Notes under the pieces: model-generated
What the model saw: the letters and a program-made list of their open reading frames with translations, nothing else
What the model was told of the DNA's origin: nothing
Databases searched by the model: none
Shown: positions 1-64,000 of the stretch, in pieces
Numbering within the stretch: the stretch's first letter is position 1
Layout: each line of letters opens with the position of its first letter
Program-made: the position numbers and the translations under genes
Assembly (NCBI RefSeq): GCF_018873765.1
Contig: NC_057922.1
Location: 15,885,563-15,949,562 of the forward strand
Direction of reading: 5' to 3'
DNA: 64,000 nucleotides
From: Telopea speciosissima
Lineage: Eukaryota > Streptophyta > Magnoliopsida > Proteales > Proteaceae

Positions 1-1401
1 TATTTTCTTCTCTTGGATGCAAAGCAAAAGCAAGGGACTGCTATTCAGCTATTGTATGTCTGTGTTCATTCAAACCATTTACAAACCGAACCAATTAAAT
101 TGGAAAATCCAACCTGTTTAATGAATGTTTTCGATTTCACTATTTGAAAGTCGAAACAGTTTAACAATCGATCCAGTTTCAATGTCTACCTACTACACTC
201 CAAACCGAATCAAACCGAACCATTTAACATCCTTAAGACTTTTTTTTTGGTTGATTATCCTTAAGACAATGTAACTAAACGAGCATAGGATTCACTAATT
301 TTAAATTAGGGTCAACCAAGAGCTTTTGAAAATACATAGTCACCTATACTTGATAAAGGTCCCATGACAATTCTCCTATTTAATGGTGTTGCATATGAAT
401 TCAAACTGTTTTACCATTCTTTTAAAATGTTTATAAATTAAAAAAATTAACTAAAATGATAAATCACCTTCATAATCCGATTTTCTCGATTTTTAAAATA
501 AAATAAAAAATACATAAAACCACAAAGTTTCCTAAAAAAAATATAAGCATTGTCATCATGGTTGGTTACATCAAAAGGAGGGAGAGGGCTCCATGAGTCC
601 ATGGTCATCATGGTGATGGATCTTGAGTAATTATTAGGAGTTTGAAAGGTTTTTAAACACATTGCCTTTACCTTTTCTTTTATAAAGTCAAATTATTATG
701 TCGATTTGCTCTCTAACCCCAATGTGAGACTATGGAAACAAAAGTCCAAGTAAATAATTTCTTGGAAGACCATCAACTTTTCTTATGGTTTTAAAACCGA
801 ACCAACCACTTACATGCTTGCTTGGTTCCAATTTTTTTTCTGGTTTATTTGTTGGTTTTTTTCTAAAATCAAGGTTTTGTTCTAATTAGGTTTGAGTTTG
901 ATATTCACCCAAACAAAAAAAGGGGTTTGTCAATGCATGGTCAAGAGAAAGGAATCTAGGAGTTGAGGGTTTCTTACTGTTTGGTCTGGAATCTGGACTC
1001 TGGACCCAAGGCCACTCTTCTACGTGGTTTAAATATCCGATCCAGATCCAAACTGCAGGCCCAACATGCTCAGGTTAATCAGGAAGGATGAAAATTTCAT
1101 CTTCCAACCGGTTACAGTATTATACATACAATTTCAAAACTCTGCCACGTGTACACCCATCCATAGAAATGTCGATGTCTTCGTCTCGGACAGTATCCGA
1201 AAAACCATGTATACGAAAGTATTTCCGTAAATTAACGCTTCTCCCGTTTCTGCTTTTTTATCTAAATAATTAATAGATTAGTTACCACTGAAAGCAATAC
1301 CGATGAGCGAACTCTGCTTGCACTCTTCTCTCTCTCGTGGGTCTGAAGCTAAAGAAAAGTTGCAGAGAGGAGCCAGAGAGAGAGAAACAGAGGAGAAAGA
1401 G
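1..1401. other. AT-rich 5' spacer and BTB gene promoter
   Basis: I see no gene here. Positions 60-230 repeat the short motif AACCGAAC many times, a low-complexity sequence common in plant spacers. One tiny insertion with a target duplication sits at 229-267 (listed separately). Positions 1310-1400 are rich in CT and GA runs, as in plant 5' untranslated leaders, and lead directly to the BTB start codon. Confidence 0.5.
229..267 (-). mobile_element. LINE-tail micro-insertion with 11-bp target duplication
   Basis: The direct repeat atccttaagac occurs at 229-239 and 257-267. It brackets a 17-bp insert, nine T followed by ggttgatt. Read on the minus strand the insert ends AACCAAAAAAAAA, the same end as the larger LINE copies at 46753 and 50263. 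This fits target-primed insertion of a LINE transcript truncated to its 3' tail. Confidence 0.65.
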
Positions 1402-4400
1402 ATGAGTGATTCAAAGGTAGAGACAATCTCGAGGCTTGCTCAATGGAGGATCGATAGCTTTGGCCCTTGCTCTTACAGACGCTCTGAATCCTTCAAGGTC
1501 GGAATCTGGAACTGGTAATTAATCTCTGCATCTTCTTCGCAGAATCTTTAGCCTTTTCATCTCTTTTAGTTCTTTAAATTCTTGGGTACTTCTTTTACCA
1601 GTGTAAAAATGACTAATTTCATAGTCTATTCAAAACCCAGGTACTTATCAATAGAGAAAAATCGTTATCTCTACATTCGTCTCTTTCCAGAGCCTTGTCG
1701 AGCCTCGAAGGAGCAACCACCAATTGCCAGATTTGTTCTTCGAGTCTCTAATATTGGTGCTAACCGAAGACCGTACATTTCCCCTAGTATGTCTCTTTCA
1801 ACTTTCAATTGTTTTTGTGACTCTTTAAAGTATGCGGGATTCATAAGCAATCCGATAGAGGGGGAAAAGAAGAGGAAAAATTGATGATTTCCGCCTAGTC
1901 TTTGTACAAAGTATTCGTTGTTTGGTCTGTGTTCCATATTTCCTATCGCTCCCTTCACTGAATTAAATGTTGCATAGTAGACAAAGAGGAGACTTTCCTG
2001 CATTGGGCTTAGTTCAAGGATCTTGTGTTCTTTTGGTGTGGGGTTTCTTGTGTTTAAATTTATTTTTTTATGGGTAAAAGTGGAAGTGACCTAATCCAGC
2101 TTAGTTAAACCTAGTTCACGAATGCTCGATGATATGTATGTTCGGCATTTGAACAAGTTGTATTTCTTTGTAGACTGATACAAGAGCGTCTGTGTGGTGT
2201 TACTGCTGCTATATATTTGGATGGGTAGTCGCTGATATACTTGAAAGTGGTAATGGGAAGTTCTGCTTGACCTCCTATCAGAAATCCCAGATGTTTTTCA
2301 ACATATCGAAAGAGTCATAACTTGGTTTTGCAACAAATTTTCTCTGACATTCAAATTTAGAAGAATCTTTAGAGTTCCTTCACAGCAGAATAGCTTGAGT
2401 TCTTCTGAGGTTTCCCTGCCTTCTTTCAGTCTTCCTGCGAATTTCTTGATGGGAATACTTACTCTTTTGTTAATGAATGTGGGCATCATTAATATTATAT
2501 GCGAAGGCTTTTTTTTTTCCTTCTGATTTTGTACCAAAATATATAGAAAGATGAAGCATGTACTTTTCGACAGAACTGATTGAAATCCACACTTTCTTAT
2601 CTCACAGTGTGAAAAATTATGTAGGCCATCTGAAACTTGCGTACTCACAAGTGTGAAAAATTAAGAAGGCGCTCTGAAACGTGTGCAGTTATACATTGAT
2701 GAGAAACATAGCAGCTTCCCTTATACATGTGGATTAAAAAAACACTGGTACTACCACAAACAGGTTATTGATACTGCCAATTTGACCTAACACTATTGCT
2801 AGACACAACAGAAGTTACTGATTGTCTGGACATGAGATTGCCAGGCAGATCATCACCAAACCAAGAAAGGAAACTTTCCAAATATGCAGGTAGAATAACA
2901 AACGGACACAAAGTCGAATTTTTTACGTTGAAACCCTCCATGGAAGAGGGGGATCCAGGGGAAAAATCTGATCTAACTTCTGTTATAAAAATAAGGGAAT
3001 ATAGTGGTGCTCCTCCCAAGTTTTTTGCTCAATCTTGAGGTTGACACTTTAACAGAAAACAGAAGAAAGAGATGAAGTAATTTTATGTAGTAATCGATGC
3101 ATATACAAGGTGCATTACTATGTTTAAATAGAACAACCAAGAAAACTTATAAGGGAAGACTTCTACAAGAAAAGGAAAACCAAACCAATGTGATCTCAAC
3201 CAACAAGGAAGGAGGAGAGTCATTTAAACAGGGAAAGATGAAACTCATCCAATATTGTACTCAATAGTGATCCATTGTATCTCTAGCTAGCACTACTGCT
3301 TGCTTTGTCATGAGGTGTTAAAAACTAATGGATAAAATACTGGGTTACTGATGTAGTGAATGTGCTCCATGGCCAGGAGAATTGGGAAGGGGGGGGGGTG
3401 GTTAGTCCCACATCGGTTGGGTAGTATGTAACTGCTGAGCTTACGACCTTGGAAAGGCCTCTCCACTCTGAAGCTCGGGCTTTTGGGTTGGACGCTGTCA
3501 AATGGTATTAGAGCAGGTTGTCTGTGCACCGGATACATGAAGGGCCCATGGCCTAAAGGTAGGGTGAGTGCAGTTCCATGGACAGATTGAGGGGTTTAAT
3601 CCCACATTTAAAATATCCTCTTAGTGAGCAATGATTTGGGGTTGTTGCATGACACATAACTTTGACATGATGGATATGGCTGAAGCTTTCTATACTTTTG
3701 GCATAGAGATTCAATAGAACAGGTCAAGCAAGACCTTAGTATTGTCCTAAAAAGGATACATTGACTAAGTACTGGATAATTTTAGGATGAAGCATTGTTT
3801 TTGAAGTGTAGCACCTATAATTAAAGGTGACAAACTTAGTCTGGATCATTGTCTTATGAATGATTTAGAGAAGCAAGAAATATAGTATATCCCATACGCG
3901 TTTTCTGTAGGCAGTTTAATGTATGCTCTGATCTACATAAGACTTGATATTGCCTTCACAGTGGGAGGCTTGGAAGATTCCAGAAAGATTGCTTCGTCCA
4001 CTATGGAAGCAGAAGTTGTGGGGTGTTATGAGGCTGTCTCTCATGCATATTGAGAAGCCAATACGGATCTTCTGTGACAATACTGCTGCAATTTGCTTCT
4101 CTAACAATATGTGCTCAATGAGTTGATACATTGAGATAAAGTACTTTTTTGTTAAAGAAGAAGTTCAAGATTGTCCAGTAGCGATAGAATATGTTGGTAC
4201 TAAGAAAATGATTGTTAGCCTTTTCACAAAAGGGTTTCTGCCTATAGGTATTTGTGGATCATGTAGGTCGTATGGGACTATGTAAATCATTATGTGATTG
4301 ATGTTTATTAAGAATAGTGTTATGTACAGCTGATGATTCTGAATTTAAGTATTGCATTCATTCTTGTTTTGCGCAAATAGAGTTTGAAATGAAAAACGCC

Positions 4401-6943
4401 TATTAGGACAAAAGGGCAATAAAGTTGGATCATGAATTGACCATGGGGTTGATTCCATAAAGTTGAAGATTACCACATAAAGGTTTCATTTTGAAAATAA
4501 TGGCTCATTGTAAAACATGGGAGGGAGTGTTCAGATATTGGACATGTACCGCCATGATTCATGGGTTAGAATTATCATTTTTGAACATTAACTAGTCCAT
4601 AAGGATCATAGTTGTCGAGGTGTCTAGGCGACCCAAGGCATTGGAGGGGGCCGGATGCAAGGCGACCAAGGCATCCAAGGCGCCTGGATGACTAGGCAAA
4701 GCTTTGATAACTATGATAAGGATTAAACCTGGATGTTATAGTATGGGTGTATGGGCATACATCAAGTTCACAACTCAGACATTTTCTTGGCATGTGGCAA
4801 TATGGGCCAAGTGGGAGAATGTTGGCTTACGTGGCCCAAATGCATTATCCCTCTCAATGAGATGTCATTGCAGTTGTTGAGGTTCAACAACAGACATATG
4901 GGAGTAATTGCAAATTTGCAACAACATCCATCTCCGTTGTGGGTCTGGGAGAATTCTGCATAGACCAGAAAACCCTGTTGGATAAGTAACAGTTAGAGAT
5001 AAACACTACTAAGTTTGGTTAGTGGCACATTGGAAAACATGGTAAGGAGATAACTGATCCTAATGGAGTCAAGTCCACAACCTCCTCTTCACTACAAATT
5101 TCTTATAGAGACAACTAGCTCTTCCAAGGTTGAAGAAAACCCTCAAAAAACTAAATTCTTGAGCAATGAGCACACACAAGAAGCTGCCAGGTGGGCCGTG
5201 GCTACTCCCTTCTTCTCTCTTTGTTTTCTTCACTTGAGCGGAGCCCAAGAGAAAGTGAGAAACCCATGAACCTCTTTAACTTGGTGGTTTATAAGTTCTC
5301 TTGGGGTTTTCCTATTGAGTAGAAATACACAAGGGAAAAAGGGGAAACAACTTGGGTGCTCAAGATCATTATTATTGGGCATTGTTTTTCCAATTTCCAC
5401 CGCAGCATCAAACTTGGCAACAGCAGGTCATCTCTGAAAGATCGGTTTGTTCTTAGACAAGTTCGGGAGTTGTATTGTGTTAAGAGAAGGGGGATTTTTG
5501 AACTTTTGTGGAGGTTACCATGTATTTTCTCTGTTTGACTACATAACCTCAAGTTTTAGGCATATATGTGAGTTACTTGCCTGGTGAAAGCAATCTTGGA
5601 TTTGGCCCATTGTTTTATCTTGAGATCAAAGAGTTGGCCATGTAAATATCTGTGTTATGGTGAACACTTCTTTTATAGGGCATGGAATAAGTCAGGTTTG
5701 GGTTGCATCCACTTAAATCCAGACCTGAATGCGACTTGGATTCATGATGATGGACCCAAATCCGACCAAAATCCAAATAGGTCATATATATGCATCATAT
5801 ATGGGTCAAATTTGGATATTTAAACCCAAATCTTTGGTTCTTTTTCTGCTGAGGATATATAGAGACTTTACCAAGGTATGGCCTTGATTTGGAGCTATAT
5901 CTGGTTGAAGCCCACATGCATGATCTAAATCTGACACGATTATAAATTGCATTTGAAATTATAATTCAAATCTCGATTAAATGGATTCGAATTGGAGCAG
6001 ATCTATGCCCTATTCTTTTCAATTTATGCCCAGTTTGATTTTCCTGGCAGTAATATTGCTCTATTATTGGCATGTTTCTGTGCTAATGTCTTAATATATT
6101 ATTGCTTGATGTTGCAGTTCATGAGAGATTGCTCCGGACCAGTGAAGACTTTGTCTGGCCTGTTGATTCCACTTTTCATGGTCGATTCATCATTGATGTT
6201 GAATTTCTGGACCTTAAGATCTGTCCATTAAATGTCAGTCTCTTCAGATAATTTCCTATTATATTCTGGTGTCCACCTTCCAGTTAAATTAGTTTATCTT
6301 CTTTAAAATGTTTCTGACTTATGCCCTTGACACTTAGGGAGGGGAACCCTTAACTGTATGGCCCTGTGATGGAGCAATGCAGTCTCTTGCAACTCAAACC
6401 ACTCTGCGGTGCCTCTCCCGTATGCTTGATGAAGCTATCCATGCAGATGTCACAATCAACACGACTGATGGTAGTTTGAGAGCCCACAAGGCTTTTCTGT
6501 CTGCAAGCTCACCAGTATTCCGGAGCATGTTTGAACATGACCTTAAGGAGAAAGAATCCTCTACAGTAGAGATAGAAGACATGTCACTGGAGTCATGTAC
6601 AGCTCTCCTAAGTTACTTGTATGGGACCATAAAACAAGAGGATTTCTGGAGGCACCGGTTGGCATTGCTTGGAGCGGCTAACAAGTATGACATTGTTGAC
6701 CTCAAAGATGCCTGTGAGGATAGCCTCTTGAAGGACATCAACTCCAGCAATGTCTTGGAGAGGCTGCAGGAGGCCTGGCTATACCAACTGAACAAGCTGA
6801 AGAAAGGGTGCTTGACGTACTTGTTTGACTTTGGCAAGATATATGATGTGAGGGATGAGGTCAATGACTTCTTCCGCCATGCAGATAGGGAACTTGTAGT
6901 TGAGATGTTTCAGGAGATACTTACTGTTTGGAAGCCTGTATGA
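1402..6943 (+). CDS. BTB/POZ domain protein, At1g21780 type (4 exons)
   Basis: The likely role is a substrate adaptor for CUL3-type E3 ubiquitin ligases, which is inferred from the family. Exons are 1402-1514, 1641-1786, 6118-6233 and 6338-6943. All introns are GT-AG and the phases (2, 1, 0) join without a stop to give 326 residues, the same length I recall for Arabidopsis At1g21780. Residues 1-138 are the conserved N-terminal region, which is MATH-like. The BTB fold starts near residue 155 (motif DVTINTTDGSLRAHKAFLS). A conserved helical tail ends in VWKPV. The start at 1402 is chosen because the protein then begins MSDSKVETISRLAQ, as in relatives; an upstream in-frame ATG at 1303 would add a poorly conserved Arg/Glu-rich stretch. 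Intron 2 is 4.3 kb and carries a copia remnant and a MITE. No disabling change is visible. Confidence 0.93.
3395..4310 (+). mobile_element. Degenerate Ty1/copia remnant (LTR end, primer site, RNase H part)
   Basis: This lies inside intron 2 of the BTB gene, in the same orientation. Positions 3400-3500 look like the end of an LTR. They are followed near 3503 by tggtattagagcaggtt, close to the primer-binding site complementary to plant initiator tRNA-Met. Positions 3905-4270 encode, in shifting frames, pieces of the copia RNase H region: SSTMEAE, EKPIRIFCDNTAAICFSNN and LFTKGF. A piece resembling DHVGRMGL follows near 4258-4280. Integrase and reverse transcriptase are missing, so the copy is internally deleted, frameshifted and inactive. 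Confidence 0.75.
4607..4714. mobile_element. AGGCG-type foldback MITE
   Basis: Terminal inverted repeats start atagttgtcgagg and end ctttgataactat. They enclose repeated aaggcg/ctaggcg units. The same family recurs near 44588-44709, ending ccttgacaactat, and as a lone end near 51847-51870. It is non-coding and sits in BTB intron 2. Confidence 0.6.
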
Positions 6944-8095
6944 TCCCTCCTATGCGCGCAAAACTCATTGGCCGTTAATACATCCACTCACAATTGTATG
7001 TATGTAGTTTTGTATGTTTTACAAGAATATTACATTGTAATTAGTCAATGAGACACTTGCAGCTGAGAGTGCTTGTTGGATGTAGTGTGTGTATTTTGTT
7101 CAGAGATTTGCATGGTTCATGCCTGAAACTACTCTTATAGCTAGCCTTCTTCCCTAAATTTGGAAATAGGTGAGAGAGTGAGTTTAGTATTTTTTCAGCT
7201 GTGTATAATGTTTTTGATGCGTGTTCCTCATGGAGCCCAATTGAACATACCATCCATTATTCTGAGCTTTTATTGAATTTGGATCTTAAAAGGTTGGGAA
7301 TGCAAACTATCCAGAAGAGTAAAATTTTCTTCATCTATGCCTGTAGGGAAATAGATGTGAATTCTAGCAGAAGCTTCACTGCAGGGATGTACAGGTGTCA
7401 ATCCTTTCTCTCTGATGGGTACAAGTACACGAGTTAGGTTCCTCAGCACGTACCAACAGATGAACATACATGTGAGAGCCAACCACATGTTCTATTTTTG
7501 CCATTTATAAGGGGAGGAGGGGGTTTTTATGGAAATAAAATTAAAATGTGATTGGCTCTGAAATGTACATTCACCTGTTGGTACGTGCAGATGATCCATT
7601 GTCGTATGAGTTCGGTGTTTTAAGTTGTTGGGAGTTCTATGACTTCTTACGCGGTTGCTTCTGTAACAGTGTGTCCCGTCGTGTTGGACGATTGAATTTT
7701 ATGGCAAGTAACCACCAACTCCTTCATCGTTCGACGAATCAGAATCGGTTGGATCTGATTCCCATATCAGCAAATGGGGTGACCCAATTAATTGGATCAT
7801 ATCAGTAATTGAATTCTTGATCCTGTTTCACCCGTAGATGTAAGTCAAAGGTAAATCTTTTTCTAGCTTGAATGTCTTCTATATTCGTGTATTTTACTAT
7901 CATTTTCTCTTGATCTCTTGACTCTAACTATTAATCCATCAGATCAGGGTCAGGGGACCCTGATAAAAGAAAACAATACCTGAAAGAGAAATAAGACAAT
8001 GAATCAATTGAATCAATTCATACAAGTTTGACTCTTACTCAGATGTGATCAAAATGAACAATTTCTCCCAAGAAGATCAAAAACCTCCAAAGGAG
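6944..8095. other. Spacer between BTB gene and first EF-hand gene
   Basis: The first few hundred bases are the BTB 3' untranslated region. A palindromic MITE lies at 7446-7589. I see nothing else coding; the short open frames at 7201-7437 and 7548-7808 have no recognisable protein features. Confidence 0.5.
7446..7589. mobile_element. Palindromic MITE
   Basis: The left arm gcacgtaccaacagatgaa and the right arm ending ttcacctgttggtacgtgc are near-perfect reverse complements. The match extends about 40 bases on each side, including gagagccaa and ttggctctg. The central 55 bases are unpaired and hold a G-rich run. No clear target duplication was found, so the superfamily is undetermined. Confidence 0.65.
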
Positions 8096-8332
8096 CTGTC
8101 CAATTCAAACCTCACCCTACTTTTCAATTTGTCATTCATCATTGACGTCTTAATCACACTAGAAATTTCTGGAAATTTCATGGAAGCTGTGGTGGACTAA
8201 TTTTTCTCATAGCCTGTCCAATTCAAACCTCACCCTACTTTTAAATTTGTCATTCATCATTGACATTTTAATTACACTATAAATTTCTGGGATATTTCAT
8301 GGAAGCTGTGGTGGACTAATTTTTCTCATAGC
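8096..8332 (+). repeat. 118-bp tandem duplication upstream of EF-hand gene 1
   Basis: Two head-to-tail copies lie at 8096-8213 and 8214-8332. Both begin ctgtccaattcaaacctcac and end with ttctcatagc, with only about ten differences. The pair ends about 100 bases before the ATG of the first EF-hand gene. It therefore lies in the proximal promoter or 5' leader and may duplicate regulatory sites. Confidence 0.9.
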
Positions 8333-8435
8333 CACTCATTTTTTTCTTCTTCATCAGATTTAACCCATTGACTGTAGCTGCTGGTACACATAAAGCACTT
8401 GTTTAAGGCTTCAAATTTAGAGAAAAGAGAGAGAG

Positions 8436-8984
8436 ATGGATGAAATCCGTAATGCAGCTGATGCCTATTACAAGGCTAAACCGAAGGAAATGAAGAAAGC
8501 TAAGAAAATGTTTAAAAAGATCGACAAAAATGGTGATGGCAAAGTGAGCTACGAAGAGTATGCTGCTTATTACAAGAAGAAGAAGCCCAAGAAGAAACGA
8601 AAGAAGACTGAAGGCGTCAGACCTGAACATTTCGCAGAGTTGGACCAGAACGGTGATGAATATCTTGATATAAAAGAAGCTACTGTCCTCTATTACCTAT
8701 CAGTATCAAGGAAGGAATGTGATTCATGTGGGCTCTTCATAAAGGATATGTTCTACTCTTGTGAGAAATGCTACAAAAAGAGTGATGATCGTCATTCCTA
8801 CAACCTTTGTGTGCCTTGCTATCGCAGTAGACAATTCAAGCACAAGCACAAAACCTTCTTGGATAACCATGTACTACAGCAGAAATATAAGAAGGTAACC
8901 AATTATTGCCAACAATACATTCAACAAAACATTTTCCTTTCTTTTCAACACAATCCTCTTAACTTCAACTATGGCTTTCAATAG
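8436..8984 (+). CDS. EF-hand plus ZZ-like zinc-finger protein, paralog 1
   Basis: Probable Ca2+-responsive protein of unknown cellular role. Residues 30-41 form a canonical EF-hand loop (DKNGDGKVSYEE). A second loop at 70-81 (DQNGDEYLDIKE) has Glu where Gly is expected at loop position 6, so its binding may be weak. Residues 95-145 carry a ZZ-like zinc site: C95-x2-C98, C109-x2-C112, C125-x2-C128, then H136, H138 and H145. Between the EF-hands lies a Lys/Arg-rich stretch (47-57) that is absent from paralog 2 and resembles a nuclear localisation signal. The frame runs on to 8984, but a good donor (aag|gtaacc, phase 0, after base 8894) suggests that the last 30 codons are intron. The true C-terminal exon was not found. 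The paralog lies 2.7 kb downstream. Confidence 0.75.
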   Translation: MDEIRNAADAYYKAKPKEMKKAKKMFKKIDKNGDGKVSYEEYAAYYKKKKPKKKRKKTEGVRPEHFAELDQNGDEYLDIKEATVLYYLSVSRKECDSCGLFIKDMFYSCEKCYKKSDDRHSYNLCVPCYRSRQFKHKHKTFLDNHVLQQKYKKVTNYCQQYIQQNIFLSFQHNPLNFNYGFQ

Positions 8985-10216
8985 TTCTTTTATTGGCAGC
9001 TAATCTACCATGTGGAAGGTTGATTTGGCTGTTCCGGTGATCCGCCGGGAAAAAAAAAAAGACATGCATGTATGGTTTAGAATAAAAATGTTAATCTCAT
9101 AGGTAATTTGATCTCATGAGAATCAACACACAATCATTCCTTGGGAAATAACTTTTTTGCATATCTTATAGTGTTCCTGACATTTTAAGTCTTTGAACAT
9201 CCATTTAGTTACCGATTAGGATGAGCTGAGTTGAATTGAGTTTGCATGGGGTTCTTGACATGTTTCATAAATAAGATCGGAATCGGTAGAATTGGCCGGT
9301 TCCAATCATCTGACTCCAATTTCGAATATACTCGACTTCCTAAAATCTCTTTTGAATCAACCATTAATGCACTTAGACCTTCATTTCCCCCCTTCTTTTA
9401 GTCAATCAAGTAGCAGAAAATCAATGAAACTTACCTCTTGTAGTAAGATCTACAAATCTTTTGAATAAAAAAACTCCCAATAATCATAGATTTGTGCAAA
9501 TCTTTGTCTGTTCTTCTCAATTCTAATTTCTAGGGTTTCAACCAATTCTGATTTAATTCGAATCGAAATTGATGGAAGCCAGTTTGTGTCCCATTCTAGA
9601 TTTCAAACCTTGGTTTCTTTCCAATTCAAAGGATTTGTATGATGTGTTTGTATTGGGTTTTGAGTAGGTTACCTCACATATTTTGTGAGGTTATCAAAGC
9701 TCACATTCAGAATAGAGTTGAATGAGAAAACAAGATTCATGTGGTTGGCATCATTTATCTGCATATAGATGAAGTTTTAAAAGGCTTCCAAATTGTTCAG
9801 GATTCGCTCAAAAATGCAAAATCAACCTAGAATATATTCCAAGAATGCATACCAAACACAGCCTTACTGTATCAAAGTAAATGGACCTTTTATGTCACAA
9901 TCTGCAATTTGTTTTGTTAAAATTGAGAAATTGGTCCAAACCTGAGCCTACTTGTGCATTTAAATAATTTTGAAGTGGGTCGTTTTGTTAATTCAAAGTC
10001 TTTAGTTCCTAACCTTACAAACTACTATGCTTTTTTTGGAAAAAAAAAAATTATACCAGGGTTCTTCATCAGTAGGATGTTCAATACTTGAAGCAGCCGC
10101 ACAAATGCTGTCATTATTTGGTGGTGCAGGTGGTTCTTCGTGAATGACATTTGGTTCTGCTCCAGTAGAGCACTCTTGCTAAAGTTGTATTTTTCTGTTT
10201 CTATGGTGACATTAAT

Positions 10217-10960
10217 TTATTTTTGTTGTAAGAAATAGAACAATGATAATATGAGGGAGAGATTTATCTTGACCAAAATGGTTATGAACTTGGATTTATT
10301 ACAATGTAGTAATGCTTCACGAACAATCACGAACTTGTCTATTACAACAAAAAACCTGTAGTCACTCTTCTTAAGGCTATAGACATTCCTACGATGCAAT
10401 CCCAGGTAGCACGAATCAGCCTCAAAGATTTCAGGCCCTTCAAGTAGTTGTTACATTCGGTTCGTGCTCAATCAATAAGAACATGAGTCTTAAAAAACTT
10501 TGCAAAACAATAAAAACAAGAGGCAAATTAGGAGAAAGAGTTTGAGAGAGTATGCGAGTGAGAGAGGGAGGGTATAAAACACGTCGAAAGTCATATCTAA
10601 AGTGTCCTAGACATCCTCTATTTATAGAAGAGATATACCCCTTAGAAACGCCTATTTGAAAGGGCTCAAGAGGTGTCTTTTGGAGTGAGAAGATACCCAA
10701 AACCTAGTCGTTGCTGATGTCCGATGCAATCTGAACGATACGCAACAAAATATTGCTTATGTCGGCGACGCGTTGGATGCCACTCATCCAACGTCGATAA
10801 AATCCCATTGAATAACAGCTAAAGAGCAAATTCTTGACAAACCTTGACTCAGAACATGCTTTGACTGATGTTCAGTAAACAAAAACCATCGAAAAAAAAA
10901 AGATATTTTACATTGGAAAAACCTTACCCGATATCAGTGAAGGATCTTTTAGACTTAAGT
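10217..10960 (-). mobile_element. LTR-like retrotransposon segment
   Basis: Read on the minus strand, a TATA-like sequence (ctataaatagagg, near 10611-10623) is followed by a long CT-rich leader with transcript-like sequence and no open frame. This layout recurs at about 26590-27260, 36360-37260 and 61650-62500 on the minus strand, and at 53850-54780 on the plus strand. No ends with TG...CA and no target duplication were established, so the call is tentative. Confidence 0.3.
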
Positions 10961-11430
10961 CCAGCCCGACTTGGCCCGGCGTGTGTGCATGTATGAAAAT
11001 AAATCCCAAAAACCCTAGAGACAAGAGAGCATGGTGAACATTTCTTTCATGGAACCCAACCCTAGTAGTTTCCCTTAATCTTATAAATTACTAACAAGCA
11101 TTATCATACATAATCCGTCAGACGACCACCCAGTCTATAAGAATTGATCTTTCTTTCTATTATTGTTGCTTCCAAATAACAATAGGTCAAGAAAATCCCA
11201 TTAGTCACCATAAATGTGGTCCATCAATCTAATAAAAATGTATGTAACAAGTGAATGATGGAACGTAAAATATATCATCAATGACTTAATGCTGCCCAAG
11301 TGTATAAGAAAGAGACCTTTGAATGATACAAAAAGATATCAACCATTCAAAATGCTAGTCTCTCTCTGAGAGTGAGAGAGAGAGAGCCGATGTGGGACTA
11401 AATTTTCAATATTCCCCCGACACATGTGGG

Positions 11431-11483
11431 GATACATATTCTGATTTTTTTTTTCTTTGGATAAGATGGATACATGTTCTGAT
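11431..11483 (-). mobile_element. LINE-tail micro-insertion with 15-bp target duplication
   Basis: gatacatattctgat (11431-11445) is repeated with one change at 11469-11483. The repeats bracket a 23-bp insert, a T tract followed by ctttggataagatg. The minus strand ends CCAAAGAAAAAAAAA, fitting a truncated LINE tail with one substitution. Confidence 0.65.
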
Positions 11484-11687
11484 AACATGTAAAGTTTTCA
11501 TCCAAAAAATTAAAACAAGTGGAAGGACTCCCAGGTGTATAAGGGGGGTTGTAGACTACTCAATAGCTGATCGATGTGAGACTAAATCCAACAACATATG
11601 CTTCTGACCCATAACCCCCCCCCCCCCCGGCAAACTTGAGGCGGGTTCTTCCCTAGCTATCAACCCCTGAAGTATTGTGTGAGAGAC

Positions 11688-12113
11688 ATGGATGAAATCC
11701 GTATCGCTGCTGAAGCTTACTACAAAGCTCGGCCAGAGAAAGAAAAGAAGAAGGTTGAGAAGATGTTCCAAAAAATTGATCTCAATGGCGATGGAAGAGT
11801 GAGCAAAGAGGAGTACTCTGCTTTGTATGCAATGAAGAAGCACAACTGGCCCAAACCTGAACATTTTGGTGAGTTAGACAGGGATGGAGATGGATACCTT
11901 GACATTGAAGATGCAACTGTTCTATACTACCTTGCAGTATCAAGGAGGGAATGTGAAGTGTGTGGGCTGTTCATAAAGGGTATGCTCTACTCCTGCGATA
12001 AATGCTTCGATAGATCGGATAATGGCCATTCCTACAATCTCTGTGTGCCTTGCTTTTGCAATGGAGAATTCGGCCACCATGAACAAAACCATGTACTGTC
12101 AAGTGGCAAATAG
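11688..12113 (+). CDS. EF-hand plus ZZ-like zinc-finger protein, paralog 2
   Basis: The unspliced frame gives 141 residues from ATG 11688; the upstream in-frame GTG at 11679 is not a start. EF-hand loops are at residues 31-42 (DLNGDGRVSKEE) and 64-75 (DRDGDGYLDIED, with Asp instead of Glu at the last position). The zinc site is C89-x2-C92, C103-x2-C106, C119-x2-C122, H130/H131 and H135. It shares the start MDEIR.AA.AYYKA with paralog 1, which marks a tandem duplication. An attractive alternative is a splice from ccat|gtactg (after base 12092, just after H135) to cttactag|aga at 12243. This adds 26 codons ending TTCVIM and a stop at 12321-12323. C-V-I-M is a CaaX prenylation motif, and I recall related plant proteins ending in similar C-x-I-M tails. 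Which form is used is unresolved. Confidence 0.78.
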   Translation: MDEIRIAAEAYYKARPEKEKKKVEKMFQKIDLNGDGRVSKEEYSALYAMKKHNWPKPEHFGELDRDGDGYLDIEDATVLYYLAVSRRECEVCGLFIKGMLYSCDKCFDRSDNGHSYNLCVPCFCNGEFGHHEQNHVLSSGK

Positions 12114-12814
12114 TGAAGCGTTATACTTCATTAGGCATAGTGAAACCTAACATAATCATTCCAAAGATGTTGCAGAAACACAATTTGTTCATCCATACAC
12201 CCTAGGTATTTAATGAACAATATTGCTCTCTTTTCTTACTAGAGATCCAAAATGGATGAAATAGCTGAAACTGCAGCAGAGGAAGCAGTGGAAATAATAG
12301 CCACCACATGTGTTATCATGTGAATAATCTTTGGGTAGGCTGGAAAATTGAAGACTTGCATCAATTGTTGCTCCCAAAATTGTTGGAACTGATCTCCTCA
12401 ATATAGATATATGCAATAGGTTCAGGTTGGTTTCAGATTTGAAGTGGAGATTGGAACTGTACTTGGAAGATGGGTTATGCCAGCAGTAGGGTGGGGGCAG
12501 GGAGATGGGTTGCACCGGCAGCAGGGGTGGGTTAAGCTTTCATCGTCGTCGGCCGATTTGAAGTTAGGAGGAAGAAAATGAAGTTCAGCTTGTTAATGGT
12601 AGGCTGAAGTAGTGTTGAACTCAATTCTCCTCATTTTTTAAATAAGGGTAAAAAAGTAATGTTACATGCACCCAAGATTAGTCTTTACTTACGTCACGAC
12701 TTAACGAAAGGACACTAACGGCCTTGGATCTGTTTGTAACATATTATAAACTGTCAGGGAGGTTTTCGTGTAATTGTTGAAAACATAGAGGAGAGGTGTA
12801 ATTTTCCCAAAACA

Positions 12815-12857
12815 AATATTTATGTTTTTGTTTTGGTGAAAAAAACAATATTTATGT
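12815..12857. mobile_element. Micro-insertion with 11-bp target duplication
   Basis: aatatttatgt occurs at 12815-12825 and 12847-12857 around a 21-bp insert, ttttgttttggtgaaaaaaac. The ttttggtg core followed by an A run resembles the other inserts, but the orientation is ambiguous. Confidence 0.5.
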
Positions 12858-13281
12858 CAAACTTAGTGATATTGGAATTCAGCTAGTGGAACTTCCTATG
12901 AAAATTTATTGGATGAGATCAAAATAATCCAAATTATGGTAATTAAATATCGAAACATTGTTGGATATATTGGGACCCTCAATGGCATCGTTGGATTATT
13001 GAAAAGGAACGCAAACCGGTGTTGCAATGGGGCGTGTACTTGTGTCCAGTGCTGCATAAAATGATCGACATACCCCTTTGGAAAAGGCAGAAAGGTGTGT
13101 CGGTCATTTTGTGAACGATTATGCTTGGGCACAGGAAAACGCTGCGCTGCAGCTCCGGTTAGCTCATCTCCCATATATTTTTTTCAATAAGGATAACTCA
13201 TGTCATTTCACATAAAAAAAATTGCATTAAATAATTTTCAAATTTTAAAAACTTTTTTTTTTAATTTCTTACATTAAATAT

Positions 13282-13395
13282 GAGGTACTGTTCTCTGTGC
13301 CGCAGCACAGGTTGCGCCCAGATACATGGCCCTGCCACTCAGGGGGCAGGGTGATCATTGTGCCCACCTCCATGTGCCTGGGTGCAGCCTGCGAA
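13282..13395. mobile_element. Partial copy of a GC-rich palindromic MITE
   Basis: It begins gtactgttctctgtgccgc and continues with a diverged copy of the arm seen at 29589-29634. The right arm (gtgcctgggtgcagcctgcg) breaks off at 13392 instead of completing the palindrome. This is a truncated relative of the element at 29589-29705. Confidence 0.55.
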
Positions 13396-13604
13396 TAATT
13401 AACATAAGATAACAATTTCTTAGATTTGGATGATCTGCTATCCCCTGCCCATGTGGCTGGTGTGACCTCATATAGGCATGGGTGAAATGACTGGCCTACC
13501 CACTGATTGAGCACCCTGCCCGAGTGGTGTGTCATGTGTGACCACACGCTGACCACACGGGCAGGCGACAACAAAGTATCCCGATTGCAATTTCTTAATT
13601 CACT

Positions 13605-13648
13605 AGTTTGTATGAGTACTTATTTACCAAAAAAAAAAGTTTGTATGA
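13605..13648 (+). mobile_element. LINE-tail micro-insertion with 11-bp target duplication
   Basis: agtttgtatga occurs at 13605-13615 and 13638-13648. The 22-bp insert is gtacttatttacc followed by nine A. The plus strand ends TTACCAAAAAAAAA, like a LINE 3' end, so the orientation is opposite to most of the others. Confidence 0.68.
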
Positions 13649-13664
13649 CAAGAAGTTGTTCACT

Positions 13665-13755
13665 TTAATTAATCTCTTACGTTTTTTGTTTTATCTTTTG
13701 TAGTTAACAAAAATTTTTTTGGTAACATTTGTAGTTAACATTAATTAATCTCTTA
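13665..13755 (-). mobile_element. Two nested micro-insertions
   Basis: The outer repeat ttaattaatctctta lies at 13665-13679 and 13741-13755. Inside it, tttgtagttaaca occurs at 13697-13709 and 13728-13740 around the 18-bp insert aaaatttttttggtaaca. Removing the inner event leaves a 30-bp T-rich outer insert (13680-13709) with a 15-bp duplication. The order of events is therefore readable: the outer insertion came first and the inner one second. Confidence 0.65.
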
Positions 13756-14313
13756 AGTGGATCAGACAAATGACAAAACCACCAAAGACAAGTGGACCAC
13801 ATTAAACATATGATGCAGCCAGCCAACAAGTGGCCATTTATTAAATGGCTACGGGACTCATCTGTGAAATGACCAATCCATCCCTGTTTTGGCCGGGCTG
13901 CCCGCCACGGTTGGAGGAAATCCTTTTCGATTTATTAAGCCCAGATCAGAGAGATTGCCCTGTTAAGTAGGATATCCATGTACTGACTATCACTCGTAGC
14001 GGCTGCGTGACTCAGCTTCAGTGGGCCCAGTCCAAAAGCAACACGTGTCTTACATTTTATCACTTACAGTTCACAACCAAGCGTAATCTCGTAATTTTTA
14101 ATACCGTAAAGGATAATCCTGTAAAATCCTGAATTTGGTAAACCATTCTCGTCACCACAATCCTCTCTCGTCTCCATCGTTTCCGATCCATTTCATCCCT
14201 TTTTCTTCTCGAAATGAAAACATAAACCAGAAGAAGAATTAGAACAGTAACCAAGCTGCAATTAGGGTCTTAGTTTGGAATTTGGATTAGGGTTTCTTCA
14301 GATTTCTGCAAAA

Positions 14314-17300
14314 ATGTCTTCAACTTTCAGCGGAGATGAAACCGCTCCCTTCTTCGGCTTCCTTGGAGCTGCTGCGGCTCTCGTCTTCTCCTGTATATAT
14401 CTCTGTTTTGTCCTCGCGATCTTTGATTTTTAGGTTTATGGTTTCTTCTATTTTCTATGTTAGGTTTTTTACCTTAATTGGGTTTATTGCAGGTATGGGT
14501 GCTGCTTATGGTACTGCGAAGAGTGGCGTTGGTGTTGCGTCCATGGGTGTGATGCGGCCTGAGCTTGTCATGAAATCGATCGTTCCAGTTGTTATGGCTG
14601 GAGTTTTGGGTATTTACGGTTTGATTATTGCTGTTATTATTAGTACTGGAATAAACCCCAAGGCCAAGTCGTACTATCTGTTTGATGGGTATGCTCACTT
14701 GTCGTCCGGTCTGGCTTGTGGTCTTGCTGGGCTCTCTGCTGGAATGGCGATCGGGATCGTTGGTGACGCTGGAGTTCGGTAATGCCCTTTTTCTCATCTG
14801 GTGATCAATTATGATGAAAATGTTGTGGTCATGATAGCTTTGGACTTGGTTCTATCTGGTTTCCGTGGAGTCGAGATGCGATCTAAGTGATTTGCTAGTT
14901 GTTGTCTAATTTTGAGCGGCAAGTTTGATAGTTAATGGATCTGGATGGTTTGTTGTTTATCTTGTTGGATTTACTTTGATATGATGATTTATTGATTGAG
15001 TTCCTTGTTGTATTGCAAAAATTTGAGAATCTTGGGACAATGAATATGCAAATCACTTCGTAGGAGACTGGGGTTGGCCTATTCTTTGACGAAAAAAATA
15101 ATTATAGAAACCAGAAATTGATAGTTGATTTGTTGCATCCATGCATTTGGTTCTAGGTTGATAGATTTGCACTTATTGAAATTTCTTATCTGAGGAGGGG
15201 AAGAAAAAGGAGACCCCTGTTCAATGTTAGTGCAGTTTTTTTTTTTTTCTCTAAAAAAATCTATATCTATATTATGACCTGATAATTCCGATATACAATT
15301 CATTCTCTTTTGAGTATTACTATGTTTTATTGAATTGTGCATTTGGAGCTTCTGAGAGTAATGGTTGATTCTTTTGATTGAAAACGTACAAAACAATGAA
15401 TATGGTTCCTTTTTTTCTTTTCTTTTTTACTGCTAAAATTTCCTATTGAGTTTGGTTTAGATGGTTGTTTGAAATATTTAAAATATCATGTTAGAAAAAA
15501 ACATAAAAACAATTCGAGGAAAGTTAAGAGCTTGTAGAACATGCTAACTTTTCATATTCAAGCATACATTACCCATTTCAGAGAACTTCTTTGAAGCCAA
15601 CTTCTTAGCTAATTATCAATGACTAAGTGAATAAGTTTTCTGGAATGATCTGATGGGGTGTCTTTGTGGAAGAAACTTATAGCCAATGTTAGTGAGATAA
15701 TTATTTTTTGGGCAGCATCTCCCCTCTTTAAAAGTTTTAATTCTTATTGAACTTTGATCGGTAGTTTCTTGTCATAGATAAGCAGTGAGTGTTTTAATGT
15801 TTTTCTCATGGATGTGCCGATTTGGTAGTTGGTATTCTATAGCGGTATAGCCTGCATAGTCATCAATCATCACAAGAAGGTGATGGAAATGAGGCACCTT
15901 TTAGACCTTCCCTCCCCCACCCACGGGGAAGAAGAAGGGAAACCCTAATTAAGCGTCTCTAAACATATTTGAACCTTTAGATTGTAAAAAAGACACCCAA
16001 AATGGTAGTTTGGCTTTGAACCCTAAGGTGGTTGTTCTACAATATTTGTTTCGGTACTTTTTCACTTATATAACCTATTCTAAACATAATTTAGTATTAG
16101 AAAACCCAAAGTTCAATAAAAGCAATTGAAATATGGGCGAAAGAACATAACTGGTCGCTTGCGGTGTGCAGCCCTACACCCTGACAGTGTCGTGCAAAAT
16201 GACTGTCGTGCCACCATGGAAAGGTGGAAAACAATTTAATAGTACACCAATGTCAAAAAGTGTCTCATAGCACTTAACCTTACGATGTCTAACATATAGA
16301 AAACGAAGACCAACCACTAAATATATATATATATATTTGCAAAAAAAATAATTTCAAGGAAAAATGGCTATACCTCCAAATTAGAATCTTGCTTAAATCC
16401 GGCAAATCGTCAATGTAGATGTGTTCTATTAGTCCACGCCTTGTTCCACCAAGAAATGTAGGTGATTTGGCCAAACATAATGAAATCTGGGTCTTTTGGG
16501 AAGTTCCCCCTCTTACGGTCAAAACGCATGAAACCAACGAATTGGGTCGAAATTTGACCGAATTCGATGAAATTGAGATTTTATAATACTATTTGGTGGT
16601 ATTGTTTTGCCGAATTTCAGAACGGTATCGAAAATTTTGGCCAAAATTGTAGTCGAAATTATGCATTCCTATTGCATCCACATGGGTTTCGTTTTGACTT
16701 TTCTCAAAACCAAAATTTTCGGTCATTTTGACCGAAATCTTGAGCCATGAGAGAGTTATCCATGGACCTCTGGACTCTCTACTCTCCCTTTGTTTAAGAT
16801 GAGAGAGAGAGAGTCGTTAGGCTTTTTTTTGTTTTTTTTTTTAATTCATTAACTGTTGTCTTTGATGATTCAACAGTAAACATCCTCAAAAAAATCTCTT
16901 ATTTTGTTTTTCTTTTCTGTTTGTTAGTTGATACTAAAAATAATTTGGGTAAGTTGACCACTCAAAAGACGTATTTCAGAAGACCAGAAGAATAGGCAAC
17001 ATGGGTATAACAACCAGTTGGGTTGAATAAAACTTCATACAACCCAAACCTGTCACCCATTTATTATATCTAAACCTACTTCTTCTCCGTACCTATTGAA
17101 GCCTACATCATATCCAACACAGTGAGGATGGTAGTAGCAGGTATTAAATCATCCCCACATTTCTATCTCTAGTTAGAGCCTAGAGTAATGTTTACAACAC
17201 ATCGTCTTTCTTTGAAGAAAAGGAACTCTTTGATGACCAAATGAACAGATACAAAGTTATCAAGAGGTGAGAACCTGTCTATCTCAAATCCCAATGTCTA

Positions 17301-20300
17301 CTACTGCAGACCACACATACAATTGTGTACCCATATCCATCAAGTGTCAGTTCATGGGCAAATGTAGGGCAATATCATAAATCCATCCAAACCAATAAAG
17401 TCAGATGACCCTATTGGTTTGCTATTGAATCTACTATGGTGGTTGAACAATCCTTTTTTTGCGTCAAATTCAAGTCAAGCAAAATTTGCACATTGCAAAA
17501 CAAAGCTTCGAATAGCCCAACTGGGTATCTCGTGCAAGAAATTCATGCTGTAAGTACTGCTCTTGCCCTGCCCAATAGCAAGAGTTGGGTGTCAGATTTT
17601 TCCTCTATGTATATATACATGTAATGGAGGGATAGCTTATCAGGCTTTCCTGGCCCAGAGAAACTGGACTCAAAGGACGTGCACATGAAAAGGTCTGCTA
17701 TTTGCCCTCATATCTGAGATTTGGTGCCTTAGTTCGACATTCGTTGTTGTTTAAGCAAACACTAAGGTGCAAGTTTGTCAGCAGTATATTTTCACCCGTT
17801 AAAAGTTTTTTTGTTTACTTTCCATATCCTACGCATCCCGTCTCTGATTCTCCTTGGAGTCTTCAACTAACTTGATGCCCATAATTAGCTTGGTGATGAA
17901 GCTCTCTCTGCAACTTATGAAATGTTATGGGTCGTATTTAAGCACGAATGTATTGTTTTTTCTTCATTTTTACTCTGAGTTGCTTGGCACAATGGCATAC
18001 TCATAAGTGTTCCCTTGGACACCTGAATACTTTTTAGATAAGAATGTGGCGGCAAGGACATGTTGCCTAGCTTAACAACAAGTCCCAACTGATATTTGCC
18101 ATGTGGTTAATAATGTGGCAGCTTCCAACCATATGAATAGGTAGCACCTCTCATGCATATGCCAACAAATATTGAATTATTTCCCCATAACTTTGGCTTT
18201 TATCTTTGACTTTTTAACCATATTTTGAATTGCTGTTTTTCCATGTATCAACTCGGATTGGGCTGAAATTTTATAGGTAGATAGGAGATTATAGGACTTA
18301 ATTGTGTGACAAATTTGATGGTCAGGTGGATTGCCAAGTGGCAGATATCAGTTGGGATTTGTTGTTAAGTGTGGTAACATGTCCATGCTGCTACCACCGA
18401 CTCTTTTTTTGTTGGGGGGGTTGGGGGTTGGGGGAATGGATATTAGAAACCTGAAATGGTTTCGAGAGGGACAGAATCTAACCTTGCTGAGTGTTATGTC
18501 AATACTGTGATTCTTCTTAGTTACTGGCAATCAATAAGTCTTGTTATCATGGATTTACATTTGCAGGGACAAAGAGCAATGAACTGCCATTTACTTATAA
18601 AAGACAAAGTAAATAATGCCGAGAAAGAGCCAGGTTATGATGGGATAACCAGTATGATTGAATTGGTAATGTCTCATTGCACCATGTGGGAACGAGGTTC
18701 TTGAAAGCGCAAGATCTCGTTACCTACATGCTAAAATATGATTTAGTGATAGTTCCAGTCTAATTGATGTCCCTGTTGAGTTTTTTTTTTTTTTTGGGTG
18801 TCTATTCATTAGGTGATTATTTGAAATTTTATCATTATTTACATCTATATTAGAATTTTTTGCTTTCATTGTTTATTTCTCTTTTCCTCCATTTAATTAA
18901 TATTTATCGTTCACTAAGAAGAACAATAATAATAATCAATTGCTTTTTATGTTCGACCAAAAAAAATGCTTTTTATGTGAGGAATGCTTAACAAAAGCTG
19001 TTGTGTTATGGATTACATGGCTGAAGTTTTTCTGAGAACTGTTATATATGAAGTACTAAAATATATATGTTGTCCCAACACTTTTGACTTGTTTAGTGCT
19101 GAATGTCTACAAGGTTGTGGAAAATAATGAATAAATTTGGATAATGAAGTTGTTCCTACATGTAGTTTTTAACTTAAAAGTTTTTGTTTTGATCCTGAAA
19201 TATTCAAGAGATAATAACAACAAACCTTTACTATTACTGGACAATTCAATGGATGAATTATTCTTTGCTTGAAAGCTGAAAAGCTCCAGAGCAGCTGATA
19301 TTTATCAGCAACAACTCCAACAAGTAAAACTCAGTCATGAGAGACAACTGTGGTCAGGCAGTCCTTAACTCCTTATGGGGACGATCTATAAGTCGTACAA
19401 GATAATAAGAGAAAGGGAGAGGTTCTTTGAGCAGGTGGCATGGGGGAGCATGCCAATGAAGTGCTTTAAAACGGTATCACATATAGGAGGGCAGCAAAAT
19501 CATTTCATGTGATGAGGAGAGAAATAAACACAGAGATGCTTGCATACCCTGCCCCGGCGGCTCAGAGAACCTATTCCCTAAGAGAAAATATATTGTTGTT
19601 GTGTCTGCTTTTCACTATCTAGTTAATATGCCCACATTTACTTTCCTCATATCACTGATAGTTTTGTTGTAGCCACTTTAAAAATAAATAAAAAAAAGGG
19701 GCACTGTTGTTTGTTGTCTTGCACACTCTTCATAATGCATGTGTGTCATGAAGGGTTTGCCCATGATGACTTGCTTGTATGTATGATGATTTTAGTTTAG
19801 CCACTTTATTGCACTTGTCAAAAGCTATGTGTGTTTCCCTGAATGAACTTCACAGAAATGGTCTGGATGATGAATAAGTATGGGATTCTACCGGGAATAT
19901 TACTTGGATATTTGTCAGTATACTGCTTCCTTGGCATGTCTATAAAAAAAGGGCGTACCTAGTGCATGAGGCTCCTGCCATTACGGGGTCTGGGGAGGGT
20001 CATAATGTACGCAGTCTTACCCCTGATTTCGCAGAGAGGCTGTTTCCAGACTCAAACCCATGACTTCTTGGTCACAATGGAGCAACCTTACCGTTGCACC
20101 AAGGCCCACCCTCTTCCTTGGCATCTCTATATTGTTATTTATACGACTTATCTTCTGCTTCATTTGCAATTTGGAAAAATTATTTTTTAGTTCAATGTTG
20201 ATTTAATTAGCTGTTTTGCTTTTATTTCCAATTTTGGACTTTTGTATCCTGTTTGAGTGGAAACATGCTTAGTATGATAGTGTGCCTCCATCATTGAGAA

Positions 20301-21553
20301 ACTGATAAAAAAAATTTAGTTTCTATGTTTTTTTGTGTTGAAAAGTGTGATGGTCATAAATCTTGTGGAGGCAAATGAAGGAAATGTGTTGCATCGGGAT
20401 GGTGGCAGTGGTATTGAGTACTGAATGGTTCTAAAGTTGTCATGTACTGGCTAAGAGTAATCTGGCGAAGATTAACTAGTGGATTGTTTTGGTAAGGAAA
20501 TGTTATAAAAGTCCTGCTGTCTGTTGTCCACCTGCGTACGTAAAACTTAGCAGCAATACTGAAGTAATCCGTAGCTGTAACAGGAGATAGGCTTTACACA
20601 TAGTTGGAGTCTTAAATAATGAGTAAACTTTGGACCATGAGTTTGTGACTGCCCCTAGTTGAGTTCTTCAATCCTCTGTAGTTGAGAAGGTGGGTACGCA
20701 CTGTCTTGGGTGACTTTCTGATATCAGTTTTTGTGTTCAAAACACACTAAAATTGTCAAAAGTCCCTAGTTCCAGTACTAAATTGTAGATCATTTGTTCC
20801 AAAGTAAAAATTTGATGAGACCTTGAAAATGAATTTAAGTTCTATTGCCTTCTGGGGAAAAGGGTGGCTGTGAATAGATTAGGGCTTCTACCGGTTGGAG
20901 CTTTTTATGGATTAATGGAAGAGGCCATTATTAACCATGACAAGTAATCTTTTTGCGTCTAGGATGAGAAGGATCTGCTGGTGATGCATGCCATAAGCAA
21001 GAGGTGAGACAAGGGTTATCTGGCAGCCCTCTCAGTGTTGCCAGACGTGTTGGTCTGATAATCAAGATCAACGAACTGGTACATCAGGTGCATGCATCTG
21101 TGGAATTTGGTCAGATATGATCTTTCTATTTGCTTCTCTTTCTGTAGTAAACTCTCTTCATACTTGTGCTTGATATGTTCTCTCCTTGTAGTTCTTGTTT
21201 GGGTCTGTTGTGCTTTAATTTCTTAATGGAGGTTTGTGCTCAATTTTAGAGTTTGTTTGACTTGTGGGCTTACTTTCGATTAAGTTCTTTCCGTTTACCA
21301 TCTTTGGTTTAGTTTTATTTTATCTTCTTATTGTTATCATTAGTTTGTGGTTAACAAGTGATCTTCATAAGCAGTCAAAATGATCACTGCCTTGATTCTC
21401 CTGGTTCTTGTTAATTTCAGGGCCAATGCACAGCAGCCAAAGCTTTTTGTTGGTATGATCCTCATCCTCATTTTTGCAGAAGCACTCGCCCTTTATGGTC
21501 TTATCGTAGGTATCATTCTCTCCTCCCGAGCAGGCCAATCTCGGGCAGACTAA
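14314..21553 (+). CDS. VHA-c: V-type H+-ATPase 16-kDa proteolipid subunit c (3 exons)
   Basis: Subunit c forms the rotating membrane ring of the V-ATPase Vo sector and carries protons into vacuoles and the trans-Golgi network. Exons are 14314-14392, 14493-14778 and 21421-21553. All borders are GT-AG, phases are 1 and 2, and the protein has 165 residues. It has four hydrophobic membrane segments in two related pairs. The essential proton-binding glutamate is E142, in [13 protein letters not shown] of the fourth segment. The start [20 protein letters not shown] and the end [10 protein letters not shown] match the plant family, which runs to 164-166 residues. The second intron is 6.6 kb, far longer than in compact genomes, and holds a SINE, a MULE MITE, a large inverted-repeat element and a micro-insertion. 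Nothing suggests a defect. Confidence 0.96.
16540..16745. repeat. Dispersed repeat with gaccgaaat motifs
   Basis: The motifs tcgaaatttgaccgaa, gccgaatttcag and ttttgaccgaaatc recur here. Similar cgaaattt/ccgaaatt sequence appears at 42420-42500, 43090-43260 and 45000-45130. It is probably related debris of one non-coding transposon family in VHA-c intron 2 and FBP7 intron 3. No ends were defined. Confidence 0.35.
18047..18398. mobile_element. Non-autonomous element with ~60-bp inverted ends
   Basis: The left arm (18055-18117) includes cttaacaacaagtcccaact and the right arm (18331-18384) includes agttgggatttgttgttaag. They are reverse complements for about 55 bases. The inner region (18118-18330) is AT-rich and non-coding. 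The segment attgggctgaaattt near 18258-18275 also resembles sequence near 28593-28610, suggesting another copy in the GNAT intron. Confidence 0.6.
18941..18978 (+). mobile_element. LINE-tail micro-insertion with 12-bp target duplication
   Basis: tgctttttatgt occurs at 18941-18952 and 18967-18978 around the 14-bp insert tcgaccaaaaaaaa. This is the shortest clear case. The insert is six bases followed by eight A and has the shared ACC-A(n) end. Confidence 0.65.
19406..19587. mobile_element. Mutator-type MITE with 9-bp target duplication
   Basis: taagagaaa lies at 19406-19414 and 19579-19587. The element (19415-19578, 164 bp) starts gggagaggttctttgagc and ends ggctcagagaacctattccc, an imperfect inverted pair. 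A 9-bp duplication is typical of Mutator-like elements. A second member with the same ends is at 39723-39858. Confidence 0.8.
19926..20130 (-). mobile_element. Au-type SINE with 18-bp target duplication
   Basis: The body is 19944-20112. On the minus strand it reads ttggtgcaacggtaaggttg (tRNA A-box region), then gggtttgagtc (B box). It ends with a region containing gaccctccccagacccc and ggtacgccc followed by a T run. This is the recognisable Au SINE layout. The flanks cttccttggcatgtctat (19926-19943) and cttccttggcatctctat (20113-20130) differ at one base. It lies in VHA-c intron 2, antisense to the gene. Confidence 0.88.
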
Positions 21554-23692
21554 AGTTCCCGAAAGTCAGTGGCCAAGTTGATGCCCTTTTTGTTATAGTT
21601 TAAAGAAGGGGAAGGACTCCAACTGACGATAGGTCATCGTTGATTTTTTATTCTATTTGTGATCAAATCATATTGAAGACTTGTATATGAGGAGTGTAGT
21701 TGAACATAATTTATTTAGGCTTTGGCTTCATAATGTTAAATAACCTTCATACAACCTCCGTCCGAGATTGTTTAACTGTTTACCTGTGACACCAGGATTT
21801 TATTCCTATTGGACTGATTTCCAGCCTTCCCCGAAAGGGCATCAAAGTTCCCTGCTATTGTAATCTTTTTTTGATTGCCTTTAAGCTTAACAAGGGGTGT
21901 TCAAAATAATTTAAAAGTAACTTACCACAATGTCATTTCCAAAAAGATTTTGATTATAACAAGATTTTCCTATTGACATTCACAAAATGTTCAGTTTTGC
22001 TGAAAATCACTTGAAAACCAAGGTGATCACCATTTTCTGTTTTTAACGACACTTTTTTTTTCCCCTTCATGTTTTCCATGAGAAAACTAGAACTATTTCA
22101 GTGAAATATATATACAATCCAGATCCTCTACACTGTTAGATGCCCAAGCTTATCAAGGGAATGGAATTTGTTACTAGTGTCCTACCAGCCAGATCATTTT
22201 GAGCGTTCACGTTACACTGTAAGGGAGAACAAACAAATGTTTCAAAGGGATGTTTGAGATGGATTCAGCCCCCTCTCCCCCCCTTCCCCCAATGGTTTTA
22301 GGTATCGGGGATTGGATTGGTCAGCTGTATAAGTGGTACCACAGCAGGAGCAGGGGTAGGAAAAATAATCCAAAAACCCTGTATTGATCTCATTTTCAGT
22401 TTCACTTTTGACTTGTCATGTTCACAATCTTCTATACTACTGTTACCTAATAATTATTAGCCATTGAATCTTTTGAAGAGAAAAGTGGTTGTTTGAGCTG
22501 CATGGCAAGATCCTATTCCTATTAACCCATATTTCCAGCCGATTAATTGATTCTAAACCAGTCAAGGCATGCATGCTTCGTGGGTATGGCGAAGCATTGA
22601 ACATGCCATTCCTTGGCTTATAAAATCTGGTTTTCTGAAAGTGGTTGAGTCATGAGTGATTTAATCACTGTCAGACAAAAGTCATGAAACTTGCCAATAG
22701 TTCTACTCCTGGTAGGTTACTTTTCTTTTCACGGGGATACAAAACTGTACACCTTGCAAACAATAGGTAAGTTTAAGTGAAATAAGATTGTACAGTACAC
22801 ATTCAAGTGACATAAGATAAAATGCAAACGTTTTACTTCACATCTCACCAAATGGGCCTACGGGCTTTGTCTTGCTAAGATGTATGCGTTGCATGATAAA
22901 ATTAGGAAGGATAAATGACTGATCAAATTAGAGTTGATTTGGGAGTAGTTTGATAAGTTGTAAGAAAGTCGTCTAAAGAGACATGGCCATGTACTACAGA
23001 GGTCTTTACATGATCTAGTACAAATGAGTGATGTGATTTAGATTAGAGAAGCTATTAAAAGAGACCGGAGCTAGCAAACCTAAAATAGCTTTGTAAGAAG
23101 TGAGGAAAGACATGCATAACTTAGGCCTTATATCATGTAAGACTTTGAATATAACTAACTTGAGGACAAGGATCCATGTAGCCATCCTCATTTAGTTGGG
23201 ATGAGGCTGAGTTGTTCTTGTTACAATCAATCCTTTGGATGATCTGAAAAGAAAATAAAGATTAAATCTGAAAAAATATAATTACTAAATAGGGTAAGAG
23301 TTTTAAGGTAGTTACACACTCATGATTACACATGTTTCTCTTTTTTCTTTTTCTTCCTTTCCTTTAACTCACACAGAACAGTTAATAATACATTTTCAAA
23401 AAATATAGATGGACTCTCCTTGTCAATTTAGCTCGTCTCCATATGTGTGGCACAGCTCAAATGCCGGATGCCTCCTGGCAGCACCCTGGGCGCTGGGCTC
23501 CCTGAAAACAATCCTGATCCCTCCTTGTCTTGGGCTTGGGGCTGACGGAGTTAGGTTACTGTACAAATCTACTAGTCGAGTCCAGTTGAGTCTTCATAGG
23601 GGGTGAGACGGTAAATTCGTTCACTTTTGTGTCTAGCGTAGGAACCATGCTGTTCTTTTTCCCCTTAACTCAAAGAAGAACCAATCTTCAGT
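21554..23692. other. Spacer between VHA-c and the GNAT gene
   Basis: VHA-c 3' untranslated sequence is followed by non-coding AT-rich DNA. An RTE-type LINE tail lies at 22866-23225. Nothing else is recognisable. Confidence 0.45.
22866..23225 (+). mobile_element. RTE-type LINE 3' fragment
   Basis: Broken frames show the conserved C-terminal region of plant RTE-clade LINEs: a piece like MYALHDKIRKDK, then RLKRHGHV, then EVRKDMHNLGL, and finally RIHVAI. The sequence atccatgtagccatcctcatttagttgggatgaggctgagttgttcttgtt is the typical 3' end of that family, with a TTG-like tail. Stops and frame changes mark a dead, 5'-truncated copy. Confidence 0.7.
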
Positions 23693-29211
<5,519 letters not shown>

Positions 29212-29588
29212 ATCTTTTGGTCGATTATCCAGAACGAATATGGACCTGCAGACTGTTGTAATCATAGCTGGAAGCTTACCCTTAAGAAAGTTATTGTTGT
29301 GTCTACATATCTTAAGAAATAAATAAATACCAGAAGCGTTTGCAGGCAGTTCCCTTCAGCAGGCTAATGAAGGGTCTTTTTTGTTTTAATTGTAACTGAA
29401 TCACCTTCACATGAAATAGCACAATTACCTAATGTTTATACCAGATATTGCAGTGAACTACTATTGTATCGTCTCCTCTATTGTCCTTTTTTTCCCCCTT
29501 TTTTATCTCCTTGGTGAAAACATATTTATACTATTTTTTTTTAATGGATGGCAGTCCTCTCCTTGCTCATGTTTCGATAATACTTGTT

Positions 29589-29705
29589 AGGGACGCTGTT
29601 CTCTGTGCCGCAGCGCAGGCTGCGCCCAGGCACACCTGTCCCCCTGAGTGGTAGGCCTATGTGCCTGGGCGCAGCCTGCGCTGCGGCACAAAGAACATTC
29701 TCCCT
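29589..29705. mobile_element. Near-perfect GC-rich palindromic MITE
   Basis: The arms 29597-29634 and 29660-29699 pair almost completely (ctgtgccgcagcgcaggctg against cagcctgcgctgcggcacaa), with a 25-base loop. The GC content contrasts sharply with the surroundings. No target duplication was identified. A diverged, truncated relative is at 13282-13395. Confidence 0.75.
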
Positions 29706-30822
29706 ATTTATTAATATCGATTGATATGAAAGAAGGGTAAAAGTGTAAAACTGTTTGTAACCAACCTGGTTAACCAGAGTTATTTGCCCACCCTATGTTA
29801 CATTGTTACTTTCTACTTTTTCTTTTTTTGTTATTTCTCCCTCACTCTCAATCTTCTCTTCTCCGCCTCCGTCACCAACTCCTATTCCCTCTCCCCTTCT
29901 TCTCCGGCTCCGACTCCGACTCCCCCTTCCTCTCCTTTCCAGTTAAGTCTCCCTTTTCCCACCCCACACGGAAAAATATCACCTCAATTTGCTTGCACGT
30001 CAATTTTCTCAATTCCCTCTAATAGAGGGAGGTGGACCCCACTCCGACTCCGGGCAGTGTGTTCGGACAAAGGGGAGGGTGATCATTTTCACCCCTATTA
30101 GATGGAATTAAGGAAATTGAGGGGTAGGCAAATTATTAAGGGGATAAAGATCCATCCCACACCCTCCCCTGCAACTCTCTGCCGGGATAGCTCAACAACC
30201 ACTTATTCCCAGGCAATCAAATGGGTCAACTCTCTTGTGGTGTTCACGCTCATCACCCACAAGTAGCAAACTAGTTTCTCTTGACATTTAAATGCAACAG
30301 AGAGCCGTGGGTCCAAGAGCAATGAGCAGGCAACAAATTGTTCAATAGAGTCTTGAAGCAGAAAATCAGAAAAAAGGATTTTGAATTTAATTTCATTCAG
30401 TTCTAAAGACCCTGGTTCGTGTGCATTACGTGAAAGAAATGAAAACAATTCAAAAACGGTAAACTACGAATTCATTCTGTCCAATCAATGGAAATGGTGA
30501 TGGTATTTGATTCTCACCTGACCGTATACATCAACTGATTAGTGTAATTTTTGGGTATACCAAAAAGACAAGGGCATGCCCATGTCACATGTGACGCAAC
30601 TTAATGCTGATCATATACGTCAACGGTCGTGCATAAAATTAGCTGATTAGCCAGGATGCCAAGGTCCTTACCGTATGAATCAATACGATATCAATATGGT
30701 ATAGTATGAATCAATCGTATTACATCGGACAAGTTTATCCCTGATTTATCTTTAAAAAACAGATTTTTTAATTATTTTATCATATTATTTCATTGATATA
30801 GTATTGTTCACCTTCAAAACCG

Positions 30823-30995
30823 TGTTGTATCAGAATCCGGATCAACTATCCACATGGAGACGGGTGGGGACAGATCTGACCCCTCCATGGGTAATGGATC
30901 CTACACCTAAGAGGTGGATCCCACACCCCCATGGAGGGTTTAGATCTGTTCCCACCCATCCCCATGTGGATAGCTGATCCAAACTTGTTGTATCA
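30823..30995. mobile_element. Palindromic MITE with 10-bp target duplication
   Basis: tgttgtatca lies at 30823-30832 and 30986-30995. The element between them (153 bp) has arms ggatcaactatccacatgg and ccatgtggatagctgatcc, then agatct and catggagg pairs inside. Duplication length fits the Mutator-like group (9-10 bp). Confidence 0.75.
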
Positions 30996-31825
30996 TTCTT
31001 ATTGGGCGATCAGCAAACCAATACCAATACTTCAAACCATGGTGAGGTGAGTGAACGACACATAATCAGTTTGATCTGTTTGTGGCGGCTTAGTGAAGTC
31101 TTTCTTGAGTTTTATGACATCACCTGATCTGATCTGCACTCAAAGACGAGAGACGTATGGGATCCTCGTGCAGCCTCACAAGGGCAGGACGTAGACCCTA
31201 CCCAGGCAGGGTGTTTGGGCAGTGGGTGGGTGGGGCGGTCATTTTGCCCTTCTGTATCAGGAAGGCCTCGTGCATGTCTGGATTCTGGAAAGCTTCTCCC
31301 ATAGGTATGAACTTTCTGCGCACTTGAAAACTATCGACTTGTCGCCCCTTGAGGTCTCAACCCCAACACCTTCGTTCTCCTCACCCTTGTTGGATTTCTT
31401 AGGTCTTCATTTGTTCTATTTTCTTGGTGACTGATGAAAGTTTTAAATTTGGATTACAGGAAGAGAAGATGTAATCAGAGACAACGATAGGTTCCGCATC
31501 GCCAAGTTCTGAACCATGAATAATTTTTAATTCTTAAAAGCCATAAAATGGTGAAAATGACTACTATTATGCTACTATCCTTGTACATGGTACATTACAA
31601 ACAATGTCCTAATCTCTACTATTATGCCGCAGCTGCTTCTGGGATCAAATGTAACGACAACTGTGTTTCTGACTTCTTGTACGTTGTTAAGGTTCAACAA
31701 TGGCCAAAGTTCCCTCAGGAGTTAAATGTTTTTCTAACTTTTTGTACTATGAAGTTTGAAAAGAACAAGCCATGAAAATAATGGTGGCATGCATATTCTT
31801 CTATCCACCAAGATTTGTTAGTTAG

Positions 31826-32631
31826 CATCAGATCGAGCTGTTGCCGAGTTCGACTCCTCTATTTCCGCCTGCCCGGTACTGCCGTGCGCCTCCACACACA
31901 AGTACGGCGGAAAGTACCCCCTTATCTCTGCTCGAGCAAGGCACTCAGGCAGGTATATTCTGCTTCACTTGTGTGTAGGGTGCACACGGCAGTAAGGGTG
32001 TCAATTGGGACGGTTCCCGGTATTTAGGACAGGTCCACACCGGTACAGGTACCAAAGGTGTCAATCCCAGTACCGTCCCATTTAGTAAACAGGACCAAAC
32101 CTAAGTCCCAATCCCGATTATTAACGAGACGGGACGGTACCAGTTTCTAAACGATTCTAAACCCCACAAAAAAGAGAGAAGAACTTTAATGGTTCCATTA
32201 TTAGAAAGCAACTTAGAGCACAAATCCAAGATGAATTTCATGGTTTTACTTCTTCAAACTCCCTAAGATCACATGCAAGTTTCTTAAAACGAAGTCTAAG
32301 AATTAGTGAGGATAAACTACTACCATAAACCTTCAATACAATAACATGAAATAGAGTAATAGACCCTTTGAAAGAGTACAAATGGTTTCAGTACCTAATC
32401 GGTATTTCGGTACTGGTACCATTGGGAATACCGTCCAGAACCGTCTCGTTCCATTTATTATTCGGTACTAAAGTTAGATCCCAATACCGTCTCATTTATT
32501 AATGAGACGGTCCGGTACCAGATTTTAGTGGGACAGCTCTGGGACGGTTCCGGTTCTAGTCCCAAATTGACACCTTTACACAGCAGTAGGGGCAGGCGAA
32601 AATAGAGGAGTCCGATTGGCTGTTGCCGATG
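31826..32631. mobile_element. Foldback element interrupted by another transposon
   Basis: The left arm gactcctctatttccgcctg (from 31852) pairs with caggcgaaaatagaggagtc near 32593-32612. A second inner pair is actgccgtgcgcctcc with tgcacacggcagt. The right arm is split by the 585-bp element at 31994-32578. Non-coding. Confidence 0.65.
31985..32587. mobile_element. hAT-type non-autonomous element nested in the foldback
   Basis: The element is 31994-32578. Its ends are aagggtgtcaattgggac and gtcccaaattgacaccttta. The flanks cacggcagt (31985-31993) and cacagcagt (32579-32587) are near-identical, an 8-9 bp duplication as in hAT elements. Many ggtacc/ggtaccgtc repeats lie just inside the ends. 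No transposase frame is present. Confidence 0.72.
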
Positions 32632-33414
32632 GAAAAATTTTGTCAGCGCTACAGCTAGCTTTTGACGTTCGGTCACTCTCACTTGCTGTTGCAGTTGGTC
32701 TCTCTCTAATCAGGTCTTGAGAGAGAAGTAGGGAGGAAGAGGAACTCTTCTATAAATCTAATCTCCTTGGCTAAGTGATGTGAAGAACAATCACATACAG
32801 ATTAGGAAGGCCTCATGTCTCGGTTCTGGAAGCTTCTCGTGTAGGTATTGTATGAACTTCTATGTGCGCTTGAAAACTTTAGCTTGGCACTCACCGCCCG
32901 TTCAGATGGAATCCACTTCAAGTTTTTTTTCTAGTCACCCAACAATCAGACCAGCTACATAGTGACAAGGGAATTAACCATTGCAGAATCTTGTAGAGTT
33001 TGCAAAACAAAAAGGATCAATTATCGTGCACGACTCTGTATATAGCTGTATAACATATCTAATAATAGCCCGAGATCTATTTTTGAAATTCTTGGAGTCA
33101 AAAAGGTGTCACCAATGCATGAAATAATCTTAGAATCATATTATTGAACTGTGTAACTTTGTCATAAAGGTTTCTTAAGTTATGTATTCTTCTCTAAAGG
33201 ATGATCCTTGATTCTCATGCACATTGTAATTGAAGTTTCCTCTTTTTCTGAATTCATGGAATTCATTGGAGTCCGTCTTGGTTCCACAGTGGTTCATGAG
33301 TAGCTGAAATATGCAAATGGTTTTCATGCATTTAAAAATTTCCTCCCCCCACCCCCCTTTATTTTAGTAGATATTGACTTCACATTAGGTCAATTTAAAG
33401 TACAATAACGATTC

Positions 33415-33457
33415 TTAGTATCACAATTTTTTTTTTGTGGGTAAAATTAGTATCACA
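33415..33457 (-). mobile_element. LINE-tail micro-insertion with 11-bp target duplication
   Basis: ttagtatcaca occurs at 33415-33425 and 33447-33457 around a 21-bp insert whose minus strand reads ttttacccac followed by ten A and a final T. Confidence 0.62.
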
Positions 33458-34240
33458 TTAGTATTAACATGATTCCTAGTACTGTGAATAATAATTCAGG
33501 GTTATTTCTTTTTCTTTCTTTTTGGGTACAAGGATAGTTCTCTAACAACCCAACCCAACCCAACCCCTGAATCCGACCACCCTACATGAGGCGGGATTCA
33601 GTTTGGATCTCCACCATCAATAGCCATTGTAGATCTCATTACCAGGCCAAGGGTGATACCTTTCTAGTGACACCTTACCCGGTTTCTTGTTTCACAAGGA
33701 GGCGCCAGCATACGGCAAGCAGCCTGACAGCGTTCTTTTTCAAATATGGGCAACAGACCACTGTCTGATTGTGTAGTTCCTACATCAAATGCACTTGTAA
33801 CTTGTAAGCTATTTTTAAATTTTTGCCACACAATCCAACTTTAACTGCTAATTGGGTTCTCTCATACACTGGCCATCAAACGCTCACACACTGACCCTTC
33901 TTTCATTTTGCCTCAGAGTATTAGGTTTTACTTCCCCAGGCCGTAACCTAGGTTTAATTTACTACATTTCTTTTTAGAATGAATGAAAGGCTTGGCCTGA
34001 AACACAGGAAAAAAACAAATATTCAGATCAGAATTCCATTACACCACCATCACAACATCAACCCAAACCCTCCCCCCCCCCCCCCCAAACAGAAGGGGAA
34101 AAGACTATCTACAAGAAGTCCATGTATGGGTTCCATGTCTTAAGGAAATCGATAAACAGAATTGTTAATCCTTTGACCAACACAGTAAAGGATGTCCAGA
34201 GGATACATATTTACAGAAAAGGATTTCAAGGGTTCAAGTA

Positions 34241-37200
34241 TCACCCAGGTACGAAATAATCCATCTTGTCAACAGGAAGATTCAGAACTGATGTCTCCAC
34301 CTGTACCACACAAGACCAGACATATCATTCCACAAGGTAGCCAATAGTACCACAATATGATTATAACTAATTTTGGCAAAGAGAAAATTCCTTAACAGTC
34401 CTAAAATTCAGATCATGAAAACTTATCACTGGTTACTTGTCCAATTCTGAAGTTACAAGATTTCATGTGTGAGCACATATAGGTATAGCTTACTCAAAAT
34501 TATATCAAAATCAGAGTACTGTGATAAAACGAATAGAAGTATGCTGAACAGGAAAACAACAAAAATAAAAATGGTAATATTGTAGCGATCGTATTTCAGG
34601 ATTCAGATTTGAATAAATGAGTCTACAAAGACCTAAGCAATATAGTTAAGCAGAAATATACCTCTTCAAATGGAACAAAGACGAATGGGGTCATTCCTCT
34701 CTTGTGTGAGACTGCAGGTACATCAGGGTTGTGCGTCTCATCATCTTGCCAACCCTCAACCACACCAAGCATATCATCATTATTATGGCTATTAATCTCA
34801 TTATCATTCACACCACTTGTAACAAGTGAAAGGAGATCCATCCGATTGTTGGCTCCTGCTATTGTTCCTCGCAACCTGTTAAATTGCCAATCAGCTCATG
34901 TGCTAAATTACAGAAGAAAGCATAGTTTTATGAATGCATTTCATTTCCACAAGCTCGGAAACTGTTAGATTGTAGCAGGAAGCAATAGCATGATTTATCC
35001 TGTAAATCATAAGTAGAGAAATATACATTCCTATCTAAAGCATCTAAAATGTCGGGTTAAAACATCTTAAGACAATACAACAATTCCAGCTGAGAAATGT
35101 CAAAACCTTAAGCGGATTCTTAAAACAGTTGGACGCAAGCCTGGGTACAAGAGAGCAGCTTCAACCTGCAAATGAAGGGCAAATGTGAGCAGTAAATACG
35201 AGAGAACAATTGAAGTTCTGTAAGAATCAATGGATTTTTCCCCCAAACGGCATAAGATGTTAACAATTAAAAGATGCAATCCCTGTCAGAATTCATCATC
35301 TGACAATAGATTAAGTAAATAAAATATAGAAGGGAAATTTCCTCCAAAAGAGAAAATATAAATGGGGAAATAGATTGTCAATTACAGAGCAGAAATATAA
35401 ATAGAACTAAATGCAGAAATAAAAAATAAAAGGAATTTCTTCCAAAAAGAAAATATAGTTAGGGAAGAGATTGCCTACTACAAAGCAGAAATAAAGCTCA
35501 AACCTTGTCATCGGACAATGTATAGCGGCCACTAAAAACACAGTCGGTTTTAGATGCACGGAAGTTCATGCATTTCACCACTTCTCTCACTTTTTGAGAA
35601 GAATTCTGATGATATAAATTAAAAGGAAAAAATGCAATTAGCTCATCATCATATGATCTTCTAAGAATCTCAATTAAAGCAAACAGGTTATGGGGAGAAC
35701 CTTGTAAAGGAACCTTCCAGAATGGAAAAACCGGATGTATCGAAAATAGCAGACCTATAATCGAACATTGAAAATATTAGTTTACAAGGAATTGCCATTA
35801 CTGAGAAAATAGTGAATAAATCCCACTTTCAGACATCCCCTGCTTATTTCTATTGGGAAATACTGAACCTATTCTGAAGCTTCAATCTAAGCGACTAAAC
35901 CTGCAACTTGCAGCGACTGGTACAATATTCTCACAAACGTATATGAAATTTACACAGATATGGATCTATTCACAAATCATAGCCTATAACATTTTGAAGG
36001 GAGTAATTCTTAAACTTATCTAGGAGGAAGACAAGTGCCTCCAGAAGCACAATGGAATGGACATGTCCAAATAATGTGCTATGGGCTCAGCAATACATGT
36101 AACCAAGAAACCATTTTGCATATGGTCCTAAACAATCTTGATTGAGTTTTAATGAGTATAACTCTTCAATTTTCTACTTCCCACCCTTAGAAATAATATA
36201 TTTCCAGAGATTATCAAGATTTGGTAGTAAATGAATGCACAGTACAAATTAACTAGTGTGACATAGACTCTCTTAAAAGGGAGGCATGTCCGTGTTAAAC
36301 ATGCATGAGATTCTGACATTCCACCAATTCTCAAGAGACACTTTAATGCAACACCAGATCAACTATAGAATTTAGAACCAATCTCGCAGCAGGATCTGAA
36401 GAACACAACCAAATCACTCTCAGTCAATCCAAAAGTCAACAGAAAAGTAAACCTTCTCAGATGAAGGTCAAACTCTAGGATTGAATCCCTCACAATGATT
36501 ATTAACACCCTTCCGAAGATGAGAGAGAATGGTTCGGTAGTTTTATAGTAATTAGAGAAATTCAAAGCAGAGATAAGAGTAAAACTGAAATTAGTTTCAA
36601 TCCAATGGTTGGATTGAACCCAAATCATCGAGTATTAGCCTAGATAGGACCGGAAAAACTCCCCAATTGGAGACCAAGCAGGTAGTTGGATAGGGAGTAA
36701 TTAGACTTGCACTAAATCTGAAATTCAAAAGTAACAGGTCTAGGATATTTTTAAGTTGTAGCAATATCAATAGTCAGAAAACCCCCAAAGCCTGGTTGAG
36801 TGGTGCTCTATGGTAGACCTTGATGTGCCAGAATTTGAGGCCAATCTGACAAACCAATCAGATTCAGGGAACAAAACACCAAATCCTGAAATTGACTTCA
36901 GAACAGAGAATCGCAGATTAATAAATCAGAATTATAGCACTGATTTGATCTTACCTGAGGATTGGAATATGATAAGGATGAAGAACAATCAACTCTATTG
37001 AAATCAGAGAACAATTACCAACTAGCACTTTGAACAATCAAACAAAACTCAGATCAGTATATATAGGGCAGTAAAACAGAGAAGGGGAAGAAGGAACAAC
37101 CTATCTCAGGTTAGGGTCTCTCACCCGATCTGCTTCCCACAGCTCTTGGCCAAAAGGCAACTCCACTTTAATTCAATAATAAAATCGTATCCTGGCCTTA

Positions 37201-40200
37201 AGCCTTACATCGTTTATATAGACACAAAATAAACTCCTAATCAAACAATGAAAACTGAAATATAAAACTCCTACTATGAAGAGGAGACCTTACAACTTGG
37301 CTAAAAACAAATATTAAATAACTTCTCCTACTTCTACTAGGAATGGAATTAAAGCTAATAAGCTACTACTAGCCCATGCGAGCTAGCTAGTCAGCCCTGC
37401 CCAGCCAGCTGGTTGTTAGGCTAAATGGACCACCTCGGTCCAGCTGCGGTTCAGCTGCCTTGCTGGTTCGAGTGGTCCAACCTACATCACACTTGTACGT
37501 TTCCTTTTCTTCTTTATCCTTGGTTGTTTGATATACTGAACATCAAGCACACTACATGAATTCCATCTTCTCTGACAGAAAAATTGATGGAGGCAAACAC
37601 AAAATCATTTCTATTTATTTATATTGTATAATGTAATTGATTACACGTATCAATTTTTAATACTACTCACTAAATAATAGTTTTGAACGAATAACCATAT
37701 CCATGTCATATAAGCTTGCAGAGCAAGAGTCCCCAACACTCATCAATTCAAACACCATGTCTCATCCATAGAAGAATTTCTTGGGCTACTGAGATTTTAC
37801 CCTTTGCTCATAGCCACTTAAAGGCCACAGCAATCTAAATTCCCCCAACTCAACTTAGGTGCAAAAATATCTTGTGGTTGGGAAGCTCCATGATAAATGA
37901 TGGGGTCAGTCCCTAGATTTTGCAATAATTGAGTGACTGAGAAGTTAAATCCTTTATGAGTTTCTCATGAGATGGACTCAACTCCATCAACAATGTATAA
38001 AAGGATCGCAAACTTTAAAGATTTTGCAGTATCCTCTGGATGGCATACAACTAAAAGGATGAAAGAAAGCCTCCAAATATGATCATGCAACTATAAAGAG
38101 ACAAGCGTGGAAGTGGGCCTGGGTACTAGAACCTTTTTTGGAAGCATTTATTGTGCTCAAAGCAATTCTTTGAAGAGGGCCATGAACAAAGAGTACTTAG
38201 ATATCAACCAGGTGTATTCTAATATGGAATTTGTGGATTGGCAGCCCACGCATTAGAAACACCTTAATGATTGGAAGTTTTCTAACCTGGAAAATGTGTT
38301 AGCTACCTTGAACATGTGACATTTACAGGGAGAGTAAAGATAAAAGATGCTGGTAGTTTGATAAATAAAGGTATCTCAAAGTTCAGTTCCAGTATGATGC
38401 TTTCTAATGTCTAAATCCAAGATAGCAGTTTGAAGTAAATGACTATGACATAAAACAGTTTTTTCATCTGGACAGCCTTTTGGTGTAGTATTTTCAAAGC
38501 CAAACACCTGGTCACAAGAGGGCATTGATTTCCAAATGCTTGCCTTCTAGATCAAAGAGGTGCAGAATCTGTTCATCATCTTCTACTTCATTGGTATTTT
38601 GCAAATGAAGTACTGGCAACCTTTGTTTTGGGTGCAGGCGTAAATTAGATACTTCCAGAAAAGTTATTGGACATCATGTCCGCCGTCCAAACTTGGGGTC
38701 TTGATTGTCATAGCTTTACCTTATCTCCTTCAAACAGCTATAACCTGAAGTATTAGGATTAAAAGAAAGTGCAGAGCACTGTAGAATACCTTCAAAGCCA
38801 GCATGTGGGGCCACCCTTCTAGAACCAAGGATTTCTGATTCTTGGGCAACTAGATATGAAGCAATTGATGAGATAAGCTCTTCAGATATCAAAAGTAGAA
38901 ATTCTTTTTATTTTTCTCTTTAGGTAATTCTTTATAGAAAGGGTTTCACTTCCTTCTTTTTTCCTTACCCTTTTATATAGCTCTTTCTTTATGGGTCTTG
39001 TAAAGCATAGCTAGTCCTCACACTGATTAGAGGAGCTATTAAACGGCATTCCCTATTCGCCTTTTTAAATAAAAAAATGTTGACTGTGGAGATGATAAAT
39101 TAAGAAGGGATGGAGGTAACTGGCTAGTGATCTGATCTATAGAAAGCTCATGATCCCCAACATGTGCTTCCAGGAGAAGATCCTCAGGATCACTCTCCAA
39201 TTTATTATTGCACCATTCTTCATGAGGTTCAAAAGTGTTGCAGGTTGCCTCTCACACCATCACAATACCTATTGAATGATGGCAGCTGGGAGCATTCTCT
39301 AGAAGACCTTGGATATTTTGGAATTTGCTGCATTCTTGACTGTGTTGATTATCTTGAAGGAGAGAAACTATTTAAGGAAAAAGTGTCCCATTTGAAAGGG
39401 AGATTGATTGGGTGTTGAGCCTCCTTTTCTCTTGATCTTCTATTTAAGTAGAATTTAACGTGGTCGGGATGTGATGTTCTTTATGTAGAATGGGGAATAT
39501 ATCAATCATCGTTGCACAGCACATCCCTAGCATGTCTTTTTGATCATGTTCTTCATTAAAAAAAATATAAGATTCTCCCTTTATTCTTTGATGTTAGAAA
39601 GAAAAAGAGAAGGATTTATAACATTATTATAGAGGTGTACCTTAGTTACCTAAAGTGTTGGTAGCATGAGAGTTGAATCCTAAAGAAACCTCATTACCTT
39701 AGTATCTTACTAATAAAAAGAAGGGAGATGGTTCTCTGAGCAAGCAGGGTACTATAAATCCTCTCACACTAATTCTTTGATCATTATTTCTCTCTTCCAA
39801 AAATTAATAAAATAATTCAATGTGAGGAGGTACGCCCTAAGCTCAGAGAGCCTTTCCCTAAAAAGAACTTTTTACCCCAAAATACATTTTGTCCATGTAC
39901 AGTTCAGAGCTTTTAATAGAGTCTTATCATCTTGAACACAGAAATAAGAAGAATTGGGAGAATGCTATGTTTATGCTATCATTGACTCATTACAAACAAT
40001 TGAGACACCGCGAATTTTCATGATATGCAATCAACCCAACTAATACTGAAGTCTTGTTATTAAAAGAATGTACACGAGGAATTAAAATGCAGCATACCAC
40101 ATGAACAGGATTAGTAACCTTCCACTCTGCAATTCCTGCACGAATGTATGTATTCCTGCTCACATAAAGGCCTTCAAATGGCAAGGGAAAAGGAGAAATA

Positions 40201-43200
40201 AGTTTGTAGACACTCCTAACAAACCGTAAAACTGAAGATAAATGAAACAAATGAGAAAAGCTAATGAATAAGAAATATGGGATGTAAATTTGCTTGAATG
40301 GGATGAAGAAAACATAGACAAATGGAGGATGAAACACTAAAATGATAAAATAAAATAACCAAGTGAACAAGCCATTCTTAAAATTTATTTCAAACGAGAC
40401 TATGAAAAATCACAAGAAAACACAAGGAAGATGCACATTAGCTATTGCAAAAATCTAACCCTTAAATCTCCACAGAACTTAATAAGCCCTGCCCCAACTG
40501 GGATCAGCAACTCAAATCCTGTTTTCCCATTCCATAATATATTGTCATTTCAGCCCATAAATTCTAGAAACAGCTTAATAAAACAACGAAGAATATAATT
40601 CAATTCCTGAATATAAGGAATCTCTAAATCGATAGAATATAGAGTACAGGTTCCAAGTCAAGATATGTGTGGATGATCGATAAAATAGAGTAACAGACTC
40701 AAATGTTGATATCTGCTCACACGTAAAGCATCCTTCTACAGCCAAACTCATAGAATACCAAGCATAGCCAATGCAAAACAGTTGATTATTTCGATTTGCC
40801 TCCAAATGCATAATAGGAACCTTACTGAAAGTTCTTTCTGTTGTATTCTTTTGTTTTTCTAGTATTCATTTATGGTGAAAGGTTTAATACACAACCATGT
40901 ATGAACACAGTCAACACTTTAGCCGTCGGATAGGAATACTCGATTCTTGTGCGACTATATGACGACTGAAGTGTTGACCGTGTATCATATACACGACCGT
41001 GCATGAAAATCGGTCATTTTATCTATTTATTTATTAAAATCTAGTTATTTATGAAATATACAGAAACTTCTTAAATATTTATAAGAATATCAAAAGCAAC
41101 AAAGATAAGTGCAGATAAACTGGAAGGCCATAGAAAAACATTGGCTCAAACCTTACCATCAGTACGGATCCTTGGTCTTAAAATCCACATCTTCCTCCAA
41201 GAACCTTCATATCTAGACTGTAGAATCTTGTAACTTTCCACTGGTCCGGAGAGCTTCATACAAACAAGATCTGAGTTTCAGCTTGTAAAATATTTACCGA
41301 TATCTGGATCTTCGGAGTCCGGACTGCCAGTTGCTTAATCTATGTTGAACAAGGTAGATTTTCTACACATCACAAGAGTTACCTACATCATCTCCTCCAT
41401 CTGAATTCCCCTGACCAAACTGCCACCTAAATTTGTGATGTTGAACTCTATAGGAGTGTTGGAATTACTTCTCATACATGAACTCTAAATTGCATATAAT
41501 TTTTTAAATAAACCCAAGATAATTGAATATTGAATAGAATTTAGACAACCTGATTCACTGGAGTTTCAACTCCGAAGATCCAAAAACTCTTGCATTCAAA
41601 TCCAATGGAAGTAAGTTCATGACGTACAAGCAAATTCAGATTACCTGCCAAGCCTTTAAGCATGCATTTCGCCAAAACACCGGATTACGAATTGTATATC
41701 TCCATTTTCGACAAACACATGCTGCCCTCCCCATGCTGTAAGGACTCATTCTCGCAAAAACCTAGATATGAAATTCATAACAGAAAAATAATAATAATAA
41801 ATAGCATATAAACATAACATTGTCCTATGAAAAACAGAGTCAAGCTTGCCGACATTTTAAAATTTCACAACTTTTAACTAGGCTAGTGAACAAGGAAGCA
41901 GATTAGCAGGTCTACCACTAAAATGAATATTTTGTGCACACAAATGATTATTTAAGTATTTAACTAAATATCAGCCAAATGGATTGTCCAAGTCAGCAGA
42001 ACCTAGACGAGCCATGGCTTTTACAGTATCGAAGAGCAATAGTGAAAATAAAACCAATAATCCCAAATAAAGCTTAAGTGAAGCAAACACTCCACAATTC
42101 TAACTTTTCAGCTAGCTGAACTTCAGTTATGGAACCACAAACATGTCAATGAACAGATGGAATCTAATTGAATTGCGGTCCCTTAATTTGAAAAATGATT
42201 TCCACAAAGATTTCCATCATATGCTCACCCTTCAACGTCGAATATGTTGGATGTATGTATCCATCAAACCCAATTTAAAGTTTTTAAACTAAAATGATTT
42301 GCATTATTATTTTATGTGCGATTGTTTGTCCTAATGTCACTTATAACTTAAAGTGTTCACAACTAATGACAGAATTGGGCATTCTGTTAATAGGATTGTT
42401 ACATTCAGGGTTCCAGGTTTAGGGTTTTGACCCTGGCAGACACCGAAACTTCGCAGGTTTCGACCGAAACCTGGAATTTTTGTGGGCTAAAATCTAAACC
42501 TAGGTTTCGAGGCCCAGAAAATGGTTTTTTTGTTTTTGTGTGTGCTGAATTAGTTTCACAAAAAAAAAACACCCAAATGGTACTTGTGGTTTGGACCCAA
42601 ATTTGCTAGTGTACGTTGAATGTCATTGTACACTAGCCCTATAATAAACACTGACTACATATAATTTAGCAACTGGAAATGTAAATATGCAAATAAAATA
42701 ATCAAAACATACATTAGGTTTGGGAAATACAAGTATACAACACTCATCACTCAAAACCACATGGTGTTTCTTGGCGGGTCTAATCCACGAGCTGTGTATG
42801 ACTACAGATTCCGTTGACACTCTTCCGAATTCAGCACATATGTATCCTATAACATATTTTGTGCCCCATTGTTCTGAACAATGATAGTTCATGATAGCCC
42901 ACCTATGAGCCTCATCATCAACATACCAAAGGTATCCCAACATAAGGAATTGCTCATTGAGACTAGAACTGGGTGGAGCCGGCACAAATGGTTGGACCAG
43001 ATACAAGAACATGTTGTCGACGGAAGATGACCCAGCACCTGACCCACCCCTGTACTCAATGTTAGGGAATGTAGTAGTGTCAAACCCTACGAAACAAGGA
43101 GGTCTCAATCGAAACCTGTTGAAATATGGCAGGTTTCAATCAAAACCAGTGAATTTTATTTATATATGGTTTGACCATGTACCAAACCAGTATTGACCCT

Positions 43201-46200
43201 TGGTTTCGTTTCGGTTAGTGTTGAAACTGATACGTCTCGGCCGAAACTCTTAAAACCATGGTTACATTGTATATTTTCGAAATGTAAATCCAAAATATAA
43301 ATGCAAGTATCTAAATTGTATGTGTAGCGAACTAGATCATCTTAATAGTCTTGCATAGTTGCATGGGCTTTTGTCAGTTCTATACGCAAAAAGACTCTTC
43401 GATAGTTATTTTGGTCCCCATTCTGAGAGGTCCTTACCTTTGCAAATGGACTTTGTGCGTTTTGATGTACCAAAGGTTGATTCCTACCCTACCCATATAT
43501 CGGTACATTGGATTCACAATGTTCATATTTGAATGCAAGAGATGCTCGACGTGGAATCAACTTCTCAAGTAGGATGGATAGCTTGAGAAAGTTATCCGAT
43601 TATGATTAGACCAAATTCGGAGCTTGGTGGCAATTTTGTTAATAGATTACAAATGCATTTAAAATATTATTATTTAATGATTATATTTGAAAGTGTTCTG
43701 TAAAAGTTCTATGTCCAATCTATAGTCGACATTCTCTGTATAAGTTGTGCCAATGGATTAGGGTTTTTGACGAAGATTCAATCCATGCCATAAGCCCGTC
43801 GTGCAATTTTGTTAAGTGGAAAGACTGAAATGTAATTGTTTCTATCACTTGAAGGGGTTTTAAGTTGTATGCATCTAAGGGTGCACTTCTGAAATAGTTT
43901 GTTTACTAATTAAAAGTTACACTTTTAAATAAACAATTGTATTCACTAAAATAGGGTTAGACTCGCATAAGGCAACCCTAGTTGGATCATCTAACAGGAT
44001 CCCATCACTCGTCTTGTAGAATGCTGTAAGGAAACTGGGTCTCAACACCAAGATTCGAAACACCGAGATCTTACGGTGAGTTTATGTTTTTTTCTTCTTC
44101 TTTGTTTCGATAATGATGTTTCGGTGGGCAAATGGCCACAATTGGCTCTGAAACTTTAAGGGCAGCTTGTTTTTGGCTTAATAAACATGTTTTAATCTTC
44201 AAATTTATTAAAAAAACACCCAATTTGGTGTTTTGGATTCGCATCCTTGGTTGGCAGTAAACATCAAACTTTTAATATAAAATTGCCTATTCTACACATT
44301 GTTTGGGTGCTATGACACATAATTGGCAAGTAAAACAATTAAATTATGCAATAATGGATGAAGACACATAATATTGAATAATTATATAAGAAATAGTTAA
44401 AGACTAAAAGTTTCTACTACAATCTACAAAATACAGTGAAGTGTTCACAATGCATATTACGTAGACACCCGACCCAATTACAGTGAACAATACATAAGTC
44501 ATAGACACCCTACTACACTAGTCTTCCATGTCCCAACTCCCAACAAGATAATACTATGAGTATGTGGAGTTGGGATCCAACGAGAACGGCTCCTAGGCGA
44601 CGCCTTGTCACATCTTAAATTCTGGTGTCGGTGTGTCGCCTTGTTGGTGCCGACTTGGTTTTTGACCCCCTCACTCGCCTTGGTTTGCCTAGGCGCCTTG
44701 ACAACTATGGTTCTCGTACGCCCACATACCTCTTGCCTATTGATATGAACTATGACGTGCTGGATCAAGTCCACTCATGGTCTGATGGAGACGACGTGCA
44801 TTGTAGCCAAATCTTCCACAATAGGCAGCAATCGATCTCTTTGTAGTGATGTGGCAAGTGGCAACCCCCAGTAGTGTATCCCAATAAAATTGAGTGATGA
44901 TATGGCCAAAAAGTCAAGAACCAAGGTTTTCCCTCTTCTCTGTCAAGTTACTACGAAAATTCAAAGTCTGTCTCGAGTTGGTGCTTTTTTACAGTGTGGA
45001 ATGTATCAGTTATCCGAAATTTCAGCGAGACGGTACCGAAATCTCGCCAAAATTTCAGTCGATATTCGAGTTAGTGCATATTTTGTGTCCCACATATAAA
45101 CTTGTCTCGAGGAGCTCGAGATTTTGGCAAGATTTAGAACTATGCTCAACACTAGTAAATAAGCAACTAAGGGGAGATAGAAAGAGGCTTTTGAGAATTA
45201 GGGTTTTTCTCCCCACACATTGTTCTCCATTATTAGTGAATTATGGTTTTGAATCCTAGTAAGAGAACCATGGTTGTTCGTCCTATGCAATTGTTGTTCG
45301 AGGAATACCCAAGTCTTCCCTACAAACATCTCAGGTTCAAGTGCTGAATTCCTTTGGAGATACTGCGATAGTGGTAACATTTAAACCTTATTTTTTTAGT
45401 TTCGTTTGAATACCCTAATTCCTACAAAGAACAGTTGATGGTTGGAAATTTTTATTTGGCATCGCCGCCAACAGAATAAGAATAGTGCAATCCACCCCAA
45501 AGAACGCATTAGGATTTTCTCCACCAAAAAAAATAAAGGCCGCCTCCATCAGAAAAATATAGCATTAATGGCTAAAGTTAGTGTTCGCGGTACCTCAAAT
45601 AGCAGTTCATCAGGCAAGCAACGGTGTATGAGTGCCGGATCAACAAATGGCTTACTACTTGCACTCCCAAAAGGAGCAACAGGTCTAACTCTCTTTCCAT
45701 AAAGATCTGAAACAGAATTCCAGGAGACATAAATTATTAAACAGCTCGCTTCCAAAGAAGAACTAAGAGCACTACTGTGCAGCAAATTCAATTTAACTGC
45801 TCAACAACATTGATCCAGTACATAAAAGATGTAAAATCAAAAAAGTATATGTTACATACCAAGCCAAGGTCTTTGTGTAATTAAGAACTGTACGGTTCTC
45901 AGACGAGAAGCCGATTCGAGTTCTTGTGGAACTGACAAGGCAAAGTCTGCAACAGATTGACAAAAATTCAATACAACAGATTAAAAAAAAAAAACACGGA
46001 TTGAAAACCCAACAAAACATGATAATAACAGAAACAGAAACGATTATCTACGTGAAATGAAGTCAGCTATCACGAATTTTCTAGAAATCCGTGTAAATTC
46101 TCAACATAATTCATGTAATAGGCTAACAGCAAGAAGCCAACATGGGGAAAAGCGACGAAATTGATTCTAATCGTTGAAATAAGAGACGCGTGTCATGGAA

Positions 46201-46342
46201 AATTAAGCTTTCGGACAGAAATTCGAATCCTTATGAATGAAACTGCTGAATCGGTACAGGAATATCGAACAGGGAAAGTCATCAATTCTATTGAAATTAA
46301 AAGGGAATTTTTGGCCAGTTGTGAAGGAATACCTGAATTCAT
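34241..46342 (-). CDS. FBP7: F-box protein, FBP7/At1g21760 type (11 exons)
   Basis: F-box proteins recruit targets to SCF ubiquitin ligases. The Arabidopsis relative FBP7 has been linked to translation under temperature stress (from memory). Minus-strand exons in gene order are 46342-46333, 45946-45860, 45706-45594, 41761-41645, 41253-41157, 40171-40098, 35754-35701, 35605-35504, 35165-35107, 34875-34662 and 34300-34241. They total 987 coding bases, 328 residues, with no stop and consistent phases. All donors begin GT and all acceptors end AG. Coding starts with only ten bases in exon 1 (ATGAATTCAG), giving [20 protein letters not shown]. The F-box spans about residues 57-108 ([12 protein letters not shown] into [16 protein letters not shown]). 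Conserved downstream motifs are [40 protein letters not shown] and [15 protein letters not shown]. Introns 3 and 6 (3.8 and 4.3 kb) are transposon-filled. Confidence 0.95.
35330..35500. repeat. Imperfect tandem duplication in FBP7 intron 8
   Basis: About 80 bases (35335-35410, with tcctccaaaagagaaaatat and cagagcagaaata) recur at 35430-35498 (tcttccaaaaagaaaatat and caaagcagaaata). The second copy ends five bases from the exon 8 donor at 35503-35502. Confidence 0.6.
36360..37260 (-). mobile_element. LTR-like segment in FBP7 intron 6
   Basis: On the minus strand a TATA-like tctatataaacg (near 37192-37203) is followed by ttattattgaattaaagtgg, a sequence typical of the start of the transcribed part of plant LTRs, and a CT-rich leader. 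There is no protein frame. It has the same orientation as FBP7. Ends were not determined. Confidence 0.4.
37500..39713. other. FBP7 intron 6 stretch with unrecognised open frame
   Basis: It is AT-rich. A plus-strand frame at 39164-39418 (84 codons, including [18 protein letters not shown]) and nearby broken frames at 38140-38270 look somewhat protein-like, but I do not recognise a family. They may be a decayed gene or transposon fragment. Confidence 0.25.
39714..39867. mobile_element. Mutator-type MITE with 9-bp target duplication
   Basis: taaaaagaa lies at 39714-39722 and 39859-39867. The element (39723-39858, 136 bp) starts gggagatggttctctgagc and ends gctcagagagcctttccc. It shares its ends with the element at 19415-19578 but has a different middle. 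It lies in FBP7 intron 6. Confidence 0.8.
40885..41003. mobile_element. Short inverted-repeat element in FBP7 intron 5
   Basis: The left end tacacaaccatgtatgaacacagtcaacact pairs loosely with agtgttgaccgtgtatcat...acgaccgtgcatg on the right. The central tcggata and cgacg segments are unpaired. A related ggtcgtgcat motif occurs near 30625. Boundaries are approximate. Confidence 0.4.
41002..41145. repeat. Dispersed repeat, copy 1 (next to FBP7 exon 5)
   Basis: About 140 bases beginning catgaaaatcggtc and including ttatttattaaaatct and aagtgcagataaac are repeated at 49367-49505. This copy ends about a dozen bases from the exon 5 donor and lacks the long A tail seen in the second copy. Confidence 0.7.
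42420..45130. repeat. Transposon mosaic in FBP7 intron 3
   Basis: This stretch mixes ggtttcgaccgaaacc-type repeats (42455-42500, 43090-43260), an unrecognised 161-codon minus-strand frame (42623-43108), an AGGCG-type MITE end (44588-44709) and a cgaaattt-rich block (45000-45130). No transposase motif was recognised. It is most likely nested, decayed DNA transposons. Confidence 0.4.
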
Positions 46343-46368
46343 GAGAAATATGAAGAAGATCAAAGTTC

Positions 46369-46431
46369 CTACGTATAGAATTTAGGTAAAAGCTCTGTTC
46401 TCGAGCTCCGACGAGAACGTCGACTCCACAT
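46369..46431 (-). other. Possible upstream ORF in FBP7 leader
   Basis: On the minus strand an ATG at 46431-46429 opens a 20-codon frame rich in Arg and Ser (MWSRRSRRSSRTELLPKFYT) and stops at 46371-46369, 26 bases before the FBP7 start codon. It matters only if transcription starts above 46431, which the sequence does not prove. Confidence 0.3.
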
Positions 46432-46752
46432 GGAGAGAGACAAAACGACGAAGAGGAAAATAAAAAGGGGAAGACATTTCAGAGTAGATGACCGTGCACC
46501 GACTCTAAACTGGCCCACCAACCGTAAAATGTGTGGGGCCTTCCCCAGCTTTTCTTAAATTTGAGGAAGATATTTTGGGAGTTTGGAGCTTATCTTGGTG
46601 AAGTTACAATTTTCACGAAAAAATTATTTCCTGCCAAGAAATCGACCTTCATAACTCACAAGTTACAAATTGTCACAACATACAAGCATGTAGCATGGGG
46701 AAAATAACATAATTCAAATTTCTTTTTTATTTGTTCGATAATATCTGTACTC

Positions 46753-49366
46753 TTTTTTGTTTGGTAATAAGGGGTGTATTGATTCAAACGTGTATTACAC
46801 ATGGTAGGGGATTCAAGAGACTCCCTAAGCCACGTAGTGGAGTTTGGTCAAGTTGTTGATGTAACCGACAAGGGCTTTCGGGCTAAGGTATTGGCAATAG
46901 CATTTGCCTCCCTAAAAATATAAGAAACTTCAAATTATATATGTGATGGATAAAAGTCGGGGTTCTAAAGAACCCTTGTACATCAGTTACCAAAAGATTA
47001 GTGAAAAACATTGGAGGAAGGAAGGGTCAAACTGAACACTGAACAAGAGATTGGCAAAAAAGATAAACCATGCCATCAAAGTTGTCTTGTATCTCCATGG
47101 AAAATGTCGATGGGGATCTTACAAAAAATTGAATGACAACAAGGGATTCAGATTAAAAAAATAAGCTTGTGTAAATCATGGGTAATGATGCAGCATAAAG
47201 CAATGCGAAGTGCCCAGAGTTCAGCTACTAGATTGTAGTAATTCTAGTATATTCAGATAAAGCATGTAAATAGTGCCTTGGGGATCACATATGATACCAC
47301 CAATATCTGGATTCGGCTCCTCTCTAGGGAGCTCAATGCCCAGGGGGCATCCAAGGATTGGGTTGTGCCACACACATCTCGGGGCATGCCTAGGGATGTG
47401 TGTGGCATAGTCCAACAGCTTGATACCCCCTGAGCATGCTAGGTTCCCTGGAGAGGAGCTCAATTGCCAATATCCGTGTGGCCAAGATTTGGTTTTGTAA
47501 AACCATCCGTGTTGATTTGGGGGAAGTTACAATGAGAGAAGAATCGGTATGGAAGAGGAAGAGGGATGACATGTGAGATAGACAAAAGAAGTCATGAGCA
47601 AGAAAGGCACTGGAATGTAGGGTGTGAGATAGATAAAAAGGATTAGAATCAAATGGTAAGGTGTTCCTTGCTTTGCAGATGCTCTAGAGCCAAAGAGGTA
47701 ACGAATTCTCAATTTTCCATGGCAATAATTTTGACACATAACATGAAGAAACCAAAAAAGAAAAGGGATATCATATTAAGTGAAGTGTATAGATGTATAA
47801 AGGTGAAGGATATGAGTGTGCAAGAGTAATGTTTTAGAGCAAAAGAAAAATAAATGTTCAAGAGTCTCATAACTTAAAAGAGAGTCACATAATGGGCATG
47901 TTATAGGAATTTGACAAAAAAAAATAATGACGGAGTCATCTTGTGAGCAAAAAGATTGGGGGTACACCATACAAAAAGATGCACTTTTGGTGAGCAAGGC
48001 AGCTTCTATAATTAGGATCAGGTCTAGTGAGGACCCATATCTTTTTTTTTTGGTAAGAAGTGAGGACCCATATCAAGGTATAAGTGGGAAAGAATAGTAT
48101 GATAAATGGATGATACGATTGGAATGCTACTTAATGTTGATCCCCAAATAAGTGTATCATAGAAAAAAATTGGGGGTAGAGCAATGTTCTGTATATGAGC
48201 AAGGATCGAAGGTTCCAATACTTCCTGTAAGGAGGTTTGGTCTTACTGTCTGTGTGATATGATGTCCGAAATCGTATGAGGAAAGCTGGGTTAGGAAGAA
48301 ATCAAACAATAGTGGAAAAGAAAGCCGGTTGGAGAATGAAAAGTCAATAGATTGACCCAAGTCTTAATGCCGCTATAGGCCTAATTTCAAAACATCACAC
48401 CTAATCAAAAGGCCCTTCTAACCCCAAAAAGAAGCATGGGAGAGGGAAATGTCCCAGACATCGGATTGAGAAAAATATTTTTGTTAGAGAACCTGGCCTC
48501 ACAGATAATGCAAATGTTGAATTAGCCACCACACAACTTTTTCCAAAAAAAGCTTTGTTAAGCATAGAGAATTGAGGAATTCTCATCCTCTACTCATTGG
48601 GAGAAGAGATGATAATCACGTTGATATAAATGAAAGCATTAGGTTTGTCCCAAAAAATGATCGCAATATAGAAGTTAATTTAGATAGAGTGGAATAAAGA
48701 ATGACAAAAGCTTGCACGAGATAAGGTTGTTAATATGTGTTTAAGAAGCACATACCTGCCAGCAAATGAAAGCAAAGAGGGGCTCCAACGAGTGATGCGG
48801 TGGTGAGCATGGTGAATTAGAGGTACTGTGCCTAGTAATGATGGGAGACCCCAAATTATTACTTGATTTTTGAACAAAGGTCATATTTAGAATGTTCGCT
48901 AATAAGGTTTTACATTGAGGGACAATTATGAATAAAATAAACCAGTGATTAAGAGCAATTAATTTATTGTCCTGGTATGACATCAAATTTAGTGAGAATG
49001 GACTAAAAAGAACGACAATTCCTTGATGTGGCCTTAACAAAGTAAAACTATCATTAACAGAGAAAATGTGTGATAATGGAGGACCTCATCATGGGATTTT
49101 AATGGAAGCAACGTGATTATAATAGTAGTGAGGACATGAAGCGACATAATGAATAAGCACAGGAATAAAGGGTTACCCTGATGGATTCCAAATTTGAGAT
49201 AAAAAGGTGTGAGTAGGCGAGCCCTTAATCAAGATGGTTAAACTAACAGAACAAACACATTCCATAATCAAATTAACGTAGGGAAATTGATAAGCTTGAA
49301 GGACAAGCTGTAAAAAGTCCCACTCAACATGATCATAAGCCTTTGAGACATATTTTTCACGCATTA
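46753..49366 (-). mobile_element. Degenerate L1-type LINE (reverse transcriptase to RNase H)
   Basis: Read on the minus strand, 49350-49170 encodes KAYDHVEWDFL, the reverse transcriptase palm region. Near 49050 SVND stands where FADD is expected. Then comes LSFAGRYVLLKHIL (about 48770), a zinc-knuckle CPLCDSLLSYETLEHLFFFC (about 47880), RNase H pieces (GGIICDPQGT about 47285; FREANAIANTLARK about 46895), and the 3' end ttattaccaaacaaaaaa at 46770-46753. There are many stops and frameshifts, and the 5' half is missing. Confidence 0.8.
48026..48074 (-). mobile_element. LINE-tail micro-insertion inside the LINE remnant
   Basis: agtgaggacccatatc is perfect at 48026-48041 and 48059-48074 (16 bp). 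The 17-bp insert is ten T followed by ggtaaga, so the minus strand reads tcttacc then ten A. This is the cleanest example of the class, and it is younger than the LINE it interrupts. Confidence 0.75.
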
Positions 49367-49530
49367 CATGAAAATCGGTCCATTTAATTATTTATTAAAA
49401 TCTATTTATTTATAAAATATATATATAAAGTTATTAAAATATATAACACCACCAAAAACAACAAATATAAGTGCAACTAAACTTGAAAGCCATGGAAACA
49501 CATTAAGCAAAAAAAAAAAAAAAAAAAAAA
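49367..49530 (+). repeat. Dispersed repeat, copy 2, with long A tract
   Basis: Bases 49367-49505 match 41002-41145 (acatgaaaatcggtcc, then ttatttattaaaatct, then aagtgcaactaaac and ccatgg). Here the repeat ends in about 24 consecutive A. It abuts the truncated 5' side of the LINE remnant exactly. Confidence 0.7.
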
Positions 49531-50248
49531 AATCATTATCGAATTATCACCAAACTTCCTCAAAACAAAAACTTTGAAAAATTGCAAGCGAATTCTTCTT
49601 ATTTTCTTCTTCTTCTGATACCATATAACCATTGGTACTTTGCATCTTGACATAGAATTGAATTTCACCGTTTTTGGTAAGTTAAACATCCTTTTTTAAA
49701 GATGTTTCACCATTTTTGGTTTTTTTTTTTTTGGGGGGGGGGGTGTAAACAACCCAATCAGAGTTTGATAATTGGTAAGATCAAACAGATAAGAAAAATT
49801 TGTTTAAAAAGAAAAAGAAAAGGTACCTAGGATTATTTGGGTGCATGAACATGTATGGGAATAGATGGAAAGGTTATATTATCAAATTTGTAGCGATTGT
49901 TTTATCATACCATTTCTTAAATATCCAACAATTATAGTTAGTTAATCTTCGAGTGAGAAACCACTTGCACCCATCCACCGATTTACCAATTTTGTTTGTG
50001 AATTATTGGAACTACAACTTTGTTCTCCTCTCTTAATCTCTCCCGGTCTCTAGTATTCTATTTTTCTATCATTCACCTAGGGTTTAAAAAAAGCAGTATT
50101 CGATCAGTCAAGGTTGATCCTGACAGATCAAGATTGGCAGATCCTAGGTATTACAAATTGAGACACCGATCCTGATTTCCACTGCTCCTAATCGTTGTTG
50201 TCCGAATCATGGTTAGTAAATTCGTATATTATACATGTATTATTCGCA

Positions 50249-50890
50249 TATCCGAACGTTTATTTTTTGGTAGAAATATTGATAAACTTTATTAATATCA
50301 ACGTGAATTACACATGGGTGAAGATGAACATAACTCCTAGATCCATGGATCATAATTTGGCTAGACTGTTGTGCACGTTACCAACAACGCCTTCCTCGCC
50401 TGGGAGTCAACTACACTATTAACTTCTATTGGAAGATATGTAATCGAACAAGAAGTAAAATAGGACGACAAATGAATAATATCATCCACTACAAGTTTTA
50501 CTTATGGTGGTGGGTAACATAACCCACGTTGAAGATAAGACACAAAATCTCTATGATCTGTCTCCACCAACAAACGCTCTTATCCTTCAAAAATACCTTC
50601 TAACAATGCTAAACGAATAGACATGGCTTCACCAATAAGCACCAATGTGAAACAACATGAAGAAAAGCCACTGCAGAATTCCAAAATATACATCCAAGAC
50701 CACAACTGGCTGCTCCTTAACAAAAATTAGCATCACAATTTATTTTGATATACTTTCGTGGTAGTGGAGTCCATTTTGAATCGCTTGAGACTCTGAGAGT
50801 GCATTGTAATCCAAAACAAAATTTGAAGTGGAGGTTGGTAACACATTACCATTTAGGAAAACCTCATGAGTAGCATTATCCGAATGTTTA
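50249..50890 (-). mobile_element. 5'-truncated L1-type LINE with target duplication
   Basis: The insert is 50263-50876. The flanks tatccgaacgttta (50249-50262) and tatccgaatgttta (50877-50890) differ at one base. The minus strand encodes RNase H pieces (KINCDAN, GLGCIFWNSAVAF, EAMSIRLALLEGI, ETDHRDFVSYL, SQARKALL) and ends aatatttctaccaaaaaa. It is dead because of several stops. Confidence 0.82.
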
Positions 50891-52647
50891 ATTGAAGAAG
50901 CGGTTTTTTTAGATACGGTAAAAAACGAATAATAAGCGTATTATACGTTTAAGTTAGATAAAAAAAAACAGAACAAAATTGAAACCTCTAAACCCTCGCC
51001 AAGCGCCCTTCCCCCCCTCGTCCCATTCTTCTTCTTTGTCTTCGTTCTCGGACGTGTTCAGCAGCTGGCCGGCGAGTGAGCGACTCTCCATCAAGTCAAT
51101 AGATTCAGTAATTTGCTCACTTCCTCTTCTCCGTTTCATCTTCCTGAACCACGACCGATTGCAGCGGAGCGAAAACTCTATCGAAGGCTTTAGCAGCGGC
51201 GGGAGGCTGACTTACGGCTCCTCTTCTCCGGAGAGTCTCCATTTGAGGCTATTGAGTTGAGCCCCTGCCCCGGTATCCCATTCTTCTTCTCTGAACCCTT
51301 ATCACGGGACAAGCCGTTGCAATCCTTCTTCCCTTCAAGGGACAAGCCGTTGCAACCCTTCTTCTCTTCAAGCGACCAGGCCTGGAATTCGTCTTAAAAA
51401 ATTCAGATTCCAGACTTTTAAACCCTGTTTTCACTTCTCCTCCTTGCAGTCATTTCCCTATCCACCTCTACGGAGAGTGTTGCTTCCTCCTTCCCCACAG
51501 CATATCAAAGCATGTCATGCGAAACCGAATGAAGCCATAACCCCTAAAGGAAATGAATCTGAGGTTGGGTCCGGTTGGATAAGAGTCATAATAAGATGCT
51601 TGCTTCCAGGAGTTATCTTGAATGATAAGAACTTTGTCATATCTCATAAGGTATGCACTGTCTTCTTAAGGGCTTTAGTCCTATTTTTCGTTCGGATACT
51701 TTTGTTTTTGGTTTGAATCTATTCAATTCGTAAACAATTAGGAAGTCAGGATTATGCAAGTCTAATTGCTTTACAAGTGAGCGGTCCCCTATATTTCTAG
51801 GTAGCTTGACCATGAGACATACTTCTGGGCATTCTATCAAGTAGGGTTGCCTAGGCATTTTGATAACTCTGGTTGATATCAGCTGTGAAAACTGTAACCA
51901 GGTTACTATTGTGAATCTCTTTTTCTCAATCTGTATGAAAATATATTCTCTTGTATCTTATACTTTTCATGCTATTATAGAGCTCATAGTTTTTTTCTGT
52001 TGTAAACAGTCACTAGAGATTATATGTGGCAAAGAAAACCTCCGGGACCTTCACATGTAAGCATATACAACTCAATTTAAATTGTTATTCCAGTGGTTAT
52101 TTCAATCACATTTGATTTATCTCCGATACGACATCGAGTAGAAGATCCTTTTCCCTTTGTTACGGTGGCTTAAAATCGTAGAGTGGCTTATGTTGTTCTT
52201 TGTGCTCATCTGCTTCCATCCATAGAAGTTTTACCATTTGTTACCTTCACATCACTTTGTACCAATAGCCCTAAAGCAGAAAATTCGTTCAAACAAAGCA
52301 ATAGAAGCACACTTTCTGTATTTGTCTTCTCTGTCACTCCCTCAATCTCTCCTGCAATTCCCTGGTTTAAATTTAACAGAAGTTTATTGGTTGAAGTTAC
52401 AACTCTGACAACCCTGTAAGACTGAATCTCTGGTTTCAAAGAAAGGACCTTTTATGTCTAGGTTGCAGCACAAGAAATTGTTTTTTTTCTTTTTCCCTTG
52501 GGTATTGTTAAAGAGTAGTTGATGATGACCCATAAGAGGTCTTGTCTAACTGAATATACTCCTGGATAGGCAGGAAGCTGGACAAAGCTTCGTAGTGTTA
52601 CTTTAATTCAAAAGGCTAGTTGGAAGAGTTGGAAGAGTTTGAAGAGC

Positions 52648-55600
52648 ATGTACAGATCTCTGTAAGTATAATCACAACTCACCTACACTGATACAGGCAT
52701 AATGCATGTCTCCTACATGATCTTGATAGCTATTATTTTGTCTTGCAGGTCAAGGGCTCATATTCGATCGGTTGCAGATGCATTTTCGCGTTCCAAAGCC
52801 CATGAAAAGGTGCAAAGTCTATTCATTTTTCCCCTGAAATTGTCTCAAGTGAAATCTGTGTAATTTATCCTGAAAAAGGTGTTTTAGGGGCAGTTTGGAT
52901 GGGTGCAAGTGGGAATTCTGTGAGTTAGGTTTATGCTCACAGACCAGTACTAACTAAACACATTGAAAATGATTGCTTATTGACGCGAATTGGAAAAAGT
53001 GTGCCAAAGGAGTAATTTCTTAGTTTATCTTACCTGCCCATGAAATTTTCAATTTTTTGATTAGTTAAAAATATTGTTCAGGGGCAGAAAAATGTGGCCG
53101 AGAGAATGGAATCATCTTGGACCGTTTTGAATTCAGAAGGTATTTCTGCCAAAGTTATTAAGGGAATTTTGTTATAGATTAATTAGGGCTTATCATATTC
53201 TTTCTTTGATTCTCAAGTAGTCTCCCCATGGGGGGGGGAGGCGGGTTTGGTTACTGATAAGCCACACCAAATGATTCTATTTTTATAAAACATTGAAGTA
53301 GAATCACTGCGAAACAGGGACATACCAATTCAGCAAAATAAAAGAAACAAAACATTTGAACAGTAGATAACAAAACATCTTCAAGGCTCCCAAACTGAGG
53401 CCTGCCGAGAATCTGTGAAACAATATCTGCTTGTACCACTGAAGTCGTTCTTGGACAGGGCCCATTCCATCAGCAACTTTTTTATATAAAGGCAATCTTT
53501 CCAATAAAAAATCATCTATGTATCTTTTGCAGACACCAACTTGCTAAGTTTGTAATATTTAGGGAGGTCCATAACATGGATTTCTGATTGTAACCCATAT
53601 TCATTCACAAACTTGCGAGCCACTAACCAACAATCCATAAAATTTCATTAGCATTTTGCTTTTCTTTGCGAACGGCATATGAGGCCAATGGGAGGACTGT
53701 ATCTTCTTATCTCTACGTGTTGGCAGATCATCTGCACCAAACATCTGGGGGCAGAGGGGGGATGAAAGACTCATCATCACACTACTTGATGCAGTCGGGA
53801 CTCGGGACTGTCCGATTGAGCCTAGAGAGACGTTATTTTGGTCCATGACAGGTTCTATGGACCTAGACTACTTGTTTATGGGGTTAATCTTTCAACCCGC
53901 CTTAATTATAAGCCCATGAGGTTGGGGTGAGGTATGAGTATGAAATTAGTAGGAGTGTCATAGTTTGCTGAGTTTTAAAAGTTTGACTGTTTTGAGTTAG
54001 AACAGGATACCTATTAGCTAGAGTAGAGCTCAGATTTGGTTTGTTTTACTTATTCAAATTGCGAGTGTTAGGAGTCCTTTTATAAGTCTAGTTTGGAATT
54101 TCCAGATCTTATATATATGTAAACACCCGCATCGATTAAGCATGATTTGAGTAAAGAAGTTTGAGTTTTCTTAAGAGTTTTGGTGATGTTAAGCTATGCA
54201 TACGGGACTGGATTTCCAGATCTGGCTGATTGCTTTCTCTTTCCTTCTTCTTCTTCTGATCTACTGTTTATCAGTCGTGATCTATCCATAGTCCTCACGT
54301 TTTCTTCTTTATACTTCTTAATCTTGCTGGATATCTTCTTCTCTTTACTGTTTTCTTTCATTTCTCTCCACCTGAACGTCTTGATCTCATCTTCTTTCTA
54401 TATCTTGCTGATTATTGCATCTGAGATCCAAAATTTGATATTCGGAAGTCTGAACTTAGTTTAAATAATATTAAATCAGTTTCTTAGTTCTGATTTTCGA
54501 GATCTGCTACAAAATTTCAGTTCTTGCTCCTAGCTTGATTCCTAAGCAGTCTTGAGATTATCCATCAGATCTTACCTGATTTCCAAGATTCTTAGTTTGA
54601 GTGACAGGCCTGATAGAATTGCCTACTCGACCTGATTTGGGCTTAATCTGATTGTTTGATTTTGAATTATTTAACTTCTCCTTTCATACCTCTATCCATC
54701 CACATTGTTATTATCAATTTGCATTAATCCTGGTTTGTAGTGTGGTTCTGTCCTTTGTGCTCTCTAGACTCCATTCCGAAGTCTGAACTACACTAATACT
54801 GCAGAAATGGCCATATGAGATGAAGATATCTCCTTTTAACAAAGAACACTTCCGTTTGCCGAGAATAAGTGTCCGTTTGATAACACTCCAATAAGTGTGT
54901 TTTTCCGTTTTGCTGTTCTAAAAAACGAAAAAAACACCCCAAAAAAGTGTTTGTTAAACATAAATTAAAATTTATGGGCCAGAGAACAGGTTTGACGAAA
55001 CAAGTATGACCTGCTTTTCTGTTTTTTGAAACAATTTGAAGGAAACTTGTGCCCGATAAAATAAAGGGGGGGGGGAATAGTTGTTTCCGATAAAAAGCTC
55101 AAGCGTCATCGACTCTCCTCCAACGGTAAGCTCCATCGCCATTTCAGACTGTCCTCCAACCTCAAGCTCCAACACCAACCTCAAGCTCCAGCGCCATGTC
55201 GACTCTCTTCCAACCTCAAGCTCCATCGCTCGAGAGCTCCTACCGCCTGTAACTTGCCATCGCCATCGCCATCTAGCTCCTACTGCCTACAACTTGCCAT
55301 CGCCATTGCCATCAACTTGCCATCGCTCGAGAGCTCCTACCACTTGGAACCATTTCTGGAACAGGTTTACCAAACGCTTTTGAACACCCCAAAAACGGTT
55401 TCTCAGCCCAGAAACGGAAAAAGATGTTTCTGCTGTTTCTCAGCACAGAAACAACAGAAAGGTGATCAAACGGTGCCTAACTTTCTCCTATGTAGCAAAT
55501 TAGACAGAGTAAGAGTTTTATCTAACACTACAACGGAAGGAAAAAACTTCTACCTTTGGAAGCAATATAATTTCTGTGGGTGAATCCTTAGAGTAATCAG

Positions 55601-58600
55601 TGATTATTGCTTGTGTTGCGGGAACAATGTTCCACTGGTCTCACTCACTTAGAGACTTATATAACTATGAACTAAGAATTAGTTCTAGTTAAATGATTGT
55701 TTGATAATATTTGTAATGATATCGCATTTTACACTATTCTTTGCTTGATGGGTTCCACTTGATAATTCTTCTACCTTAATTATCAACGTACCTATATAAG
55801 TATGAACTAATAAGTAGTTCTAGTTAAGTGTTTGTTTGATCATATTTGTAATGATATCACATTTTACATTGTCCTTTGTTAAATGAGGTTGACCATCTTC
55901 TTTCTGTATTTATTTATTAACTTGAGAATTTGATTTTCTCAATGGTTCAGATTTACAGGTCAAATGGTTGCATTGATGATATGCCTCTTAGAAAATTTAT
56001 TATCTTCCTAACTCCTCTATAAACATGTCAAGCATGTTTAATTTCTATGTTCTTATTATTTTTCTATCTAGAACACTTAGATTTGATTTTCTAATGTATG
56101 GTTATAATGATGTATAGATGTATTTTGAAAGGATATATGTAATTGTGAATATCATATTACGGAAAACTAATGTGCTGCACATTCGCAAAGTCTTCATTCA
56201 CAGGTCAAAGTTATTTCAGGCTCAAAGGAGAGTCGATTATTAGGTCTGCGCAAGCACAGATTGTTAATGCACTACGCTGTGGTGAGAGAGATAGAGCCTC
56301 CAATTTGCTTTCTAATGTTAGTAAAGGGAGCAATTCATTAAGATCTGATGATTTTCTTTATATTCTTGACTACTGTGCCAGGTCTCCTGATCCACTGGTG
56401 AGTTGAACTTTTAAGTATTTTGTTGATATATAATTTGATTACTTTCTTAATTTACTATATCATACGTTCCTAACTTCCTATGAATCTATTTGGACAATCA
56501 TTTTATGCTTATGGCTTTTTTAGCTTTGTCAAAAAATAAATACAAGGTGTGTTGTGTCATGAACTTCATTTTTTAATATAAATGCCACAGCCGAATTTAT
56601 TCTGACTGTGTACAGAGCATGCAAAAAAAGTTGTAGGGAAAAAGGAACAGCAGAAAATCATCTCATACTACCCACTTTTAGATTATCTACAAGTATATGG
56701 CGTTTTATAGTTGTCTAACCTTGAAACATATGCTTGTTTATTACCGAGATGAACTGTTAACAAAGTACAGCAGATAGGTGTGTTAGTCTGCATGTACCAG
56801 ACTTTTTGGTGGTTTTGTCAGTGAACGTGGCCAACCTGGTTTGATTTCCTTTTTTGCACCAGAGACTTGGATTCACCCATGTTAACCAGCTTGTTTTCAG
56901 TTGGAGATCTTGGTTTCCTAGTTGAAGATTGACATGGTCCAACTCATGGCCTGTTTTGACCGCAGCCCAACACTGACCCCATAGGTCATCTCCTGAGAAA
57001 TACTAATGTGACCAGATGATAAGAATTTTACCACCCGATTTGTTTTGTTTTCTTTGGAGAATCTAAACTCTAAAGAATTATATATGTACAGTTCAGGAAA
57101 TTGCATCCGTAGAAGACATGCATAATTTGAGCAAAATGATTTTTAGATGAGTACTCCCCTATGGGCTATGGCTGAGAAACTAGGCTGCTTGACATGAATG
57201 ATGTGTACTGCTATAGTGCTATGACAGAGAAAAGGGCCTCATTGCCCCACAATCCTGCCTTGTTATTTTCAATGGAATTATGATCCTGCACTCCTGCTTG
57301 TACTTGATTCTTGTCAAATACAATTGTTAATAAAGATGTTTCTTTCTCATGCAGTTTGTTATGGAGACCTGGAGACTTATGGAAGAAAAAGAGATAGTCA
57401 TAAGCAGGAGATGCTACTTTCTTATCATTCGTGCCCTCGGTAAAGGGGGTTATATTGAGGAGGTTCTTTCCTGCGCATAGTTTTTCCATTTTATTTATAT
57501 ATATTTGGTTGTTGAAAGGAAAAGGGTCTACAATTTAGATAAAAGAGTACTATTCAGTTGAGGAAAAGGTTTCAGTTTTCATGGTATGTCAACTGCTTCT
57601 ATGTTCTATTGCAAATTTTTCTTGGGTATGGTTTATCTCAAATACTTATGGTGGAAAAAATAGAAGACTCTCTTACCTCCCTTATTTCCTCTCTTGCATG
57701 CATGATTGCTTTTGTTTATCATCTATTCCAGCATTCTTCTACAGTTCCTTTCTCTCTTTGATGCAGGATCAGTAGAGACAGCCATATAAAGCCTTAGCTT
57801 TTTGTTTTTGTTTTTCTTAGGGTTTTCATTACTTAATAGCTAATTAGCTACTATTGGATGTTAGCAGTTAGTTAAAAAAAGGGGGGGGGATGCTGTACTT
57901 GATAGGCAATAGGTGAATAGTTATTGGAGGTTAAGGAGTACACTAATGATTCCAAATGTTGTAATCCTATTGGCTGCTTTCAATTTGAAGGACTGTAAAA
58001 GGACCTTGTGGACCTTAGTTTTTCTAGATCATTCTGTTGAGAATAATCCCACGTTGGAAAACTCTAGGATGGATGCTTTCATATACCAGTTGGGGCTCTT
58101 CACTTAGTAGCTTAAGCTTTGGGGTGAACACTTCAACCTGATACCTGAACCATAACGCAACTACATTAATGATACATCTGTATACGTCACTAAAAAGAGG
58201 GGCCACACATGTCATTTATATTGCCACCCAAAATTGGGGCAACATATTAGTGCGAGTGTCGTTATGTTGGAATAATCCCAAAAAACTCTAGGACCTTGGA
58301 TGCCTTCGTATACCAGTTGGGTCTCTCCACCTAACAGCTTAAGCTTTTGGGTTGGACACTTCAACACATTCTTCTACTTTGTGGAGCTGGAGTTAGAGCT
58401 TTAGATACTTAAATCTGCTCCACATATCTGTTTTGCAGATTTTTTTGTTTCCTTATCTTAATTTCTTTTGCTGTTATGCATTTCTCCTTTGATATCTTGC
58501 TGTTTTCTCTATGGATTTAATTTGTGCCCTACATCACTGTCTGGTGGGTGATCATAACCTCATTGTTCTGCCTTTTGCTCACGGTGCTCCCCAACATTCA

Positions 58601-61141
58601 TAGAGAGGTGCAATGGTGTATAGTTGTCATAAGATTCCATGGAAATCTCAACAGTATTTTGGTTTCCCAATGAGATTTTTATGGTTTTATCACTTTTATG
58701 GTTCAGTGTTTTATGAATATTCTGGCAATTTACCTATTTTCTGACAAGATTTCATGTTTCCATGGCTATGACACTTCAACCAAATGATCATTTTGAGGCT
58801 GTGTATATCATTATATGTGGTTTTTGGGCACAACTTGTAGTTGGATATTCTATTTAATTGCTGTGTTGCAATTTAAGTATTCTGCCTACTTGTCAAACTT
58901 TATCAAAACCTTTGCATCGTTCTTACATCATCATTTCATTCATCATTCAGGCATTTAATTGGCTGAGTTTTCTAGGAGGAAAGCATCAGACATATCCTAT
59001 TCTGCCCATGTACAATTCTTTATTGAATGGATGTGCTCAGATGCAAAGCATGACGCATGCCAATCGCTGCTTGGATTTAATGGAAGAACGTATGATGGGG
59101 AAGTCAGAAGTGACTTATTATGAGCTTCTTAAGGTTTGTATTTTACTGAGTGCTTGTATCTTATTGCTTTCGTTGGTTGAAGTGACACGTAATGGTCTTA
59201 AAGCCCTGTCTGTCACTGCAATTTGAAGCATTTCATATTTCAATTAATCTTTATTGTGTGGTGGGTTTTCTTCTAATAAATTGTCTTGTCTGTGCTTATG
59301 TTTTGCTATTTTGTCTAAAGATTGGTTACCAGAGGAAGAAATCTCACCTCTGGGAGATTTCTTGAAGAGAATCTCTCCTGACATTCTGTCTATTAATTAT
59401 TGCCATTTTTATTATTCCCACAATATATCGTCGACACTAACCCCGAGCCTGCTGCAGAAATTCTTCCTTTTTTTCTTTTTCTTTTCTCGCACCATTCCCA
59501 ACTGACACACCCTGAGAATTGTGTCAATGGAAATTATCTCCTCTTGGGAGTGGTTGTCCCTGCTGCTGTATTTTGGTTTCAATGAGCCAGTCAGCAAATC
59601 GATGTTGGAGTTTGAATTTCTTCATGGTCCTTGTAGTTCATTTACTGCAGTTTGTAATTAAAACAATATCGTGTGTCAGCAAACTAATTTACATTCGGAA
59701 AGTGAGTTTTTTATATCTACTCTGTAGATTTGTACGAGCGGAATCCTCTTGCCTCATTTTGTACAGTTTTACAATAAAGTTTGGTATGAGTGTATGACAT
59801 CTCCATTTTATGGGTTTAGGTGTTGAAGAGAGAACATTCAACACCAATGTTAAAGTGTGGTAGCATATTCTACACATAATTTAGTACTAGAAAACACAAC
59901 ATTCAATAAAAGCAATTGAATAATATATTAAAAATGAAGAAAAACCCTACTTCTATTCATTCAATCAAGAGGGGGGGGGGGGGAGAATTGCAACCCTTAA
60001 ATGAAAAAAAAAGTTTCCTGCTTAACTTAAACAATCTTGACAACTAGGTAATAAATAATTAAAAGAAGAAACTGCAACTAAGCCCCTAGATTTTATTAGA
60101 ATTACAATTATACCCAACCAATTACAAGAAAGCCCCCAACTTAAATTTTTTTTTCTAATTACTACTTAGGGATCTTGGACTTGGCTTATGGGCTGTAATG
60201 CTTGGGTTTTGGCATCCAAAGCCTGTCATATTTATTCATTCAATCCAAGGCTACTGCATCATGTTGATTGGTAATTTCCATTTTCTAGTTTCTACTGGGA
60301 TCCTCCATTCGCATATCTGGTAAATGTTCAATTGCGGCTGTAATAGGCAGATATTTAAATTAACTGGCTTATCTTCAAGTTTTATCCATAGTTTCCTTAT
60401 AGGTCGCTATTGAGCTAATTAAAAGGACAATTTTGCTACTTGATTGCTATTCTAAGTTATTTTGTTTCTTGGTCCTTTCAGCTTGCTGTTTCCCAGAGAA
60501 ACCTATCTGCAGTCCATGAAATATGGAAGGAATGGGCGAAATATTATAGTCCGAGTATTATCTCCCTAAGAAAATTTACATGGTCATTTACAAAGTTGAA
60601 TGATCTGGTATCTGCATTTGAAACCCTGCAACAAATGGTGGCTTTGGTTTTCAAAGGAACTGCATCAATTAAGCAATCTGCGGAAGGCCAATTTCGTTTT
60701 TCGAGACTAGACATCCCTGTACCTTCAAAAATTGAGTTGGGGATTAGGAGATGTAACATGGACGAAAGTGGACATTATCTGTCTTGTTCATTATCTGGAG
60801 ACTGTTCGGAAAGAATAGAAGAACCTGATGGAAAAAATGATTATATCGATGTATCCTGTATCAAAACTGAAGCCCTTTTCAGTGTTGATAAGAATCTCTA
60901 CAGGCCTGTAGAGGCAGATAACGATTCTAGATGCTTACAGCTATTCCCAGCAGCTAATCAGGGGAGCTACACTGATTTTGGGATTGAGAACTCAGAACCT
61001 TGCAGTGGTGGTTTTATTACACTAAAAGGAGATGCTGAAATCAAACCACTTATGAAGGTCTTGAGGTGGTCTTTCAATGATGTAATACATGCATGTGCAC
61101 AATCTAAAAATGCTGAACTGGCTGAGCAGGTGTTTATTCAG
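52648..61141 (+). CDS. PPR-like protein resembling At1g76280, 3' end outside window
   Basis: Likely an organellar RNA-binding helical-repeat protein. Exons are 52648-52661, 52749-52809, 53082-53139, 56204-56397, 57355-57462, 58951-59133 and 60482-61141, all with phases that join cleanly. They give 426 codons and end at a donor (cag|gtaatc), with no later exon seen before 64000. The start MYRSLSRAHIRSVADAFSRS is Arg/Ser-rich and nearly free of acidic residues, like a mitochondrial presequence. PPR-like helices are visible around residues 110-140 (METWRLMEEKEI) and 163-197 (YNSLLNGCAQMQSMTHANRC). Residues 275-400 form an acidic, Ser-rich, non-repeat spacer before the next helix pair (WSFNDVIHACAQSKNAELAE). 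The start is uncertain: frames upstream stay open through earlier putative exons but contain no ATG. Confidence 0.8.
53850..54780 (+). mobile_element. LTR-like segment in PPR intron 3
   Basis: A TATA-like ttatatatatgtaaacac (54108-54125) is followed by a CT-rich leader (54225-54400) and AT-rich sequence without frames. This mirrors the minus-strand segments elsewhere in the window. Ends are not defined. Confidence 0.3.
54866..55480. mobile_element. PIF/Harbinger-like MITE with TAA duplication and internal minisatellite
   Basis: The element is 54869-55477, flanked by TAA on both sides. The ends gtgtccgtttgataacac and gtgatcaaacggtgcc are inverted. Between 55097 and 55335, units like ctcaagctccatcgcc and cttgccatcgccat repeat imperfectly. 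The right end, with cagcagaaacatcttttt on its reverse strand, matches the left end of the element at 62731 in inverse orientation. Confidence 0.75.
58030..58370. repeat. Pair of ~100-bp LTR-like units
   Basis: Unit 1 (58036-58135) and unit 2 (58266-58364) share tgttg.gaataatccca, gctttc/gccttc plus gtataccagttggg, and cttaagctttt, and both end acacttcaac. Unit 2 begins tgttg and ends caaca, like a short LTR. A 130-bp spacer separates them. This may be a TRIM-like element or a tandem duplication. The lcttttgggttggac motif also occurs near the copia LTR end at 3478. Confidence 0.45.
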
Positions 61142-61649
61142 GTAATCTTGTATTTCTGTATAAAAGTCTGTACTGTTTCCAAGAATCTTACGATATTTTT
61201 TTATGATTTTTAGAACACTTAAGATTTGGCAGGAAATCATCTTTGAAAACAAGCTAAATTTTTATGGCTGAATAAGGTGAAATTTTCATGAGATTTACCT
61301 CACTGTACAGGGGTTTGAGAAAGACATGGATGCCTACCTGGCAGTTGTGTGATTTCCTTTACCCCCTTCTAATCTGTCACAATACCCATCACTTTACCCC
61401 CTTCTAATCAGCCACAATACCCTATATCCAATTAAACTATATTAAAAAGGCTAGTTCCAATTATGGAATTGGGATTACAGTAGCTGCTGGAATAGGATTG
61501 GGATAAGGGTTTGGTTTTTCTTTTCAGCAATAACATGATAAAAGCATCCTTTTCAAAAAAACCAACGGATCCCCCACACCCGGTCAACCCCCTATCCTGC
61601 CACTTCAGCACCTTGTGATCTTTGAGAAGATCACCAGTCAAAGAGAGAA

Positions 61650-62500
61650 TGAAATTATTGGAGATAAACAGTAAACAGCAATAATAAATAAATCTGGAAC
61701 TAATAATAAAAAAAATGCTTATTTCTCATCACTAATTGACAAGAGTGGTTACATCTCCTTATAGAATTCTCAAAAATAAAAGATAAATATAATTGGGTGA
61801 TGGGGGGGATTTTGTTCTACAATCAGATAAATCCCCAAAAAGTGGAATCAAGTCCCAAAGAAATCCTATGGTTTGGTTGAAGTAGGAGAGATAGCTTGCT
61901 TTTTTGATCTTTTGATTATGGAAGGTCTGAACATCAATGGGAAAACTAGGGTTTAGGACAAAATTAGGGTTAGTGTTTAGAAGGAATGATACTAGCTGCA
62001 TAGAATTGGCTAGGGTATAGAAGAGTTAGGTTTAGGAGTAGTTGATTGTAAGGTGGAAAGGTTTGAATAGGTTCTGATATGGTAGGACAGAAATTCAAGA
62101 GTAATGGAAAGTAATTCAATTATGGATATGGTTTAAAGGTGGATGAAGGGATAAGGATAGGGTAAAAGGAAGAAGGCTTGGATAGTGTTTTGGTGTGGTT
62201 TTGATAGAGCTTTATGGAGAAAATATACTATTTCAGAATTTGAAGAAGCTGCTGTGACAATAACAGGAAATAGAAGTTAGAAGAGAAAGAGGAGGAGAAA
62301 AGACGAGATAAGTCACCTAGAAAAATCCACATACCATTGAAGGAATCCACCTTCAAAAGGGGCTTGTGAATCCACATTCCACATAGCAATAGAATGGAAG
62401 CTAGAAAACTTCTTTTACTGATTTCAGTTCGCGTTGGGGTTACAGCTCTATATATAGATGAGTACTTTAAAAATAGTTACTGAAAACAACTACCCTTACC
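61650..62500 (-). mobile_element. LTR-like segment in PPR intron 7
   Basis: On the minus strand tctatatatagagctgtaacc (near 62456-62437) is a TATA-like start followed by a CT-rich leader (62330-62260) with no protein frame. The layout matches 36360-37260. No termini were established. Confidence 0.3.
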
Positions 62501-62727
62501 AAGGCAATTCTAGGCGCTCTAGAAACTCCAAATAACTCTCTTTGACTCACTAAAAGCCCAAAATAAAATGCCCATAAAACACGGAAAATCCATAGAGCTC
62601 AATGCCCATCTACCTAATTACAGCTAATTACCATATTGCCGCTAAAGAACTTCTAAATTCTAATCTAATGAACCTATGCCACCTAAAACTACTTAACAAA
62701 CTCTACTCAATGGGGGGTGGAGGGATC

Positions 62728-63722
62728 TAAGTGCCCACTTGATAACCTTACGGGTGTTTCTGTTCTGGTTATGTGCTGAGAAACAGCAGAACAGTTTTTC
62801 CATTTTCTGTGCTGAGAAACCGTTTTTGACCCGCTTGGTAAACCTGTTCTGGAGTGGGTTCTGGCTCCGGTGGCGCTTGGGGAAGTGGTTTAGGCGTTGG
62901 CTCGGAATCTGGACCACAGGCCAATCTTCCTCCAGGCAAAAGCTAACGAAGGGAAGAAGTAGGACTCACGGTTCAGTTCACTGCTTCATCTCCACAAGGA
63001 AGCATCGTCAGATTCGCAGGGTTGATTGCTCCTTCACTGAAAAGAAGTACTCGCGCATCTCTGAGTTTAAACAGATAGATGATGACGATGATGGATTTAG
63101 CCTTAGCAGTTGGATTCCGCTCTACCGGCGGTGGCTCTTGCTCCTCCGTCACTATAGCAAGTTCATCCGTTCTTATCTAATTCTCTCTCTTTCCCTCTTC
63201 TCGCTCATCACATTCATTTTTTTTTCTGCCACTTCCTGTCTTCTCTAATGCATTTTGAACTCCATTTTCCGATACTATTACTTATCTGAAAACAATAGCA
63301 GATTATTGCCCCTTTTGGAGCTCCGACGATTCTACCGGAGTCCGCGGTGCCTTCCGTCGTTTTGCCTCACGCCATCAGCCTCGACGTACCGATGATTCTA
63401 CCGGAGAGGCAACAAAGAGAGAGAGAGAAAGAGAACAAGCTTACCTTGTGCGCCATTGTTGAGGGCTTTGAGAGGTTGAGGCGAGAAGTTTTCGATAGGG
63501 TTTTTCACTCAATTTTATCGGGCACACTTTTCCAATTTTGAGCCCAGAAATGACAAAACATGTCCATCAAAACTCTTCCACAGCTCATAAATTTTGATTT
63601 ATCCACCCAAGAACATATTCTAGGGAACACTGATTATCAAGCACTTTTTAGGTGTTTTTCCGTTTCTCAGAATGGAAAAACACCAGAAACTGTTTCTGGT
63701 AAGGTTATCATGTGGGCTCTAA
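62728..63722. mobile_element. 989-bp PIF/Harbinger-like element with TAA duplication
   Basis: The element is 62731-63719, flanked by TAA (62728-62730 and 63720-63722). The ends gtgcccacttgataacctta and aaggttatcatgtgggctc are inverted repeats. The subterminal sequence has cagcagaacag and gagaaaccgtttttgac, shared with the element at 54869-55477. The 169-codon open frame inside has no transposase motif, so the copy is non-autonomous. Confidence 0.78.
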
Positions 63723-64000
63723 ATTGCCCCCACAAGCATAAAAACACAATTCTAGCCTGCATAATTTTTTTTCCGTGCATCATTGCACTCTTTGGAATCC
63801 AATCTGAGACTGTATTTTAGAAACTTCTAAGACCCAAAAACTGACTATATGATGCTTGACAAAAATGACAACTATAAAGATTGCTGAAATTTACAAAATG
63901 CCCACCTATACTTAAAGTAAGCAAAAGGATTAAATGTCTTCTAGCATGGATATATGGGTCTAATAAAGAGCCACTGGCCTGTATTTTGGGCTGGGCTTTT

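Follow-up and report, generated by a model that had tools for sequence, protein, structure and literature searches.

The genome of Telopea speciosissima harbours a genome-wide class of very short insertions, enriched over controls, each of which is flanked by a target-site duplication (TSD) and combines a LINE-like 3' end with an A tail of variable length; many of them share a preferred 5' end. We tentatively propose, at slightly less than even confidence, that what plant L1 reverse transcriptase makes most often here is not a LINE but a full copy of a processed RNA stub that reads NNNN-ACC-A(n) and has a fixed 5' end, and that these copies form a retroposon class of at least the order of ten thousand members that is invisible to annotation. 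We know of no smaller retroposon class. If this proposal is true, a plant genome would contain a large set of insertions that are made by LINEs and escape repeat annotation through their shortness, and the preferred 5' end would record a step of retrotransposition, either RNA trimming or a reverse-transcription checkpoint. Such inserts could serve usefully as small markers, but would be mistaken for simple indels or tandem duplications.

The window is the whole 64,000-nucleotide stretch analysed, C7:15885563-15949562 of an 823-Mb assembly in 1,287 contigs (C1-C11 measure 57-88 Mb each); three of its reading frames match the Pfam families BTB, EF-hand and ATP-synthase C. A preliminary description of this DNA had reported eight or more places at which direct repeats surround an A-run insert, usually with ACC ahead of the A run and in both orientations. 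We found the repeat-insert-repeat structure in all nine events at these places (one with a mismatch) and ACC ahead of the tail in seven of the nine, with the events at 13605 and 18941 on the (+) strand and the other listed events on the (-) strand (Table 1). Throughout, d denotes the distance from the first repeat copy to ACC, read on the sense strand. A LINE-like 3' end, TTTCTTTCGACCAAAA, found elsewhere in the genome may be compared with the insert at 18941..18978.

Table 1 Short inserts and LINE copies. Positions are window coordinates, except for the LINE in L016.
Feature	Location (strand)	TSD	Sequence	d	Remarks
Tail-only insert	229..267 (-)	11 bp	AATCAACC + A9	5	
A-tail insert without ACC	11431..11483 (-)	15 bp, 1 mismatch	CATCTTATCCAAAG + A run		Class membership uncertain
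Insert	12815..12857 (-)	11 bp	GTTTTTTTCACC + AAAACAAAA	9	Longer 5' part
Insert	13605..13648 (+)	11 bp	GTACTTATTTACC + A9	10	
Inner, nested insert	13697..13740 (-)	13 bp	TGTTACC + A7TTTT	4	
Outer, older A-rich insert without ACC	13665..13755 (-)	15 bp			Split by the 13697..13740 event; class membership uncertain
Insert	18941..18978 (+)	12 bp	TCGACC + A8	3	
Insert	33415..33457 (-)	11 bp	TTTTACC + CACA10T	4	
Insert	48026..48074 (-)	16 bp	TCTTACC + A10	4	Inside old LINE copy; missing in two related copies
Degraded LINE copy	at least 46753..49343 (-)		3' ends TTACCAAAC.. / ..CCCCTTATTACCAAACAAAAAAG		RNase H weak (E 0.013), ~46781-46921; reverse transcriptase ~49049-49342
LINE fragment	at least 50263..50767 (-)		3' ends TCTACCAAAAAA / ..AATAAAGTTTATCAATATTTCTACCAAAAAA		RNase H match (E 2e-12)
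6.6-kb LINE	L016	15 bp	ends CTCTTTACCAAAAATAAAA		Domains (endonuclease, reverse transcriptase, RNase H) lie on separate open pieces

A scan of the window for A runs of at least 7, repeats of at least 9 bp and inserts of at most 60 returned six inserts, in all of which the repeats are exact and 11 bp or longer; the 11431 event, owing to its mismatch, and both 13665-13755 events were missed. Twenty Markov sequences of each order gave on average 0.1 (order 2), 0 (order 3) and 0.3 (order 5) inserts at the 9-bp repeat threshold, and 0, 0 and 0.1 at the 11-bp threshold; the window density lies above that of random sequence. Twenty unselected 10-kb stretches, all on contig C1 and spaced every 2 Mb at positions set before inspection, contained eight events with ACC (L009 at 6582; L010 at 5764 and 6848; L011 at 8256, 8425 and 8561; L019 at 2138; L025 at 3157), a count that leaves out A-run rows without ACC (L017 3053, L022 1761, L025 303) and tandem-array rows. 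At eight events per 200 kb, the 823-Mb assembly would contain about 33,000 (by hand calculation, with a Poisson range of roughly 14,000-65,000), a figure to be taken as an order of magnitude and not as a count because five of the eight fall in two stretches and all lie on one contig. When ACC-A ends were searched at distances of up to 8 kb, d was at most 12 in 15 of the 22 forward rows (one of them in the L009 tandem array), against none of six rows in the same search of reversed sequence. With tandem arrays kept in both groups, short-gap direct repeats of other kinds filled 164 rows of the sample, whereas 30 rows showed ACC-A or an A run.

Genome-wide, the word ACCA11 occurs 12,147 times in the 823-Mb assembly, against 4,369 times for its mirror. 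The full structure was searched with two TSD words only, TTATGA and TTGAAT, which define the word-selected set: TTATGA, a gap of 0-30, ACCAAAAAA, a gap of 0-15 and TTATGA again, with the mirror pattern as control, and likewise for TTGAAT. The TTATGA pattern matched 47 times against 4 for its mirror and the TTGAAT pattern 79 times against 0, which bears out the earlier suggestion that the class could be widespread. Widening the first gap to 31-61 gave 4 against 4 mirror matches for TTATGA and 11 against 1 for TTGAAT. Three of the four TTATGA matches in this bin were retrieved, with repeats of just 6-8 bp; four of the 11 TTGAAT matches (L098, L108, L121, L127) were short inserts that the pattern picked up through an additional copy of the word further upstream, and the remaining seven had repeats of 10 bp (L153) or at most 8 bp (the others). 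The length bin next to the tail-only inserts is thus almost empty. By eye, some of those seven matches (L154 and L155 at least) resemble LINE 3' ends. A pattern accepting any A run, which bears on the share of A-tail inserts that carry ACC, gave 367 matches against 203; among the 100 matches listed, ACC preceded the run in 18 of the first 50 rows, of which one or more probably arose by chance.

The inserts had been described as true insertions, and related copies within the assembly supply empty sites for two of them. Of four loci queried in this way, two had an informative empty relative, in which the insert is missing and the repeat stands only once. L030, on C6, is similar to the window over some 1.4 kb, and its alignment across the 48026 site shows the repeat, TGAGGACCCATATC, once and no insert; the two sequences differ there by 33 bp, equal to 16 bp of repeat plus 17 bp of insert. 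A more diverged copy, L043, lacks both the insert and the second repeat; a few bases peculiar to this copy stand at the site. The insert at 3157-3191 of L025 likewise belongs to a repeat family; of its 14 further matches, five are partial, and the other nine were aligned. Eight of the nine (L034-L037, L039-L042) carry the insert, and L038 alone lacks it and has a single repeat copy, a state that could instead reflect a later deletion between the repeats. Genome queries with L011 8156-8722 and with window positions 13505-13855, each holding three events, returned no informative empty relative.

The inserts and the LINEs of this genome have an ACC-plus-A-tail 3' end in common. As previously noted, the LINE fragments ending at 46753 and 50263 share this ACC-A end. 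The DNA upstream of each matches LINE reverse transcriptase or RNase H protein. Because of the shared end, target-primed reverse transcription (TPRT) by LINEs is well supported as the probable origin of the inserts. The pattern ATGTGTAAT..ACCAAAA has 146 matches genome-wide against 95 for its mirror, and many of these matches are therefore chance. Among the 100 of the 146 matches that were listed, LINE-like ends, judged by eye, carry TTCT, TCCT, TACT, TTCG, TTTA, TATT and others before ACC and finish in pyrimidine-rich NNNN-ACC-A. Among the 37 inserts with d = 4 there are 21 different 4-nt starts, likewise T-rich and varied. We considered copying of the first four insert bases from the target and found no association (32 offset tests, 33 events, lowest p 0.033). 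Since the starts resemble LINE ends and are not taken from the target, several LINE families could be the source. The 3' ends of tRNAs (ACCA) were considered as a possible template; the T-rich starts do not resemble acceptor stems. Long LINE copies are present too (two in the window and one in L016); the enzyme is thus capable of either product.

The preferred 5' end emerges from the word-selected set. We retrieved 106 of the 126 short-gap places; of the other 20, 16 belong to two repeat families, and two are overlapping matches and two duplicates. Paralogous pairs remain among the 106 (at least L106/L107, L114/L115 and L116/L117), only L106/L107 being within the 75 places whose repeats reach at least 10 bp. 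The mean TSD of these 75 is 15 bp, a value that excludes repeats below 10 bp; the other 31 word matches have such shorter repeats, and many of them look like chance. Over the 75 events, d took the values 0 (2 events), 1 (3), 2 (6), 3 (12), 4 (37), 5 (3), 6 (2), 7 (1), 8 (5), 10 (2), 22 (1) and 23 (1); that is, 37 events lie at d = 4, 23 at 0-3 and 15 at 5-23. A true d of 4 sometimes reads shorter, since chance matches let the repeat run on past its real end. Simulated chance lengthening from d = 4 places 44, 11, 3, 1 and 0.5 of 60 events at d = 4, 3, 2, 1 and 0, where 37, 12, 6, 3 and 2 were observed. Sixty of the 75 word-selected events are thus compatible with one template end point, 4 nt before ACC. 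Two of the 15 events with d above 4, L070 and L137, have a second ACC that makes a smaller d possible.

The stretch from ACC to the second repeat measures 10.8 +/- 4.1 nt in the 75 events, and tail length showed no correlation with d (r = 0.06; 73 events with d up to 12), which speaks against a cDNA of fixed length. In most word-selected events, a position on the template sets the limit of the product, and not the number of nucleotides made. At the 5' junction, an ambiguous base is present in 23 of 60 events (38%) against 27% expected by chance. Extra 5' G's, a possible cap trace, were not a feature of the three events with d = 5 (TTCTT, TCTTT, GGTTT). As to an endonuclease target preference, the TSD starts with A at +1 in 45 of the 75 events and has A at +2 in 44, where the boundary is blurred by the A's of the tail; the 21 tails that do not end in A show no A excess. 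The main caution on the preferred end comes from the 15 unselected events of the window and the 20 C1 stretches, collected under looser tail rules and with d values entered by hand, which spread more widely (d = 2, 3, 3, 3, 4, 4, 4, 4, 5, 5, 6, 8, 9, 10 and 12), only eight of them having d of at most 4.

The inserts may thus be complete copies of a short RNA stub and not LINE copies cut at random. We regard it as rather probable that plant L1-type LINE machinery copies, up to its 5' end, a template that ends 4 nt before ACC, most likely a trimmed stub. LINE enzymes would be the agent, as the shared 3' end and the duplication suggest. A LINE endonuclease would nick the target, and the A tail of an RNA ending in NNNN-ACC-A(n) would be primed and then copied, with a preferred stopping point on the template that lies 4 nt ahead of ACC and 7 nt before the tail. 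The likeliest cause of a fixed stop is that the template truly ends there: the LINE RNA would have been shortened to a 3' stub by trimming or cleavage, and a protein sitting on the junction of ACC and the A tail may have shielded it. On reaching the 5' end of the stub, the reverse transcriptase would jump to the target, as has been proposed for full-length insertions, and filling in of the staggered ends would create the 10-20 bp TSD. Some observations sit uneasily with the stub model: 15 of the 75 word-selected starts lie 5-23 nt before ACC, the unselected events have d of at most 4 in just over half of the cases (8 of 15), and junction ambiguity is somewhat above chance.

End points should scatter if synthesis aborts at random or after a given number of nucleotides, whereas a block or an RNA end at a fixed place should make them pile up in a spike. 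The preliminary description had attributed the inserts to TPRT aborted almost at once; its TPRT component is upheld by the TSD and the ACC-A end, whereas random early abortion is at odds with the fit of 60 of the 75 events to one end point independently of the tail. Random abortion of TPRT soon after its start would account for the LINE-like 3' end, the TSD and the short length, and for d values of 5-12 in 13 of the 75 word-selected events and seven of the 15 others, but we think it improbable in view of the spike at one template position, the lack of correlation between tail length and end point, and the nearly empty next length bin. Part of the class may nonetheless be ordinary early abortion, because of the wider spread in the unselected events. 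A less improbable, though still unlikely, explanation is a fixed block on intact LINE RNA, in which the reverse transcriptase cannot pass 7 nt into the body, through anchoring at ACC or a bound protein, and host repair joins the cDNA. Trimmed RNA copied to its end and a fixed block both give a product bounded on the template, so the d spike, the variable tail and the simulation fit equally well, and end joining would give some excess of ambiguous junction bases. The junctions are nevertheless far closer to chance than in truncated human L1, as given in the portion of the human study used here. A hairpin stop was also considered: three LINE 3' ends fold weakly (z 0.86, -0.60 and -1.25), and without strong structure predicted there the RNA itself explains no stop, which likewise speaks against the block. 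By analogy with human L1, the junctions and the 15-bp mean duplication would sit nearer to copying to an RNA end.

Explanations without LINEs fare worse. Tandem duplication with filler DNA at double-strand breaks could draw on the abundance of other short-gap direct repeats in the sample, but such filler should not show ACC-A in a single orientation relative to the duplication, preceded preferentially by 4 nt, and the mirror controls (4 and 0 matches against 47 and 79) leave it very little probability. That A runs and repeats fall together by chance in AT-rich DNA is least credible of all, close to negligible: after the controls nothing favours it beyond the chance-like appearance of many of the 31 word matches with short repeats, and the Markov and mirror controls refute it, as do the empty sites.

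By the features tested, we file the class as LINE-mediated insertion and, in the word-selected set, not as ordinary 5'-truncated LINEs, whose spread of truncation points was not found there and was wider in the 15 unselected events. Like 5'-truncated L1-type LINEs (human L1 and the plant L1 clade), the inserts have an A tail, a 10-20 bp TSD and a LINE 3' end and occur in both orientations. Like plant break-repair tandem duplications with filler, they are short and flanked by direct repeats; we know of no break-repair filler in plants that is LINE-like or polar. The truncation points of human L1 are spread over kilobases. Unlike 5'-truncated human L1, with this spread and, in the portion of the study cited below that is used here, frequent microhomology, many inserts here end 7 nt from the tail. 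In that portion, nearly 80% of 5'-truncated human L1 copies have junction microhomology, whereas in full-length copies it is at chance and duplications peak at 14-16 bp, and full-length Alu elements have few junction microhomologies (PMC2912911). On these figures, the junction ambiguity found here is nearer to full-length than to truncated human L1, which serves as an analogy only.

The inserts also resemble SINEs and short RNAs copied in trans by LINEs, as far as the same source goes, in that a short template is copied to its 5' end, with a TSD near 15 bp and few microhomologies. Unlike SINEs, they have neither promoter nor body, consisting of 7 nt plus a tail, which is too short for a Pol III promoter, and they do not form one family because their 4-nt starts are so varied. 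We found no description of the tail-only class in the literature searched, which comprised titles and abstract openings, in part the best matches listed, with thin coverage of subscription journals. A maize survey, in the sections drawn on here, annotated LINEs by a TSD and a simple-sequence end, required 5-10 kb (L1-like) or 3-5 kb (RTE-like) plus a protein motif, and mentioned 'severely truncated LINEs' (PMC2774510); because of these length and protein criteria, tail-only inserts would not have been visible to it. Ohshima's review, in the part consulted, distinguishes plant L1 lineages with stringent and with relaxed 3' recognition, (PMC3747384); in this light, the ACC shared between the inserts and the LINEs of Telopea would be of interest.

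In tail-only inserts (a few nucleotides, ACC and an A tail, framed by a target-site duplication), the A run does not always follow ACC directly: the genome-wide listing that admitted any A run includes inserts in which C runs, T or mixed bases stand between the two (e.g., TTTACCCCCCCCCCCAAAAAAAAAAGGG), and the strict pattern, with ACC directly before the A run, therefore gives an undercount. Among the 75 events fetched from genome-wide matches to two fixed-word patterns (TTATGA and TTGAAT, repeats of at least 10 bp), the last base of the tail is not A in 21, and in 11 of these 21 it is the same as the first base of the duplication.

Positions of further features.
Sequence	Position	Strand	Feature
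Window	48026-48074		Best-supported insert; host DNA an older LINE copy
Window	55128-55341		Short overlapping repeats within a 172-codon open frame
L008 (sampled 10-kb stretch)	1636-1735	minus	Apparent stack of two A-tail inserts at a single target site (by eye)
L011 (sampled 10-kb stretch)	8256-8622		Cluster of tail-only inserts, three in 370 bp

In the L008 stack, one insert ends, by eye, in TTTCAT plus ten A's and the other in TTCGTTTACCAAAA. The empty sites for the best-supported insert come from relatives of its host LINE copy. Two repeat families each carry an insert at 8 places among the genome-wide fixed-word matches listed, which indicates that some inserts were multiplied later via other elements.
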